Origin: Bacteroidales bacterium
GTDB taxonomy: Bacteria > Bacteroidota > Bacteroidia > Bacteroidales > Marinilabiliaceae
DNA length: 64,000 bases
NCBI GenBank assembly: GCA_024401365.1
Contig: JAKSLE010000001.1
Span: 62,001 to 126,000 of the forward strand
Direction: 5' to 3'
Positions 1-64,000 of the stretch are shown here, piece by piece. The translations under genes were made by a program, and so were the position numbers. The notes beneath the pieces were generated by a model. That model saw only the letters and a list, made by a program, of their open reading frames with translations. It had not been told where the DNA came from and ran no database searches. How positions within the stretch are numbered: position 1 is the stretch's first letter; every line of letters begins with the position of its first letter.

Positions 1-981
1 TACCTCATAAATAGCCGAAAGCTGTGGCACACCTACACCAGCAATAATACGTGTAGTACAGATAGAACCAGGACCGATACCTACCTTTACAGCATCAGCA
101 CCAGCCTCTGCCAACGCAACAGCAGCCGCACCTGTAGCAACATTACCTACTACAATGTCAATCTGAGGATAACGCTTTCTAGCCTCTTTCAATGTCTCAA
201 TAACACCACGACTATGTCCGTGCGCCGTATCAATTACGATAGCATCAACACCTGCCTTAACTACAGCGTCAATACGCTCAAATGTATTGTATGTAACACC
301 AATACCTGCTGCAACTCTCAAGCGTCCCTTAGAGTCCTTGCATGCCATTGGCTTATCTTTCGCCTTCGTAATATCTTTGTATGTGAGAAGACCAAGCAAC
401 TTGCCGTCCTTGTCTACTACTGGCAACTTCTCAATCTTGTAATGCTCCAAAATCTCACCAGCCTTCTCAAGATTTGTAGTCTGATCTGTTGTAATCAGGT
501 CGTCCTTGGTCATTACCTCGTAAATAGGACGATTCATCTCTGTCTGGAAACGAAGGTCGCGGTTTGTAACAATACCTACTAGGTAGTTGTACTCGTCAAC
601 TACAGGTATACCACCAATCTTGTACTCCTTCATCAATCTCAACGCATCACCCACCGTCTTCTCTTTCTGAATAGACACTGGATCATAAATCATGCCATTC
701 TCAGCGCGCTTAACTGTCTCTACCTGCTTAGCCTGCTGCTCTATAGTCATGTTTTTGTGTATTACTCCAATACCACCCTCTCGCGCAATAGCAATAGCCA
801 TACGCGACTCAGTAACAGTATCCATCGCTGCAGATACAATAGGTGTATTGATAGTAATGTTGCGTGAAAACTTTGAGGCAAGTGATACCTCACGAGGAAG
901 AACTTCAGAGTAGGCCGGAATCAATAGAACGTCATCAAACGTTAGGCCATTGTACGCAATTTTATCTTCAATGAACGACAT
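1..981 (-). CDS. guaB: IMP dehydrogenase, 3' end cut by window edge
   Basis: The product oxidises IMP to XMP with NAD+, the committed step of GMP synthesis in the cytoplasm. I translated the minus strand from the ATG at 979-981; 327 codons stay open to base 1, out of roughly 490 usual for the family. The start is the family N-terminus ([20 protein letters not shown]). Two CBS domains lie at about residues 95-205, followed by the IMP-binding loop GPGSICTTR with the catalytic cysteine at about residue 308. A -7 element sits 30 bases upstream, so it probably has its own promoter. The identity is secure; only the C-terminus is missing, because of the window edge. Confidence 0.97.
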
Positions 982-1010
982 AATACGTTGTTTGTTATTA
1001 AAATTGCATG

Positions 1011-1018
1011 CAAAAATA
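1011..1018 (-). promoter_or_regulatory. Bacteroidales -7 element for guaB
   Basis: The minus strand reads TATTTTTG, matching the TAnnTTTG -7 consensus of Bacteroidales, 30 bases before the guaB ATG. No clear -33 TTTG was checked at optimal spacing. Confidence 0.55.
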
Positions 1019-1060
1019 ATCAGTTCTACTCAAAGAAAAAAGCAAAAAAGACTTAATTTC

Positions 1061-1270
1061 TCATGGAACAGGATCATATCCACTGCCTCCCCACGGATGA
1101 CACCTCAAAATTCTCTTCGTGGCTAAATATGTACCCTTGATACTGCCATATTTCTTTATGGCGTCTATGGCATACTGCGAACATGTAGGGGTATACCTGC
1201 ACGCCGGTGGTGTGTGCGGAGATATGGCCAATTGATAGAATCTTATTATGTGGAGCAACGGAGACCTCAT
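1061..1270 (-). CDS. yidD: YidD membrane protein insertion efficiency factor
   Basis: This is a small protein of the YidD (DUF37) family, thought to help YidC/Sec insert inner-membrane proteins. The family signatures are visible: an N-terminal amphipathic stretch with RFYQLAISP, the cysteine motif [11 protein letters not shown], and the C-terminal [14 protein letters not shown] chose the ATG at 1268-1270 (69 residues), which gives the usual N-terminal length and leaves a short gap after the transporter gene. A start at 1294 (77 residues) would overlap that gene by 17 bases. It is last in a likely operon with cysS and the carboxylate transporter, not in the rpmH-rnpA-yidC setting known from other bacteria. 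Confidence 0.93.
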
Positions 1271-1277
1271 CTGTCTC

Positions 1278-2717
1278 TTACATATAATTCGCAAACGATA
1301 GATAGCTGAATAGCAAGTAGGTAACCAACATACCCATTATACCTATTATCAGTCCCGCCTTGGCCATCTGCTTTTGCTCAACTTCCTCAAACGCATAGGC
1401 TAAGGCATTCGGCGCAGTGGATACAGGTAACGCCATGGCTAATGAGGCCGATGCCGTAACTCCCATGATAACCATTACCATCAATCCTTTATCCCCGTTT
1501 ATCGATGGGTTGGTGGTCAATGCCATAGGCAGAATAGATAAGAGCAACTTCGTGGCAGCTGTGTTGCTGATAAATGTCGAGAGCAAAAAACAGACAAATC
1601 CTGCTGATAGCGCCAATACCCACGGATTGAGACTGTAAAATGGTACCATCCTCACCAACCTGTGGGCCAAATGTGTCTCTTCCATACCTACCCCTATAGC
1701 TAGTCCTCCAGCTACAAGCCACAACACTTCCCAATTTATATGCCTGATCTCCAACCTGCCTATAATACCTGTCATGGTGAGCACCGCCAACGGGAATATA
1801 CCTGTAACATATGTATTGGACCCTAAGTATGGCTCAAGTATCCACAACATAATGGTCACAAAAAATGTAGCAGTCACTATCTTCTGCCTACGCTTGTTCT
1901 CAGTCGTCGACTTAATGTCTAGAAAAAGATTCTTATGGTGGAATGGGAATAGCCATAGCAATAGCAACCACGACACAAATACAAGGAATATGGTCAATGG
2001 CATCATATAAAATATCCAGTCGCCATAGGTCATATCCATCCCCATACCTTTAGGGTCATTCAAAAAGTTGAGCGCCAACAGATTGGCTGGCGTACCCATA
2101 GGCGTAGCCATACCTCCCAGATTCGCCGCAATTGGTATGCTGAGAATAATAGGTAATTTATCTTTGCTCTTGCCTGGAAGCGACCTGAGTATTGGTAGCG
2201 CTACCGAAAACATAAGAGCAGTGGTGGCGGTGTTGTTCATAAACATCGACAACGTAGCGGTAACTATCATAAATCCTAATAGCACCCCCTCACTCCTGTC
2301 TCCTAATGGCCTTAGCATGGCCCTGGCCAACCTTACGTCAAGCCCTACACTGGTAGCCGCGGCAGCCAACGAGAGTCCTCCCAAAAATAGCATCAGCACA
2401 GGGTCCGCAAATGTAGACATAATGCTCCTGTACCTTACTAAATATCCTAATGAATAGGCATCATACCCTTGCGTGAATACTCGCAACCCGGCATCGGAGA
2501 CTAGAAAGAGCATAATCAATAGTATGCTGATCGACGTAGTCCATAGTGGCACCGCTTCGCTTATCCACATAATAATGGCATAAACTACAATGCCCAACAT
2601 GCGCCTCTCAACAATACTCAACTCGGGTATACCATACCATGCCGGCGGTATAAGCATAACCAGCAATCCCGATACAACCGCAATGAGTATCCTAATATAT
2701 CGCTCTTTCTTGCTCAA
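1278..2717 (-). CDS. SLC13/DASS-family sodium-coupled anion transporter
   Basis: This is a 479-residue inner-membrane protein with many hydrophobic segments, of the divalent anion:sodium symporter family (dicarboxylates, citrate or sulfate). The two family motifs that bind substrate and Na+ are present: NNTATTA at about residue 160 in the first half and SNTAATK at about residue 384 in the second. MISEAVPLW near residue 50 is also typical. It lies 12 bases after cysS and just before yidD on the same strand, so it is probably cotranscribed. The substrate cannot be read from sequence; a C4-dicarboxylate is the most common case. Confidence 0.9.
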
Positions 2718-2729
2718 AGCTCCTTTTGA

Positions 2730-4193
2730 TTATAGCGACCACTCAAAACCGTCTTTCGTATCCTTTACATTGAACCCTATATTCTTGAGCTCATCACGAA
2801 TCTTGTCCGATGTAGCCCAATCTTTATTGGACTTTGCTTGCATTCTGATCTGGAGCAACAGGTCAACGGCTTGCTTGTACTTGGCATCATTACCATCGCC
2901 TGCTCCATTGCCTTCCAACTGAAGACCTAGAACATCAATGGCAAATACCTTAAATACATCCTTGACTTCTGCCAAATCTTCTTCCGAAATGGTAGCCTTG
3001 CCATCCGTAACGGCATTGATAGCCTTCGATGCCTCAAAAAGATTGCTTATCACAAGTGGAGTACTCAAATCTTCTTCCATAGCTTCCTCACACCTGGTCC
3101 TCAATCCCTTGACATCAACTGTCGATTCTGCACTTGGCTTAATCTTCATCAATCGCGCATAGGCATCTGTCAAACGCTCAAAACCTTTTTCTGCTGCCTG
3201 CAAAGCATCATTGCTGAAGTCTACCGTCGAACGATAGTGCGCCTGCAATATGAAGAAACGGATAGTCATCGGAGAGTACGCCTGCGTCAAAAGCGGATGC
3301 GTACCCTCAAAGAACTCATCAAGGGTGATGAAGTTGTTGTACGACTTACCCATCTTCTTGCCCGCAATGGTAATCATATTGTTGTGCATCCAGTAGTGGA
3401 CAGTCTCCTTGCCAAGCGCAGCTGTCGACTGTGCTATCTCACACTCATGGTGTGGAAACATAAGGTCTATACCTCCACCGTGAATGTCAAATTCTTCTCC
3501 TAGATACTTCGTACCCATAGCCGAACACTCAAGGTGCCAACCAGGGAAACCTTCACTCCAAGGTGATGGCCAATGCATAATATGCTCTGGCTGCGCTTTC
3601 TTCCACAACGCAAAGTCACATGCCTTTCTCTTCTCCGACTGACCGTCTAGCTCTCTGGTAGTCTCAAGCAACTCTTCTACATTTCTGCCCGAGAGTTTGC
3701 CATACCTGTAGTCCTTATTGTATTTCTCAACGTCAAAATATACCGAACCATTAGATACATACGCATATCCCGAATCAAGAATCTTCTTCACAAACTCTAT
3801 CTGCTCAATAATATGACCAGATGCATGTGGCTCAATAGTAGGTGGTAGCACATTCAACTTCTCCATCGCCCTGTGGTATCGTGTCAGATAGTGCTGTACC
3901 ACCTCCATAGGCTCTAGCTGCTCAAGCCTTGCCTTCTTTGCTATCTTGTCTTCTCCTTCATCGGCATCATGCTCAAGGTGTCCTACATCAGTAATATTCC
4001 TGACATATCTTACCTTGTATCCTAAATGAAGCAAATATCTGTAGAGCACATCAAAGGTAATGGCAGGACGCGCATGTCCAAGGTGTCCGTCTCCGTATAC
4101 AGTCGGACCACATACATACATTCCTACTCTTCCTTCATTTATAGGCTTTAATGGCTCTACAATACGCGTGAGCGAGTTATATATTCTAAGCAT
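2730..4193 (-). CDS. cysS: Cysteinyl-tRNA synthetase
   Basis: The enzyme charges tRNA-Cys with cysteine; it is a class I synthetase of 487 residues, which is normal length. Zinc ligand Cys28 lies in [10 protein letters not shown], the HIGH-type motif is HLGH at 37-40, and the KMSKS-type loop is KMGKS at 280-284. The central zinc-site region GWHLECSAM and the [12 protein letters not shown] stretch are intact. It is the first gene of the minus-strand run cysS - transporter - yidD and has its own -7 element 53 bases upstream. Divergent from the ThiF-like gene. Confidence 0.98.
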
Positions 4194-4246
4194 ATGCTAC
4201 GTATTTTACTAGTTAACGGTGTTATCTGTCGTTTATATTGCAACTG

Positions 4247-4254
4247 CAAAGATA
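4247..4254 (-). promoter_or_regulatory. -7 element for cysS
   Basis: The minus strand reads TATCTTTG (TAnnTTTG consensus), about 53 bases upstream of the cysS ATG. It is back to back with the -7 element of the divergent ThiF-like gene. Confidence 0.6.
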
Positions 4255-4286
4255 ATGTTAATTCATTGATAATGTCATATATTCCT

Positions 4287-4294
4287 TAAATTTG
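4287..4294 (+). promoter_or_regulatory. -7 element for the ThiF-like operon
   Basis: TAAATTTG matches TAnnTTTG, 22 bases before the ATG at 4317. A TTG at 4266-4268 lies 18 bases further upstream and may serve as a -33 element. Confidence 0.6.
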
Positions 4295-4316
4295 CATTGG
4301 CATAGATTTTAAACAG

Positions 4317-5042
4317 ATGGATAAAAAGGCTTATTTCTCTGACGAGGAGATCAAACGATACCTCCGTCATATCGATCTCGAGGGCGTAGGTCCTACGGGT
4401 CAGCGCAAACTGAAAGAGGCTAGCGTTTGCGTCGTAGGCGCCGGAGGCTTGGGCTCCCCAGTCCTCTTGTACCTGGCAGCTGCAGGCGTGGGTCGTATAG
4501 GTATAGTCGATGGCGATAATGTCGACTTGAGCAACCTCCAACGCCAAATCATCCATTCTTCTTCTTCCGTGGGTACTCCTAAAACGGAATCGGCTCGCCA
4601 ACGTATAGCCGAACTCAACCCTCACGTCAGTGTGGAGTGCCACAACTCTTTCTTGACACCCGATAACGCCTCCGATATATTGTCTAAATACGATTTCATC
4701 ATCGAGGCTACCGACCATTTTGAGTCTAAATACCTCATCAACGATACTTGCTCCAAAATCAATAAGCCTTTTAGCATCGGCGGAGTGCAGCAGTATAGAG
4801 GCCAGACTATTACTTGCATCCCTGGCTCTCGCACCTATCGCGACCTCTTCCCTAATGCCGAGGATAACGCAGAGTGCCACTCTTGCGCCATCTTGGGTAT
4901 ACTGGGCGTAGTCCCTGGTATCATAGGTACCATCCAGGCTACCGAGGCTATCAAGTATATACTCAACCTGGGGCAGCTGCTCACCAATAGATTGCTTGTC
5001 TTCGACGCCCGATCAATGTCTTTTAATGTTCTTGAGTTTTAA
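4317..5042 (+). CDS. ThiF/MoeB/HesA-family adenylyltransferase
   Basis: E1-like enzymes of this family adenylate the C-terminal glycine of a ubiquitin-like sulfur carrier (ThiS or MoaD). The nucleotide-binding GAGGLGSP is at 41-48, followed by D65 and the LSNLQRQ stretch at 71-77. Compared with E. coli MoeB, C190 aligns with the conserved active-site cysteine, but the two CxxC zinc pairs are not there: YRD at 174-176 stands where the first pair should be, and the C-terminus has no second pair. No thiS, moaD or other thiamin or molybdopterin gene is near, so the partner is unknown. It is first in a four-gene plus-strand run. Confidence 0.85.
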   Translation: MDKKAYFSDEEIKRYLRHIDLEGVGPTGQRKLKEASVCVVGAGGLGSPVLLYLAAAGVGRIGIVDGDNVDLSNLQRQIIHSSSSVGTPKTESARQRIAELNPHVSVECHNSFLTPDNASDILSKYDFIIEATDHFESKYLINDTCSKINKPFSIGGVQQYRGQTITCIPGSRTYRDLFPNAEDNAECHSCAILGILGVVPGIIGTIQATEAIKYILNLGQLLTNRLLVFDARSMSFNVLEF

Positions 5043-5044
5043 TT

Positions 5045-5052
5045 TACCTTTG
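5045..5052 (+). promoter_or_regulatory. -7 element abutting a SpoU methyltransferase start
   Basis: TACCTTTG ends only four bases before the ATG at 5057. If used, transcription would begin at or inside the start codon, so either the mRNA is leaderless or this is a chance match between two operon genes. Confidence 0.4.
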
Positions 5053-5056
5053 TATC

Positions 5057-5845
5057 ATGATTTCTAACAACCAAAAGAAACTGATCCGCCAACTGCGTAT
5101 GAAAAAATATCGCGATTCTTCGGCTCTTTTCATTGCCGAGGGCGCTAAAATCGTGGCGGATATGCTCCACAAGGGTATCAAACCTCATACATTGTTCTGC
5201 ACCGAACGGGGCATCAGCGATTTGTCGGACTTTGGCATATCGTCTTCTTCTAATATTACCTTGGCAGATGAACCGGAAATGAAGGAGTTTTCAGAAATGA
5301 CCCACCCTACTTCCGTACTGGCAATCCTCCATAAACCGGCGGATAACCTCATCGAGCCTGATTATCTGACACAAATACTGAACGGCCCTACCGATACTTT
5401 GGTCCTAGCCCTCGACGACATACAGGACCCAGGTAATATGGGTACCATCATTCGTATCGCCGATTGGTTCGGAATACATAATATCTTGCTCTCGCCTACT
5501 TGCGCCGACCCCTTCGGACCGAAAACAGTACAGGCTTCTATGGGCGCCATAGCTCGCGCAGAGATTACCCAGACCAATCTGGTCGATTTCTTTAAATCGC
5601 TTAACAACAACGTCCCTATCTATGGCACAGTCCTCGAAGGCGAGAATATTTATAGCGCTCACTTGTCCCAAAATGGTGTTGTACTAATGGGCAACGAGGG
5701 TCATGGTCTTTCTCACGATGTCTTGAATGCCTTGACTCACCGCCTCCTCATACCTTCTTACCCTGCCAACGCTGTCTTAACTAGCGAAAGCCTCAATGTT
5801 GCCGCTGCTACCGCAGTAGTCCTTTCTGAGTTCCGCCGAAGATAA
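5057..5845 (+). CDS. SpoU/TrmH-family RNA 2'-O-methyltransferase
   Basis: This is a 262-residue SPOUT methyltransferase that likely methylates a ribose in rRNA or tRNA using S-adenosylmethionine. An N-terminal substrate-binding domain (FIAEGAKIV, residues 1-95) precedes the knot domain with motif 1 LDDIQDPGNMGTIIRIADWFG-like sequence near 120, motif 2 LMGNEGHGLS and motif 3 LTSESLNVAAA, which forms the SAM-binding trefoil. The N-terminal domain resembles that of RlmB/TsnR-type enzymes, but the target base cannot be inferred. It begins 14 bases after the ThiF-like gene. Confidence 0.93.
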   Translation: MISNNQKKLIRQLRMKKYRDSSALFIAEGAKIVADMLHKGIKPHTLFCTERGISDLSDFGISSSSNITLADEPEMKEFSEMTHPTSVLAILHKPADNLIEPDYLTQILNGPTDTLVLALDDIQDPGNMGTIIRIADWFGIHNILLSPTCADPFGPKTVQASMGAIARAEITQTNLVDFFKSLNNNVPIYGTVLEGENIYSAHLSQNGVVLMGNEGHGLSHDVLNALTHRLLIPSYPANAVLTSESLNVAAATAVVLSEFRRR

Positions 5846-5855
5846 CTGATTGTAA

Positions 5856-6779
5856 ATGAAGAACAATACCATTCCCGGCCATATAGCCATGATAGTATCT
5901 AATATGCTGTGGGGCCTCATGGCTCCTATCAGTAAGGATACTCTCAATTTCTTCGCTACCAACAGCATCAATCCCGTGGTCTTGCCTTCTCTGCGAATCC
6001 TCGGAGCTACATTCGCTTTCTGGGTGCTCTCATTGTTTCTTCCCAAAGAGCCTGTGGCTAAGGCTGATAAGAAGCAGCTCTTCGGCGCAGGTATGTTCTC
6101 TATCGCGTTCAATCAGTGCTTGTTCATCACTGGCATATCGTTTACTTCGCCTATCGATGCTAGCGTAGTCACTACCATGTTGCCTATCGTTACCATGATC
6201 CTGGCAGCCATAGTCCTCAAGGAACCGCTCACCCACCTCAAGGCTATCGGCGTATTGGTGGGCATGTCTGGCGCTTTGCTGCTGGTGCTGGGCGACGGAC
6301 AGGGCCTTCACATGGATCGAGATCATATAATAGGCGACCTCATGTGCTTTACCGCCCAGGTCTCTTTCGCTTGCTACTTGGTTTTCTTCAAAAGTGTAAT
6401 AGGCAAATACTCAGGAGCTACTCTCATGAAGTGGATGTTTACCTTCTCTGCCATCACAGCCACACCTTTCGTACTCCCGTTCCTTATCAAGGTGCCTTGG
6501 AGCGAAATGCCTCTGAAAATATATTCCGAGATCGCTTATACCGTCTTCGTGGCTACTTTTTTCACCTTCTTGCTTATTACCGTCGGCCAGAAACGTCTGC
6601 GCCCTACCGTCGTGTCAATGTATAATTATGTACAACCTGTCGTCTCTACTACCATCTCCCTCGTATGGGGCGTGGCTACTTTCGGCCTCACCAAGGGTAT
6701 AGCTATCGCCTTGGTATTCGCAGGCGTATATGTCGTAACTCAAAGTAAAAAACGTTCAGATATAGAAAAACAACAATAA
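5856..6779 (+). CDS. EamA-family (DMT) transporter
   Basis: This is a 307-residue inner-membrane protein with ten predicted hydrophobic segments arranged as two EamA repeats, the first beginning at GHIAMIVSNMLWGLMAPISK and the second near residue 150. The family exports amino acids, nucleotides or other metabolites; the substrate is unknown. PIVTMILAAIVLKEPLT at about 110 and the C-terminal GVATFGLTKGIAIALVFAGVYVV are typical of the superfamily. It sits 10 bases after the methyltransferase and 2 bases before the TPR gene, so cotranscription is very likely. Confidence 0.9.
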   Translation: MKNNTIPGHIAMIVSNMLWGLMAPISKDTLNFFATNSINPVVLPSLRILGATFAFWVLSLFLPKEPVAKADKKQLFGAGMFSIAFNQCLFITGISFTSPIDASVVTTMLPIVTMILAAIVLKEPLTHLKAIGVLVGMSGALLLVLGDGQGLHMDRDHIIGDLMCFTAQVSFACYLVFFKSVIGKYSGATLMKWMFTFSAITATPFVLPFLIKVPWSEMPLKIYSEIAYTVFVATFFTFLLITVGQKRLRPTVVSMYNYVQPVVSTTISLVWGVATFGLTKGIAIALVFAGVYVVTQSKKRSDIEKQQ

Positions 6780-6781
6780 CC

Positions 6782-7750
6782 ATGAAACACGTCATCATCA
6801 TCTTCTTGTCTCTGTTGTCATTGTCTGCCTTCGCACAGAATGCTCGCCGAGATTCTCTTATCCACATGGGTCGCGCCCTTCGCAACGCCCGAATGGAGGT
6901 CGAGGCTATGCGGTACTTTACCGAGGCGGGCGGCGACTTGGGCCGATACGAAATGGCTCTCACCCGATATTCCCTCGGCGAATATCACGCTTCTATCGAA
7001 ATTTGCAAGGAGCTTATCAACCACGAGAGCATCTTGTCCGATGATGCCCATCTTCTTGTAGCTCGCATCCGCGACGCTCAGGGCCTCAAACGAATAGCTC
7101 GCCTCAAATACAATAAGTTGGTCAAAAAAGGTAACGCCGATGCCGCTTTCTACTTCGCCCTTATGCAGCACCGTAGCGGACATAATAATATGGCTGTCGA
7201 CCTCCTCCAGAAATCTATCCGACTTAATAAGGCTAATGTCGACGCCCACGTTCTCCTGGCTCAAATCCTTATCGATAACGGCCAACGTTACTTGGCTATG
7301 CTCCCTCTTATGTACTCTTTGTTGCTGCCCAACGATACCGCCGATATCCGCACCAACGCCCGTACCCTGGAGTCGCTGTGGAGCTCAAATTCGGATATGG
7401 TGCGCCAACTGCATTTGTCCCACCTCCCATATGTCTCTCCTGCAACCAATGCCGTGGAGGATCATATCTCTAATTGGAATAGAACCATAAATTGCCCCAA
7501 GGATTCTCCTCGATTGCTGTGCATGATGCCCCTATTGCTTGAGTACTTGCAACTCAATCAGTCGTCCAACCTCGATTGGTGGCAGATAGTATACGCCGAT
7601 TTCTTCGTCTCTATCCGCGAAGCTGGATTCGAACAGCCGTTCTTATACCTCATCTGCACTTCTCTTAACCCCGACTTGTCTCGCAATTGGGTCGAAAATC
7701 ATGAGGCCGATTACGCCGAATTCTTGACTTGGCTATCGTTCCAACGTTAA
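6782..7750 (+). CDS. TPR-repeat secreted or periplasmic protein
   Basis: This is a 322-residue protein with a clear N-terminal signal peptide (hydrophobic stretch, then AFAQN near residue 20). Tetratricopeptide-like helices follow from about 25 to 190: ALRNARMEVEAMRYFTEAG, AFYFALMQHRSGHNNMAVDL and AHVLLAQILIDNGQRY show the A/G/Y spacing. The C-terminal 120 residues resemble nothing I recognise. Its start is two bases after the EamA stop. A protein-protein interaction role in the periplasm is inferred from the fold only. Confidence 0.8.
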   Translation: MKHVIIIFLSLLSLSAFAQNARRDSLIHMGRALRNARMEVEAMRYFTEAGGDLGRYEMALTRYSLGEYHASIEICKELINHESILSDDAHLLVARIRDAQGLKRIARLKYNKLVKKGNADAAFYFALMQHRSGHNNMAVDLLQKSIRLNKANVDAHVLLAQILIDNGQRYLAMLPLMYSLLLPNDTADIRTNARTLESLWSSNSDMVRQLHLSHLPYVSPATNAVEDHISNWNRTINCPKDSPRLLCMMPLLLEYLQLNQSSNLDWWQIVYADFFVSIREAGFEQPFLYLICTSLNPDLSRNWVENHEADYAEFLTWLSFQR

Positions 7751-7837
7751 TTTGTCTCATTTTTCTTCGCCAAAAAGCAAACAAAAAATGGGGTCAACAA
7801 GTATACTAGGTCATAAACAACGTTAAATTCCACGATA

Positions 7838-8032
7838 ATGGCTAAAATACTAACAAAACAGTTCCAATACTCTGGTAACGACGATTTCGATATCCCAGTA
7901 GATATCCAGATTAACGATTTCCTCAAGGCAGAAAACCTTACTGCTGATGATATAGTAGATGTTAAGTACGAGGGACACTCTGTTCTCGGTGTGAGCAACT
8001 ATTCCGCTCTCGTCATCTATAAGACAAAGTAA
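7838..8032 (+). CDS. Small conserved protein resembling Cse60
   Basis: This 64-residue acidic protein has the layout of the Cse60 family: short beta strand, then an amphipathic helix (IQINDFLKAE), then DIVDVKYEGHS and YSALVIYK at the C-terminus. The family was named from a Bacillus sporulation gene, but related small proteins occur in non-sporulating bacteria and have no known function, so no sporulation role is implied. The codon use looks normal and a strong terminator follows at 8055-8084, which supports a real short transcript. No clear promoter was seen in the 87 bases before it. Confidence 0.75.
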   Translation: MAKILTKQFQYSGNDDFDIPVDIQINDFLKAENLTADDIVDVKYEGHSVLGVSNYSALVIYKTK

Positions 8033-8054
8033 TTCTTGCCTGCAAACATAAAAG

Positions 8055-8084
8055 GAGTCTGCCTTTCAGGTGGACTCTTTTTTT
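8055..8084 (+). terminator. Rho-independent terminator after the 64-residue gene
   Basis: GAGTC 8055-8059 pairs with GACTC 8073-8077, with inner CCT/AGG pairing around a TTC loop and a TG/TG internal bulge, followed by seven T residues. Confidence 0.8.
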
Positions 8085-8087
8085 ATG

Positions 8088-8095
8088 TACCTTTG
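8088..8095 (+). promoter_or_regulatory. -7 element for the second SpoU methyltransferase
   Basis: TACCTTTG lies directly after the preceding terminator and 22 bases before the ATG at 8118. This also shows that an upstream start codon at 8070 cannot be used by this transcript. Confidence 0.65.
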
Positions 8096-8117
8096 CACCC
8101 GTAAAATCCTTTTTCAT

Positions 8118-8669
8118 ATGACTGAACACCGCAAATTGCGTATCGAGGAACTGGGACGTATATCTATCGCCGAAAATAAAGTGGCCCAGCACGAACACTT
8201 GACCGTCGTCTTGGATAACGTACGTAGCCTCAATAATATAGGCTCGGTTTTCCGTACCTCCGATGCAATGGATGTCGAACGTGTCATACTTTGCGGCATA
8301 TCGTCTACCCCCCCTAGCCCCGAAATGCACAAGACCGCCCTCGGAGCCGAGGATTCTGTACCTTGGAAATACTACGAGGATACCCTCTCCGCTATCCACG
8401 ACCTGAAAGCCGAGGGCTATACCATCATAAGCATAGAACAGACCCAAAATAGTACCCCTCTCCAAAATTTCCCCTTCTCCAAGAATGGCAAGTATGCCAT
8501 CATAATGGGTAACGAGGTCCACGGAGTCCAACAGTCCGTAGTCGACGCTTCCGATCTATGTATCGAACTTCCTCAGTTCGGCTCTAAACATTCTATGAAC
8601 GTAAGCGTAACTACCGGAATGGTCCTCTGGGAAGCCACAACCAAAATCAAAGGACTGCGAACAAAATAA
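8118..8669 (+). CDS. TrmH/SpoU-family RNA methyltransferase
   Basis: This is a compact 183-residue SPOUT methyltransferase without an N-terminal recognition domain, so it resembles tRNA Gm18 (TrmH) type enzymes. Motif 1 is VLDNVRSLNNIGSVFRTSDA, motif 2 IIMGNEVHGV, motif 3 ELPQFGSKHSMNVSVTTGMVLWE. The ATG at 8118 is chosen because the -7 element and terminator lie between it and the longer start at 8070. It is monocistronic and converges on tamL; the two stops are separated by about 95 bases that hold a copy of the dispersed repeat. Confidence 0.92.
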   Translation: MTEHRKLRIEELGRISIAENKVAQHEHLTVVLDNVRSLNNIGSVFRTSDAMDVERVILCGISSTPPSPEMHKTALGAEDSVPWKYYEDTLSAIHDLKAEGYTIISIEQTQNSTPLQNFPFSKNGKYAIIMGNEVHGVQQSVVDASDLCIELPQFGSKHSMNVSVTTGMVLWEATTKIKGLRTK

Positions 8670-8715
8670 AAAAACTGCGAGCAACCTTATATCAGCCTTA
8701 TATCAGCCCATACCC
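8668..8715 (+). repeat. Dispersed repeat, copy 1
   Basis: An A run precedes CTGCGAGCAAC, then CCTTATATCAG occurs twice in tandem. The core TGCGAGCAAC is at 8676-8685. It starts at the stop codon of the methyltransferase gene, whose last codons (CTGCGAACAA) look like a partial second copy. Confidence 0.8.
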
Positions 8716-8763
8716 ACAAAGGCCCCACAAACACTGCATCATGCCACCTCTCAGTGACCTTCA

Positions 8764-10971
8764 TCAGAATGGATAGCCAATAGCAAAATTCAAATTAATA
8801 TCCTTGGCACTAAACGACTTGTCAGCTATTATCCACCCATTCTTGCTGTCAAGTGTCGTCGGGTCATGTAGCTTCACCGCTCCATCTAACCTGACTATAA
8901 AGAAATCAAAATTCAGTCGTATGCCTAAACCTCCTCCAAGTGCCAATTCTTTATAAAACTCTTTGCTGATCTTGGCATCGTGGTCATTCGTCGATTTGTC
9001 TAGCGACCATATATTGCCAGCATCCACAAATACTGCACCCTCTAATGCTGAAATAATGTGGAATCGATACTCTATATTGGCCTCAAGTCGCATATCTCCC
9101 ATCTGGTTGTGATACCTCACATCTTTATCTGCCTTGGCAGTACCTGGACCTAATCCCCTGATAGGCCAGGCACGAATACTGTTCGCTCCTCCTACAAAGT
9201 AACTCTTCTCAAATGGTAGCATCTTGGAGTTCCCATACGGAACACCTATACCCGCAAAAAACCTGTATACCCAGGCATTCATCCATAAGTCCGTAGCCTG
9301 ACACCTGAGCTCAAAGTCTGTCTTTATATACTGCGCATATCGTATTCCCCATAAGGTATTGTACGATCCGTCTTCATTCTTTACCTCGGTCATCTCGTTT
9401 TTTAAAGCACTCAGTACATTGCCAGCGGTCTCAAGTCCTGCCCTCACATACCATGTGGTACCTAGCTTCTTCGTCAACTGCTGGTTGAATAAAAACGAAT
9501 AGTTGGCCGAAAATATAAAGTGGTCTTGATATGAGTACTGTAAATAGGATTTTGATATGTAATTCTTGAAGTTGTCACTAATGGCTGGAATCTTCACTAC
9601 ATTAAACTCCACAGGCGTCACCGTGTGCAACACATATTGCGACCCATGGAACGTATACCTCATATAGGCTGTAACAAGCGACTTCGTGAAGTCTGGTCGC
9701 CTCTGATAGTCATAGGATAGATTGAAGACCGTATGCGGATTCCTCCTCTTGTGAAATGTCTCGGTCACATAGGGGAAAAAGAGTTTTGGAAACGATAAGT
9801 CTGCCGATGCCCCAAATTCCATAGTCATAAATCGCTCTTTGCCATCTCGGGCAAACTGGTTTTGCAACGCAAACCTTACCCTGGTATTCAGCGTCTCTGC
9901 TCCACTGAATAGATTCAAGTGCCTGTACGTAAGCGATAACGCCCCTCCTAGGTTGCCCGAGGAGTTCGTCCCTTCTACGTCTACCGAATAGTCTTGCTGC
10001 TTTATTGTGTTAATGTTGACTTTCGCATATAGCTTGCCGTAATCGTCTGCCCCCGTCGTGTCTACCTTCTCCGTAAACCTGGTGGATACAGTATTGATAA
10101 TGGCCAACGACCGAAGACGCGAATTCGTCAACTCTACATCACTGAGCTTATACATCTCACCGGATTTGACAAAACAGTTGTTCTTCAATAACGAGGGACG
10201 AAAAATACTGCCTTCGTCAACCGACTTGCCGTTTATCGTATATTCTACCGTGTCTATATAGTACCGCTTGTGGTGTAGCCCCTCTAATGGCGCTAATACC
10301 AACATACTGTCATCTACCACCAAACGCTGCCTAGTACTGTCTGCTATATAGTATATGTAGTCTTTGTTGAATTTGTAATACCCATTGTTGTTTAGGTCCC
10401 TCGTTACCCTCTCTCGCTCTTGATCTTGTACATTCGAGTCAAAGGGATCTCCTCTCTTTAGTAGAGTGTACACCGTGTCGGCTTCTACTAACGCCCTTAT
10501 GGAGTCATCTTCAACATTCAACGCTATGTTGCCTATCGTATACAGCGGACCGGCATTTATTATATAGTATACTTCACAGGTCTTCTCTCCCGTAATCTTC
10601 ACTGAGTCTACTACCGATGCCCTGAAGTATCCTTTGCTCTTCAAAAATAGCGCTATCTGTTCTTTGCTTTTTTTCTGCAACTGCTCATCATATATCACTG
10701 GCTCACTGCCAATGCGCCTCAACCAGTTGTTCCACCCGTTATCTTTCTTTGGATTGGATAGATTGTATAACCCAAGGTTCAACCTCCATAAACCAAGTAC
10801 CCTCACATTCGGACGCTGCCTCACATAGTCCATAACCTCATCGTGACTGAACCGACCCTTGTCGCCTTGTATGCGAACCTTGTCCAACAGATACTCCCCT
10901 TCTTGTACATACTTCGTCGAACGACACGAACATAATAAAGCTAGTACCAGAATCCCTAGCACTAGCCTCAT
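8764..10971 (-). CDS. tamL: TamL-type outer-membrane assembly lipoprotein (TamA/Omp85 family)
   Basis: This Omp85-family protein is predicted to help insert or assemble outer-membrane components. From the ATG at 10971 it has a short signal peptide and lipobox (LALLCSC), so it is a lipoprotein, as in the TamL variant of Bacteroidetes. POTRA-like domains fill about residues 20-300 (QRPNVRVLGLWRLNLGLYNL and EPVIYDEQLQKKSKEQ are typical) and the C-terminal barrel ends in FAIGYPF. The start at 11022 is rejected because the -7 element at 11010-11017 lies inside that extension. Its usual partner TamB is not beside it. Confidence 0.88.
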   Translation of the reverse strand: MRLVLGILVLALLCSCRSTKYVQEGEYLLDKVRIQGDKGRFSHDEVMDYVRQRPNVRVLGLWRLNLGLYNLSNPKKDNGWNNWLRRIGSEPVIYDEQLQKKSKEQIALFLKSKGYFRASVVDSVKITGEKTCEVYYIINAGPLYTIGNIALNVEDDSIRALVEADTVYTLLKRGDPFDSNVQDQERERVTRDLNNNGYYKFNKDYIYYIADSTRQRLVVDDSMLVLAPLEGLHHKRYYIDTVEYTINGKSVDEGSIFRPSLLKNNCFVKSGEMYKLSDVELTNSRLRSLAIINTVSTRFTEKVDTTGADDYGKLYAKVNINTIKQQDYSVDVEGTNSSGNLGGALSLTYRHLNLFSGAETLNTRVRFALQNQFARDGKERFMTMEFGASADLSFPKLFFPYVTETFHKRRNPHTVFNLSYDYQRRPDFTKSLVTAYMRYTFHGSQYVLHTVTPVEFNVVKIPAISDNFKNYISKSYLQYSYQDHFIFSANYSFLFNQQLTKKLGTTWYVRAGLETAGNVLSALKNEMTEVKNEDGSYNTLWGIRYAQYIKTDFELRCQATDLWMNAWVYRFFAGIGVPYGNSKMLPFEKSYFVGGANSIRAWPIRGLGPGTAKADKDVRYHNQMGDMRLEANIEYRFHIISALEGAVFVDAGNIWSLDKSTNDHDAKISKEFYKELALGGGLGIRLNFDFFIVRLDGAVKLHDPTTLDSKNGWIIADKSFSAKDINLNFAIGYPF

Positions 10972-11009
10972 GTATCTAAACTCTATTTTCTTTCGCTCGT
11001 TCACAATTA

Positions 11010-11017
11010 CAAAATTA
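11010..11017 (-). promoter_or_regulatory. -7 element for tamL
   Basis: The minus strand reads TAATTTTG, 39 bases before the ATG at 10971. It fixes the shorter tamL start and lies 22 bases from the first upstream site of the divergent groES promoter. Confidence 0.5.
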
Positions 11018-11038
11018 GACAAAAAAGCTCAATACTAT

Positions 11039-11126
11039 CTGCCAATACGACAAAAAGCTTGCCTCTATCTGCCCGTTTGTCAGCTATATCTTCTTTACGT
11101 TCTGCCAAAATGTCACTTTTATGACA
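11039..11126 (+). promoter_or_regulatory. Three repeated upstream activator-like sites before groES
   Basis: Three 14-base copies are visible: CTGCCAATACGACA at 11039-11052, CTGCCCGTTTGTCA at 11069-11082 and CTGCCAAAATGTCA at 11102-11115, spaced 30 and 33 bases apart, about three helical turns each. The last overlaps an inverted repeat TGTCA-N6-TGACA at 11111-11126. The arrangement resembles binding sites for a sigma-54 enhancer-binding protein, but could also be a repressor array. Confidence 0.6.
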
Positions 11127-11136
11127 AAAAACAACT

Positions 11137-11153
11137 TTGGCACAGCTGTTGAT
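11137..11153 (+). promoter_or_regulatory. Putative sigma-54 (-24/-12) promoter of groES
   Basis: TTGGCACAGCTGTTGAT matches TGGCAC-N5-TTGC with the correct ten-base gap between GG (11139-11140) and G (11151); only the final C of TTGC is A. Transcription would start near 11163, about 60 bases before groES. No TAnnTTTG element was seen in 11154-11222. Confidence 0.5.
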
Positions 11154-11222
11154 ATACTCAAAGCGTCGCTGATATTAAACAACGACCGTTTAATAGAATA
11201 ACAATTAAAAAAACATACAACA

Positions 11223-11501
11223 ATGGCACAAGTTAAAGGCAAAATCCTCGCTGGTAAAGTGCTCGTTAAGCCTCAGGAGGCAGAGACTAAAACCGTAGGC
11301 GGTATCATCATCCCTGATTCAGCTAAAGAGAAACCTCTCCGCGGCGAAGTAGTCCTCGTCGGAGCAGCTAAAAAGGACGAGACAGTTGAGGTAAAAGCTG
11401 GCGACGTAGTCCTCTATGGTAAGTACGCTGGTACTGAACTCGAAATCGATGGCGAGAAGTATCTCCTCATCAACCAGTCTGATGTTCTCTACATCATCTA
11501 A
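11223..11501 (+). CDS. groES: Co-chaperonin GroES
   Basis: This 92-residue protein caps the GroEL folding chamber in the cytoplasm. The mobile loop [18 protein letters not shown] (about residues 19-36), the GEVVLVG strand and the C-terminal [11 protein letters not shown] are typical, and the length is normal. It is followed after 26 bases by groEL on the same strand. Its upstream region carries a possible sigma-54 promoter with repeated activator sites and no CIRCE inverted repeat. Confidence 0.98.
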
Positions 11502-11515
11502 TCATCAACTTGTAA

Positions 11516-13162
<1,647 letters not shown>

Positions 13163-13186
13163 TCATCCCTTATATAGCATAAAATC

Positions 13187-13218
13187 AAAGGCAAGCTTCT
13201 TGGCTTGCCTTTTTATTT
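13187..13218 (+). terminator. Terminator of groESL
   Basis: AAAGGCAAGC at 13187-13196 pairs perfectly with GCTTGCCTTT at 13203-13212 around a six-base loop and runs into a T-rich tract. Confidence 0.9.
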
Positions 13219-13223
13219 TCCCC

Positions 13224-14147
13224 CTACTTGCTGAGCTCTATATGATAGGCGGCGCCTACTTGTATCTGATGGAACGGATAGTCACGCAACCCTTTCTGAT
13301 ACCCAGCTATCACCTCCCATTGACTTAGCCGGTAGCGCAACTGTGTCTTCATCTCTATGGGTTGGTCTCTCGCTAGCTCCGCAGGTATGCAGTCCCTGTT
13401 CTCCCATCCGCTATACCCACTTAACGAGTATGATAAATATAGCTTCTTGTACCTCCAAGATAATAGCATGCCATACATCATGGCATCATTCTGCCTGCCA
13501 GCACTGGTCTGCCAACACAAAAATCCTCCCGATAAAGCAGCCCTCAACTGGTGCTCTCCTATCTGCTTGCTCTTGCCGGCAGTGACATCAAAGAAATATC
13601 CCGCCGCATCATAAAAACGCGCTATGTCATACCCATTGCCCGACGCAGTCTTGAGTACCGCCCTAAGAGTAATGTCTGGCTTGTACTCTCCTTCTAACAT
13701 CACGTGTATATTGGTGGATACATATACATCTCCTACCATGACACCCTTCCGCGCCTTGGTATTGGTCAGGACTAATGTGTCCAACCTGCAGACTTCTAGT
13801 CGCTTGTCGGAATTCTTATACCACTCTACCATATGCCCCCAAAGCGAAATATTTACCCTGGGCGTATATAGCGGCATAGTGTATTGGGGACGAAAACTTA
13901 ATGTGTAATCTCCTTGATACCCTATAAAACCATTGCTGGTAAGCTCTATACTGATGTCTTCTTGCGTACTCCCATCTATCATCTCTGGCACAGGAAAAGC
14001 ACAGGGCCCAAAATAATATGGCGATATCTGAGATGTCAATTTCCACGAATAGGGTACCAACGGCGTCTGCGAATGGATCATGCTGGTAAATAACATTAGC
14101 AGAATGACAACAATACCGTACTTTCTTTTATCTCTTATAAGCAACAT
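13224..14147 (-). CDS. Predicted outer-membrane beta-barrel protein, function unknown
   Basis: This 307-residue protein has an N-terminal hydrophobic signal segment (about residues 10-26, ending in SMIHSQT) and alternating beta-strand-like stretches ending in VGAAYHIELSK. Repeated aromatic patterns (LSWRYKKLYLSYSLSGYSGW, WEVIAGYQKGLRDY) suit a barrel. I do not recognise the family. It converges on groEL and is divergent from a large envelope protein gene, with overlapping promoters between them, so joint regulation with that gene is possible. Confidence 0.65.
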   Translation of the reverse strand: MLLIRDKRKYGIVVILLMLFTSMIHSQTPLVPYSWKLTSQISPYYFGPCAFPVPEMIDGSTQEDISIELTSNGFIGYQGDYTLSFRPQYTMPLYTPRVNISLWGHMVEWYKNSDKRLEVCRLDTLVLTNTKARKGVMVGDVYVSTNIHVMLEGEYKPDITLRAVLKTASGNGYDIARFYDAAGYFFDVTAGKSKQIGEHQLRAALSGGFLCWQTSAGRQNDAMMYGMLLSWRYKKLYLSYSLSGYSGWENRDCIPAELARDQPIEMKTQLRYRLSQWEVIAGYQKGLRDYPFHQIQVGAAYHIELSK

Positions 14148-14161
14148 CTGCTATAATTTCT

Positions 14162-14169
14162 TAATTTTG
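14162..14169 (+). promoter_or_regulatory. -7 element for the 800-residue envelope gene
   Basis: TAATTTTG matches TAnnTTTG, 54 bases before the ATG at 14224. A small inverted repeat CACTC-N6-GAGTG follows at about 14197-14212. Confidence 0.5.
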
Positions 14170-14174
14170 AGGCC

Positions 14175-14182
14175 CAAAGATA
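14175..14182 (-). promoter_or_regulatory. -7 element for the divergent barrel gene
   Basis: The minus strand reads TATCTTTG, 27 bases before the ATG at 14147. It lies only five bases from the opposing -7 element at 14162-14169, so the two promoters must overlap. Confidence 0.5.
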
Positions 14183-14223
14183 GTCAATTTTGAACACACT
14201 CTTTCTAGAGTGCCTGTATAACT

Positions 14224-16626
14224 ATGCGTAAGAGTACCCCGGTATCATCTATAATAATCTGCTTGCTGTTTTGCCTGAATAGCTCCTCTTTCGCTCAGAC
14301 TGTCGATACCGTTTCTGCTTCTGTTATCCATAGATTCTTGCACTACGGCGACCTGGCTCGATACTTGGAGCAGGAGAATAGCTATACTGTCTATCAGGGT
14401 GTATACCAGGGTCAATGGTCCGATGGCGACCCTCTTATTTTTTCTATCCAGGGTAATAGCTACCGCAATAACAAGTTCTATATCAATGGAATGAGAGTGG
14501 ACGACCGCTTCAATCCTGGCTCTACCCTCTTCCGCCCTAATATGGAGTCGCATAACTTGCTTATCAACTATAGGAATTCGCGTCTTTACTTCGAACACGA
14601 TAGCTTGGCAAACAATTATATTCAGTTCTCTGGCAACATAGGGGGGCTTAGCGACGTCTCGCCTTCTTCTGCTCATATAGTCCATTGGTTCCACGGTACC
14701 GGCATAGAGGGGGCTTACCATAAGGATCTTATCAATGAGCGACAGCATACTAAAGGCGCCGGTAAAGTCGAATCTGAATTTTCTGTCCATAGCAATTCTT
14801 CGCATGGATTGCGACAGCATATCTACGCTACGTATGGGCAACGTATGATACCTAATATCAACCATACTGGTCTCGTCCGCGAGGAGCCTCTGTATAGAGC
14901 CGATTATTTTACCGCTCAGTTGGACGGCGAATTGCCTTGCCGCCAGATTTTCTTCAACCAACTGGGATATTTGTTCCACTTCGGTTCTAATAGTAGCTAC
15001 GGTAGCGCTCATTATTTGAATAGGGACGAATTATCGGACCTCTCTACCTTGAGCGCATCTGTTTATGCCAACCGCAAGGGACTGACCGTAGGCACAACGT
15101 ATGCCTGGAATAAACAGAAACATAAAAAACTGAATTTCGAACGTAATATCGTCGACCAGGATGGCGAGTCTCTGTACCCTTGGTCCCCAGATGCTTCGTC
15201 TCATGAGTATTCTCTCTATGTCAATTACGAACATTCTCTTTCCCCTTCGCTGAACTTTCACGCCGAGGGGTATAATAGCTTCTTCTCTATCGCAACCGAT
15301 AGCGAGCATTGGACTTCTGTCGTCTACCAACAGCACCCGGAGTCTGATACCCGCACTAATCTTTATACCATCGATTGGCAGAGCCATTCTTTTATCGCTG
15401 GATTGCTCGAAAACTTCCTGGGGGTCGATTGGTATCATAGGGTGTGCAACTGGTGCGATATCAAATCTTCTTTGGATCTGACATTGGATGGATTCTTGCT
15501 GAAGAACAAAAGCCACATCTTGCCTCATTGGCAGTCTTCTGTAGCTGTCAATATCCACCCTTCTTCTTGGTTTAGCGCATCCGTAAATGTCGGATACGAA
15601 CGACTGACATATACCATGGAGCATTTGCGGTTCTTGAGCGACGACTACCTGAATGGTAGGGCTTACTTCGGCGAGTCTCAAGACTTGGCTTACACTACTG
15701 GCGGAGCTTACCATAAGCTTGAAAAAAAGGGATTGGCTCAGCCTTCTTTGTTCGCCCTTAATATCCCCTTTACTTTTTCTTACAAACGCCATGAGTTCAT
15801 GAATTATCTGGTCTTGAAGAAATATATCCACCCTTGGATGACTGCCTTCCTTGGTAATATATCGGATAATGGACGCTTCATTGATGGCGTATTCTACCCT
15901 AACCCAGGTGAATGCCAATACAACATAGGGTACATGCCTCACAACCTCATGGGTAGCTTGCCTTTCTTTATCGGCCATATCGGACGCTATTCTTATAAGG
16001 GCGAAAAAATCTTAGTGAGCGTCTCTTGGCAGTCTATGATGGGTGCTAGCCCTAGCGCTCTTGGCGTAGGCCCCGCCGCAAACGATATAGGCGTACTGGA
16101 TGAATCTACAGCTAACCCTAATACACATATCGTTACCGAAAACCGCAACGGCAAATACCCAGGCGTGGGTAGAGTCGACCAGGATAAGGCTTACGTGGCA
16201 AGGGTCTCACTGGGATATAACGTGTGCAACTGGCTCTCTTTCAATTATATGTTCAAATGGACCGATGGACAGCCTTTCTCGCCTATCCATATAGTGTCGT
16301 CCGACGTGTCGACTGCTTCTGGGACATACCAGCAACAGGCTTTCTTGCCTACTCGTAGCCGTGGTATCAATCCTACCGATGGCAACTTCGGATGCAGAGA
16401 GAGCGCTATATTCAATTTCGATGTTTCTGCTCATTTCAACTGGACGTGGAGTGGACACCCAACAAGAGCTAGCATATACTATTATAACTCTTGGGACTAT
16501 GGCAACGTACTCATAGAGTATATGGTCCCACAAAACTTGGAGGGTTGTAACATGGGCGACCGCGGCCCTAATATGACTCTAACCATACCAGGGGGACTGA
16601 TATGTTCGCTTAGAATGGATCTGTAA
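14224..16626 (+). CDS. TonB-receptor-like outer-membrane protein
   Basis: This 800-residue protein has a signal peptide (cleavage near FAQTV, residue 25), a segment at about 75-220 that resembles a receptor plug (KFYINGMRVDDRFNPG), and a long C-terminal half rich in aromatic beta strands. No carboxypeptidase-like domain or TonB box could be seen, and the C-terminus (GGLICSLRMDL) lacks a standard barrel ending, so the TonB link is tentative. The PAP2 gene follows after 13 bases, making a two-gene operon that may act on a lipid or phosphorylated compound in the envelope. Confidence 0.6.
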   Translation: MRKSTPVSSIIICLLFCLNSSSFAQTVDTVSASVIHRFLHYGDLARYLEQENSYTVYQGVYQGQWSDGDPLIFSIQGNSYRNNKFYINGMRVDDRFNPGSTLFRPNMESHNLLINYRNSRLYFEHDSLANNYIQFSGNIGGLSDVSPSSAHIVHWFHGTGIEGAYHKDLINERQHTKGAGKVESEFSVHSNSSHGLRQHIYATYGQRMIPNINHTGLVREEPLYRADYFTAQLDGELPCRQIFFNQLGYLFHFGSNSSYGSAHYLNRDELSDLSTLSASVYANRKGLTVGTTYAWNKQKHKKLNFERNIVDQDGESLYPWSPDASSHEYSLYVNYEHSLSPSLNFHAEGYNSFFSIATDSEHWTSVVYQQHPESDTRTNLYTIDWQSHSFIAGLLENFLGVDWYHRVCNWCDIKSSLDLTLDGFLLKNKSHILPHWQSSVAVNIHPSSWFSASVNVGYERLTYTMEHLRFLSDDYLNGRAYFGESQDLAYTTGGAYHKLEKKGLAQPSLFALNIPFTFSYKRHEFMNYLVLKKYIHPWMTAFLGNISDNGRFIDGVFYPNPGECQYNIGYMPHNLMGSLPFFIGHIGRYSYKGEKILVSVSWQSMMGASPSALGVGPAANDIGVLDESTANPNTHIVTENRNGKYPGVGRVDQDKAYVARVSLGYNVCNWLSFNYMFKWTDGQPFSPIHIVSSDVSTASGTYQQQAFLPTRSRGINPTDGNFGCRESAIFNFDVSAHFNWTWSGHPTRASIYYYNSWDYGNVLIEYMVPQNLEGCNMGDRGPNMTLTIPGGLICSLRMDL

Positions 16627-16639
16627 CAGCATATTTTTA

Positions 16640-17917
16640 GTGTATCGGTCTGTATCTTACATATTGCGTTCGGCTGTAGTCTTAATACTGACTATATGTA
16701 GCATGAGTAATTCTTATGCTCAGGATTCGTTGTACGTGACCCCAAAGAAACATTGGCTGAATAGAGTGGGCGATAATAAGGTCTTCCTCTCTGTCATCTC
16801 TGGCGCCCCTTTGCTGGGTATTGCAGCATTGAACGAAAAAACTAACGATAAATTCCGCGCTCTGCGTAATCAGTACACCCCCAATTTTTCTACTCATATC
16901 GACGATTATCTCTTGTATACCCCAATGCTGGCTTTGGCTGGCATGAAAATGGCTGGCGTAAAGAGCCGTAGTAGCTGGGGAAGATTGATCGTCTCGGATG
17001 CCTTGGCTTTGTCGCTCGAACTTTCTAGCGTCAATATGGTAAAGAACAATTATACTTACTGGAGACCGGATCTGGGGGGACCTAATTCTTTCCCTTCTGG
17101 CCATACCGCCAACGCTTTCATGATGGCTTCAATGTTCGCTAAGGAGTATGGCTATATATCTCCTTGGCTGACCGCGGGTGCTTATTCTATTGCTACTTCT
17201 ACTGGCGTCATGCGAATGGCCAACAACCGTCACTGGATTCGCGATGTCATCATGGGCGCAGGCATAGGTATCCTCTCTACCGAAATAGGCTACCTGATTG
17301 CTGATGCTATATTCAAAGAGAAGGGTCTTAATATACCTGATAATTATCTCTTCAACGACCTTTCTAGGCCTAGCTTCTTTTCTATCTTCTTCGGTAAGAA
17401 TATACCTCTTAGTGGATACCCCATAAATCAGGATACCCCCTTCGGCTTCTCTTCGGGTACTGCTATGGGCATCGAGGGTGCTTACTTCTTTAATAGGTAT
17501 ATAGGCGCAGGTGCCCGATTCTCTGTCTCTTCTACTAGAGCCGTAGGCACAGACCCCAACAACGTGGAGGCGGATCTGCTCTACTACTTCATGTCTTTCT
17601 CTGATTGTATGTACTACTCCTTGTCTTTCTCTCCTGGCTTGTATGTCTCAAAGAGCTTGGGGAATAGATGGCTGTTGGGTGGTAAATTGTTGGGCGATTA
17701 CGTCGCTTACCCTACTATGAAAAACAACGGCACTGTCGTGCCTCACGACCATGGCTTCGGCTTCGGAACGGGTGCTTCTATTACCTTTAGAGCTCGCCCT
17801 AATTATGGCCTCAAAATGTTCGCCGACTTGAACGTACGCCCTGCTCATAGCTTGTCTGAGACGGGTCTCTGGACTTCTATTACGTGTGGTTTCGCTTTCT
17901 CTTTTTTGTGCCCTTAA
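16640..17917 (+). CDS. PAP2 phosphatase fused to a C-terminal outer-membrane-type domain
   Basis: This 425-residue protein starts with GTG. After a signal peptide (NSYAQD, residue 28) comes a PAP2 domain with all three motifs: K135-N6-R142-P143, PSGH at 152-155 and R192-N5-H198-N3-D202, so the phosphatase should be active. Such enzymes dephosphorylate undecaprenyl pyrophosphate, phosphatidylglycerol phosphate or lipid A. Residues about 250-425 form a glycine- and aromatic-rich beta domain (GIEGAYFFNRYIGAGARFS, GFGTGASITFRARP) resembling a small outer-membrane barrel. It is the second gene of the operon with the receptor-like protein. Confidence 0.82.
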   Translation: MYRSVSYILRSAVVLILTICSMSNSYAQDSLYVTPKKHWLNRVGDNKVFLSVISGAPLLGIAALNEKTNDKFRALRNQYTPNFSTHIDDYLLYTPMLALAGMKMAGVKSRSSWGRLIVSDALALSLELSSVNMVKNNYTYWRPDLGGPNSFPSGHTANAFMMASMFAKEYGYISPWLTAGAYSIATSTGVMRMANNRHWIRDVIMGAGIGILSTEIGYLIADAIFKEKGLNIPDNYLFNDLSRPSFFSIFFGKNIPLSGYPINQDTPFGFSSGTAMGIEGAYFFNRYIGAGARFSVSSTRAVGTDPNNVEADLLYYFMSFSDCMYYSLSFSPGLYVSKSLGNRWLLGGKLLGDYVAYPTMKNNGTVVPHDHGFGFGTGASITFRARPNYGLKMFADLNVRPAHSLSETGLWTSITCGFAFSFLCP

Positions 17918-17980
17918 TAAAAAAACTGCGAGCAACAACTATGCTCCAACTACTCTCTATATACATAGCAACTGACTTTC
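17917..17980 (+). repeat. Dispersed repeat, copy 2
   Basis: The A run and CTGCGAGCAAC begin at the stop codon of the PAP2 gene (core 17927-17936), continuing through AACTA, CTCTCTATA and GCAACTGACTT. The far end matches that of copy 7, which shows the unit is about 65-70 bases long. Confidence 0.8.
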
Positions 17981-17984
17981 TTAT

Positions 17985-18030
17985 TAAAAAACTGCGAGCA
18001 ACCTTATATCTCTCTCTTATCACAGACTAC
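17985..18030 (+). repeat. Dispersed repeat, copy 3
   Basis: This is the second of two tandem copies in this gap (core 17993-18002): TTAAAAAACTGCGAGCAAC followed by CTTATATC and CTCTCTTATC. It lies just beyond the stop of the helix-hairpin-helix gene, and the reverse strand ends in a T run. Confidence 0.8.
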
Positions 18031-18070
18031 CCAGATAGGCTTCTCTAAGGATGCCTGATCTCCCCTGAAA

Positions 18071-19120
18071 CTAGAATTGTATATATTCCAACATATACTT
18101 GTCTTTCTTACTGTCTGTGAATAGTGGTTCTGCCATCTCCCTAGTAAGCTTCTTGTGTCTGTAACGTAATCTCAATAACGCCCTCCCTAACTCTTTTCGC
18201 ATATAGGGATGCGCTAATAGCTCTTCTTGTGTTACCTCGTTTATCTTTATGTGCTTTATGCTTGCTTTGCCTATTGTCAACTGGGGTGCTATCTGATTGT
18301 ACCTGGCTGTGTCTATCGTGGCTATCTCTTTTATTTGCTCAATATCAATAAACCCTCCCAATACCGTCCTCTTCTCTATAATTCGCTTGGCTGTCTTCTC
18401 GCCTATCCCCCTTACCTTGCATAGCTGCTCCATATCTGCCGCGTTGATGTCTACCAATATTACTTCCTTCTCCTTGCTCTTGCTCAGTGTGTCTCTTCGC
18501 CAGACTATACGTTCTGAAATATGTGGCGCCATAACATACGAGAATATATCTGGCGTTACCGCACGTAACGTGTCTACCGCCATGCTGCCTCTTACTATAT
18601 ACTTTTCTCGATATTCTAGTAGTGAGTCTATTATCGGTTGGGAGATGCCCAACTTCATTAGCGTATCTGCCGAGGTGTAATATAGACTTACCTTCATAGC
18701 CTTGCGCTTCGTCTTTTCTTTGGGTAACGAATAATCTGCATACTTCCCTCCTTTAACGGGAACGTCATATATCAGTAATTCTGATTTGCGCTCTACCAAT
18801 GCACTGTCTATCCCCCTCATCCGCAATAGGTGCTCTTTATCTCGTATCCACCCTCCCGCATCTCTGTACTTGAGTATGTTGACTATCAGCGCAGACTTGA
18901 AGCCAAATGCCGACAGCTGTGTCACATTGGCATAATTAACGTGCAGAGTATCGGTCACAACCGCCTCCGCAACAGAATCTTCTCCTACCTCAATGGAGAT
19001 TCCTTCCATCGACATAGTACTTGGCTTAAGTACCCGCCACACAACAAGGCTCAATAGCGCTATGACTATTATAGTGAGCCAGTTGTTTATCGTGGTCTTG
19101 AAGAGTGGCTCAAATTTCAT
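18071..19120 (-). CDS. Membrane-anchored helix-hairpin-helix (ComEA-like) protein
   Basis: This 349-residue protein has one N-terminal membrane segment (TIIVIALLSLVVWRVL, about 15-32) followed by three or four HhH units: LHVNYANVTQLSAFGF..., LVDINAADMEQLCKVRGIGEKTAKRIIEKR at about 225-255, and IKINEVTQEELLAHPYM near 295. HhH pairs bind DNA in competence protein ComEA; related proteins with several HhH units are widespread in Bacteroidetes with no known role. It lies 28 bases after the symporter gene and is probably cotranscribed with it. Confidence 0.85.
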   Translation of the reverse strand: MKFEPLFKTTINNWLTIIVIALLSLVVWRVLKPSTMSMEGISIEVGEDSVAEAVVTDTLHVNYANVTQLSAFGFKSALIVNILKYRDAGGWIRDKEHLLRMRGIDSALVERKSELLIYDVPVKGGKYADYSLPKEKTKRKAMKVSLYYTSADTLMKLGISQPIIDSLLEYREKYIVRGSMAVDTLRAVTPDIFSYVMAPHISERIVWRRDTLSKSKEKEVILVDINAADMEQLCKVRGIGEKTAKRIIEKRTVLGGFIDIEQIKEIATIDTARYNQIAPQLTIGKASIKHIKINEVTQEELLAHPYMRKELGRALLRLRYRHKKLTREMAEPLFTDSKKDKYMLEYIQF

Positions 19121-19148
19121 CTGTTTAGTAGCTTTCTTTTTTTATCGG

Positions 19149-20474
19149 TTAATCAAATAGCTCTATCCCAAACCACGATAGCATCTTGGAGACAAATATG
19201 AACAGTATCGCCCAGGGCGCTATATATTTGGCTAGGAAATAAAATACGGGGAACAACTTGAACTTCCCTCCGTGCGCTTCCATCTCAGCTCTCATCTTCT
19301 TGGCTCCTATACATACAGGAACACTGAGTATGATGAAGAATCCGCCTAATGGCAACATCACATTGGCCGAAAGATTGTCAAAGAAATCAAGCATCGGCGA
19401 GAAGGTCGCACAGCCTATACCTAGTATTATCGTAAGCGTAATAGCAAAAACAGTAGCTCTTGGCCTCTTCATGTTGTACTTCGACAACAAAAAGTCTACT
19501 AGTACTTCCAACATGGATATGGACGACGTTACAGCGGCTACTACCAACAACAGAAAGAATACTACGCTGATAACCCAGCCCATCGGCATCTGATTGAAAA
19601 CATTTGGTAACGTCTCAAATACCAACCCTGGACCGCTTCCAGGATTTACACCACACGCAAACGCACATGGAAATATCATAAGTCCAGCTAAAAAGGCTAT
19701 GAAAAAGTCTATCATAGCAACACTTACCGCACTCTTCGGCAAATTCTGCTTCTTCGAAATGTACGATCCATACGTGGTCATCGTACCCATACCTAGACTC
19801 AACGAGAAAAAGGCTTGACCTAAGGCCTCAAGTACCGACTTAATACTGAGCTTGCTGAAGTCGGGAGCTAATAAAAAACTTATGCCCTTGCATTCTGTAT
19901 CCAACGTAATGGATCTGATACATACCACAATTATCAACAATAGTAATACTGGCATCAATATCTTACTGTACTTCTCAATACCGCCAGATACCCCCCTGGC
20001 TACAACATAACCAGTAAGGCTGAGCATTATGACCATCCAGAATATACTTATCGTAGGGTCAGATACAGTGTTGTGAAATGTCTGAGATACTTCCGCCGTC
20101 GTCAAATCTTGCAACTTGCCAGTCACCGAAAGATATACATAGTACATCGTCCATCCAGCAACTACATTGTAAAACGACATGATGACAAACGCACATACTA
20201 CTCCCGAAAATCCTATCAAATACCAATGCCCCTTGGGCGAAATCTGCCTGAACGCATCTGTAACTGGCTTGCCGGTCATACGTCCTATCGAAAACTCCGA
20301 CATCAATACCGGTAGTGCAATAAGTATCATGAATATCAAATACAATAACAAAAACGCAGCTCCCCCATTCTCTCCCGTAACGTATGGAAAACGCCAAATA
20401 TTGCCAAGACCAACCGCCGATCCAGCAGCCGCCGCTATAGCCCCTATCTTACTATTGAAACCTTCACGCTTCAT
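19149..20474 (-). CDS. Sodium-dependent transporter of the SNF/NSS family
   Basis: This 441-residue inner-membrane protein belongs to the neurotransmitter:sodium symporter family, which takes up amino acids with Na+. The N-terminal GSAVGLGNIWRFPYVTGENGG-like Na+-binding segment (residues about 18-38) is diagnostic; FFSLSLGMGTMTTYGSY near 225 is also typical. The length, about eleven membrane segments, matches bacterial homologues. It has its own -7 element. The substrate is not readable. Confidence 0.95.
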   Translation of the reverse strand: MKREGFNSKIGAIAAAAGSAVGLGNIWRFPYVTGENGGAAFLLLYLIFMILIALPVLMSEFSIGRMTGKPVTDAFRQISPKGHWYLIGFSGVVCAFVIMSFYNVVAGWTMYYVYLSVTGKLQDLTTAEVSQTFHNTVSDPTISIFWMVIMLSLTGYVVARGVSGGIEKYSKILMPVLLLLIIVVCIRSITLDTECKGISFLLAPDFSKLSIKSVLEALGQAFFSLSLGMGTMTTYGSYISKKQNLPKSAVSVAMIDFFIAFLAGLMIFPCAFACGVNPGSGPGLVFETLPNVFNQMPMGWVISVVFFLLLVVAAVTSSISMLEVLVDFLLSKYNMKRPRATVFAITLTIILGIGCATFSPMLDFFDNLSANVMLPLGGFFIILSVPVCIGAKKMRAEMEAHGGKFKLFPVFYFLAKYIAPWAILFIFVSKMLSWFGIELFD

Positions 20475-20506
20475 TTTACTTTCGCTTTTGCTGTTATTTG
20501 TACGCT

Positions 20507-20514
20507 CAAAATTA
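20507..20514 (-). promoter_or_regulatory. -7 element for the sodium symporter
   Basis: The minus strand reads TAATTTTG, 33 bases upstream of the ATG at 20474. Confidence 0.5.
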
Positions 20515-20601
20515 CAAAATAATTGTAGACTTATAAAACATTTTACATCTTCCTATACCCCATCCCATCTCCTCTTGTATAGAACAACCGTAATCAATAA
20601 A

Positions 20602-20638
20602 TAAAAAATGGGTGCCATACCTACCGTACGACACCCAT
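20602..20638 (-). terminator. Terminator of the RND efflux operon
   Basis: On the minus strand ATGGGTG pairs with CACCCAT (20632-20638 and 20608-20614 on the plus strand), with further pairing inside, then TTTTTTATT. It follows the last gene of the operon. Confidence 0.85.
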
Positions 20639-20661
20639 CTTTACTATTTCTGCACCGTTTG

Positions 20662-20955
20662 CTAGTACATCTTTGTGATATCCCACACAAACGCACGGAT
20701 ACCATTTTCTTCATTCACATGGTCAAGCTTCTCTACATACTTGAGCAACACATCTACTACCTCATCTTGTACTATCGTGAGGTACGAAGAGTTCATCTCT
20801 GGCCAAGCATGCGAACCCATACGTGGCTCTCCTCCTTTTGAACCAGCACCATAAACTAGTGGAAACTGTGTGAAACCTTTAATCTTCAACTGCGAGAAGA
20901 TAAAGTCCACACGCTCCGTAAGCGCCTGGTTGAATACTATCATTACTGCTTTCAT
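20662..20955 (-). CDS. Small PII-like protein linked to RND efflux
   Basis: This 97-residue protein begins MKAVMIVFNQALTERV and has an alternating beta-alpha-beta pattern with a central glycine-rich loop (GAGSKGGEPRMG, about 36-47), as in ferredoxin-like PII proteins. It is the last gene of the efflux operon, 60 bases after the pump gene and before the terminator. PII-like proteins such as DUF3240 members occur beside RND pumps and may regulate them; the fold assignment is inferred, not aligned. Confidence 0.6.
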   Translation of the reverse strand: MKAVMIVFNQALTERVDFIFSQLKIKGFTQFPLVYGAGSKGGEPRMGSHAWPEMNSSYLTIVQDEVVDVLLKYVEKLDHVNEENGIRAFVWDITKMY

Positions 20956-21015
20956 AAAGCCTCAATGTTTTTCTAGGTTAATAATATGGGGGATGAGGGC
21001 CATCCCCCCGTGTTA

Positions 21016-24000
21016 TTACTGAATCTTCTCTGGAAGCTCACTCTCATCAAAGCCATCCATGAATCGGTACTGCTTACGCTCTTGCGAGAGCTTGTCACGA
21101 CTACCACTCTTGTCTGTCGCAGCATATACCGCAGGCGTAATGATAAGGGTCACAATAGTCGAGAATACCATACCTCCAATTACCGAAATACCCATCGGAC
21201 GCCATGTCTCTGCACCCTCACCCATAGATATAGCCATTGGAAGCATACCCAAAATAGTAGTAAGGGATGTCATCAATACTGGACGAAGACGCGAACGACA
21301 TGCCATCGATATAGCATCATATAGCTTGTACCCTCGCTCACGCATAAGGTTGATATAGTCAATGAGCACAATACCGTTCTTCGTTACAATACCTACAAGC
21401 ATCAAACATCCAAGAGCCGCCACAATCGAAAGCGTTACTCGCGTAATAACCAATGAGAGCAATACACCAGTAAATGCAAATGGAATAGCAAGCAAGATGA
21501 TAAATGGCATCTTGAAACTCTCAAACTCAGCCGCCATAACGATGTATACCAAAAGCATAGCAAGAATGAAGAGCATGATAATACCCTGGAACGACTCCTG
21601 CTGATCCTCGTATGTACCACCTACATATACCGAAGTAATTCCTTGTGGAAGCTTAACTCGATCAACATACTCCTTGATACCATCAGCAATATCACCCATT
21701 GTAACATCATCGTTAGGTGTTACAGTAATAGTAACATAACGCTGCTTTGACTTACGAGTAATTGATGGTGGAGAATATCCCTCGACAACATTACCAAGCT
21801 CCTTGAGTCGTACCTTCTGACCATAACCATCTGTTATGATGAAGTTCTCAACCTCTGTAATAGAATGACGGAACTCTTCCTTGAGTCGTACAATAATATC
21901 ATACTCCTCACCTTCCTCTTTGTACTTAGAGTTACGGTAACCATAGATAGATGTACGAATCATAGAACCTACACCAGCAGTTGTAAGACCATGACGAGCA
22001 AGTTTCTCTCGGTCAAGCTCAATATGAAGCTCTGTCTTATCATCACCACGAGAGATAATCACATCCTCTGCACCAGGAATCTTCTTGAGCTCATTTGCAG
22101 CCTCAATAGCAAAGTTCGCTGTAGCATCAAAGTCGTGACCAAAAATCTCAAGGTCTACTGTATTGCCAGTTGAACCATTCTGACCAAACTGTACACGATA
22201 CTCAAGTACCTCAGGATACTCCTTAAGAATCTTACGAACATCATCACCAATCTGGAATACCGAACGCTTACGATCCTTGATATCAACAACACGAACACGC
22301 ATATTCATAACGTTCGAACCTGTTGTAGACATCATTGATGCAAATGAAGCCGACTCCTCAGAACCGTATGAAGTAGTAAGGATCTTAAGTTCCTTTGTCT
22401 CCTCAAGATGAGCTCGTATCTTGGCATCAATATCCATAGCAATACGCTTGGTCTCTTCTACACGCTGACCTTGCTGCATCTTGGCATAAACACTGATATT
22501 ACATGTATCATTCTGTGGGAAGAACTCTGTCGATATCAACTTAGCAAGGAACAACGACGCTATGAACAATACCGTCATGGAGATAATTGTCACTGCCTTG
22601 TTGTTAAGTACCCACTTAACAATACGCTCGTAGAAGTTGTCCAAACGTGCCAAGTTGCGTTGCGACCAATTGTAGAACGAGTACTTCTTTCCCTTGTCCT
22701 GATCCTTCTCACGAAGACGAAGAATCTTCGAACAAAGCATAGGCGTAAGTGAAATAGCCGTAATCGTAGAGGTAGTAACACTCACACAGATAATCCAGCC
22801 AAGAGGCTTGAAGAAGATACCCATCATACCAGGCAACAATGTCAATGGGAAGAATACCGCAATTGTTACAAGTGTTGTAACAATAACCGATGTCCACACC
22901 TCATTTGTACCATACTTAGCAGCCTCCTTAGGACGAGAACCACGGTCGACGTGCTTGGTAACGTTCTCCAATACCACAATCGCATCATCCACCACCATAC
23001 CGATGGCAATAGAGAGAGACATCAAAGAGATAGTATTGATAGAACCATCTGTTACTGCAAGATAGATAAATGCAACGACAAGAGAGATAGGAATTGTCAT
23101 CGCAATGATGAATGTAGATCTCCAACGACCAAGGAAAACGAACACCACGATAATAACGGAGAGAAGTGCATAAGCAAGTGTCTCCTTAAGGTTATTCATA
23201 GCCTTGATGATAAAGTCGGAGTTATCCGTAATCATCTGGAACTTGATATCCGAAGGAAGGAACTTAACAGCATCATCAATAACCGTCTTAGAATCAGTTG
23301 CAACCTGTACTGCATTAGCATCAGATGTCTTGGTCACAAGAAGAATAGCACCATTCCTACGGTTAACCTGCTGCTCAAGTGTAATATCTCGGAGTGTATC
23401 TCGCACATCCGCAATATCCTTGATTCTGACAGTCTGACCGTTACCTACAGAAAGAACTACATTTCCAATCTCTTCCGACTCCTCAAATTCACCCTCTACA
23501 CGGATTGAGTAATCCTCAAGACCTACCTTAATATTACCACCTGGCACATCACGGTTTTCTGCAAGAAGCGTATTACCAATACGATCAATAGAAAGACCGT
23601 ATGCATCAAGTTTATTTGGATCCAGGTCGATGTAGACTACACGCTCTGGCATACCTGCTACATACGCAGAAGCCACACCATCTACACGGTTAAGACCCAT
23701 TACGACCTTATCGTCAAGAATCTTGTAAAGACCTGTATACGACTCTTCAGCTGTAACAGCATATACAAGGATAGGCATCATAGAAGTAGACATACGCATG
23801 ATAGTTGGGCGGTCTACATCATCAGGGAGCATATCCATTGTCTTATCTACGGCATCACGTACATCGTTTGAAGCGTTATCGAGATTGATACCCCACTCAA
23901 ACTTAAGTGTTACTACCGAGAGGTTATCTGAAGATGTTGATGTCATCTCGTCGAGGTCATCAACTGAGTTGAGGCTGTTCTCGAGATGCTTTGTAATATT

Positions 24001-24183
24001 CTGCTCAATATCCGACGCGTTGGCACCAGGATACGTAGTCATGACCGTAATATAAGGAGGGTCAATCTTAGGATACTGGTCAACAGGCAGCGTGATATAC
24101 GAGTATACACCGATAACTACGACAGCCAAGAAGACCATCATGGTTGAAATCGGCTTTTCTACTGCTGATGAAAATATACTCAT
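21016..24183 (-). CDS. RND efflux pump, HAE1 (AcrB-like) inner-membrane transporter
   Basis: This 1055-residue proton-driven exporter would expel drugs, bile salts or other amphiphiles through a TolC partner. Twelve membrane segments in two halves are visible, with two large periplasmic loops. The proton-relay pair D399-D400 lies in GMVVDDAIVVLENV, and DQYPKIDPPYITVMTTYPGA at about 34-53 is typical of HAE1. These aspartates argue against the heavy-metal (HME) class. It is preceded by its membrane fusion gene (gap 27) and followed by a PII-like gene. Confidence 0.96.
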   Translation of the reverse strand: MSIFSSAVEKPISTMMVFLAVVVIGVYSYITLPVDQYPKIDPPYITVMTTYPGANASDIEQNITKHLENSLNSVDDLDEMTSTSSDNLSVVTLKFEWGINLDNASNDVRDAVDKTMDMLPDDVDRPTIMRMSTSMMPILVYAVTAEESYTGLYKILDDKVVMGLNRVDGVASAYVAGMPERVVYIDLDPNKLDAYGLSIDRIGNTLLAENRDVPGGNIKVGLEDYSIRVEGEFEESEEIGNVVLSVGNGQTVRIKDIADVRDTLRDITLEQQVNRRNGAILLVTKTSDANAVQVATDSKTVIDDAVKFLPSDIKFQMITDNSDFIIKAMNNLKETLAYALLSVIIVVFVFLGRWRSTFIIAMTIPISLVVAFIYLAVTDGSINTISLMSLSIAIGMVVDDAIVVLENVTKHVDRGSRPKEAAKYGTNEVWTSVIVTTLVTIAVFFPLTLLPGMMGIFFKPLGWIICVSVTTSTITAISLTPMLCSKILRLREKDQDKGKKYSFYNWSQRNLARLDNFYERIVKWVLNNKAVTIISMTVLFIASLFLAKLISTEFFPQNDTCNISVYAKMQQGQRVEETKRIAMDIDAKIRAHLEETKELKILTTSYGSEESASFASMMSTTGSNVMNMRVRVVDIKDRKRSVFQIGDDVRKILKEYPEVLEYRVQFGQNGSTGNTVDLEIFGHDFDATANFAIEAANELKKIPGAEDVIISRGDDKTELHIELDREKLARHGLTTAGVGSMIRTSIYGYRNSKYKEEGEEYDIIVRLKEEFRHSITEVENFIITDGYGQKVRLKELGNVVEGYSPPSITRKSKQRYVTITVTPNDDVTMGDIADGIKEYVDRVKLPQGITSVYVGGTYEDQQESFQGIIMLFILAMLLVYIVMAAEFESFKMPFIILLAIPFAFTGVLLSLVITRVTLSIVAALGCLMLVGIVTKNGIVLIDYINLMRERGYKLYDAISMACRSRLRPVLMTSLTTILGMLPMAISMGEGAETWRPMGISVIGGMVFSTIVTLIITPAVYAATDKSGSRDKLSQERKQYRFMDGFDESELPEKIQ

Positions 24184-24210
24184 TTTGTTATTGCTTTACG
24201 GATGAGAAAA

Positions 24211-25227
24211 TTATTCTACGACTATTACTTCGCCACCGTCTACACAGTTGGCCTGACCAACAGAAATAAGCTTATCGCCCTCCTGAAGTGTCTGACCAGC
24301 GTATGGCTCAACAGCAACCTTGTCCTCGAAACGCTTTACGACTTTTACACCGACACGTACCGACTTGCCATCGCGCTCAACGAAGAGGTAACGCTCGTTA
24401 GAACCCTGAACCTTAAGAATAGCAATTGAAGGGACTACAATACGGTTCTCCTCACCAAGAGAGAAGTAGATAGTACCATACATACCTGGACGAAGAGCCT
24501 CATCGGAGTTGTTGAAAGTAATCTCCACCTCGAAAGTACGGCTTCTGACATCAATAGAAGGAGCTACGATAGAAACCACGCCATCGAACTTACGATCGGC
24601 ATAAACATCGCTTGACATCTGAACCTTCATACCCTTCTTGATAAGGGTATAGTACTGCTCTGCAACATTTACCTTAGCCTTAACAGTGCTGATCTGCTCT
24701 ACAGTATAGATAGGAGAACCCATATAAAGCTCGCCCTCATCCATATTACGTGCTGTAACATAGCCATTGAAAGGAGCAAGCATTGTAGTATTCTCGAGAA
24801 GAGTAGCGATAGCTGTCTTCATAACCTTATACTGTGTCTCGATTTGGTCGAAAGCCTGCTGGCTGATACTCTCAGTCTCCTTGAGTTTGAGAGCACGATT
24901 ATATTCAGTCTCGAGATTCTTCAACTGAAGCTGAGTCTGCTGAAGATTGTTAGGGTCGAGTTCTACAAGTTTCTGACCCTTTACGATGCGGTCGCCCACC
25001 TCTACATAGAGTTTCTTGACACGTGCGCCCTGAAGTGTAGGAGATACTGCAACAGTCTCGTTAGCCTGAAGATTTGCGTTATAGGTCAAATCCTTAGACA
25101 CCATCTGCTTTTCTATTGTAGAAACACGTACCTTGGTGCGAGTGTCTTCTGTCTTTTCCTCTGTGCTAGTACAAGATGCGAAAAGCACCATTGCTGCTAG
25201 TGTCGAGTAAATGAGATTCTTTTTCAT
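24211..25227 (-). CDS. RND efflux membrane fusion lipoprotein
   Basis: This 338-residue adaptor links the pump to its outer-membrane channel. The signal peptide ends in the lipobox LFASCTS (about residues 14-20), so it is a lipoprotein. Barrel-sandwich sequences are split by a coiled hairpin at about 95-140 (LQLKNLETEYNRALKLKETE), followed by a beta-barrel domain. Lies between the TolC-like and pump genes, matching the tetR-tolC-mfp-rnd order of Bacteroidales efflux operons. Confidence 0.95.
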   Translation of the reverse strand: MKKNLIYSTLAAMVLFASCTSTEEKTEDTRTKVRVSTIEKQMVSKDLTYNANLQANETVAVSPTLQGARVKKLYVEVGDRIVKGQKLVELDPNNLQQTQLQLKNLETEYNRALKLKETESISQQAFDQIETQYKVMKTAIATLLENTTMLAPFNGYVTARNMDEGELYMGSPIYTVEQISTVKAKVNVAEQYYTLIKKGMKVQMSSDVYADRKFDGVVSIVAPSIDVRSRTFEVEITFNNSDEALRPGMYGTIYFSLGEENRIVVPSIAILKVQGSNERYLFVERDGKSVRVGVKVVKRFEDKVAVEPYAGQTLQEGDKLISVGQANCVDGGEVIVVE

Positions 25228-25260
25228 TGTTTATATGACTATTTATTATTAACAAATTGA

Positions 25261-26580
25261 TTAAAGGGCATTGTAAAGCTTCAAGAGCTTAGTCTGTGCC
25301 ATTACTAGATTCATGCAAGCCTCGGCGTAAGATGTCTCAGCCGAGAGGTAGTTCATGTTGGCCTGTGTGAGGTCGAGACTTGAAAGCTTACCTGCGTCGT
25401 ACTTAATCTTGTACTGCTTCAAGACCTCGGTAGCGACCTCGAGATTTGTAGACTGGAGCTGGTAAGCATCCAAAGACGACTTAAGTTCGTACTTGTACTG
25501 CTCCTCGTTCTGCATGAGATTGTCCTCTACGAGAGCGAGATTTGTGCGAGCCTTGACTGCGTCCAACTTAGCCTGACGGATCTTAGAACCCTTTGAGCCG
25601 CCATCGAAGATAGGGATATTCAATGTCAACACGCCTACGTGGTCGAAGTTCATGAATCCACCCTTGACAGCGTTAGAATACTGGTATGATGCTGTAACGG
25701 TAGGAATCCAACCAAACTTTTGCAATTTGATAGACTCGTCGCTTATCTCGATATTCTTCTGGACGAGTTTATAATCGAGGCTATTTTCGAAACTCAATTT
25801 AGAACCGTCGGACACTGCCTGACGCATAGAAGATATTGCGCTTTCGGTAATATAGTCGCCTATCTTATCCTGGCACTCCAACTGAGTAGAGATAGGCAAC
25901 CCCATCTGAAGGACGAGGAGTCGCTTTGTGACCTCGACATTTCTATCGAGAGAGATAATTGCATTCTCGAGGTTCATCACGTTTACCGACAACTGCATTG
26001 TATCCATCTTTTCTACATAGCCCTGCTTGAAGAGGTTGGTAGTCTGGCGACGGATCTCCTTCATTTCGGTAAGATTCTTTTTGATAATCTCCCTATTATG
26101 CTCATAAACGAGAATTGCATAGTAAGTATCTATGACATTTTTCTTAGCAGTAAGGATATCGTTCTGATGCTGCACCTCCATAAGGTTGGCTGCCAGCTTC
26201 TGGATCTGATAACCCTTGATAGCCTGCATAGCGAAAGTCTCGCTAACAGAAGCGCCGATTGTGAGGGAGTTCTCCATCTTAATAGGCATTCCGCCGAAGT
26301 TCATCTCCTTACCGAAGTAAGTCTGGCCTCTAACCGAGCCGCTTGCCTGTGGGAGTAAATTAGAGCGAGCCTCTTTGATTTTCTCCTGATAAATCTCTAA
26401 ATCTGTTTTAGAGTTCTGGAGGGTCTTGCTGAACTGAAGCGCCTGCTCCACAGCTTGTAGCAGCGATATCTGCATCTTTTCGCTACCTTGTGTACTTGCA
26501 GTCTGCTGAGCCATGCTCATTACTGAACATACTAGAGAGAGTGCTGCGATAGTAATTTTTTTCATTGTATTATGTGTCAT
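25261..26580 (-). CDS. TolC-family outer-membrane efflux channel
   Basis: This 439-residue protein has a signal peptide (SMAQQ at about 25) and two long alpha-helical repeats typical of OEP proteins, with LSSLDLTQANMNYLSAETSYAEACMNLVMAQTKLL-like C-terminal helix near 395-430. The second methionine (MKKITI at 26565) may be the true start because it begins a cleaner signal peptide. It opens the structural part of the operon, 51 bases after tetR. Confidence 0.95.
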   Translation of the reverse strand: MTHNTMKKITIAALSLVCSVMSMAQQTASTQGSEKMQISLLQAVEQALQFSKTLQNSKTDLEIYQEKIKEARSNLLPQASGSVRGQTYFGKEMNFGGMPIKMENSLTIGASVSETFAMQAIKGYQIQKLAANLMEVQHQNDILTAKKNVIDTYYAILVYEHNREIIKKNLTEMKEIRRQTTNLFKQGYVEKMDTMQLSVNVMNLENAIISLDRNVEVTKRLLVLQMGLPISTQLECQDKIGDYITESAISSMRQAVSDGSKLSFENSLDYKLVQKNIEISDESIKLQKFGWIPTVTASYQYSNAVKGGFMNFDHVGVLTLNIPIFDGGSKGSKIRQAKLDAVKARTNLALVEDNLMQNEEQYKYELKSSLDAYQLQSTNLEVATEVLKQYKIKYDAGKLSSLDLTQANMNYLSAETSYAEACMNLVMAQTKLLKLYNAL

Positions 26581-26631
26581 CTTTTTGTTTACTTGAGAAA
26601 TTGTCTGTTGTTTGTAACCGAATCTACCTTG

Positions 26632-27234
26632 TCAGTTTAGTTTCATAAACTCTTCATCTATGCGAACGCGCCCTTTTTCGGTAGCTATACCGCGGATAAA
26701 ACAAAGAACTATATGTTTAAGGATTGTATCGTAGGCATATCTGCCGCTTGAGACGATACTCATTGATGCTCGTTGAGTAACCATCATAAGTTCGCCGACT
26801 AGACCCTCATTGACCTCCTTGACGAAGTAACCCTCTGCCTTACCCTTGCTCAACATTTTCTTTATTCCTTCGAGCTGTTCGTCTCTCTGCTTATTGAAAA
26901 GATCATTTGCGAGACGGAAGTGATAAAGATTGAGATCCTGGAGGAACAATGGGCTGATAGTGCTCAAATTTGTAGCCATATCGTGAGTAACCGTCAGCAA
27001 TATATCTATTACATCCTTAGCCTCCTTGCAGAGTTCGCTTAATCGTTCTTTGCGTTTAGACTCCATGTATGATATACAATCTGACAACAATTCATCCTTA
27101 GAGTTGAAATTCTCGTAAAGAGTCCTCTTAGAAATGCCTACAGCCTTAGCGATGTCATCCATTGACACAGCCTTAAGCCCTCTATGAAGGAACAAATCTG
27201 ATGCCTGTTCTATTATCGAATTGTATAATTCCAT
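26632..27234 (-). CDS. TetR-family regulator of the efflux operon
   Basis: This 200-residue repressor-type protein has an N-terminal helix-turn-helix (VSMDDIAKAVGISKRTLYENF at about 23-43) and a variable C-terminal ligand domain. It lies first in the operon, upstream of the tolC-like gene, and likely represses itself and the pump genes until an inducer binds. A very good promoter precedes it. The ligand cannot be predicted. Confidence 0.93.
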   Translation of the reverse strand: MELYNSIIEQASDLFLHRGLKAVSMDDIAKAVGISKRTLYENFNSKDELLSDCISYMESKRKERLSELCKEAKDVIDILLTVTHDMATNLSTISPLFLQDLNLYHFRLANDLFNKQRDEQLEGIKKMLSKGKAEGYFVKEVNEGLVGELMMVTQRASMSIVSSGRYAYDTILKHIVLCFIRGIATEKGRVRIDEEFMKLN

Positions 27235-27263
27235 TAGTCTTTTTTACCACTAATAAAGCGATA

Positions 27264-27295
27264 CAAATGTATGCCAGAAAACTCAAGAAACCAAA
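27264..27295 (-). promoter_or_regulatory. Complete -33/-7 promoter of the tetR efflux operon
   Basis: On the minus strand a TTTG (-33, plus-strand 27292-27295) is followed after 20 bases by TACATTTG (27264-27271), 30 bases before the tetR ATG. Both elements and the spacer match the Bacteroidales consensus. Confidence 0.75.
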
Positions 27296-27387
27296 TCAGT
27301 TTTCTAATATTAAGAAGATTTAACAGTCCACTGAAAATAATACTGAGTATGACCATTTTAGCCTATTAGGAATCAGGTGGTGAGCAC

Positions 27388-27440
27388 GGGGAAGATACTC
27401 GCTGATATAAGAGAGCCTAGTTGTTGCTCGCAGTTTTTTT
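27388..27440 (-). repeat. Dispersed repeat, copy 4, inverted
   Basis: The minus strand reads A7-CTGCGAGCAACAACTA then GGCTCTCTTATATCAGCG (core 27423-27432). It sits in the gap between the tetR start and the rnr stop, so it is not placed as a terminator of either gene. Confidence 0.8.
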
Positions 27441-27464
27441 AATTATGCGCATTAAACAGGGCTA

Positions 27465-27510
27465 TAAAAAACAGCGACGTCTGCACAGTAAATATCCGTA
27501 CAGACGTCGC
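27465..27510 (-). terminator. Terminator of rnr
   Basis: On the minus strand GCGACGTCTG (27501-27510) pairs perfectly over ten bases with CAGACGTCGC (27474-27483), followed by TGTTTTTTAT. Confidence 0.88.
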
Positions 27511-27530
27511 ACTAAGTGACGTAAATTGAA

Positions 27531-29984
27531 TTATCTTCTTCTTCCCTTACGAGAGCCGCCGTGTTTGCCCTTAGCGTTCTTAGCGCCCTTGCCCTTACCG
27601 GACTTAGAGCCCTTGGACTTCTTCATGACGCTCTTAGGAGGGATAGCGCTACCGCGACGGGCGCCGCGCTTCTTGTGGCTCAACGACTCCTCGTCGGAAT
27701 AGACTACGTGACGCATATTGCAAGGCAGAGGCAGGCCTGCGTCCTTAGCCTTCTTATTCTGCAACTCTATATCGCGAAGAGGGGAACCAGCGAATACGAA
27801 ATCCAACTGCTTCTTCTGCAAGTTGGCATTAGCGATACGGATATTGACCTTCTGGCCGATCTGGTATTTCTTTTTAGTATTCTTGCCGATGACGCAATAG
27901 TTCTCGTCGTCGAAGAAATACTGATCATCATCCATTTCGTGGATAGAGATCATGCCCTCGCACTTAGTCTCATCGATCTCGACATAAATACCCCACTCGG
28001 TAGCGCCTGTGATAGTTCCGACGAAATCCTCGCCCACGCGGTCGAGCATAAACTCCACCTGCTTGTACTTGATAGACTCACGTTCGGCATCGGCAGCCAT
28101 AACCTCCTGGTCGGAACAATGCTTACACATCTCCTCGTATCTATCGGCGCTAACGCTACGGCCGCTATTAAGGTACGAATGAAGGAGGCGGTGAACCATC
28201 ATATCGGGGTAACGTCTGATAGGCGAAGTGAAATGAGTATAATAGTCGAACGCCAAACCGTAGTGACCTATATTATGTGTGGTATATATAGCCTTGGCCA
28301 TTGTACGCACAGCCAATGTCTCGACCATATCCTGTTCGCCCTTACCCTTAACCTCGTGGAGTACTCGGTTCACTGCATTATAGATCTCCTCGCCCTTTTT
28401 AGGCATTGCCTCGTAGCCGAATTTCTTGACGAACTTAGCGAACTTACGGTACTTCTCCTCATTAGGCTCATCGTGCACACGATAAACGAACGTCTTAGGA
28501 GAGCGCTTACGGCCGCTAGAATTGATTTTATCCATTCCAATATGCTGAGCTACAGTTCTATTAGCCAAAAGCATGAACTCCTCTACGAGCATATTTGACT
28601 CCTTAGCCTCCTTGAAATAGATGCTTATAGGCTTACCTGTCTCGTCGATATTGAATCGGACCTCCTGGCGTTCGAAGCCGATAGCACCAGCCGCGAATCT
28701 CTTGGCGCGTAGCTTCTGAGCCAAATCATTAAGTTGGAGCAATTCACTCTTGAAGTCGCCATCCTCGCCCTCGATACGAGCCTGAGCCTCCTCGTAAGTA
28801 AAACGTCTATCGGAACATATGACAGCCTTTGTGATTCTATAATCCAATATTTCGGCCTCGTCATTGATATCGAAGATAACAGAATAGGTAAGTTTCTCCT
28901 CATTGGGGCGCAAAGAACAAAGGAAGTTGGACAGACGCTCAGGCAACATAGGGATAGTTCTATCTACAAGGTAGACAGAGGTTGCTCTGTTATAACCCTC
29001 CTCATCGATCTTAGTTCCAGGCTGAACATAATGAGTTACGTCGGCAATATGCACACCCACCTCGTATCTATTCTTCTTTATCTGGCGGATAGACAATGCG
29101 TCGTCGAAATCCTTAGCATCGGCAGGGTCGATAGTAAATGTGGTCACGCCGCGCATATCCTCGCGCTTTGCGATCTCCTCGGGAGTGATACCTGCATCGA
29201 TTTTCTCGGCCAAGAGCGTAAGTTCCTCGGGATATTTATATGGCAGATCGAACTGAGCCAAGATTGCGTGCATCTCGGTCATGTTATTACCTGCATCACC
29301 GAGGACATCAATGATCTCTCCCTCTGGAAGCTCCTCGGGGTCGGACCACTTGACAATTCGAGCCACAGCCTTCTGTCCGTCCTTAGCCTCCTTGAGTTTA
29401 TTGAGAGGGATGAACATATTCTTACCTGCGAGTGCTTTGGAATCCACGATGAGATATGCGCCACTAGTATGAACCTCGACGAGACCTACGAATTGTTCAT
29501 GGGCACGTTTTACTACCCTTACGACCTTACCCTCGGCTCCTTTACCATTGCGCCCCTTCTTAGTAAGGACTATTTCCACCACATCATGGTCGAGCGCGAA
29601 GCCACAAGCATCATGAGGAATAAAGACATCCTCCTCCTTCGCGCTCTGATTCTCACGGGTAACGAAAGCGTAACCCTTGGATGTTGCAGAAAAAGTACCT
29701 AGGATAGCATCCTCAGCAATATTGTCGCGAGTCACATATTTGAACAAACCTGGAGTTGGTTGTTCTATTTTGCCTCTTTCGGCCAAAGCCAAAAGTATAT
29801 TCTGAACATTTACACGCTCAGTTTTATCAGTTATCTCAAGTTCGTCTGCTATCTCCTTATAGTTAGCCTCCTTGCCCATTCTATCAAATAAAGCGGTGAG
29901 AATGCGCTTGCTCAATTTCTTATTATTCTTCAGAGCCTCCTCCTGAGCCTCTATCTCCTCCATTGTGTATTCGACTTTCTCCAT
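27531..29984 (-). CDS. rnr: Ribonuclease R (RNase II/RNB family)
   Basis: This is a processive 3'-5' exoribonuclease of 817 residues that degrades structured RNA. In order: N-terminal winged-helix region (residues 1-70), cold-shock domains (about 90-240), the RNB catalytic domain with D286, D292, D294 and D295 in IDPADAKDFDDA, an S1 domain at about 640-720 (GTITGATEWGIYVEID), and a lysine- and glycine-rich basic tail. It starts 14 bases after the hybrid sensor gene, so the two may share a transcript, and a strong terminator follows. Confidence 0.96.
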   Translation of the reverse strand: MEKVEYTMEEIEAQEEALKNNKKLSKRILTALFDRMGKEANYKEIADELEITDKTERVNVQNILLALAERGKIEQPTPGLFKYVTRDNIAEDAILGTFSATSKGYAFVTRENQSAKEEDVFIPHDACGFALDHDVVEIVLTKKGRNGKGAEGKVVRVVKRAHEQFVGLVEVHTSGAYLIVDSKALAGKNMFIPLNKLKEAKDGQKAVARIVKWSDPEELPEGEIIDVLGDAGNNMTEMHAILAQFDLPYKYPEELTLLAEKIDAGITPEEIAKREDMRGVTTFTIDPADAKDFDDALSIRQIKKNRYEVGVHIADVTHYVQPGTKIDEEGYNRATSVYLVDRTIPMLPERLSNFLCSLRPNEEKLTYSVIFDINDEAEILDYRITKAVICSDRRFTYEEAQARIEGEDGDFKSELLQLNDLAQKLRAKRFAAGAIGFERQEVRFNIDETGKPISIYFKEAKESNMLVEEFMLLANRTVAQHIGMDKINSSGRKRSPKTFVYRVHDEPNEEKYRKFAKFVKKFGYEAMPKKGEEIYNAVNRVLHEVKGKGEQDMVETLAVRTMAKAIYTTHNIGHYGLAFDYYTHFTSPIRRYPDMMVHRLLHSYLNSGRSVSADRYEEMCKHCSDQEVMAADAERESIKYKQVEFMLDRVGEDFVGTITGATEWGIYVEIDETKCEGMISIHEMDDDQYFFDDENYCVIGKNTKKKYQIGQKVNIRIANANLQKKQLDFVFAGSPLRDIELQNKKAKDAGLPLPCNMRHVVYSDEESLSHKKRGARRGSAIPPKSVMKKSKGSKSGKGKGAKNAKGKHGGSRKGRRR

Positions 29985-29998
29985 AGTATTATGTCTGT

Positions 29999-32900
29999 TT
30001 AATTCGTATTGTTATTATCTGATGCAAAGAGACGCTCTATATCGGCATCGAGATTATCGGTAGCGAACTTCTCTTTGGGTTGTGTATCTATATCGTGACC
30101 CTGCTCGAAGAAGTTCGTAGGAGTGCATCCGTAGAACTTAGTAAAGCATCGGGTAAAATATTTAGGATCATTAAATCCCACTTCATACGCTATATGTGCG
30201 ACATTGAGGTACTTTTTGTCCTTGCAGGCCAAGAGCATCTTCTTTGCGACATTTAGACGGTATGTCCTTAAAATCGTTCCCGGTGTATATCCGATAACAT
30301 CCTGCATTTTTTTATTGAGCATCGACTTACTGCATGCCAGATCTCTTGCGAGATTATCTATCAGGTAGTCGGCATCGCTATAATTATTGCGAATAAGCTC
30401 TAATGCGCGACGAACGAATTGATCGGTATCAGACTCTTGTACGATATTCAGGTCATTAGGGTCCAAAGTATTGATAAATTTCTTCTGATCTTTTCTACGA
30501 GAATCAAGAATACCAGTAATTCGGGCCATCAGCATATCCTCATCAAAAGGCTTCTGGAGGTAGCTCTCTACGCCTATCTGATAACTCTTGGTTCTATATT
30601 CGTCGCTTACCTGGGCTGTGAGGACAAGGATAGGAATATGAGAATATGCGAAATTGTGCTTAACCTTATTGATAAACTCCAGACCATCCATGATAGGCAT
30701 CATGAGGTCGCAGATGATAAAATCGACATCGACTTTAGTCAGCTGAGCCAAGCCATCCAATCCATCTCCTGCTTCTACGACATTGTAATGGTCTTCTACG
30801 ATTGAGCGGATATACTTTCGCATATCTTTGTTATCCTCGACTATGAGGATAGTGAACTTAGACGACTCCATCTCGGCATCCTCATCGTAAAGGAGTTCGG
30901 TGTTGTCGTATGAATCCAACTCATCATCGTCCGTATTCTGCATTGTCTCAACAGGCAATATAACGCGCATGGTACAACCCCCTCGGTGGTTATTCTTTGC
31001 CATTATATTACCACCCTGAGCATCTACCAGACGTTTGCAGACATAGAGACCTATACCTGTTCCCGACTGACCGTATATTGGATATTGGGTATGATTTTCG
31101 GCCTGATAGAACCTCTCGAAAATATTATCTATCTCTCCTTCTGGGATACCGTCACCATTATCCTCGACAGAGATGAACACCTTTTCGGACACCATAGCCA
31201 GGAAGAAATTCACTACGCCACCTTCGTGCGTATATTTTACCGCATTTCCTAGGAGATTGGTCAAGACCTTACTCATAGCATCGTTGTCAAACTTTACAAC
31301 ATCTGCATTTATATGGATATGGCTATTGAGCGTTATACCTCTATCAGAAGCATATACTGTAAATGGTGTTACCAAATCGTGTAAGAATGGCTGAATGCGA
31401 GTCGACTTAGGATTGAGTTCTATATCGCCACTCTCTACTTTTCTGAAATCCATGAGCTGGTTGACCAACTGCAAGAGATAGCGTGAATTTCTGTCACAGT
31501 AATTCAACTGCTCTATAACCTGCGGGTTAGTCGACAACTTGAGAGCCTTTTGTATAGGTCCCATTATCAGAGTAATTGGGGTACGAAGCTCGTGACTGAC
31601 GTTAGTAAAGAATTGCAATTTATCCTGAGACAGTCTCTCTATACGAGCCGACATATCTTGCAACTGTTTATTCTGATATAGTATCTGATTATTCTGATCT
31701 GCCAGCACTATATTCTGGTTGGCCAACTCAGAAGTTCTCTGCTCTACCATCTTATTGAGCAACTTTTTCTGCTCATTAAGAGTTTTCGTTCTGATACGAT
31801 ATATGGCGTGTATCAATAATCCAGCCAACACCAAGGCAATTGTCGTAAACCACCATGTCTTGTAAAATGGAGGTAAAACTTCTATTTCGAGTACCGTATC
31901 ATCACTCCAACGTGATTTTCCATTGGTACATCTAACTCTCAACTTATAGTCGCCTGCCGAAAGATTGGTGTACATTGCTGAGTGTCTATCAGCGGTCAGC
32001 GTATTCCATCGCGAATCAAATCCCTCTAATCTGTACTGATATTGAACTGCATCTTTTTTGAAATACTGCAAAGCGGAGAACATTATCTCTATCGATTTGG
32101 CATTCTCATGAATTGTAATGCCATTACGTATAGGCTCAACTGCCATAAGATTTTCTCCACTGACTAGAATATCAGTAACAATAGGAGGATGAACAACACC
32201 CTCTTCCGAACGCAAAGAGCCCGACTGCCTTATCTGGCTCATCCCATTAGGTGTACCGAAATACATACTGCCGTCTCGTACGCTTTTATATGCGGCATTC
32301 CAGTAATATGTATCGGACAATAACCCTTGCTCCTTTGTGTAGTTATTGAATATTTCTGTTTCTGGATCGAAAACCGACAAGCCGAAATTGGTAGACAGCC
32401 ACAACTGACCGCCTTCTTTGTCTTCCAGGATGCCCCTCACACTATTGTTGCACAAACCGTCAGCGGTAGTATATGCCTTATACTCATACCCCTCGGCAGT
32501 CCGTGTTACTTTCATCAGACCATACCCATTGGTTCCTACGTATATGACACCATCTGATGTCTCCATAATGTAGCTGACTCTTGGCTTAAGATTCGAATTC
32601 TTGTCGTCTAGCTTATGAGTAATGAACTCATATTTCAAGTCACCGCTAGCGTATGTTCTCAAATCGGCTATCAAAAGTCCTTCTGATGTTCCAAGCCATA
32701 AATTATTCTTGCTGTCTATCATAGCACCCAAAGAACCAGCCAGATGCTCCATAACAGCATTCCCCTCAAATGGAGCAAAAACTTCCCCATTCTTTACAAA
32801 TCGTATATTCTCTACAGTGCCTATCCACATGCCTTCATTAATGGGGTCGTATTTGAGCGCTCCCACAAATGCATTATCGAAACTGTATCTTGCAACTATA

Positions 32901-34273
32901 GGCGCATTCTGACTGCTGGGGTCTATTACGCATACGCCACCACCCCAGGTACCAACCCACAACATGCCATTACCGTCGACTTCAAGCGCACTTACAGCAT
33001 TGTGTGGCAACCCATGATTCCCAACTGTGAAATTATCAAATCTATTCGAGGTCGGATTCTTTCTATTCAAACCGCCTTCAATAACGCCTACCCAAAGATT
33101 TCCATTCTTGTCCTCGGTTATCGCATTTACAGGATATGGAGGAAGCCCACCCTTAGCCAACGAGGAGGTATAGTTGCGCACCGACAACTCAAGTGGAGTA
33201 ATAATGTCAATACCACAAATTTCTGTTCCCAACCATATAGAGTTGCCGTCTACCATCATACAGTTGATAAAGTCCGACGACAATACAGTAGTCTCTTCCA
33301 TATTCCCACTGCCACTTGGCTGCGACAATACCTGCTCAAATGTATCAGTATACGGATTATAAACATTGATACCTCTCAATGTCGAGACAATCACTCTGCC
33401 CGATGCTGTCTTAACTATATCTGTTATCCTGTCTTGTGATAACGATGTCGCATCTCCTGGCACTGCCCTATACAGCTTATTCGTATTGGCATTTTTGAGA
33501 TTAACTCTGTATATACCCCACAATGTACCTATCCACAATTCATTCTGATCCTGAAACAATACCGTTATGTCGTTATTGTCCCTCGGACCGTTTGCAAGGT
33601 CTACCGGCACTACTTTTATCTCTCCGCTTTCAATAGTAGCAATACTTAAGTTACTGCCCGTAGCCACATATAGCTTATTGTCTACAATCCCAAGCGCAGT
33701 TATATTGTCATCAAGCCCTACCGACTTAATCTCAAGTGTCGCACCGTCACGAGCATCAATATTCTCTATTGCATACAGATTGCTGAACGATGAATACCAT
33801 AACACTGCACCATCTGATGATGTCTTCGCCAGTGTCGCATCAACCGACAATTGCTCTTTTTCTTTTTCTCCAAAGAGTTCTTCTGTCAACGACCGCATAC
33901 TTAATGCGTCGACAACCTCAACTCCCATGTCACTTAATACCCAAACTCTACCTAGCAAATCGGGTACAACCTGACGCATGAAATTACTCTTTACCGAATT
34001 GGACTGAACATCTATAGTCCTAAATGAATAACCATCATAACGGGCTACACCTCCTCCTTCTGTCGCCACCCATACAAAACCATACGAGTCTTTGCATAAA
34101 GCATCAACATAACTGCCATGCAAACCTTCTCGCATGCCAAGATTGGTAATTGTGTTCTTGTCTACAAACCTGTCTTGAGCATACACTGCCTGCGAAAATA
34201 CGACTAGCATTACTACTATTCGCATCAATCGCTTTACATTTTCTCCTATTGCATCACAAATCCTATTATTCAT
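29999..34273 (-). CDS. Hybrid two-component system sensor/regulator (HTCS)
   Basis: This 1424-residue one-protein two-component system senses glycan fragments in the periplasm and activates transcription. In order: signal/anchor segment near residues 15-32, two beta-propeller repeats (blocks such as GLWIGTWGGGVCVID and LWLSTNFGLSVF), a Y_Y_Y domain at about 745-805, a membrane segment at about 810-832, a histidine kinase with H894 in NVSHELRTPITL and ATP-binding GTGIGLYVCK, a receiver with D1189 (CDLMMP) and conserved QKPF, and a C-terminal AraC HTH (about 1310-1400). All catalytic residues are present. It is about 16 kb from the xylan operon, its likely but unproven target. rnr follows. Confidence 0.95.
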   Translation of the reverse strand: MNNRICDAIGENVKRLMRIVVMLVVFSQAVYAQDRFVDKNTITNLGMREGLHGSYVDALCKDSYGFVWVATEGGGVARYDGYSFRTIDVQSNSVKSNFMRQVVPDLLGRVWVLSDMGVEVVDALSMRSLTEELFGEKEKEQLSVDATLAKTSSDGAVLWYSSFSNLYAIENIDARDGATLEIKSVGLDDNITALGIVDNKLYVATGSNLSIATIESGEIKVVPVDLANGPRDNNDITVLFQDQNELWIGTLWGIYRVNLKNANTNKLYRAVPGDATSLSQDRITDIVKTASGRVIVSTLRGINVYNPYTDTFEQVLSQPSGSGNMEETTVLSSDFINCMMVDGNSIWLGTEICGIDIITPLELSVRNYTSSLAKGGLPPYPVNAITEDKNGNLWVGVIEGGLNRKNPTSNRFDNFTVGNHGLPHNAVSALEVDGNGMLWVGTWGGGVCVIDPSSQNAPIVARYSFDNAFVGALKYDPINEGMWIGTVENIRFVKNGEVFAPFEGNAVMEHLAGSLGAMIDSKNNLWLGTSEGLLIADLRTYASGDLKYEFITHKLDDKNSNLKPRVSYIMETSDGVIYVGTNGYGLMKVTRTAEGYEYKAYTTADGLCNNSVRGILEDKEGGQLWLSTNFGLSVFDPETEIFNNYTKEQGLLSDTYYWNAAYKSVRDGSMYFGTPNGMSQIRQSGSLRSEEGVVHPPIVTDILVSGENLMAVEPIRNGITIHENAKSIEIMFSALQYFKKDAVQYQYRLEGFDSRWNTLTADRHSAMYTNLSAGDYKLRVRCTNGKSRWSDDTVLEIEVLPPFYKTWWFTTIALVLAGLLIHAIYRIRTKTLNEQKKLLNKMVEQRTSELANQNIVLADQNNQILYQNKQLQDMSARIERLSQDKLQFFTNVSHELRTPITLIMGPIQKALKLSTNPQVIEQLNYCDRNSRYLLQLVNQLMDFRKVESGDIELNPKSTRIQPFLHDLVTPFTVYASDRGITLNSHIHINADVVKFDNDAMSKVLTNLLGNAVKYTHEGGVVNFFLAMVSEKVFISVEDNGDGIPEGEIDNIFERFYQAENHTQYPIYGQSGTGIGLYVCKRLVDAQGGNIMAKNNHRGGCTMRVILPVETMQNTDDDELDSYDNTELLYDEDAEMESSKFTILIVEDNKDMRKYIRSIVEDHYNVVEAGDGLDGLAQLTKVDVDFIICDLMMPIMDGLEFINKVKHNFAYSHIPILVLTAQVSDEYRTKSYQIGVESYLQKPFDEDMLMARITGILDSRRKDQKKFINTLDPNDLNIVQESDTDQFVRRALELIRNNYSDADYLIDNLARDLACSKSMLNKKMQDVIGYTPGTILRTYRLNVAKKMLLACKDKKYLNVAHIAYEVGFNDPKYFTRCFTKFYGCTPTNFFEQGHDIDTQPKEKFATDNLDADIERLFASDNNNTN

Positions 34274-34309
34274 ATATGCAAAGAAAAGAAAACTTCACGT
34301 AAAAACAAA

Positions 34310-34340
34310 TAAAAAGAGGCGCACATTTCTGCACGCCTCT
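34310..34340 (-). terminator. Terminator of the TPR gene
   Basis: On the minus strand AGAGGCG and CGCCTCT arms (plus-strand 34334-34340 and 34315-34321) form a hairpin followed by TTTTTATTTG. It separates the TPR gene from the sensor gene. Confidence 0.75.
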
Positions 34341-34367
34341 CTTATGATAATTGTACTATTTCTAGTA

Positions 34368-35738
34368 TTAATGTGCTCTTACACTTGTCGACTCACCAAT
34401 GAAACCGCCAACCGTGTATGACTGACCAACCTGCACACCGTGCATGAAGAGGTCTTCTTTGTTAGGGAAGTACTGTGAGTACTGACGGATAAGGTCTGAT
34501 GCCTCCTTCTGTACACGCTCGCTTGAGTCTACAGCCTTAGCCTTTGCAAACTTATCGCAAGCAGCCCAGTATCCTGCTCTCTTCTCCCAGTCTTCTGAAC
34601 CTACGAGCTTAGAACCAGCAGCATAAATACGGCCAAGCATCAAGTATGGGTCGCCCCAATTGTCTCTGAGCTTAGCAGCTGAATATGCAGCAGCCTTAGC
34701 AGCGGAGAACTGGCTAACTGAGAAGTATACTGTCGAAAGCTCAATGTAGTACTTAGCCTTGTCCTCATCATTGTCTGCAAGCTCAATAGCCTGATTGTAG
34801 TATGCTACAGACTTCTCTGTATCATTCTTCTTCATGTACATACGAGCAAGACCACGTGCCGAACCAGCAGCTGGCTCAATAGCATGCATATACTCAGATG
34901 TCGCATAGTAGAGATCCGACTCTGTGCAGTCTGCCTTGTCGAGCAACTTGTTGATGAGCTTCAACCAATCAAGGTTTGACTTATTCTCGTCAAGCTGCGC
35001 ACCGAAAATCTTTATGATTGTCTCACAGTCTGCTGCACCTGATGAAGCAAAACGCTGCTCTACCTGTGCCTTTGTATCTGCAATCTGCTGCGCATTCTTA
35101 TCTGTCTGAATCTTCTCAAGCTCCTTCATAGCATCCGATGATGCCAAGTATGCCTTAACTACTCGCTCAGCATCAAATGCTTTTGCCTTGTAAAGATCAA
35201 CAGCAACCTCAATGTGCTTAGCTGGGAAAGCTGCCTGTACTGTAGCAGGTGCACCCTTCAATGATGCTGCCAACAACTCAAATGCCTCTTTCTTTGCCTC
35301 AAGATCATCCTTGAATGCAAGCATATCCAATGCTCGCATACCCTTAAGGTATGTTGCAGGATAGTTCTTATTGTTGCCATAGTACTTCATACGCTGGTCA
35401 TAAGCTCTCAAAAGCATGCCGTAGTACTCAGCCTTCTTAGCTGCATCCTTCTCTGCCTTGAGGAGTGCCTTCAACATTGTCACACCCTGACTGTAGAGGT
35501 TTGACTTTGTACCATAGAAAAGTGGAGCCTCATTAAACAATGTGAGCCAATCAGGATATGCCTCAGCATAATTCTTCAACTTCATTGCGTCTGAATAACG
35601 AACGCTCGCCAAAACAGCACGAACGCTATCCTCTCCGTGGCCATAACGTGAACCATCATCGACGCCCTTTTGTCCGAATGCAGTAGTCGCCGCCATCGCA
35701 AGCATACCACATACCATCAAAATGCTCTTTTTCATCAC
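34368..35738 (-). CDS. TPR-repeat exported protein
   Basis: This 456-residue protein has a signal peptide (AATTAFGQKG at about 17-26) and mostly alpha-helical repeats; the TPR motif is clearest at about 300-375 (ARGLARMYMKKNDTEKSVAYYNQAI, AKYYIELSTVYFSVSQFSAAKAAAYSAAKL). It resembles tetratricopeptide outer-membrane or periplasmic scaffold proteins found beside coaX in Bacteroidales. It lies 71 bases after coaX on the same strand and may share its transcript. The molecular role is unknown. Confidence 0.82.
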   Translation of the reverse strand: MMKKSILMVCGMLAMAATTAFGQKGVDDGSRYGHGEDSVRAVLASVRYSDAMKLKNYAEAYPDWLTLFNEAPLFYGTKSNLYSQGVTMLKALLKAEKDAAKKAEYYGMLLRAYDQRMKYYGNNKNYPATYLKGMRALDMLAFKDDLEAKKEAFELLAASLKGAPATVQAAFPAKHIEVAVDLYKAKAFDAERVVKAYLASSDAMKELEKIQTDKNAQQIADTKAQVEQRFASSGAADCETIIKIFGAQLDENKSNLDWLKLINKLLDKADCTESDLYYATSEYMHAIEPAAGSARGLARMYMKKNDTEKSVAYYNQAIELADNDEDKAKYYIELSTVYFSVSQFSAAKAAAYSAAKLRDNWGDPYLMLGRIYAAGSKLVGSEDWEKRAGYWAACDKFAKAKAVDSSERVQKEASDLIRQYSQYFPNKEDLFMHGVQVGQSYTVGGFIGESTSVRAH

Positions 35739-35809
35739 TATCTTCGTTTACTGATTATTACTCTAGTTATTTGTATTAAAAACAAACCCAAAAACCGTGC
35801 CAAACTGCT

Positions 35810-36604
35810 TCAGACATGTCTAGTATTCCAAGTGCCTATATACGCCAAACCTTTCAACACTAAGTTTTCGAGTGCAAAAGTGCAATTTTTTGTTGAACTA
35901 TGAAAATATTTACTATCTCCTCCTGTCAAAACTAACAAAATATCTTTCCCGGTCTTCTCTTCCAGTTCTCTCCTATATCCCTCTATCTCAAGCCTTACAC
36001 CTTGCATAACACCTTCTAGAATCGCCTGCTGAGTATTTGTTCCTAGAGCTATTTTTTTACATTTATATGCACTTCCCAGCTCTACTAATGGCAGTTTTGA
36101 GGTGTAATCGTGCAACGCCGAAAACCTCAATCTTATACCTGGAGATATATTCCCACCCTTGAATGTATTGCTGTCCGCATCATAATAATCAAGTGTAATG
36201 GCCGTCCCCATATCTACAACTAGCATATGCCGCTTCCCATACATGGCTATAGCCCCAGCTATGGCAGCTACCCTGTCTGGCCCTAACGTCTCTTTGGTCT
36301 TGTACGATATCTTGAAGGGCAACTTGTCTGTGCCTCTCAGTATATAGGTATCAAATCCCTCAAATACAGGCAAAATATCATCAAGCCTCTTGGATACCGA
36401 GGAGATCATTATTTTAATTTTTTGCGAGCAACCGCTATTCTCTCTTATATCTCCCTTATATCTCACATAGGGTTCTAATAACGCCGAGAGCTCCCCACAT
36501 TCTTCTCCCAAGGGGATCACAACTTGCTCTCCTAGTATTCCGCCTTCAGACCAACTGACCTTGGTGGAACTGTTACCTATGTCTATCAGTAATACTTTGC
36601 TCAT
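35810..36604 (-). CDS. coaX: Type III pantothenate kinase
   Basis: The enzyme phosphorylates pantothenate, the first step of CoA synthesis. The start is the ATG at 36602-36604, giving 264 residues. Motifs: DIGNSSTK near 8-15 (ATP loop), GPDR near 108-111, DMGTAITLD near 130-138, and TGGDSKYF near 233. A copy of the dispersed repeat is read antisense through residues about 48-65 (YKGDIRENSGCSQKIKI), so the protein is a little longer than usual in a region outside the catalytic motifs. Divergent from queC with a shared 108-base promoter region. Confidence 0.93.
   Translation of the reverse strand: MSKVLLIDIGNSSTKVSWSEGGILGEQVVIPLGEECGELSALLEPYVRYKGDIRENSGCSQKIKIMISSVSKRLDDILPVFEGFDTYILRGTDKLPFKISYKTKETLGPDRVAAIAGAIAMYGKRHMLVVDMGTAITLDYYDADSNTFKGGNISPGIRLRFSALHDYTSKLPLVELGSAYKCKKIALGTNTQQAILEGVMQGVRLEIEGYRRELEEKTGKDILLVLTGGDSKYFHSSTKNCTFALENLVLKGLAYIGTWNTRHV
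36417..36470 (+). repeat. Dispersed repeat, copy 5, inside coaX
   Basis: The sequence TTGCGAGCAACCGC (core 36423-36432) is followed by CTCTCTTATATCTCCCTTATATCTC. It keeps the coaX reading frame and encodes part of the protein on the opposite strand. The usual A run is here a T run. Confidence 0.75.
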
Positions 36605-36613
36605 AACGTGTAC

Positions 36614-36621
36614 CAAAGGTA
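36614..36621 (-). promoter_or_regulatory. -7 element directly before coaX
   Basis: The minus strand reads TACCTTTG, only nine bases before the coaX ATG, so a very short or absent 5' leader is expected. Confidence 0.5.
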
Positions 36622-36643
36622 ATGCTTTATTACAGAATAATAC

Positions 36644-36651
36644 TACCTTTG
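36644..36651 (+). promoter_or_regulatory. -7 element for the queCEF operon
   Basis: TACCTTTG at about 60 bases before queC (GTG at 36712). No preQ1 riboswitch could be recognised in the 50-60 base leader. Confidence 0.55.
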
Positions 36652-36711
36652 CATCCACATTTTGGTATAACCCGACAGTTCGCAAAATCCTGTCGTAAAA
36701 CAAAACTAACC

Positions 36712-37389
36712 GTGAATTCAAAAGCAGTAGTCCTTCTTTCTGGTGGGTTGGACTCCACCACAGCATTGTATCTCGCTAAAAGCGAGGGTCACGAAGTTCA
36801 TGCTATTTCGTTCGATTATGACCAGCGTCATAGCCGCGAATTGGAATCTGCTCGCCGCGTAGCAGAGAAAGTGGGGGTGGCGTCTCATCAGGTGGTTTCT
36901 CTCAACTTGGCTCAGTGGGGTGGCTCTTCTTTAACCGATAAGAATATGACTATCGAGGATGGCGACGTAAATCGTACGGATATTCCTCTTACCTACGTCC
37001 CCGCCCGCAACATGGTATTCCTTTCTGTAGCAGCTTCTATGGCTGAGGCTCTCGGCGCACAACATATATATATAGGTGTAAGCCAAGTCGATTACTCTGG
37101 ATACGTCGATTGCCGAAAGGTCTTCATCGATGCTATGGAGGAGGCCATAAATCAGGGTACCGTAATGGGCGCCGAACAGAATAAACGTATCAAAATCCAC
37201 GCGCCTTTCATGTTCATGACTAAGGCTGAGGAAATCCAATTGGGCGTAAAGCTTGGCGTCGATTTCTCTCTTACTTGGAGTTGCTACCGCGGCGGATTGC
37301 GCCCTTGCGGCACTTGCGATAGTTGTCTTCTCCGAGCTAAGGCTTTCGCAGAGGCTGGCGTGGAGGATACTAGCCTCAATGCTCAATAG
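36712..37389 (+). CDS. queC: 7-cyano-7-deazaguanine synthase
   Basis: QueC turns 7-carboxy-7-deazaguanine into preQ0 with ATP and ammonia, in queuosine synthesis. The PP-loop LLSGGLDSTTAL is at about 8-19, and the zinc site is CYRGGLRPCGTCDSC near the C-terminus (four cysteines). I start at GTG 36712, giving 225 residues, a normal length; a longer frame from 36622 would include the promoter. First of queC-queE-queF. Confidence 0.96.
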   Translation: MNSKAVVLLSGGLDSTTALYLAKSEGHEVHAISFDYDQRHSRELESARRVAEKVGVASHQVVSLNLAQWGGSSLTDKNMTIEDGDVNRTDIPLTYVPARNMVFLSVAASMAEALGAQHIYIGVSQVDYSGYVDCRKVFIDAMEEAINQGTVMGAEQNKRIKIHAPFMFMTKAEEIQLGVKLGVDFSLTWSCYRGGLRPCGTCDSCLLRAKAFAEAGVEDTSLNAQ

Positions 37390-37438
37390 CCTCTTCCTTG
37401 AAGCATTATTTTTTTATTTTTGAGTATATCGCTCGACC

Positions 37439-38242
37439 ATGACTATTAATCTTTCACGTGAAGGCGTCTTCCCTCTAGTGGAGAGCAATGGCATCGCCGC
37501 CACTGGCTGGCCTTTCCCTGGTACTATCCAGGGTGAGGGTAAGTTGTGTGGCGTCCCTTCTATTTTCATACGTACTCAGGGATGTAACTTGCGTTGCTCG
37601 TGGAAAAACGACTCGGGCATATCTGTCCCTTGCGATACCGCTCATACTTGGGCTGCCGATGGAGGCTTTAGCGCCGACATAAAGGAAATCGTCAATAATA
37701 TCTACCATCAGTGCGAATCTTCTCATATCCGCCACATCGTGGTCACCGGTGGAGAACCTTTGATGCAGGAGAGCGCTACCGAGGAATTGCTTCGTCTTCT
37801 ACATTTCTATTGCTTGCATACTTCTTTGGAGACTAATAGCACGACTTTCTGCCCTAAAATAATGTACTCTACCGACTTGCTTAGTATATCGCCTAAACTT
37901 GGAATGGTATCTATGCCCGATGAAGAGTATGCCGAAATAATTGCGGAGAATATCAACCACTTGCACATGAATATGGGGCGCGACGTACAACTTAAGTTCG
38001 TGGTCTCTGAGTTGTCTGATGATGAACGTATTTCTTCTTTTGTCAACTTGGTGGATAGCAAGTGCCTCACGCTTTGTTCTCGCTTCAATCCTCACAACGA
38101 TGTCTTACTCATGCCTATGGGTGCCTCAAGGGAGGAACTGCAACGTACCGCCCCTATAGCAGCACAATTGGCTGTAAAGAATGGCTGGAGATATACCCCA
38201 CGCTTGCACGTGGATTTGTGGAATAATAAAGAACGTACTTAA
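37439..38242 (+). CDS. queE: 7-carboxy-7-deazaguanine synthase, radical SAM
   Basis: QueE rearranges carboxy-tetrahydropterin to 7-carboxy-7-deazaguanine with a 4Fe-4S cluster and SAM. It has 267 residues. The substrate-loop [20 protein letters not shown] and DTAHTW stretches fit the family. The cluster cysteines C49, C53 and C65 are spaced C-x3-C-x11-C, instead of the C-x3-C-x2-C of ordinary radical SAM enzymes, because nine residues are inserted. VTGGEPLMQ at about 103 is the GGE motif. It is followed with no gap by queF (TAA-ATG). A -7-like TATTTTTG at 37415-37422 may give it extra transcription. Confidence 0.9.
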
Positions 38243-39166
38243 ATGACTAATAATAGCCAACCCATAGAGGCTACCTTGCTTGGTAAGCGCACCGAGTATC
38301 CTCAGCATTATTCTCCTGAAATCTTGGTGGCCGTACCACGTCAACTTAATCGCAATAGTTTAAAAATTTGCGAGCAACAACTACCCTTTAGCGGAGCAGA
38401 CGCTTGGCACGCTTATGAAATAAGCTGGCTCAACCATAGGGGAATACCTGTCGTAGGCGTACTTAAATTGGTGTACGACGCTTCTTCTCCTTGCATAGTG
38501 GAGAGTAAGAGCCTTAAACTCTACCTCAACTCTTTTAATATGCATCGCACCCAAGTGTGTGGCGATAATGGCGTGACCGAAATACAGGAGACCGTCTGCC
38601 GAGATTTATCCCAGACAGTCGGCGCCCCAGTATCCGTACATATACATTCTCACAACGCATACATTAACGCTCCTTCTCCTTTCCAGGGATATACCGTATT
38701 GGAGGAGCTGCCCGAGTGCCAGAATATCACAACGGATACTTATACCGAAGACCCTGATGTCTTGACGGCTTCAAATACCCTCTCTCCCGCCTCACCATCA
38801 ACGGATAGCGTACTTAAATATGCTTCCCACTTGCTGAGGTCTAATTGCAAAATTACACACCAACCCGATTGGGGTTCTGTCTTTATCCATTTCCGCCCAA
38901 ACGAGGATGGCAAAGCACCTACGCCCGCCTCTCTCCTCAAATATATCGTCTCCCTACGCGGCGAGAATCACTTCCATGAGGAGATATGCGAAATGATTTA
39001 CGTGCGACTACAACGTATATTCAACCCGTCTGAGTTGTGCGTATCTTGCATCTACACCCGCCGAGGCGGCATCGATATCTGCCCTTCTCGAGCTAGCAAT
39101 ATCTCATTATTGCCCTCGCAATTACTACAAAGTGAGGTTATTATACAAAAATTAGCACGACAATAA
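38243..39166 (+). CDS. queF: NADPH-dependent 7-cyano-7-deazaguanine reductase, long form
   Basis: QueF reduces the nitrile of preQ0 to preQ1 with NADPH. At 307 residues this is the long, two-domain (E. coli-like) form: VESKSLKLYLNSFN at 86-99 binds substrate and NADPH, and catalytic C202 lies in SNCKITHQPDWGS with D209. RRGGIDICPSR near the end is also conserved. A copy of the dispersed repeat covers codons 39-47 (LKICEQQLP) without changing the alignment length relative to E. coli QueF. Last gene of the operon; queD and folE are absent from the window. Confidence 0.95.
   Translation: MTNNSQPIEATLLGKRTEYPQHYSPEILVAVPRQLNRNSLKICEQQLPFSGADAWHAYEISWLNHRGIPVVGVLKLVYDASSPCIVESKSLKLYLNSFNMHRTQVCGDNGVTEIQETVCRDLSQTVGAPVSVHIHSHNAYINAPSPFQGYTVLEELPECQNITTDTYTEDPDVLTASNTLSPASPSTDSVLKYASHLLRSNCKITHQPDWGSVFIHFRPNEDGKAPTPASLLKYIVSLRGENHFHEEICEMIYVRLQRIFNPSELCVSCIYTRRGGIDICPSRASNISLLPSQLLQSEVIIQKLARQ
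38360..38392 (+). repeat. Dispersed repeat, copy 6, inside queF
   Basis: TTAAAAATTTGCGAGCAAC then AACTACCC (core 38369-38378). It matches copy 2 at 20 of 22 bases over the A run through AACTA, but the surrounding protein alignment has no gap. Confidence 0.6.
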
Positions 39167-39176
39167 CGACTATTTA

Positions 39177-39208
39177 TTTGGTCGTCTGCAGAATATGCCT
39201 TACATTTG
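39177..39208 (+). promoter_or_regulatory. Complete -33/-7 promoter of rpsU
   Basis: TTTG at 39177-39180 is followed after 20 bases by TACATTTG at 39201-39208, an ideal match in sequence and spacing, about 54 bases before the rpsU ATG. Confidence 0.8.
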
Positions 39209-39261
39209 CACCCGCTTAAAAGCACATTTCGAAATAAAAAAACAACAAGTAAAACAAAATC

Positions 39262-39456
39262 ATGATTGTAGTACCTATTAAGGAGGGCGAGAACATCGAA
39301 CGCGCTCTCAAGAAGTTTAAGAAGAAGTTCGAGAAGACAGGTGTAATGCGTGAGCTTCGTAACCGTCAAGCATTCACAAAGGAGTCTGTAACAAAGCGTA
39401 TCGCTCACGAGAAGGCAGTTTACGTAGCAGCTCTCCGTCGTAACGAGGAGGAGTAA
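39262..39456 (+). CDS. rpsU: Ribosomal protein bS21
   Basis: This 64-residue basic protein of the small ribosomal subunit sits near the 16S rRNA 3' end. MIVVPIKEGENIERALKKFKKKFEKTG at the N-terminus is the family signature. It has its own strong promoter. In Bacteroidetes bS21 helps hide the anti-Shine-Dalgarno sequence. No Shine-Dalgarno precedes this gene; a full one lies downstream at 39496-39504. Confidence 0.97.
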   Translation: MIVVPIKEGENIERALKKFKKKFEKTGVMRELRNRQAFTKESVTKRIAHEKAVYVAALRRNEEE

Positions 39457-39566
39457 TCCCCCACGTTCATCATCTAGAGTATCATAAGTTCGTTGAAAGG
39501 AGGGATGAATCTACAATACTAGTCAGCTAGATTGACCTTATTAGAAAGAACTAAGATATACAGCAT
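39457..39566 (+). other. 3' region of rpsU with orphan Shine-Dalgarno
   Basis: About 110 transcribed bases between the rpsU stop and its terminator carry no gene. They hold a perfect AAAGGAGGG at 39496-39504, immediately before ATG and five codons then a stop, and a weak hairpin AATCTA/TAGATT at 39508-39532. Confidence 0.5.
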
Positions 39567-39612
39567 AACCCCCGTCGGTATAGTACCGGCGGGGGTTAAT
39601 TTGTTTTCCTAC
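39567..39612 (+). terminator. Terminator of rpsU
   Basis: AACCCCCGTCGGTA pairs almost perfectly with TACCGGCGGGGGTT (39567-39597) around a TAG loop, followed by a T-rich stretch. Confidence 0.85.
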
Positions 39613-39654
39613 CTCTCATCTGCCCTCTCACATACCACTACAATACTTACGGGC

Positions 39655-39707
39655 AACAAAAAACCGCGCTAGCTCGGAAGGGAGATACCTCCCTTCGGCT
39701 AGCGCGG
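39655..39707 (-). terminator. Terminator of the xylan operon
   Basis: The minus strand forms a long hairpin: CCGCGCTAGC with GCTAGCGCGG and inner GAAGGGAG with CTCCCTTC (39664-39707), around an ATAC loop, followed by TTTTTTG. It lies after the last operon gene. Confidence 0.9.
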
Positions 39708-39762
39708 GAATCACAGAAAAAAGATCTTTACAATCTATACCGCGTTTCTGAGTGCTACAGGA

Positions 39763-42414
39763 TTACTTGCCCTGCAAGCCATCTGCAAAACCAGCATAAG
39801 CAGGCTTACGCTCGTAACCTTGTGTCCAGAGACCAACTGGCTCGCCGCCTCTCCAGCCACTGTTATCAGGTGCGTCTGTGATACACCACTGCGTAATACC
39901 ATATTGCTGAGCAGCTGGTACATTCTCCAAGTATGCCTTAACAATAAACTTGTAGAAGTCCGACATCTGCTTCTCTTGCTCAAATGTCAATTCCGATGTC
40001 TTCTTGCCATCTGCAAATGCCTTCTCACAGTAACCCATGTCAAGCTCTGATACACGAACGAGCTTGCCTGTTGCTGCCATCATCTTGAACATGTTAACGA
40101 TAGCTGCCTCCTGTGCCTTCTGATCGTCAGAATTTGCAATGTAAGAAACGTGCATCTGCGTACCAATACCATCAATCTTAGCACCAGCTGCCTCCCACTT
40201 CTTAATCCACTCTATGAGAGATGCACACTTCTTGTTGCCATCCCACCACGACTCAAGGTTGAAGTCATTGATGAAGAGCTTCATATCTTCTGGCTTGCCA
40301 CCGTTAGCTGCAAAGTGCTGACGTGCCAACTTCTCTGCGATAACTACAAAGTCAACATCGCCAAGATATGCCTGCCAGATAAAGTCATCATCCCCTGCTG
40401 TCGCCAATGAACGCTGATCGTAAATACCATCACCATCATTATCAACACCGTCAACTGTCTCGTTAGCAAGATCCCAAGCAACAACCTTACCACGTGTTGC
40501 CTTCATCATGCCACCAATAAAGCGGTCAAGTGCCCATGTCAATGTATCCTTAGCAGCCTCTGGTGATGCTGGACCACCGCCAACTATCTCCTTGGTCTCA
40601 CATGTAATCTTGAAGTCGTCAATCCAGATAGTACCTGCATAACCACCCAAGTTAAACTGGAACTTACCACCATCTTCTGCTGGAGTGTACTTCATTGAAA
40701 CATCACTCCACTCTGTGGTAACATTGTAACTTGCTGCACCCCAGTTTGGATTTGAAATACCTTCGTGTGACATACCAAGACCTGCATCAGATGTACCCTT
40801 AACCTTCATAGAGATAGTATAAGGTGTGCCTGTTACATAATCGTATGCTACCTGCAACTGAGCATCCCATGGGTTGCCCGAGTTAAAGCCTGTACAATCC
40901 AACTTGAAACAGTTCGAACCTTCTGGACCTTCTGCAACAATCTGATATGAATCAGAACCGTTACCTACGAAGTTAACACCATTCTCGAAATCGTATGATG
41001 CAGCCTCAACTACTGTAATTACCTCCTCTGTAGGACGGCTAGGTGCTGGAGCTGGAGCAGCACTAGGCTCTTCCATATGAGAAATCTTGAAATTGTCAAT
41101 CCAGATAGTACCTGCATAAGCACCCAAGTTAAAGTGGAATCTACCACCATCTTCTGCTGGCTTGAACTTAAATGAAACATCACTCCACTCTGTTGTAACA
41201 TTGTAGCTTCCTGCACCCCAGTTTGGATTGCCAATACCCTCATGTGACATGCCAAGGCCAGCATCTACTGTACCCTTAACCTTCATAGAGATTGTGTACT
41301 CTGTACCTGTTACATATTCAGCGCCAACTTGCAACTGTGCATCCCATGGGTTACCTGAGTTGAAGCCTGTACAATCCAACTTAAAGCACTTAGAGTCGTC
41401 TGGACCCTCAGCTACAAGCTGATATGAATCTGCGCCGTTACCTACAAACTGCTTGTCATCATCAAATTTATACTCAGCGTCAATCTTCTCAACAGGCTGC
41501 TGCTTGTCATAAACGTCCTTGTTATAAACCTTGAAGTTGTCAATCCAGATGGTACCAGCATATCCACCCAAGTTGAAGTGGAATCTACCACCATCCTCAG
41601 AAGGTGAATATACAACTGTTACAGTCTGCCACTCTGTTGTGACATTATAACCACCTGCACCCCAGTTTGGATTGCCAATGCCCTCGTGTGACATGCCAAG
41701 GCCAGCATCTACTGTACCCTTAACATCCATCTCTACAGCATACTTGACACCTGCCTTGAAATCTGCAGAAACCTGCAACTGAGCATCCCATGGGTTGCCT
41801 GAGTTAAAGCCTGTACAATCCAACTTGAAACAGTTCGAACCATCACGACCTTCAGCAACGTACTTATACTCACCTTCACCGTTTCCTACAAACTTCTTGT
41901 CATCATCAAAGTTGTATGATACCAATATTGGATCTTCCTTAACAGCTGAACCACCACCTGCAACACCGCCCGAAGCCGATGCAATCGAGTTCAACCACTT
42001 TGGTCTCTGCTGTGAGTGCCATACAAGTGTATGACCATAAATAGTCACACCTGCTTCCTCTGCAGCATCAACAAACGACTCAACTGTGCCAAAGTCCATA
42101 ACTCCCTTGTCATCAACACAGGAAGCAAACTTCATCTCGTTACCAGCTACAATCTCATCAAAGTTTGTATTCGCTAATGCAAACACTGTCTGTCTGTTGT
42201 TGTAATCTGCTGCCGAGAGAGCAACACCCAACTTGAAGTTAGGACTCTTCTGCTTATTTACATACGACTTCAATACATCGTACTGATCGAGGTATGTATA
42301 GGTATCTAGACCGCCTGGACGATTCACGTTTACAAATGCAATGTCCTCATCGGCACATGCTGTAAAGAGAGCCGCAACGCCAATACCTGCGATTAATTTA
42401 CATATCTTATTCAT
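39763..42414 (-). CDS. xyn10C: GH10 endo-1,4-beta-xylanase lipoprotein with three inserted binding modules
   Basis: This 883-residue cell-surface enzyme cuts the xylan backbone. A signal peptide with lipobox (LFTACA, Cys20) precedes the GH10 fold, which begins at about residue 45 (LGVALSAADYNNRQ) and is interrupted after TLVWHSQQRPKWL (about 129-141). Three near-identical CBM-like modules follow at about 163-296, 311-445 and 471-604, joined by an AP-rich linker after the second. The catalytic domain resumes with acid/base E652 (WDLANE) and nucleophile E790 (VSELDMG). All catalytic residues are intact. It is last in the xylan operon; P. bryantii Xyn10C has the same position and a CBM insert. 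Confidence 0.93.
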   Translation of the reverse strand: MNKICKLIAGIGVAALFTACADEDIAFVNVNRPGGLDTYTYLDQYDVLKSYVNKQKSPNFKLGVALSAADYNNRQTVFALANTNFDEIVAGNEMKFASCVDDKGVMDFGTVESFVDAAEEAGVTIYGHTLVWHSQQRPKWLNSIASASGGVAGGGSAVKEDPILVSYNFDDDKKFVGNGEGEYKYVAEGRDGSNCFKLDCTGFNSGNPWDAQLQVSADFKAGVKYAVEMDVKGTVDAGLGMSHEGIGNPNWGAGGYNVTTEWQTVTVVYSPSEDGGRFHFNLGGYAGTIWIDNFKVYNKDVYDKQQPVEKIDAEYKFDDDKQFVGNGADSYQLVAEGPDDSKCFKLDCTGFNSGNPWDAQLQVGAEYVTGTEYTISMKVKGTVDAGLGMSHEGIGNPNWGAGSYNVTTEWSDVSFKFKPAEDGGRFHFNLGAYAGTIWIDNFKISHMEEPSAAPAPAPSRPTEEVITVVEAASYDFENGVNFVGNGSDSYQIVAEGPEGSNCFKLDCTGFNSGNPWDAQLQVAYDYVTGTPYTISMKVKGTSDAGLGMSHEGISNPNWGAASYNVTTEWSDVSMKYTPAEDGGKFQFNLGGYAGTIWIDDFKITCETKEIVGGGPASPEAAKDTLTWALDRFIGGMMKATRGKVVAWDLANETVDGVDNDGDGIYDQRSLATAGDDDFIWQAYLGDVDFVVIAEKLARQHFAANGGKPEDMKLFINDFNLESWWDGNKKCASLIEWIKKWEAAGAKIDGIGTQMHVSYIANSDDQKAQEAAIVNMFKMMAATGKLVRVSELDMGYCEKAFADGKKTSELTFEQEKQMSDFYKFIVKAYLENVPAAQQYGITQWCITDAPDNSGWRGGEPVGLWTQGYERKPAYAGFADGLQGK
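40603..41928 (-). repeat. Three tandem CBM-coding repeats in the xylanase gene
   Basis: Copies lie at about 41527-41928, 41080-41484 and 40603-41004 (minus strand). They share runs such as CFKLDCTGFNSGNPWDAQLQ and GMSHEGI.NPNWGA, also at the DNA level, so duplication was recent or conversion keeps them alike. Confidence 0.9.
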
Positions 42415-42427
42415 TGTCTACTCTGCT

Positions 42428-43447
42428 TTATTTATTGATTGTAAAAGAAAATTCCTCAGGCATCGCAATACCATGCTTCTGCCATACAAGTCTCTCCTTT
42501 GATGTCAACTTAACACCATTTGTATTCTCAATAGTATAGCTGAGCTCAATAAGGTCACGATCTTTCTGACCCCATGCATACTTAGCACCCTTGCTTGTGA
42601 ACTTGCCACTCGCATTAGAAACTGTCCAACCCTCAGACTTAGTAGAAACTGTACAGTTCTCAGAACCGTCAAATGCTAAGTCAAGAACACACTTGTTACC
42701 CTCAACGTCTACTTCGTACTGTGCCTCTGTTAGACTTACAGTAGTAATATTTACAGTAGGTGTTTTTTGGTCAATCTCTCTGCCCAATGAGTTGTCTGTA
42801 ACTCTCTTGCCATCAGCAACGCCTTCACAGTCACGCATACGCAACCAGCTACCATGATACTTATTAATGTACTTAACAGCATATAGCACATAGTCCTGTG
42901 GTTGTACAGCCCATGCCTCAGCATCTACTCGCAATGGCCATGTACCATCAATGTTAGGCTTACCTGTGATTATGCTATTAGCACCCTTAACAGTTGTCAT
43001 AATCAATGGAATAACATATGTTGTCTTCACAGCCTCAGGATCTGCAAAGAATGCATCTGTAAGCTGTACCTCAACACCACCGTTAGGATTGCCGTTAAAC
43101 TTAATCTGGTTGCTTGCAAGGTTGTAATACTCTGAAGGCATAGCCTTAACCTCATTAACTGGATCAACAAGTGAGTTGTCTACAATGAAATCAATAGTGA
43201 TATTCTTACCCTTGTAAGCACCACCCATTGTAGCCATGATCTTGCACTTATGCTCACGGTCAAGTGCAGTAGCTTGCTCATACTCGTCTGAACCCATGAT
43301 AAGAGTACGAACAGGCGCCTGGTATGGGAAGTAAACGCTAATGCCACCTTCGTAATCAGGGAAGGTCTTATCTGCGTTTTCACAACCTGTTAGTACAGCA
43401 ACTGCTGTCGTAGCAGTTGCAAGTACTATATTTTTAAACTTATTCAT
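42428..43447 (-). CDS. xusE: Surface glycan-binding lipoprotein, DUF1735 type (XusE-like)
   Basis: This 339-residue lipoprotein has a lipobox LTGCEN at about 20-24. An N-terminal beta-sandwich (DUF1735-like, about residues 30-170: ISVYFPYQAPVRTLIMG, YYNLASNQIKFNGNPNGG) precedes a C-terminal domain that resembles a DUF5627-type carbohydrate-binding unit. It lies between susD-type and xylanase genes (gaps 30 and 13 bases), where the known xylan locus has XusE. Predicted to hold xylan at the cell surface. Confidence 0.85.
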   Translation of the reverse strand: MNKFKNIVLATATTAVAVLTGCENADKTFPDYEGGISVYFPYQAPVRTLIMGSDEYEQATALDREHKCKIMATMGGAYKGKNITIDFIVDNSLVDPVNEVKAMPSEYYNLASNQIKFNGNPNGGVEVQLTDAFFADPEAVKTTYVIPLIMTTVKGANSIITGKPNIDGTWPLRVDAEAWAVQPQDYVLYAVKYINKYHGSWLRMRDCEGVADGKRVTDNSLGREIDQKTPTVNITTVSLTEAQYEVDVEGNKCVLDLAFDGSENCTVSTKSEGWTVSNASGKFTSKGAKYAWGQKDRDLIELSYTIENTNGVKLTSKERLVWQKHGIAMPEEFSFTINK

Positions 43448-43477
43448 ATTCTTTTCTGTGTTTTTATTGGGGACTGA

Positions 43478-45274
43478 TTAATTCCAACCATCATTCTGCT
43501 GGAGGTTAGAGAACTTCATGCACTCTGAGTGTGGAATTGGACCATAAATCATATAATCCTTGTAGTCACGAGCCTCGTTACGTACGTCACGAATTACAAA
43601 ATTGGTCTCACTACTGAACTCAATTGCACGTGGCATCTCTCTCAAGTGATCAAGGTCTTTCCAACGGCGAAGGTCAAACAAACGATGGTTCTCAAAGCAG
43701 AGCTCAATACGACGCTCGTTGTGGATAAACTCACGCATCGCATCTTTACCTGCTGCAGCTACCTCCTTGATATAATCGGTCTCTACACCAGCACGCTGAC
43801 GGATTGCTGTGAGAACATCAACTGCCGACATACCATAGCTTCCCGAACCATCAGGACCCCATGCCTCATTAGCAGCTTCTGCATATCCAAGGTAGAACTC
43901 TGTCATACGAATGTATGCCCATGTATGGTACTTCTCTACCTTTGGCTCACCAAGGTTAACATCCGAACGGAGGAACTTCTTGAGGAAATAACCTGTACGT
44001 GTAGACTCACCCGACTTAAGGTCAATACCATCTGTCTTTGTGTCATATGTACCAGTACAAATTGTTATCTCACCAAACTTCTCACCGTTTACAAGAACAG
44101 CATCCGAAAGACGTGGGTCACGACCTTCATATGGCTTCTCAGCATTATATCCGCTTCGTGAATCTGTGATAGGATAACCATTCGCCATTGGGAACGCATC
44201 TACCAAGTTCTGTGTTGGGTTTACACGACCGTTACCGTATGCCGACTTAGGGAAGTTGTCTGACTCACGATCTGATGACTGACCCTTACCTGAACGCCAG
44301 ATAAACTCATCTGTCATCATACCGTTACCAAGAGCATCAAGCCACTCATAATTTGTAAACCAGTTGTGGCCCATTTGGTCCATACCTGCTATCTTCTTGT
44401 CACCGATAACCTCAGCACAATACTTAGCTGCATCTTCCCATGTAACACCAGATGCCGCAGAGTATGCTGGAGACGCAGCCCACAACATAAGCTGAGCACG
44501 GATTGCCTTTGCATAGCGACCACACATCTTACCAATCTGTGACTCACCAAATGCTTGGTTGTACGAGAACAATGCTGCCTCACCATCGTTACCATACATT
44601 GCTGCATACTTCTTGATGAATGGATTAGCATTAATATTGTCTACATCTCCATTCTCATCTGGGAGGTACGACAAGCACTTCTCAATATCCGACAAAACGA
44701 AATCAATACATGCTCTCAATTCTGGACGCGACTGATTGAAATCAGAAGAACCGTCCTCTGATGCCTCATGGATAGGTACACCAAGAATCTTACCACCTAC
44801 AGGTCCTGTATGCGCACGGAGAAGATGATAGTAGTTGAGCGCACGCATACCGTATGCCTCACCCTTAGCATGGTCAGCAAACATCTGATTGCGAACCTCG
44901 TCTGTAAGAGCAAACTTAACGTCATCTACATGCTCAAGGAAAATATTGATGTACTGAATAGCACCAAAGCGCTGCTGCCATTGTGTTGTAGGATCTTGGT
45001 CCTTTCTCCAGCTGGCACCCATCCTACGCCATTGATTACCTTCATCGTTGCTTACGCAATCATCTGTTGCGAGGTCACTCTGTGGCATCTGCTGGAATGG
45101 CAGGAGGATATACGCATTACCCAAAAAGTTCCACGCATTCTCTGGACGAGAGAACACTGAGTTAATATCAAGCTGGAGCTCTACCGCAGGCTCAAAGACA
45201 TCATCACAAGAAGCGAGTGTCAACGCAGCCGCTGTAGCGACAGCCCATGTCGTATGTTTCAAAAATTTATTCAT
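43478..45274 (-). CDS. xusD: SusD-family glycan-binding lipoprotein (XusD-like)
   Basis: This 598-residue lipoprotein, with lipobox LASCDDV at about 21-27, captures oligosaccharides at the outer membrane as the lid of its SusC partner. SusD features include the TPR-like N-terminal helices and C-terminal FIHNERRIELCFENHRLFDLRRW at about 525-547, plus MIYGPIPHSECMKFSNLQQN at the end. It starts 16 bases after the second SusC gene and belongs with it. Confidence 0.93.
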   Translation of the reverse strand: MNKFLKHTTWAVATAAALTLASCDDVFEPAVELQLDINSVFSRPENAWNFLGNAYILLPFQQMPQSDLATDDCVSNDEGNQWRRMGASWRKDQDPTTQWQQRFGAIQYINIFLEHVDDVKFALTDEVRNQMFADHAKGEAYGMRALNYYHLLRAHTGPVGGKILGVPIHEASEDGSSDFNQSRPELRACIDFVLSDIEKCLSYLPDENGDVDNINANPFIKKYAAMYGNDGEAALFSYNQAFGESQIGKMCGRYAKAIRAQLMLWAASPAYSAASGVTWEDAAKYCAEVIGDKKIAGMDQMGHNWFTNYEWLDALGNGMMTDEFIWRSGKGQSSDRESDNFPKSAYGNGRVNPTQNLVDAFPMANGYPITDSRSGYNAEKPYEGRDPRLSDAVLVNGEKFGEITICTGTYDTKTDGIDLKSGESTRTGYFLKKFLRSDVNLGEPKVEKYHTWAYIRMTEFYLGYAEAANEAWGPDGSGSYGMSAVDVLTAIRQRAGVETDYIKEVAAAGKDAMREFIHNERRIELCFENHRLFDLRRWKDLDHLREMPRAIEFSSETNFVIRDVRNEARDYKDYMIYGPIPHSECMKFSNLQQNDGWN

Positions 45275-45289
45275 CTTTTACGCTATGAT

Positions 45290-48200
45290 TTAGAATGACA
45301 CTTTAACACCTAGGTTGTAGAAACGCGACTGTGGCATATAGTTAACTGTCGTTTCCATCCACTTCCTCTCCTTAGAAATTGTCAACAAGTCAAAGCCGCT
45401 AACATATACCTGCGCACCCTTAATTGGTGTACCCTCGAAGAGTGAACTAGCAAAGTCGTATGTGAGCTGAACCTTAGCGATATTGAAACGGTTGGTCTTG
45501 TACTCCCAGAATGTAGATGTCTGGTTGTTGTTACCGTTCGCTGTAGCTGTCAAACGTGGCAATGTAGCAGTAGACGCTGTAGCAGGTGTCCACGCATTAC
45601 GCTGCTCTGCAGAATAACGCTGCTCACCGCTTGGACGCCAGTATGAACCGCTCTTATATGCTGTTCCGCCAAAATCACCTGTGCCGATTACGAGGAGCGT
45701 GAAGCCTTTATACTTAGCAGTGATATTTGTACCAATCGTTGTTGGAGCACCATACCAACCACCTCGTGAAAGGAATACCTGGTCCTTGTTGTCAATAACA
45801 CCATCACCATTCTGATCCTTGTACTTCAAGTCACCTGGCTTGATGTTTGTTGAAAGAGCTGTCTGAGAAGGTGAGTTTGCAATGTCTTCCTCGCTCTGGA
45901 AGAAGCCAAGGCACTCATAACCCCAGTTGCCATCAAGGTCACGACCCTGACGCTTCTGATAGTCATACTCAACTGTTGTCTCATCACGCTTTGTTGCCTC
46001 TGTTGTATAGTATGAACCAAATACTCCTACACCGAGATCTACAGAACCTATCTTAGTATTGTATCTAACACTAGCATCAAAACCAGTACGCTTATCCTCA
46101 TCGTAGTTCATATTATATACGAACGATGTGTTTGGATAACCAAGTGACATGTAGCTAGGCAATTTGCTGGTAGCTCTGATAATACCACCCTTGTACTTGT
46201 TTGTGTAGAATGAAGCGTCAATCTTCAAAGCACGGTCCAGCAACTCTGCCTTCAAGTTAACTGAAATCTCATCACGTGACTGTGGATCAAGATCTGGGTT
46301 CTCACCTTGCTTAACTGAGTTAGACTCACCACCTGCTTCGTCACCATAGCCCCACCAACCTTCTTTTTGAATGATTGATGCATATGGATAAAAGCCTTCT
46401 ACATTGAGGTCTGTCTTAATTTGCGACAACGCTGCACTGATAAGCAACTTGTTGAAGATGCCACCATCAAGGAAGCTCTCCTTAGCTGCATCCCAACCAA
46501 GTTCAATAGATTTGCTCAAATGATTTCTGTTCTCTTCAGCCAAACGAGCTGTATGAATCATTGAGATACCTACGTTTGCATAGTACTTGTGCGCAAAATT
46601 GTAATTAACCTGTGCACCAAAGTTAGCCTCGCTCTCTGAGTGGTACTCACCAGAAACTGTTCTCTGATCACCATTAACAAGGACGATAGCATTGACATTG
46701 TGATCGTCAAATGAACGATTGTAATCGAAGTGAACATTAGCAGACATAATCATATTTGATGTCGATCCACCAATATTCTTTGCACCTGAGTGCTTATCAT
46801 TCTTTGTACCCTTAGTAAGACCCGTAATAAGCATCTTACCATTGTACTTCGACCACGATGGCTCAAATGTAGCATACTCATCAGACATCGATACAGAGTA
46901 TGATGTACTGTAGTCAAGGCCATAAACAGCTGTCAAAGACAAACCTTTTGTCAAACCTTCAAGATCAATCTTAACACCTGTATCAAACTGCATTACTCGG
47001 CTAGTAAATGTACTCTCACCACCTACATACATGTCCGCAATAGTATTTGTCTCCTGCTGGTTAGTCACACCACCAAGGATATATTTACCATTAACACGAC
47101 GTGCAGTTGCCAAATAATTAGCTACTGCAGGTACCGAAGTATCCAACATATCAATTGGAATAAATGGCTGAATCTTGTTTGGACGAGTCTGTGAAGCCAT
47201 CTCCCAGAAGTCAGATGAACCATTTGCCTGCTTGTTATTGTAGAACGATGCAGTTGCATTAGCAAATGCTGTTACAATATCACCAAGGAACATATCTACA
47301 TTACCACGAGCACTGAGTCGATCGATGTAGTTGTTCTTAGCATTACCAAACTTGAATGGTGTACCAACACGATAGTAACTTACATTTGAATAGTATGTAG
47401 CACGATCACTACCACCATAAATCTCAGCAGTTACATCCCAACGGTTGTATGCCTTCTTTATATAATCCGAAGAGTAGAGGTTCAAATCTGGATAACGTGT
47501 TGGATTCTTACCCTCATTTGTCAAATAGATATCTTCTGCAGAGTATGTCTCAGCATCACCATCGTTCTTACGAGCCTGGTTGTAAAGAATCATATACTCA
47601 GCTGCACTTGTGTACTCTGGATATGCCTTGAATACATTCCAACCTGTGTTGGCACGTGCATCAATACAGATATCGCTCTGCTGACCACGCTTTGTTGTAA
47701 TCAAAATCGCACCCTTAGCAGCATGCGAACCATAGAGAAGAACTGCCTGCGCACCCTTGAGAATTGTAATCGACTCAATCTCATCTGGCTTAATATTGTT
47801 GGCATCACGACCAGCAACACCATCAATAACTACAAGACGAGAATCGAAGCCCCAAACTGAACTTCCATTGAAACCGCTGAAATATGCCTGCATATTATCA
47901 AGACCACCCAAGAAATAGTTGTTCTCGATTACTTCTGCAACATTCAAAGTTTCAATACCACCAAGGATATCTTGCGAATCCAACTTGCGGAATGCTACCT
48001 CTACCATTTCTGGAGCTGTTGGATGCATAGTCACATTGTTCACTGTATTTGTAGCCAAAACAGCAACAGTTTCTGTATCGTAGCCTACAAATGCGAACGA
48101 AAGTACTGCTGGAGCCTCTACCGACAACGTGTACTCACCATCAAAATTGGTGATAGTAGCAGCAGTAGTACCCTTAGCTGTGACGTTAACACCCGCCATA

Positions 48201-48361
48201 GGAGAACTTGTCTCGTCTACTACCTTGCCAGTGAATACCGTAGTCTGGGCAAATGCGAAGCTGCCAAAACAGAGCACGCTCACGAGCAATGTCCAGAGAC
48301 GCATAGGCAAGTGCTTATTCTGTTTATTATTTTGCTTGTTCATTTTTTTATCTTTTTTCAA
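45290..48361 (-). CDS. xusC: SusC-family TonB-dependent transporter (XusC-like)
   Basis: This 1023-residue outer-membrane importer has a signal peptide, a carboxypeptidase-D-like domain (TVFTGKVVDETSSPMAGVNV, about 40-115), a plug and a barrel. The usual VVVGYG TonB box after the first domain is missing; that place reads EVAFRKLDSQDIL, and the SusC signature is AVLLYGSHAAKGAILITTKRG. Energy coupling may therefore use another box. The second SusC of the operon, partner of the downstream SusD. Confidence 0.93.
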   Translation of the reverse strand: MKKDKKMNKQNNKQNKHLPMRLWTLLVSVLCFGSFAFAQTTVFTGKVVDETSSPMAGVNVTAKGTTAATITNFDGEYTLSVEAPAVLSFAFVGYDTETVAVLATNTVNNVTMHPTAPEMVEVAFRKLDSQDILGGIETLNVAEVIENNYFLGGLDNMQAYFSGFNGSSVWGFDSRLVVIDGVAGRDANNIKPDEIESITILKGAQAVLLYGSHAAKGAILITTKRGQQSDICIDARANTGWNVFKAYPEYTSAAEYMILYNQARKNDGDAETYSAEDIYLTNEGKNPTRYPDLNLYSSDYIKKAYNRWDVTAEIYGGSDRATYYSNVSYYRVGTPFKFGNAKNNYIDRLSARGNVDMFLGDIVTAFANATASFYNNKQANGSSDFWEMASQTRPNKIQPFIPIDMLDTSVPAVANYLATARRVNGKYILGGVTNQQETNTIADMYVGGESTFTSRVMQFDTGVKIDLEGLTKGLSLTAVYGLDYSTSYSVSMSDEYATFEPSWSKYNGKMLITGLTKGTKNDKHSGAKNIGGSTSNMIMSANVHFDYNRSFDDHNVNAIVLVNGDQRTVSGEYHSESEANFGAQVNYNFAHKYYANVGISMIHTARLAEENRNHLSKSIELGWDAAKESFLDGGIFNKLLISAALSQIKTDLNVEGFYPYASIIQKEGWWGYGDEAGGESNSVKQGENPDLDPQSRDEISVNLKAELLDRALKIDASFYTNKYKGGIIRATSKLPSYMSLGYPNTSFVYNMNYDEDKRTGFDASVRYNTKIGSVDLGVGVFGSYYTTEATKRDETTVEYDYQKRQGRDLDGNWGYECLGFFQSEEDIANSPSQTALSTNIKPGDLKYKDQNGDGVIDNKDQVFLSRGGWYGAPTTIGTNITAKYKGFTLLVIGTGDFGGTAYKSGSYWRPSGEQRYSAEQRNAWTPATASTATLPRLTATANGNNNQTSTFWEYKTNRFNIAKVQLTYDFASSLFEGTPIKGAQVYVSGFDLLTISKERKWMETTVNYMPQSRFYNLGVKVSF

Positions 48362-48381
48362 TTACCAGTTAAGACTTCCGG

Positions 48382-50382
48382 TTACCAACCTGGGTTCTGA
48401 GTAAAGCCCTGATATAGGTTTACATCAGCCTCCTTGAATGGGAGGAAATAGTGCTTAGAATCGTACGAACGCTCAAGTATTGTCTTATATCCGTAACCTG
48501 CAACCTCTGCCTCACGTGGGTCGTTCTGTGTGTAGAACTCATCAGATTCCTTACGAGAGAACTCTGCAGATTGCTTAATGGTATAAGGATACTCTGTAAG
48601 AAGCAACCAACGCTGCAAGTCGTTCCAACGATGACCCTCAAACGAAAGCTCGCAAGCACGCTCACGACGAACCTCATCCATGAACAAGTTCTTGTCTGCT
48701 GTGTACTTAGCATTTACATGCGCAGCACCAACACGATCACGGATAGTATTGATAGCATCTTCAGCTGTCTTAGAGTAATTTGAACTCTTGTAGCTAGCAC
48801 CTCCGGCAGCTGCACCAGCCTCAGCATACAACAAGTACACTTCTGCTAGACGCATATATGAAAGGTAACATGACAATGATGAACCCCAGTTGTATACACC
48901 ATCAATTACATTGGCAGTGTGTGGAGCAAGCTTCTGTGTGTAATAACCTGTGCGCGAAGCCTGGTCATTATCAATACGAAGGTTACCACCTGTGTACATC
49001 TGGCAGTACTCATATGGCTTCTTGTCCGAATCAGCACCTACCTTCTCCTTGATGTACTTGAAACCATCAAATACAATATCATGGTAGAAACGTGGGTCAC
49101 GGTTCAAGAATGGGTGTGTTGGATCATAGCCCGACTCAGGGTCTGTGATAGGAAGACCGTTAGCCATACCGTATGCATAATCAACATAGTTGGCTGTTGG
49201 CTGGTGAATCAAAGCATCGTGCTCTACAATACCTGCTGTCTTTGTACCCCAAAGTTTAGCAAAGTTCCAGTTCGAACCGTTAACCTCTGTAGCAGGACCA
49301 CGCATGATAGCCTCTGTGCCACCAGGCTGACGCCAGTTGAAACCTTCTGTATAGAAGAGCGATGAGTAACAGTCGATAGGTGTCTTGCCATTCTTATCTG
49401 AATGGTTGTAAATACTTGCACCTTCCTCATCATATACACCAACAAATTTTGCAAGAGCATACTTTGTAGATGTTGTCTCAACAAGATTGAGGAGCTCACC
49501 TAATGCCTCAGCCGACTTCTTCGCATACTCTTGGTTGTATGCGTATGTGTTGCCGTTCTTCGAAGCACCTACCTGCGCACCCTTCTCATGAAGTGGAGAT
49601 GCTGCATAAAGGAGTACCTTGCCAAGATAACCAAGAGCTGCTGCCTTAGTAATACGGTTTGAGTTCTTACCTTTATTAACCTTACCTACTGTTGTCTCAT
49701 CCCAATCCATTGGAAGAAGATCTGCTGCCTTACGGAAATCTGCAGCCGCTAAGTCTGCACACTCACGATACGACATACGTGGAAGATTAAACTGCGAAGC
49801 ATCAATAGGCTCTGTCATATATGGAAGACCACCAAAGAATGCCATCATCTCTTCATACCACCAACCACGGAAGAAGTAAAGCTGACCTGCAATAAGGTTC
49901 TTCTCTTCACGTGTCGCTGTAATCTTGTCAATGTTCTGAAGACCTAAGTTTGCCTTACGGATACAATACCATGCATGGTCTACCAATGAATGAGCAAACT
50001 TATCTGTACTTGTTGGATTTGGATTTCGGTTACCACCACCAACTACAGATGCACTAGCGCAAAGCCAAGATTGTACCTGATTGTACCATGCCTTATAGTT
50101 GCCAAGGTCAAACTGACGAGTTAGGTGCCCATCACCCAAACCAGTATTGAGGATCTCATCCTCACCCCAGTTGAATGTTGTTGTCCAATAGCAACTCTCC
50201 TTATTTGGAATACAGTTGTAGATTTCTTCTACGTATCCCTGAAAGTTACGGAAGTTTAGGAACGCTGTCTCTGGCTTTACATCTGTATCTGGCTCCTTGT
50301 CAAGATAATCCTCACACGAAGCAAGACCAAGCGTAGAAGCAAGACCAAGCGCACAATATGCTATATATTTAAATTTCTTCAT
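48382..50382 (-). CDS. xusB: SusD-family glycan-binding lipoprotein (XusB-like)
   Basis: This 666-residue lipoprotein (lipobox LASCEDY at about 20-26) is the larger SusD of the operon. It shows the SusD C-terminal signature FMDEVRRERACELSFEGHRWNDLQRW (about 575-600) and ends in LYQGFTQNPGW. It starts 14 bases after the first SusC and forms the complex with it. Confidence 0.94.
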   Translation of the reverse strand: MKKFKYIAYCALGLASTLGLASCEDYLDKEPDTDVKPETAFLNFRNFQGYVEEIYNCIPNKESCYWTTTFNWGEDEILNTGLGDGHLTRQFDLGNYKAWYNQVQSWLCASASVVGGGNRNPNPTSTDKFAHSLVDHAWYCIRKANLGLQNIDKITATREEKNLIAGQLYFFRGWWYEEMMAFFGGLPYMTEPIDASQFNLPRMSYRECADLAAADFRKAADLLPMDWDETTVGKVNKGKNSNRITKAAALGYLGKVLLYAASPLHEKGAQVGASKNGNTYAYNQEYAKKSAEALGELLNLVETTSTKYALAKFVGVYDEEGASIYNHSDKNGKTPIDCYSSLFYTEGFNWRQPGGTEAIMRGPATEVNGSNWNFAKLWGTKTAGIVEHDALIHQPTANYVDYAYGMANGLPITDPESGYDPTHPFLNRDPRFYHDIVFDGFKYIKEKVGADSDKKPYEYCQMYTGGNLRIDNDQASRTGYYTQKLAPHTANVIDGVYNWGSSLSCYLSYMRLAEVYLLYAEAGAAAGGASYKSSNYSKTAEDAINTIRDRVGAAHVNAKYTADKNLFMDEVRRERACELSFEGHRWNDLQRWLLLTEYPYTIKQSAEFSRKESDEFYTQNDPREAEVAGYGYKTILERSYDSKHYFLPFKEADVNLYQGFTQNPGW

Positions 50383-50396
50383 TTTCTAACGGTTTA

Positions 50397-53300
50397 TTAG
50401 AGAGAGAACTTAAGACCAAAGTTGATACGCTTAACTGTTGGGTATGCACCCTGACCAGCGCCACCTGCAAAGTTCGACTCACGGTCATCAGGCATGCGTG
50501 ACCATACCCAGAGGTTGTTACCGCTGACGAAGAGCTTAAGGCTAGAGAAGTGGATCTTCTTCATGAAATCCTTGCTCTTATCGAATGTATAACCAAGCTC
50601 AACATTCTTCAAACGAATGTATGACGCATCCTCAAGGAACTGTGTACAATTGTAGTACGATGGTGTCGAATTGTAACGTGGTGTCAGGTATTCCGCATTT
50701 GCATGCTCTGCCGACCACCATGAACCCATATCAAATACAGTGTTCAACTTATTACCAAATGACTCCATAGTTACATCACGTGTTACGTTTGTTACACCAT
50801 AGAACTGAAGGAAGAAGTTCCATCCCTTCCAATCTACACCTACAGTCGCATTGTATGTATTCTCTGGATTGCTGGTATATCCGTAAGGAGCTGAATCGTT
50901 GTCATCAATCTGACCATTACCGTTAAAGTCCATTACATGGTAGTCTCCAAGAAGCTTCTGGCTGTCGTTCGAAGAATACTTTGTAGAACCATACATCTCA
51001 TCGTATGAGTTGATGAAACCACAGTCAATATATGAACGAGTCTGACCTGAAGCATAACCTACCTGCTTGCGATATGCAGGATAGAGACTTGGCTCTGTAA
51101 CCTTGTCCATTACATTTTCTGCATGAGTCATGTTGAAGTTACCCCAAACTCGCATACCGTTCAAAAGGTTCTTGCTGACGCGGAGCTCAATCTCATAACC
51201 CTTTGTTGTCATCTCACCATAGTTGATAGATGCAGCATTCTGACCGTAGTAGCTAGGTGTAGCTGGTGTCATCACCATGTCCTTACGCTTGTCCTTAAAG
51301 AACTCTACGTTACCAGCCAAAAGACCGTCAAGGAATGCATAGTCAAGACCAACATTCATCTTTGTTACTGTCTCCCACTGAAGATCTGGGTTACCTACTG
51401 TAGACTCACGATACCACTCGTATGTAGAACCTGCATTTGGATCTGTATCAGCCAAACCGTTTGTAGCACCACCAAATGCCCATTCCGACATGTATGCAAA
51501 ACGGTTACCCTTAGAGTCATCACCAATCTGACCAATTGATCCACGAAGCTTCAACATATCAACAATCTTGTTGTCCTTAAGGTTCTGCATGAACGACTCC
51601 TCTGAGATTGTCCAACCAAGAGCTCCCGAACTAAAGAATACGAAACGCTTGTCAGAGCTATACTTCTCTGAACCGTTGTATGCACCGTTGTACTCAGCAA
51701 AGTACTTGCCCATAAAGTCGTATGTAGCACGGAATACCCAGTTCTCACGCAATGATGGAATCATTGAACCTTGCGCAAACTCGTCACGCTGGAATACACC
51801 CATAGCACCAACATTGTGCATGTCAGCAAACTTATGGTTGTAGTTAACCTGCAACTGATAGTTGAGACGACGTCTTGTCATCCAGTCTTGTACCGAACCA
51901 TTGCTCAAGTCCCAAGCAGGAAGACCTTCTTGTGTGTCAAACTTGTGATATGCATGATAAGGTGTCTTCAACGACTTCTCACCTGTATCAGGATCAATCC
52001 AGTTGATGATAGGATCACTCTTATACATATCACTTACACCACGACCAGCCTCAAGGAAGCTGTTATCCCAAGATACTGTACCACGGAAGTTCAAACCTTC
52101 TACAAGGAAATCAAGCTTCTGCTCAAGTGTAAAGTCTGTTGTAATTGTTGTAGTTGTCTTCTGCTGTGTACCCGACAATGCCAAGTTCTGTGCAGAGTTT
52201 GTTACGTTTGTCGAACCTGGAAGATAACCCCACGATCCGTCTGAGTATGTTGGCAAGAAACAGTCTGGAGAAATGTTGTATGCACCAGCCCAACGCTGAG
52301 CCATCTGCCACTCATCACCATCATTGGCTGCTGGACACTTACGCATACCCATTGATCCTGCAATACCGATCTTCAACACTGTAGATGATGTCAAGTTGAA
52401 GTCAAGGTTCGAACGTGTACCGATACGGTTGTATGAATAACCCGACTCATATCCACGGTTGTTCTCATATACCTTAAACATATCACCTTCGTTTACATAG
52501 TCAAGTGATGCGAAGTAACGAACAAACGACGAACCACCTGCTACATTGACATTGGCATTGTACGACATCGCACGCTTCTTGAAAAGTGCATCTTGCCAAT
52601 CTACATTTGGATAACGCTCTCTGATCAAGTTGCCAAGCTCATCACGCTTGTCTCCCTGATTACGATAGTTCTCAATGAAGGACATTGGACGATATCTCGA
52701 CCAAGAGTCTGCAATATTCAACTCATGCTCAATAGCAACGTTACGTGCTACAAGCGCATCGTATGAATCAAGCTTGTTTGGCAACTTCGATACAGTCTTC
52801 ATGATAGCGTTGAACTGTACGTTAACTTGTGCCCTTCCTTCCTTACCACGACGAGTAGTAATAAGGATTACACCGTTAGCACCTTTCACACCGAATACTG
52901 CTGTTGCAGAAGCATCCTTCAATACCGAGAGACTCTCTACTGATGACATATCAACTGATGTCATCTCACGCTCTACTCCATCTACAAGCACAAGAGGCTG
53001 GTTCTGTGAACCACGAATGAAGATTTGTGGAGTCTCCTCACCTGGCATACCAGATGAAGATACTGTTACTACACCAGGAAGGTTACCTGTGAGGGCCTGT
53101 CCTACGTTTGTAATACCAGCAGCACGCTCAAGTACCTCACCAGTAGTCTGCGTGATGGCACCTACAATACTCTCTTTCTTCTGTTGTCCATAACCAACGA
53201 CTACAATCTCTTCAATGTCTTGCGAAGAGTCAACCATCGTTACGTTGTAGACATTTTTTCCAGCTGCTACCGTTACGTTTTGGTTGTCAAAACCAATAAA

Positions 53301-53555
53301 CGAATAAACAAGCTGCGAACCTGCTGGAACTGATAGCGTGTAGTTACCATCGAAATCTGTAACAGTACCTGTAGTAGTACCGCTAACAGCAACTGATACA
53401 CCAGGGAGTGGAGCTCCCGTCTCATCGACTACCGTTCCTTTGATGGTCACTTTATCCTGTGCCATTGCTACCGCAGCAACCCCAAAGGCTACTACAACAA
53501 ATGCAGCAAGTCGACGACAGATAGAGCTAAGCCATCCTTCATTTAGTCTTTGCAT
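50397..53555 (-). CDS. xusA: SusC-family TonB-dependent transporter (XusA-like)
   Basis: This 1052-residue outer-membrane importer of xylo-oligosaccharides has a long signal peptide (cleavage near AMAQD, residue 33), a carboxypeptidase-like domain (VTIKGTVVDETGAPLPGVSV), the TonB box EEIVVVGYG at about 115 and the SusC signature SATAVFGVKGANGVILITTRRG near 215. First gene of the operon with a long intergenic control region upstream. Gene order A-B-C-D-E-xyn10C equals that described in P. bryantii. Confidence 0.95.
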   Translation of the reverse strand: MQRLNEGWLSSICRRLAAFVVVAFGVAAVAMAQDKVTIKGTVVDETGAPLPGVSVAVSGTTTGTVTDFDGNYTLSVPAGSQLVYSFIGFDNQNVTVAAGKNVYNVTMVDSSQDIEEIVVVGYGQQKKESIVGAITQTTGEVLERAAGITNVGQALTGNLPGVVTVSSSGMPGEETPQIFIRGSQNQPLVLVDGVEREMTSVDMSSVESLSVLKDASATAVFGVKGANGVILITTRRGKEGRAQVNVQFNAIMKTVSKLPNKLDSYDALVARNVAIEHELNIADSWSRYRPMSFIENYRNQGDKRDELGNLIRERYPNVDWQDALFKKRAMSYNANVNVAGGSSFVRYFASLDYVNEGDMFKVYENNRGYESGYSYNRIGTRSNLDFNLTSSTVLKIGIAGSMGMRKCPAANDGDEWQMAQRWAGAYNISPDCFLPTYSDGSWGYLPGSTNVTNSAQNLALSGTQQKTTTTITTDFTLEQKLDFLVEGLNFRGTVSWDNSFLEAGRGVSDMYKSDPIINWIDPDTGEKSLKTPYHAYHKFDTQEGLPAWDLSNGSVQDWMTRRRLNYQLQVNYNHKFADMHNVGAMGVFQRDEFAQGSMIPSLRENWVFRATYDFMGKYFAEYNGAYNGSEKYSSDKRFVFFSSGALGWTISEESFMQNLKDNKIVDMLKLRGSIGQIGDDSKGNRFAYMSEWAFGGATNGLADTDPNAGSTYEWYRESTVGNPDLQWETVTKMNVGLDYAFLDGLLAGNVEFFKDKRKDMVMTPATPSYYGQNAASINYGEMTTKGYEIELRVSKNLLNGMRVWGNFNMTHAENVMDKVTEPSLYPAYRKQVGYASGQTRSYIDCGFINSYDEMYGSTKYSSNDSQKLLGDYHVMDFNGNGQIDDNDSAPYGYTSNPENTYNATVGVDWKGWNFFLQFYGVTNVTRDVTMESFGNKLNTVFDMGSWWSAEHANAEYLTPRYNSTPSYYNCTQFLEDASYIRLKNVELGYTFDKSKDFMKKIHFSSLKLFVSGNNLWVWSRMPDDRESNFAGGAGQGAYPTVKRINFGLKFSL

Positions 53556-54172
53556 AGTTTTTGTTTGATGATTTGCAGAGGTTTTAGTAAAAGATTTGTG
53601 TTCCTGACCTTCGAATACCTAAGTGAAACCCCTTTTACACTCAAGACCGTAGGCTTTTTTCTGTTTTTTTGTTTGTTCGTATCTACTACATATTCGCTTT
53701 AAATTTCCTTTTAGGGTGAAGACACGTTATTACGTGTGCAAATTTCGCAACTTTCTGCATAATGCACTTTCACGCTCGTTACCATTTGTTTTCTATTCGT
53801 TAACTAATGTGAATTTTCACCACCCATCAAACGCTTCTGGAACAGCCTTTCTCAAATGACTATAAACCAGCCCATTAAAAAAGCTAAATGTAACGAGTAA
53901 AAAATTATTTGTTACGCAATACAAAAAATATGCGCACAAAAGTTCACTATTTCACTCCTATATATCAATAGTTGCCACTATCATGATACACACAAACAAA
54001 TCTCCTTTCTTCTCTTGCCAACAATCTTCTAATATTTGTCTCTGGATCCTCTTGCTTTTTCGACTAAAAGCAACATACATTTTAGCACATAAATATGTCA
54101 AAATGTTAAAAACGTACAACCCCACTACGCCTTCTCACCCCACCTCACCCCCTCTTCTATTTCTTGCAATAA
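53556..54172. other. Control region upstream of the xylan operon, no gene
   Basis: This AT-rich 600-base stretch carries no convincing coding frame. Inverted repeats include ACACGTTATTACGTGT at 53722-53737 and GTGAATTTTCAC at 53809-53820. The string AATGTAACGAG occurs plus-sense at 53887-53897 and as AATGGTAACGAG minus-sense at 53775-53786. No TAnnTTTG element facing xusA was found, so the promoter is likely activator-dependent. Confidence 0.5.
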
Positions 54173-54236
54173 TAAAAAAACTGCGAGCAACCTTATATCT
54201 CGCTCTATACCGACTATATGCAGCAACCGACTTCCC
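54173..54236 (+). repeat. Dispersed repeat, copy 7
   Basis: A7-CTGCGAGCAAC then CTTATATCTCGCTCTATA and GCAACCGACTT (core 54182-54191). On the minus strand GCGAG and CTCGC can pair before seven T, a weak terminator shape. Confidence 0.8.
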
Positions 54237-54320
54237 ACGTATTTGCATACTATATATATAGGGATATACCTTCAACAAGAAAAAACCATACATATATAGG
54301 TATTGTTAAAGTATATTTAC

Positions 54321-54328
54321 TACCTTTG
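54321..54328 (+). promoter_or_regulatory. -7 element for the OmpH-like gene
   Basis: TACCTTTG lies 64 bases before the ATG at 54393. A dyad GTCCG-N5-CGGAC at 54330-54344 sits over the expected transcription start. Confidence 0.6.
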
Positions 54329-54392
54329 TGTCCGTTTTTCGGACTCTTTCTATCAAACGGAATCCGATCATTACGTAAATAATGCATTAATA

Positions 54393-54965
54393 ATGAAGAA
54401 TATCGTAAAGACAATCGGACTTTGCCTTGCTGCAGGCCTTTTCATGGCTTCTTGCGCAAACCAAGCTCCACAACAAACAGTTGCTGCCCCTACAAACGCT
54501 GCAGCACAAACAGTAGCTTTCATCAACACAGATAGCTTGATGCTCAACTATAAGTTGGCACAGAAGCTTACTGAAAGAATCATGGGTAAGGAGGAAGCTG
54601 CTCGCGCAGATTTCAACCAGAAGATGCGCGTCTTCCAGCAGGACGCTACAGAGTTCCAGCGTAAAGTGCAGAACAACGCATTCCTTTCTATGGAGCGCGC
54701 TCAGCAGGAGCAGGCTCGCCTCCAGAAAAAGGAGCAGGAGCTTCAGGAGTTGAACGAGCGCTTGACAAACGAGCTCATGAAGGAGCAGGCTGACCTCAGC
54801 AAGCAACTTCAGGACACTCTCCAAAACTTCCTCAAGGAGTACGCAACAAGCCGCTACAGCCTCATCCTTTCAAACAACATGGGCGACAATGTTCTTTGGA
54901 GCGCACCTGGTGTTGATATCACAAACGAGGTAGTAGATATCTTGAACTCTCGCTACAAGGAATAA
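54393..54965 (+). CDS. OmpH/Skp-family periplasmic chaperone lipoprotein
   Basis: This 190-residue protein starts at ATG 54393, since an earlier start at 54303 would overlap the promoter. A lipobox (FMASCAN, about 17-23) is followed by a short linker and the OmpH core: AFINTDSLMLNYKLAQKL, then a long coiled coil at about 70-140 rich in Gln, Glu, Lys and Arg. Skp-type proteins hold unfolded outer-membrane proteins. Lipid anchoring is unusual for Skp but seen in Bacteroidetes. Monocistronic with its own promoter and terminator. Confidence 0.88.
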   Translation: MKNIVKTIGLCLAAGLFMASCANQAPQQTVAAPTNAAAQTVAFINTDSLMLNYKLAQKLTERIMGKEEAARADFNQKMRVFQQDATEFQRKVQNNAFLSMERAQQEQARLQKKEQELQELNERLTNELMKEQADLSKQLQDTLQNFLKEYATSRYSLILSNNMGDNVLWSAPGVDITNEVVDILNSRYKE

Positions 54966-54990
54966 TACAATCCCTATAGAGATAAATCAT

Positions 54991-55018
54991 AGGACATCCC
55001 ACTAGGATGTCCTTTTTT
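54991..55018 (+). terminator. Terminator of the OmpH-like gene
   Basis: AGGACATCC (54991-54999) pairs with GGATGTCCT (55005-55013), then a T run. Confidence 0.9.
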
Positions 55019-55257
55019 ATTTTTCTCTTCCCACAGCCGGCAAAAACGCACGCAGTATCTTAAAAACTACGTCAAAAATACGCAAATCAAAACTTTTCTC
55101 CTCGTAACATAACGCTGCAAATCATTGTATAACAACATTTTACAATGCTCGAAAAATGAAAATTTTACAAATCAGCCGTCCCTAGAATTCGTTTTTTGAC
55201 ACAAATAAAAATGTATTTGTAACGAACGAGAAAGCCTGTTAACAATATTATAACGAA
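55019..55257. other. Intergenic AT-rich stretch, no gene
   Basis: No convincing gene was seen. An inverted repeat CAAATA-N6-TATTTG lies near 55203-55220 and the tract GTAACGAAC at 55219-55227 resembles the repeated motif upstream of xusA. Confidence 0.4.
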
Positions 55258-55345
55258 CTTTGCATCAGTAACAACAATAGTTGTGTGCATAGACTAACTA
55301 AATATTCGCGTGAAGGCTGCGTTGGGAAACGTAGCCTTTTTTATT
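55258..55345 (+). ncRNA. Candidate small RNA or transcription attenuator
   Basis: About 85 bases with two hairpins: ACAAC-N4-GTTGT at 55271-55284 and the terminator arms at 55314-55335. An imperfect -7 (GAACTTTG) lies just before. The region ends 60 bases before the 5'-nucleotidase gene, so it could be a leader that stops transcription early. No known family recognised. Confidence 0.3.
55314..55345 (+). terminator. Hairpin terminator upstream of the 5'-nucleotidase gene
   Basis: GGCTGCG pairs with CGTAGCC (one G-U pair) around TTGGGAAA, then TTTTTTATT. Confidence 0.75.
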
Positions 55346-55403
55346 GCCCTAATTGTAACATACTTCTTTGCGATATCGTAAAAGGTAAAGATGATTTCGT
55401 AGC

Positions 55404-57125
55404 ATGATGTCAAAAATGAAGAATATATCTAAGGGCATAATCCCCATACTGGTCTCTATCGGGCTCGTCTTGTGCTCGTGCACAAAGGAGACTACAACTA
55501 TAGAACTGATATATAGTACCGACGTTCATGGTTCGTTATTCCCATACGACTATATAACTGATAGTCCTACAAATCATAGTCTGGCACAGGTAGCTTCATA
55601 CGTACAGCAGGTCCGAGATACTGCCGAGAACGTCATCTTGCTCGAAGCAGGAGATATGTTGCAAGGTACCCCAATGGTATATTACTATAATTATATCGAT
55701 ACCACATCTTCTCACGTCATCTCCGACATATATAATTATATGAAATACGACGCCGTTACTATAGGTAATCACGATATAGAAGCGGGCCACGCCGTATACG
55801 ACAGATTGGTTTCGGAACTGAATATGCCAGTATTGTGCGCCAATGCAGTGAAAACTTCAGATGGCACACCTTATTTCAAACCTTATACTATACTAAAAAG
55901 GGGCAACAAAAAGATAGCAATTATAGGTCTCATCACTCCTCACATCCCCCATTGGCTCCACGAGGATTACTGGAAGGGAATGGTATTCGAGGACATGATA
56001 GTCTCAGCGCAGAAATGGGTCGACATCGTCAAGGCTAAAGAGAATCCTGATGCTATTATCGGTCTTTTCCACGCCGGATACGACCATACGTATGGTAACA
56101 CATCGCCTGATGAGCCTATGAACGAGAATGCATCTACATTGGTGGGTGAAAGGGTTGAAGGATTCGACTGCATACTTATCGGCCACGACCATAAGTACGT
56201 CACTCCTATGATTACTACCCCATCGGGACGAAAAATACCTTTGTGCGACGCAGGCACAGCAGCACACAAGATTGGTCACCTGACTATCAATTTTGATGGC
56301 GGCGACCACCCTAAGGTCACCAACCGCCTTGTTTCAGTGGAAGATGTAAAGCCTTCGGAGGAGTATATGGCTCTTTTCAATTCTCAAAACGAGGCAGTCA
56401 AAGCCTACTCCCAGAGAATAGTTGGCGAACTCAGCGAGGAGATAGTCGCTAATGAGTCTCTTTTCGGCAGCAGCAAATTCGTAGATTTTGTCCAAAGAGT
56501 AATGCTCGACCGCACTGGCGCAGATATCAGCTTTACTGCCCCACTGAGATTGTTCACTACAATCGAAAAGGGCAAACTGACTATTGGCGACATGTTCAAG
56601 CTGTACAAATACGAGAACACGCTGAACGTGATGAACCTCACAGGCGATGAAGTCAGACGTTACCTTGAATATAGCTACGATAGCTGGATATCCAATCCCG
56701 ACGAAACTGGACACCTGCTTCTGCTGGATGAAGAGGGCAAAATCAAGAATCAGTATTTCAATTTCGACTCTGCAGCGGGTATTCGCTATACCGTCAACCC
56801 ATACAAGCCTTATGGCGAGCGAGTAGCTATCCAGTCCATGATGAATGGCTCACCTTTTAATAGCCAAAAGATGTACAAGGTAGCCATCAATAGCTATAGA
56901 TTCAATGGCGGAGGCAACCACCTGGAATCCGGTGTCGGACTGACTAAAGAGCAAATAAACGAAAGACACGTGGAATCTATTATGACAGATTTGCGCGAAC
57001 TTATGGTGGAGGCTCTCAAAGCATCAGACAAATTGGAGATCCCTACACTGAACAACTGGAAGTTTGTCCCTGAGAACAAGCTTCAACAGGTTATCAATTT
57101 AGACAAATGCAACTTTATGAAATAA
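55404..57125 (+). CDS. UshA-like 5'-nucleotidase / cyclic phosphodiesterase lipoprotein
   Basis: This 573-residue exported metallophosphoesterase likely salvages extracellular nucleotides. A lipobox (LVLCSCT) is near residue 22. The metal-binding N-terminal domain shows STDVHGS (about 38-44), GNHDIEAG near 118 and GHDHKY near 257; the C-terminal 5'-nucleotidase domain begins near 335 (GELSEEI) and includes NSYRFNGGGNHLESG, the usual substrate loop. Bicistronic with the AsmA-like gene, which starts 19 bases later. A hairpin terminator 60 bases upstream may attenuate it. Confidence 0.93.
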   Translation: MMSKMKNISKGIIPILVSIGLVLCSCTKETTTIELIYSTDVHGSLFPYDYITDSPTNHSLAQVASYVQQVRDTAENVILLEAGDMLQGTPMVYYYNYIDTTSSHVISDIYNYMKYDAVTIGNHDIEAGHAVYDRLVSELNMPVLCANAVKTSDGTPYFKPYTILKRGNKKIAIIGLITPHIPHWLHEDYWKGMVFEDMIVSAQKWVDIVKAKENPDAIIGLFHAGYDHTYGNTSPDEPMNENASTLVGERVEGFDCILIGHDHKYVTPMITTPSGRKIPLCDAGTAAHKIGHLTINFDGGDHPKVTNRLVSVEDVKPSEEYMALFNSQNEAVKAYSQRIVGELSEEIVANESLFGSSKFVDFVQRVMLDRTGADISFTAPLRLFTTIEKGKLTIGDMFKLYKYENTLNVMNLTGDEVRRYLEYSYDSWISNPDETGHLLLLDEEGKIKNQYFNFDSAAGIRYTVNPYKPYGERVAIQSMMNGSPFNSQKMYKVAINSYRFNGGGNHLESGVGLTKEQINERHVESIMTDLRELMVEALKASDKLEIPTLNNWKFVPENKLQQVINLDKCNFMK

Positions 57126-57144
57126 TTTCAAGCAACTATTAACT

Positions 57145-59709
57145 ATGAAAAAGTTACTCAAAATTGTAGGTGGCATCCTACTAGGCATTGTAGCAATTAT
57201 TGTTATCGTTCCTATGGCCTTCAGTGGCCAGCTAGAGAAAATCGCAAAAGAAGAAATCGGCAATTTCACGCAAAACAAGATTGATGTCGATTGGGACGAT
57301 TTTTCTCTCTCTATCTTCAGCAGTTTCCCTGACTTGCGAGCTAGCCTTGGTAGCTTACTTGTCAAGACCAAGGGTAATTTCGAGACAGACACATTATTAT
57401 ATGTCAAGAAATTCAAGGCTGATATTGATGTATGGCAAGCAATCGACGGAAAGATCAAGGTTAACGAATTGATCCTTGACAACCCTATCGCACGAGGCAT
57501 CATCGGTAAGGATAGTATTCCTAACTGGGATGTTGTCGCTGCCGACACAGCTGCTGTCGAGGAGCCTGTCGATACAACATCAGCACCACTAGACCTTAAC
57601 CTCAAACGAATAAGAATCCATGATGCCGACCTAGCCTATATTGACCACACAGCACCAATGGCAGCTCATATCAAAGACTTAGACTTGGAGTTGAGCGGCA
57701 ACTTCAAAAAAGAGATTGCCGACTTAGTACTGGCTCTTGATATCAATAGCGTAAGTTTTTGGATGGACAACACTACACTACTTAAGAACGCGTCGGTAGA
57801 TTTTGACGCTAAACTTGAGGCAGACATGGGTAATAACAAGTACACATTCAAAGAGAATACGTTGAACTTTGCTGGTATACCATTGGCTTTCGATGGTTAT
57901 GTTCAGTTGCTTGACAGTACAGCTATAGAGACAGATATAAAGTTGCAAGCATTGGGTACTCAGTTCAGCACAGTATGGGCACTTATCCCTGAGAGCATCG
58001 TGAAGAGCGTCGAGGGATTACAGACAAAGGGTGCATTTGAACTTTATGCTATAGCTAAAGGTGTATATAGGGATATGGAACACCTTCCAGCTGTTGACGC
58101 AGCACTTAAGATTACTAATGCTAGCGTCAAGTACCCTGATCTACCTAAGACACTTAACAACATCAATGTTGATGTCACTGTACATAACCCTAGTGGAGAT
58201 GCCGACCTCACCACAGTTGATGTCAATAAATTCCACTTCGAGTTGGGCGAAAACCCATTTGATGCAGCGCTTAAACTTGTTAAGCCTATGTCAAACCCAA
58301 CATTCAACGCCACACTTGATGGAAAAATCGACCTCAACTCACTCAAGGAGGCTATTCCTCTCGACAGTATGAGTATTACTGGTTTGGTAAATGCCAACCT
58401 CAATGTTGCTTCCGACATGAAGTCTATTGAAGACCAGAATTACGAGAAGATTATTGCCAAGGGTACTGTTGAACTTAACCAGTTCCACTTTGAGGGTTCT
58501 GCTCTTCCAAATGGAGTAGATGTAGAGAAAGCTAAATTGGCATTCTCTCCAGAGCAGTTGGTTCTCGATCCTCTCGCTGTAAAATTGGGCAAGAGCGACT
58601 TCAGCCTCAATGGTTACGTACAGGATTATCTCCCTTACGTTTTGAAAGATGGCACTATTAAGGGTAAATTCACTCTTAAGAGTAATCTTATTGATGCCAA
58701 CGAGCTGATGGCGATGACTGGTCCTGACACCACAGCCACAACTGCTACAGTAGACACCACAGCTTCGGTAATTTTAGTACCAAAGAACATCAACTTCAAT
58801 TTCAACGCTGAAGTTGGCACTGTATACTACGACAAGTTGACGATCAAGAATGTACGTGGTGGCGTAGCCGTTAAAGACGGTATAGCTGACTTGAACAATC
58901 TATTCTTGGATATGTGCGACGGTAGCATTGGTCTTAACGGTCGCTACAATACAGCCAAGGAGAGCCACCCATTCATTGACATGAAGATTGACATGAACGA
59001 AGTAGACATCAATAAATTGACCAATTCGTTCTCGACAATCGACTCCCTCCTTCCTATTGCCAAGAAAGCTCATGGTAAAGTTACCATTGGTCTTGATATT
59101 GTATCCGATATTGATGAAACAATGTCGCCAGTAATAAAGAGCATTAACGGTAAGGGTGTGATGGCATCAGAATCTTTGGGCATCAAAGAATCTGATATTC
59201 AGACTAAGCTCTCTAAGCTCCTCTACGATGACAAGTGGAAAGACTTTACGTTGAAAGACTTCTCGCTTAAGTTCGATATCAAGGATGGCAACATTGTTGT
59301 AGATCCATTCAAGCTCAAGATGTTTGGCAAGCAGGCAGTATTCAGTGGCCAGCAAGGTCTTGATCAGACAATGGCATACTTGCTTCAGATACCTACTGCA
59401 AGAAAGGATATTGCCAATATCTTGAAGAAGACTGGTCTTGGCAGTGCAGCTTCATGGGCTGAGGGCGAGGATATTCCTCTAGGCATTGCCATTAAGGGTA
59501 TGCTTACATCTCCTGACGTAGCAGTTGACCTTGATGCTGCTAAGAAGGCCATTTTAGGCGAGGCTAAGGCCAAGCTTGAGGAGAAGGGTCAAGAGGTAGT
59601 AGACAAAGCTGTAGACGCCCTCAAAGACAAACTCAAGGACAATGAGCAAGCACAGAAAGCAACTGACAAACTTAAGGGTCTGCTCGGAGGCTTAAAGAAG
59701 AAAAAGTAA
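57145..59709 (+). CDS. AsmA-family inner-membrane-anchored protein
   Basis: This 854-residue protein has an N-terminal membrane helix (GGILLGIVAIIVIVPMAF, about 10-28) and an AsmA domain in its first 200 residues (WDDFSLSIFSSFPDLRASLGSLLVKT). The rest is repeating beta strands of the kind that form long lipid-transport bridges (RBG-like), ending in a lysine-rich helix. AsmA-like proteins help lipid transport to the outer membrane. A terminator follows. Confidence 0.88.
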   Translation: MKKLLKIVGGILLGIVAIIVIVPMAFSGQLEKIAKEEIGNFTQNKIDVDWDDFSLSIFSSFPDLRASLGSLLVKTKGNFETDTLLYVKKFKADIDVWQAIDGKIKVNELILDNPIARGIIGKDSIPNWDVVAADTAAVEEPVDTTSAPLDLNLKRIRIHDADLAYIDHTAPMAAHIKDLDLELSGNFKKEIADLVLALDINSVSFWMDNTTLLKNASVDFDAKLEADMGNNKYTFKENTLNFAGIPLAFDGYVQLLDSTAIETDIKLQALGTQFSTVWALIPESIVKSVEGLQTKGAFELYAIAKGVYRDMEHLPAVDAALKITNASVKYPDLPKTLNNINVDVTVHNPSGDADLTTVDVNKFHFELGENPFDAALKLVKPMSNPTFNATLDGKIDLNSLKEAIPLDSMSITGLVNANLNVASDMKSIEDQNYEKIIAKGTVELNQFHFEGSALPNGVDVEKAKLAFSPEQLVLDPLAVKLGKSDFSLNGYVQDYLPYVLKDGTIKGKFTLKSNLIDANELMAMTGPDTTATTATVDTTASVILVPKNINFNFNAEVGTVYYDKLTIKNVRGGVAVKDGIADLNNLFLDMCDGSIGLNGRYNTAKESHPFIDMKIDMNEVDINKLTNSFSTIDSLLPIAKKAHGKVTIGLDIVSDIDETMSPVIKSINGKGVMASESLGIKESDIQTKLSKLLYDDKWKDFTLKDFSLKFDIKDGNIVVDPFKLKMFGKQAVFSGQQGLDQTMAYLLQIPTARKDIANILKKTGLGSAASWAEGEDIPLGIAIKGMLTSPDVAVDLDAAKKAILGEAKAKLEEKGQEVVDKAVDALKDKLKDNEQAQKATDKLKGLLGGLKKKK

Positions 59710-59729
59710 ATCCACAACTACTGATAAAG

Positions 59730-59766
59730 CGGGGTAAAGCCTTTGGGTTTTACCCCGTTCTTTTTA
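59730..59766 (+). terminator. Terminator of the AsmA-like operon
   Basis: CGGGGTAAA (59730-59738) pairs with TTTACCCCG (59749-59757), then TTCTTTTT. Confidence 0.9.
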
Positions 59767-60026
59767 TATAGACTACGAGGATGTTGCTCAAAGATATCGG
59801 AACTGAGAGAGTTATGGGATATTGGAGGCTCTCCGTGGTGGGTAATTGACATGGTGAATATTGCGTTAGTTGGGTATTATGATTTTCTAAACCAGTGTGA
59901 TTAGCGTCTGCCTATATACTGTCTATATAGAGCGTATATAGAGCTCATATAGAGCTCGAGAGATATTTAGTTTATGGTTTTCATGTGTTTGATATATATT
60001 AGCTATTAATGATGGACTAAAACAAT
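59767..60026. other. Intergenic region with AT-rich palindromic repeats
   Basis: No gene was seen in about 260 bases. The segment 59912-59962 holds three 11-base units ending in TATAGAGC, each partly palindromic (GAGCTC). Read on the minus strand this resembles the distal part of dispersed repeat copy 7 (CGCTCTATA...TATAT.GCAG), so it may be a degraded copy. Confidence 0.45.
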
Positions 60027-60066
60027 AAAGAGATGCGACAAATAATGTTACATCTCTTTTTGTTAT
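60027..60066 (-). terminator. Bidirectional terminator before the PorP gene end
   Basis: AAAGAGATG (60027-60035) pairs with CATCTCTTT (60051-60059); T-rich tracts follow on both strands. Main use is likely for the minus-strand T9SS genes. Confidence 0.8.
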
Positions 60067-60082
60067 GACAGGTTATTGAACT

Positions 60083-61165
60083 TTATCTTCCTACGCCCTT
60101 ACGCTTAGCGTGTTTCTTGGTCTTATTGCTATAGCTATAACCCATGATAGGCTCTGAACAAGGAACTGGCTTCATCTTGTAAGAACGCTTCTTCACGTTT
60201 GGAGGGATGATACGGTATATCATCGATATTTCGTGAGCGCCGTTACCGAAAGACGAAAGATCGCTGATATTCAAGTCGTACGAGTAACCCATTCTAAGAG
60301 GGCCTATATTCAAGCCCACTGTAGGGATAACTGCATCCTTATTATCGAGCTCACCAGCCACTCTGAAGAAAAGTCCGCGGTAAGAGACTCCGATTTCGAT
60401 AGGCGAATAGTACCAATAAGCGCCCAACTCAAGTTGGTTGAAATCGTACTGATGAACGAAATTCATTGCCAAAGTAACTGTTTTAGGGTCGCTACCTCGG
60501 TATGAAGGTTCGTAAGTAAAACGATAACCAGCGTAAACTGTCGTTTTGAAGCCGATATTATGCTTTACGTCGGTAAATGATGTATTTGGCTGCATCAAGT
60601 GATCGAAAGCCACACCGCCCCAGAAATCGTCGTTATAAACCATTACGCCAGTTGAGGCATCGATACGTGCCTTCTTGGTACGTTCAAACTCTATACTAGA
60701 GCCACCTGTAACGAAATGGCCATCGGCGGTAATATCGGTATAAGTAATCATCTTACTCTGGTCGATCTTGCGCTCTCCGAACTTAAACGAGAGACCTGGA
60801 CGGATAAAGATATCCTGATTCAAGGTGAACTCATAAGCATAGAGGAGTGAAATTTCGTGATCGACTAGGAGACCCTTACCCTCGTTATCGCATTGCCACA
60901 TGAGGCCGAGACCGCTATTGAAGTTCTCGAAGAAATTATCCACCGATATAGCATAGTTCTGGAATGCGGTACCGATACCTGGCCACTGATTACGATAGTT
61001 AAGACCTATACGGGTACCATTGGTCAAGCCTGTGAAAGATGGGCTGACGTACAATGGCGCCTCATAAGTCTGCGAGTAGGAGACATCCTGAGCAAAAGCT
61101 CTGGATGTTCCGATACTCAACAGTATAATTATCGTTGCTATATAACTTCTCATTGTGTTCATCAT
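60083..61165 (-). CDS. PorP/SprF-family type IX secretion partner
   Basis: This 360-residue outer-membrane barrel protein has a signal peptide (RAFAQDV, about 24) and the family opening SYSQTYEAPLYVSPSFTGLTNGTRIGLNYRNQWPG. PorP/SprF proteins work with the type IX secretion system to export or anchor partner adhesins; SprF is needed for SprB in Flavobacterium. It begins 11 bases after the giant repeat protein gene, as sprF does after sprB, so the two very likely act as a pair. Confidence 0.94.
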   Translation of the reverse strand: MMNTMRSYIATIIILLSIGTSRAFAQDVSYSQTYEAPLYVSPSFTGLTNGTRIGLNYRNQWPGIGTAFQNYAISVDNFFENFNSGLGLMWQCDNEGKGLLVDHEISLLYAYEFTLNQDIFIRPGLSFKFGERKIDQSKMITYTDITADGHFVTGGSSIEFERTKKARIDASTGVMVYNDDFWGGVAFDHLMQPNTSFTDVKHNIGFKTTVYAGYRFTYEPSYRGSDPKTVTLAMNFVHQYDFNQLELGAYWYYSPIEIGVSYRGLFFRVAGELDNKDAVIPTVGLNIGPLRMGYSYDLNISDLSSFGNGAHEISMIYRIIPPNVKKRSYKMKPVPCSEPIMGYSYSNKTKKHAKRKGVGR

Positions 61166-61176
61166 CGTCCCTCCCG

Positions 61177-64000
61177 TTACTTAACAACCATTACTTGACC
61201 AGACTTATCGTAGCCCTTACCACTAGAGAACTGACCCTTAGCGACCCAGACGTACAAGCCCTGCGGTACGACATCTCCATTGAATTTACCATCCCAGCCG
61301 GCATTGATATCGTCGGTTTCGAATACCTTCTGGCCCCAACGGTTGAAGATTTCAAGGTGGAACGTTTCGACATCCTGGTAAACCGGACGGAACGTTGCGT
61401 TGACGCTAAAGATACTATTATTTCCTGAAATATCTTCGCGCGGAGCGAAAGTATTAGGGAATACGATAAATCCACCGCGTCGTGCTTCCACGAAATTCTC
61501 CTTAGTTGTATCGTTCTCACAACCATATTCATTCCATACCTTGAGAGATACGGTATATGAACCAGGGTGCAAGTACTGGTAAGATGGGTTCTTCTCGGTA
61601 CTTATTGAGCCATCACCGAATGACCACTCGTAATCGGTAGCGCCCACACTATGGTTGACGAAGTATACCTTATCGTCAGGCAAGTAGAGCAACTGAGGAG
61701 CTGCATCGAAGCTAGCCTTTGGATGATCGTAAGCATTGAGGAATGCCGACGAAACGGACACCTTGCCATCTGGGCCAGGAACTCGGAGAGTTACCTCGTA
61801 TGTACCTGGGAAGATATACGTATGGGTTGGGTTACGGATGGTAGATGTAGTACCATCGCCGAAATCCCAATGGTATTCAGTAGCATCCTGAGACTCATCC
61901 GAGAAGCGGACTGTCAATGGGTAACAGCCCTCTGTTACGTCCATTGTAAATCCAGAGATTGGAACTGTCTTGTATACGATACTTACCTCATCGAAGACCT
62001 CACAATCGTCGGTCTTGATAGTCCAACGGAATGTATTCACGCCACGGCTAAGACCTGTAACCATTGTATGGTAATCGGTAGTATCCGCGAAGTGGATAGT
62101 CTTAGACGAACCGAGGTAAGTCCAGTATCCAGGCAATCTACCAGGGTTACCAGCGTTGAGGTGGTACTGATCCTCGTAGGTTACATCATTCTCACCTGCA
62201 TAAGGGTCAGCCTTCTGGCAATAGATTACCACGTCGCTCTCAGTTACGCAGTTGCCATAGCTGATAGACCAGCGGAAGATATTCTCGCCGTATCCGAGGT
62301 TGATAACCTCACTCTTAGCATCAGTTGTATCTACAAGTTCACCCCAACCTTGGAGGAGACGCCATCTACCCTCACCGATGCTAGGGATATTAGCATTCAT
62401 GAATGTATTATCCTTACAACGGATCATATCGTCACCCGCCTTAGCCATATCAGGTATCTGGTTCCAGACGCTTACGGTATCGATGCTCTGACACTTGAAT
62501 GTCTCGCCATCGTAGGTACCGATATTGTCGATTACCCAGAGGAACTTATTCTCGCCAAAGATAAGGTTACATACCTGAGTCTTAGGATCGAGAGGGTTAT
62601 CGAATGACAAGTTGCCAGCCTCATCGTTGAGAGTACCAGAAACTGTCTCCCAGTGGCCCTTACCGATAATTGGCACATTAGCATCGAGGACACGACAATC
62701 TGAGCAATCCTTATCGTCAGGACCTGCATCCGACCTAGTAGGAGTAAAGTTAGTCAATGTTATGCGATCGCTCTCGGTACACATACCATTTACGCTAACC
62801 TTCCATTCGAGGGTTGTGCGGCCATAAGCCAAGTTGGTAATCTTGGTACGAGGAGATGTTGGGTTTTCTATCTTACCACCACCCTCGTCGACGATAGTCC
62901 ATATACCCTGACCATAGGTAGGAGTCAACGCCTTGAGTTCAAATTCATTAGAACATACAGCCTCATCTGTACCTGCCTTTGGAGTATCAGGCTTATTATT
63001 CAAGATATGTACATCGTCGGAGAGGATACAAGTCAATGTATCGACATGCTCTGTACCATTCTCATCGATACCCTTATATATAGGTGTCTTCTGAGTAACC
63101 TTCCAACGGAATACGTTATCGCCCTTACCAAGGTCGACGAATGAGCGAGGATTGAACTTATCCTTGAACTCAGCCTTACCATTGATTACCTCCCATTCAC
63201 CGACACCTACTTCAGGTTTGTAAGCCTCGAGAGTTGTGTAATCCTGGCAAAGAGTCTGCAAGCCACCGGCGTGAGGAACGCTAGGCTTACCATTCACGAC
63301 AGTAACCTCATCGTAATCTGTACAACCCTTGAATGAAGTAGTCCATCTCAAGATATTCTTACCACGAGCGAGGTGAGATATGAGAGAGTTAGGATTATTC
63401 ATATCAGAGAACAAGCCGGCACTAGCACCACCCACGATACTCCAGCTACCGTGAGCATCGCCTGGGTCACTAGCCTGAAGCATAGTCTTATCGTCGCAAA
63501 TCTGCTGATCTTCACCAGCGTATGCGTTAACCCTATTGTATTCTACTATCACATCTGCAGTAGAGACGCAAGTCACAGCCTGTTTATAGATACGAGTAAC
63601 AGTCCAACGGTATCTGTTACCATCCTTATTGAATGGTATATCGCGAACCGGAGTTGAAGCCTGATCAGGGAAGAGGATTGTACCACCACCCTCGGCAACA
63701 TCCCAGTGACCACGTTCGATAAAGTCGCCCGTCTCGTCTATTGCCAATTCAGATGCCGACAAGATAGTAGCATTATTATCGCACAACTGCTGCATACCGC
63801 CTGAGATTCGGGCCTCGGTAGCCGAGTTGTTGATGATAATCACAGAATCGACAGATGGACACTCGAGGTAGTTGACTGTCCAAAGGAGGACATTTCGACC
63901 ATTACCAAGGTTACGAACCGTAGTATGAGGATCTGTTGGATCATCGAATGCGCCACGTCCGCTACCAGCCTTAATAGACCAGCGGCCGATACCTGGATTA
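61177..64000 (-). CDS. Type-B T9SS repeat protein, N-terminus outside the window
   Basis: The minus-strand frame stays open to the right window edge (about 940 residues visible), so the gene is larger. It has about eight tandem beta domains of 85-100 residues, each with a CxxxxxLxAxxPxxGxGxWxV start and a GxNxFRW end, then two PKD domains (VRFSDESQDATEYHWDFGDGTTS and ASFDAAP...YEWSFGDGSIST) and a C-terminal gliding-motility-type sorting domain of type B (VFPNTFAP...EIFNRWGQKVF...GKFNGDVVPQGLYVWVAKG). The product is probably secreted by the type IX system and displayed as an adhesin, with PorP/SprF downstream as its partner. Confidence 0.92.
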   Translation of the reverse strand, partial: NPGIGRWSIKAGSGRGAFDDPTDPHTTVRNLGNGRNVLLWTVNYLECPSVDSVIIINNSATEARISGGMQQLCDNNATILSASELAIDETGDFIERGHWDVAEGGGTILFPDQASTPVRDIPFNKDGNRYRWTVTRIYKQAVTCVSTADVIVEYNRVNAYAGEDQQICDDKTMLQASDPGDAHGSWSIVGGASAGLFSDMNNPNSLISHLARGKNILRWTTSFKGCTDYDEVTVVNGKPSVPHAGGLQTLCQDYTTLEAYKPEVGVGEWEVINGKAEFKDKFNPRSFVDLGKGDNVFRWKVTQKTPIYKGIDENGTEHVDTLTCILSDDVHILNNKPDTPKAGTDEAVCSNEFELKALTPTYGQGIWTIVDEGGGKIENPTSPRTKITNLAYGRTTLEWKVSVNGMCTESDRITLTNFTPTRSDAGPDDKDCSDCRVLDANVPIIGKGHWETVSGTLNDEAGNLSFDNPLDPKTQVCNLIFGENKFLWVIDNIGTYDGETFKCQSIDTVSVWNQIPDMAKAGDDMIRCKDNTFMNANIPSIGEGRWRLLQGWGELVDTTDAKSEVINLGYGENIFRWSISYGNCVTESDVVIYCQKADPYAGENDVTYEDQYHLNAGNPGRLPGYWTYLGSSKTIHFADTTDYHTMVTGLSRGVNTFRWTIKTDDCEVFDEVSIVYKTVPISGFTMDVTEGCYPLTVRFSDESQDATEYHWDFGDGTTSTIRNPTHTYIFPGTYEVTLRVPGPDGKVSVSSAFLNAYDHPKASFDAAPQLLYLPDDKVYFVNHSVGATDYEWSFGDGSISTEKNPSYQYLHPGSYTVSLKVWNEYGCENDTTKENFVEARRGGFIVFPNTFAPREDISGNNSIFSVNATFRPVYQDVETFHLEIFNRWGQKVFETDDINAGWDGKFNGDVVPQGLYVWVAKGQFSSGKGYDKSGQVMVVK

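Follow-up and report, generated by a model that had tools for sequence, protein, structure and literature searches.

The dispersed repeat of the window (the whole 64,000-nucleotide stretch of Bacteroidales DNA analysed here) is best described as a skew-oriented and regularly spaced DNA signal of one Bacteroidales lineage, composed of a head followed by 11-bp modules. We judge it to have an even chance of being an oriented, chromosome-wide site of protein assembly or DNA wrapping in that lineage. An exact head, modules that vary only within base classes, a helical register, indifference to gene strand, and a copy retained within a coding gene together indicate a binding site at the level of DNA, probably under selection and read once per turn, and the strand bias and spacing suggest that its role would be chromosome-wide.

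The genome of the window (designated G000) was a 3.05-Mb draft in 76 contigs with 87% completeness. The window harbored seven exact matches to the core TGCGAGCAAC, all at the coordinates and on the strands listed in an earlier note on this DNA (chance expectation, 0.14; seven or more in 0 of 100 shuffles). G000 as a whole contained 120 cores (60 forward and 60 reverse; positions known for 118 and flanks retrieved for 100), compared with 2 + 3 matches to the reversed control pattern, and the dispersed family proposed in that note was thus genuine and far exceeded the chance number. A profile search of the window at a threshold of at least 8 bits returned seven matches, all with the exact core (reversed control, 0), and intermediate decayed heads were absent. 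The core at 38369 scored lowest of the seven against the profile (28.8, compared to 33.7–63.9 for the other six, with a profile trained on sites including the window's own seven cores); moreover, its orthologous coding sequences in three further carrier genomes (G013, G008, and G010) lacked the core with no insertion in the alignment, and G000 differed from them by point changes. Because of these three features, the 38369 core was excluded from the family as a chance match within coding sequence, so that the "seven copies of one repeat" of the earlier note stood for six; these six cores grouped into five clusters (Table 1).

Table 1. Elements, chance core, and headless array in the window
Feature	Positions	Strand	Composition
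Element 1	8664..8729	+	A-rich slot 8664-8674; core 8676-8685; modules from 8686: CTTATATCAGC, CTTATATCAGC, CCATACCCACA, AAGGCCCCACA
Element 2	17915..18035	+	Two heads with cores 17927-17936 and 17993-18002, 66 bp (6 x 11) apart; four modules between the heads and three after the second head
Element 3	27379..27444	-	A-rich slot; core 27423-27432; four modules down to 27379
Element 4	36411..36465	+	T-tract; core 36423-36432; three modules; antisense within coaX (35810-36766, -)
Chance core	38369..38378	+	In coding sequence; a non-member
Element 5	54170..54235	+	A-rich slot; core 54182-54191; modules CTTATATCTCG, CTCTATACCGA, CTATATGCAGC, AACCGACTTCC
Headless array	59896..59950	-	About five modules, without tract or core: ATATGAGCTCT, ATATACGCTCT, ATATAGACAGT, ATATAGGCAGA, CGCTAATCACA

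The elements shared the order 11-nt A- or T-rich slot, core slot YTGCGAGCAAC, and 11-nt modules. Across 99 core-aligned copies, information began near -12 and continued past +50 of the core, with little elsewhere, and conservation faded gradually in 11-nt steps; a fixed unit of 65–70 bp, as previously supposed, did not exist. The other sequence features that had been reported were present and could be recast: the preceding "run of A and C" was really an A-tract, replaced by a T-tract at 36423, with C or T as its last letter, the following CTTATATC, CTCTCTTATATC, and AACTA were parts of the 11-nt modules, and the GCAAC(T/C)GACTT common to copies 2 and 7 formed module 4 of both arrays in a shared register (AACTGACTTTC at 17927 and AACCGACTTCC at 54182). 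The flanks were similar beyond 12–15 bases, as a register grammar and not as plain identity.

This grammar was one of base classes: module positions 4 and 5 avoided C, and positions 8, 9, and 10 were Y, W, and S, respectively, a W/S pattern that would be expected of minor-groove or shape reading. The full grammar (chance rate in the window, 7.3%) was displayed by modules 1, 2, and 3 in (i) 89/97, 88/97, and 78/97 cases in G000, (ii) 29/31, 30/31, and 24/31 cases in contig C1 of G013, (iii) 5/6, 4/6, and 5/6 cases in G008, and (iv) 3/5, 5/5, and 2/5 cases in G010. The register extended to close head pairs, all 14 of which in G000 lay on the same strand at spacings of 44, 55, 66, 77, or 88 bp; a few spacings of a second core (see below) in G013 and G008 were one base off multiples of 11 (89 and 76). 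Exact repeats at lag 11 amounted to 27–77 per 100 kb in the carriers and to 12 in the noncarrier G003, with lag 10 equally high in the small sample from G010. Neighboring modules within one array were somewhat likelier to be alike than shuffled ones, and thus arrays may grow partly by duplicating modules: the observed likeness of modules 1-2 and 2-3 was reached by 8 and 1 of 1,000 shuffles, respectively, at positions 1-5 and by 2 and 430 of 1,000 at positions 6-11.

The head occurred in two dialects. The second core, YTRCGATGAAC, likewise followed an A-tract and was found 15, 137, 42, and 34 times in G000, G013, G008, and G010, respectively, and 0 times in the 11 remaining congeners; further core variants ended in GCAAG or GCAAA. 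A scan of G013 C1 and the window with an obligatory A-tract and a free core returned only the two core types. A scan for modules only gave 5 arrays in the window, 8 in 150 kb of contig C12 of G000, and 19 in G013 C1, compared with 0, 1, and 3 in the reversed controls, and gave no array in 278 kb of contig C20 of G003. One of the window arrays, six of those of C12, and (counted by eye) up to seven of those of G013 C1 were headless; with up to 7 of 19 headless and three reversed-control matches, some of the headless arrays of G013 C1 may be chance. In C12, where TGCGAGCAAC cores were few, the gaps were filled by headless arrays and variant heads. The headless array of the window reached a score of 20.0 when the window was excluded from training, the reversed control giving 0 matches at threshold 16 and 1 at threshold 14, and it placed the same grammar outside the range 8668..54236 to which the family had been assigned.

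The carriers G000, G008, G010, and G013 represented 4 of the 15 genomes of the genus and 4 of the 71 genomes of the family searched; the other 11 congeners contained no head. A longer pattern, searched in a public collection with a single genome for each species, from which the window's genome was possibly left out, matched 15 stretches, all in JAKSLD and JAKSLC (Bacteroidales metagenome-assembled genomes from horse faeces). No equivalent motif of head-plus-module form was found in 398 kb of G003 by k-mers and by the module scan of C20. Since 11 of 15 congeners lacked the head and G003 had no equivalent, the function of the element would not be universal in the genus. As a separate observation, G003 displayed 7-nt repeats instead. 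Exact AAAAAYTGCGAGCAAC matches numbered 24 in IMG/VR contigs; by eye, those inspected had no array of modules and resembled chance matches in coding sequence, and a phage origin was rejected.

The carriers were also compared place by place. The coaX element (the coaX product matched the Pan_kinase family) was antisense at the identical in-gene position in all of G000, G013, G008, and G010, with a T-tract and cores TGCGAGCAAC, TGCGATGAAC, TGCGAGCAAG, and TGCGAGCAAC; its flanks were 69–73% identical among carriers, and its modules were different sets in the same register. The other places varied: (i) at 8676, G008, G010, and G013 each had a head, either at the junction itself or next to one of its two genes; (ii) at 17927, where the comparison covered G008 and G013, the head was kept in G008 (C139) and absent from G013, with indistinct edges; (iii) at 27423, a head was present in G010 (C49) and absent from G013, and in G008 one head lay between the gene pair seen at 17927; and (iv) at 54182, heads were present in G008 and absent from G013, and G010 had no head and a headless array on the opposite strand (by eye). 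On comparison of these four places, element positions were partly kept and partly turned over between carrier species. Gene order was rearranged among these species; a simple two-point inversion between the heads at 17993 and 27423 was considered and is not claimed.

These comparisons bear on the suggestion that the copies are a short mobile repeat, MITE-like or inserting as a single strand, with one replication strand preferred, target immunity producing the regular spacing, and shared places reflecting common descent. The family was dispersed and lineage-restricted, 59 of 84 clusters lay between ORFs, the arrays seemed partly grown by module duplication, and a strand bias was present, as it is in some single-strand transposons. 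We nevertheless regard this explanation as rather unlikely: coaX modules were replaced wholesale while the head and register stayed put in four species, decayed intermediate heads were absent from the window, element flanks were alignable only as register grammar, and no Y1/RAYT association was found (one Y1_Tnp match in G000 and none in G013, G008, and G010, G008 and G000 being 86–87% complete drafts). The six window arrays had no inverted repeat in common, with no inverted pair in three of them and pairs of differing sequence in the other three, and RNA folding was unremarkable for seven of eight stretches (z of the eighth, -2.3). With the shared inverted pair and the hairpin absent and Y1_Tnp missing in three of four carriers, the palindromic or REP reading was rejected. 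Of the "small non-autonomous mobile or palindromic element" of the earlier note, the palindromic part was not supported and the mobile part is rather unlikely, with some past mobility conceivable; the protein-binding site that the note offered beside it was the better of the two readings.

Orientation followed GC skew. Mean flank skew was -0.098 at plus sites and +0.099 at minus sites (50 + 50 sites), and in a sign test on the 84 clusters with retrieved flanks, 73 were concordant and 11 discordant; Element 3 of the window was among those at odds with local skew. Neighboring clusters lay on the same strand in 56 of 73 cases. The skew was negative over the first 56 kb of the window despite long ORFs on both strands and is thus not merely a matter of gene strand. 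That skew marks replication direction in the draft genome G000 is something we infer. Concordance was weaker for the module-only scan (window, 3/5; C12, which has little skew, 6/8; G013 C1, 15/19).

Spacing was analysed for 112 sites, comprising 97 of the 100 flank-retrieved sites (three without an A5/T5 tract were dropped) and 15 more (three with the tract not determined were dropped); these formed 98 clusters and 73 gaps, with headless arrays and the second core left out and with a null of clusters placed uniformly regardless of genes. Gaps below 4 kb were depleted (5 observed, 14.9 expected) and those of 4–14 kb enriched (48 of 73 observed, 28.5 expected), and each of the two observed values was reached in 0 of 5,000 simulations. 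The median gap was 11.0 kb, some gaps reached 30–60 kb, and adjacent gaps were closer in length than under a local null (ratio, 0.545 compared with 0.387; reached in 0 of 3,000 simulations).

Regular spacing and dialects would also be features of a DNA uptake signal, in which natural transformation favors head-bearing fragments and copies spread by uptake bias. The uptake signal sequences (USS) of Pasteurellaceae, as far as the cited portions of PMC1626085 describe them, have an exact core, flanking segments at about a helical turn, clade dialects, and somewhat regular spacing, and the present element shared this layout, with two dialects. In the same portions, however, USS and DUS occur about once per kb without significant orientation bias, and the average spacing of uptake sequences in the cited part of PMC7811141 is the same, about one per kb; here, 73 of 84 clusters followed the skew and heads occurred at most once per 15–25 kb (in G013, 83 + 137 heads in 3.3 Mb). 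We consider an uptake signal improbable.

We give a similarly low probability to a strong gyrase-type site, in which the modules would be the wrapped arm, the head would fix the cleavage core, and the sites would set topological domains. The E. coli gyrase motif, in the cited portions of PMC6379681, is symmetrical and degenerate, with phased arms of about 47 bp and GC phasing at 10.75 bp. Within the initial 55 nt of the modules, GC likewise displayed its strongest period at 10.5 and the next at 10.75; yet the present element was one-sided with an exact 10-nt core, GC per module position showed no smooth AT/GC alternation (minima at positions 2, 4-5, and 9), and dependence on the replication strand is not expected of gyrase.

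Relative to genes, intergenic clusters were on the same or the opposite strand in 31 and 28 cases for the upstream gene and in 32 and 25 cases for the downstream gene, and 25 of 84 clusters lay within ORFs, 16 sense and 9 antisense (simple ORF caller, ORFs of at least 80 aa); it had been correctly observed that orientation to genes was not constant and that simple terminators do not explain the copies. Rfam and tRNA searches of the window returned no match. An RNA-level signal such as Rho utilisation or a terminator, in which C-rich, G-poor RNA would carry a pyrimidine every 11 nt, would suit the C-rich, G-poor core strand, the Y at module position 8, and the location of some copies at most 10 nt past a stop codon, but the lack of gene-strand preference, the copies within ORFs, the seven unremarkable folds, and the absence of an Rfam family in the window make it highly improbable, and a terminator or RNA element was rejected. 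The genes beside 9 of the 11 known multi-head clusters of G000 were ordinary by eye from their translations.

A carrier-specific partner was sought among Y1 transposase, ParB, FtsK gamma, and HU/IHF, and no such pattern was seen in these four families. Three were set aside as carrier-specific partners in addition to the Y1 transposase described above: (i) ParB, with ParB_N present in 14 of 15 genomes of the genus; (ii) FtsK gamma, likewise present in 14 of 15, with a recognition region in carriers that resembled that of noncarriers (carriers had NIQR(L/V)F and most others R or Q at the variable site, with the exceptions that noncarrier G011 had I/V and noncarrier G009 shared the carriers' following helix); and (iii) HU/IHF, which all 15 genomes had (4-5 matches in carriers, 2-4 in noncarriers).

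For the site of protein assembly or DNA wrapping, the following course may be proposed. A putative protein or complex would recognise the head, that is, the A- or T-tract plus YTGCGAGCAAC or YTRCGATGAAC, and would then run along the 11-bp modules on a single face of the helix, reading them by shape and base class and not by exact letters. The outcome would be a polar nucleoprotein structure, typically every 8–12 kb and for the most part facing one way with respect to replication, which might serve to organise or segregate the chromosome, to manage its topology, or in work linked to the fork. Protein binding, wrapping or filament formation, and a chromosomal role are what we infer for the element from its sequence pattern; against them stand the lack of a carrier-specific partner in the four families, the 11 of 84 skew-discordant clusters, the weaker concordance in the module-only scan, the positional turnover, the limitation to 4 of 15 congeners, and the uneven course of GC along the module.

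A bolder version, possible though doubtful, is that the lineage gained polar nucleoprotein sites throughout its chromosome, one per 10 kb or so and aligned with replication; at each of them the head would initiate a wrapped complex or filament that reads base class at every 11-bp turn. Because headless arrays obey the same grammar, the modules would in that version make up the general code, with heads as exchangeable starters. If it is true, the chromosome would be divided into directional segments by a hitherto undescribed protein. An exact head with a modular 11-bp tail, even spacing, dialects, and presence in few species would make the element a natural experiment on gaining a chromosome-wide signal, and with eleven noncarrier congeners for comparison, both the partner protein and any influence on DNA uptake, topology, or the structure of the nucleoid become directly testable. 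A literature search found no report of the element; among the matches listed, core strings occurred only in unrelated papers, most subscription papers being outside the coverage.

To our knowledge, few dispersed sequences follow the direction of replication, and those that do are short (KOPS, SRS, and Chi). Iterons of the ParR/parC type are 11-bp direct repeats at single plasmid loci; the present element has repeats of the same length, but at about 100 loci per genome and with modules that share base classes only. REP/BIME elements are dispersed, mostly intergenic short repeats, which the element resembles in dispersal; unlike REP/BIME elements with RAYT, it displayed no shared palindrome, and Y1_Tnp was missing in three of four carriers. 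The terminal inverted repeats of a MITE were not encountered, there being no shared inverted pair in the six window arrays. KOPS are 8 bp long (GGGNAGGG), are read by FtsK gamma, and are oriented along each replication arm, according to the cited portions of PMC2680272. The element is likewise dispersed and polar, its orientation following GC skew in a draft genome, but it differs from KOPS as portrayed there in being about 55 bp long, modular, and of other sequence. An 11-bp periodic bias is described in the cited portions of PMC4132750 as characteristic of bacterial genomes at large; that bias is diffuse, whereas the present arrays are discrete loci. With the gyrase motif, within the same limits of the source, the element shares helically phased arms, but its modules lie on one side of the exact core. 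With USS, as the cited portions depict them, it has most of its anatomy in common, including a short exact core with dialects (here in 4 of 15 congeners and 0 of the other 11); it differs in its strong skew bias, in having heads that are 10- to 25-fold rarer, and in carrying 11-bp modules in series where USS have two AT-rich segments. None of USS, KOPS, and the gyrase motif can be claimed as its family, and the full definitions of KOPS and of uptake sequences each leave out part of an element that resembles one or the other in its working.

The four carrier species differed by rearranged gene order around the heads (A-/T-tract plus core) at 17927/17993 and 27423, as compared between window positions 17927-27423 and contigs C139 of G008, C49 of G010, and C1 of G013.

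Three headless arrays (11-bp modules lacking tract and core) on C1 of G013 shared modules CTTAACACATC and CTTAATACAGA, and they had a common word near CTTTAGATAAC upstream, which would fit a longer repeat or an additional type of head. A dispersed repeat family separate from the head-bearing element displayed 11-nt units like GTGCGTATGAC, and its copies had the common flank GTTTGGAGGG; these units can be read in the module grammar of the element (no C at positions 4 and 5; Y, W, and S at positions 8-10). Short 7-nt tandem repeats, e.g., GAAAATT, were present in the non-carrier G003.

Three proteins distinct from FtsK harbored, close to the C-terminus, a domain resembling FtsK gamma; the G000 (the window's genome) and G005 proteins were close relatives, yet G005 did not contain the element.

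Features of carrier and non-carrier genomes (L, locus)
Feature	Genome, contig	Position	Locus	Length
GTGCGTATGAC-like repeat	G000 C12	~210, 30181, 94604	L236, L237, L240	
GTGCGTATGAC-like repeat	G013 C1	213228	L150	
GTGCGTATGAC-like repeat		~12102	L158	
Headless arrays	G013 C1	90431, 118476, 171012		
7-nt tandem repeats	G003 C20, C21, and others	C20 277554, C21 26867, and others	L198, L200	
FtsK-gamma-like domain protein	G000 C75		L233	335 aa
FtsK-gamma-like domain protein	G013 C25		L234	352 aa
FtsK-gamma-like domain protein	G005 C3		L235	334 aa

When module 2 was read on the opposite strand, positions 8-10 were mostly CTG or CTA, triplets at which bacterial primases initiate; a relation of the arrays to priming is thus a possible lead.
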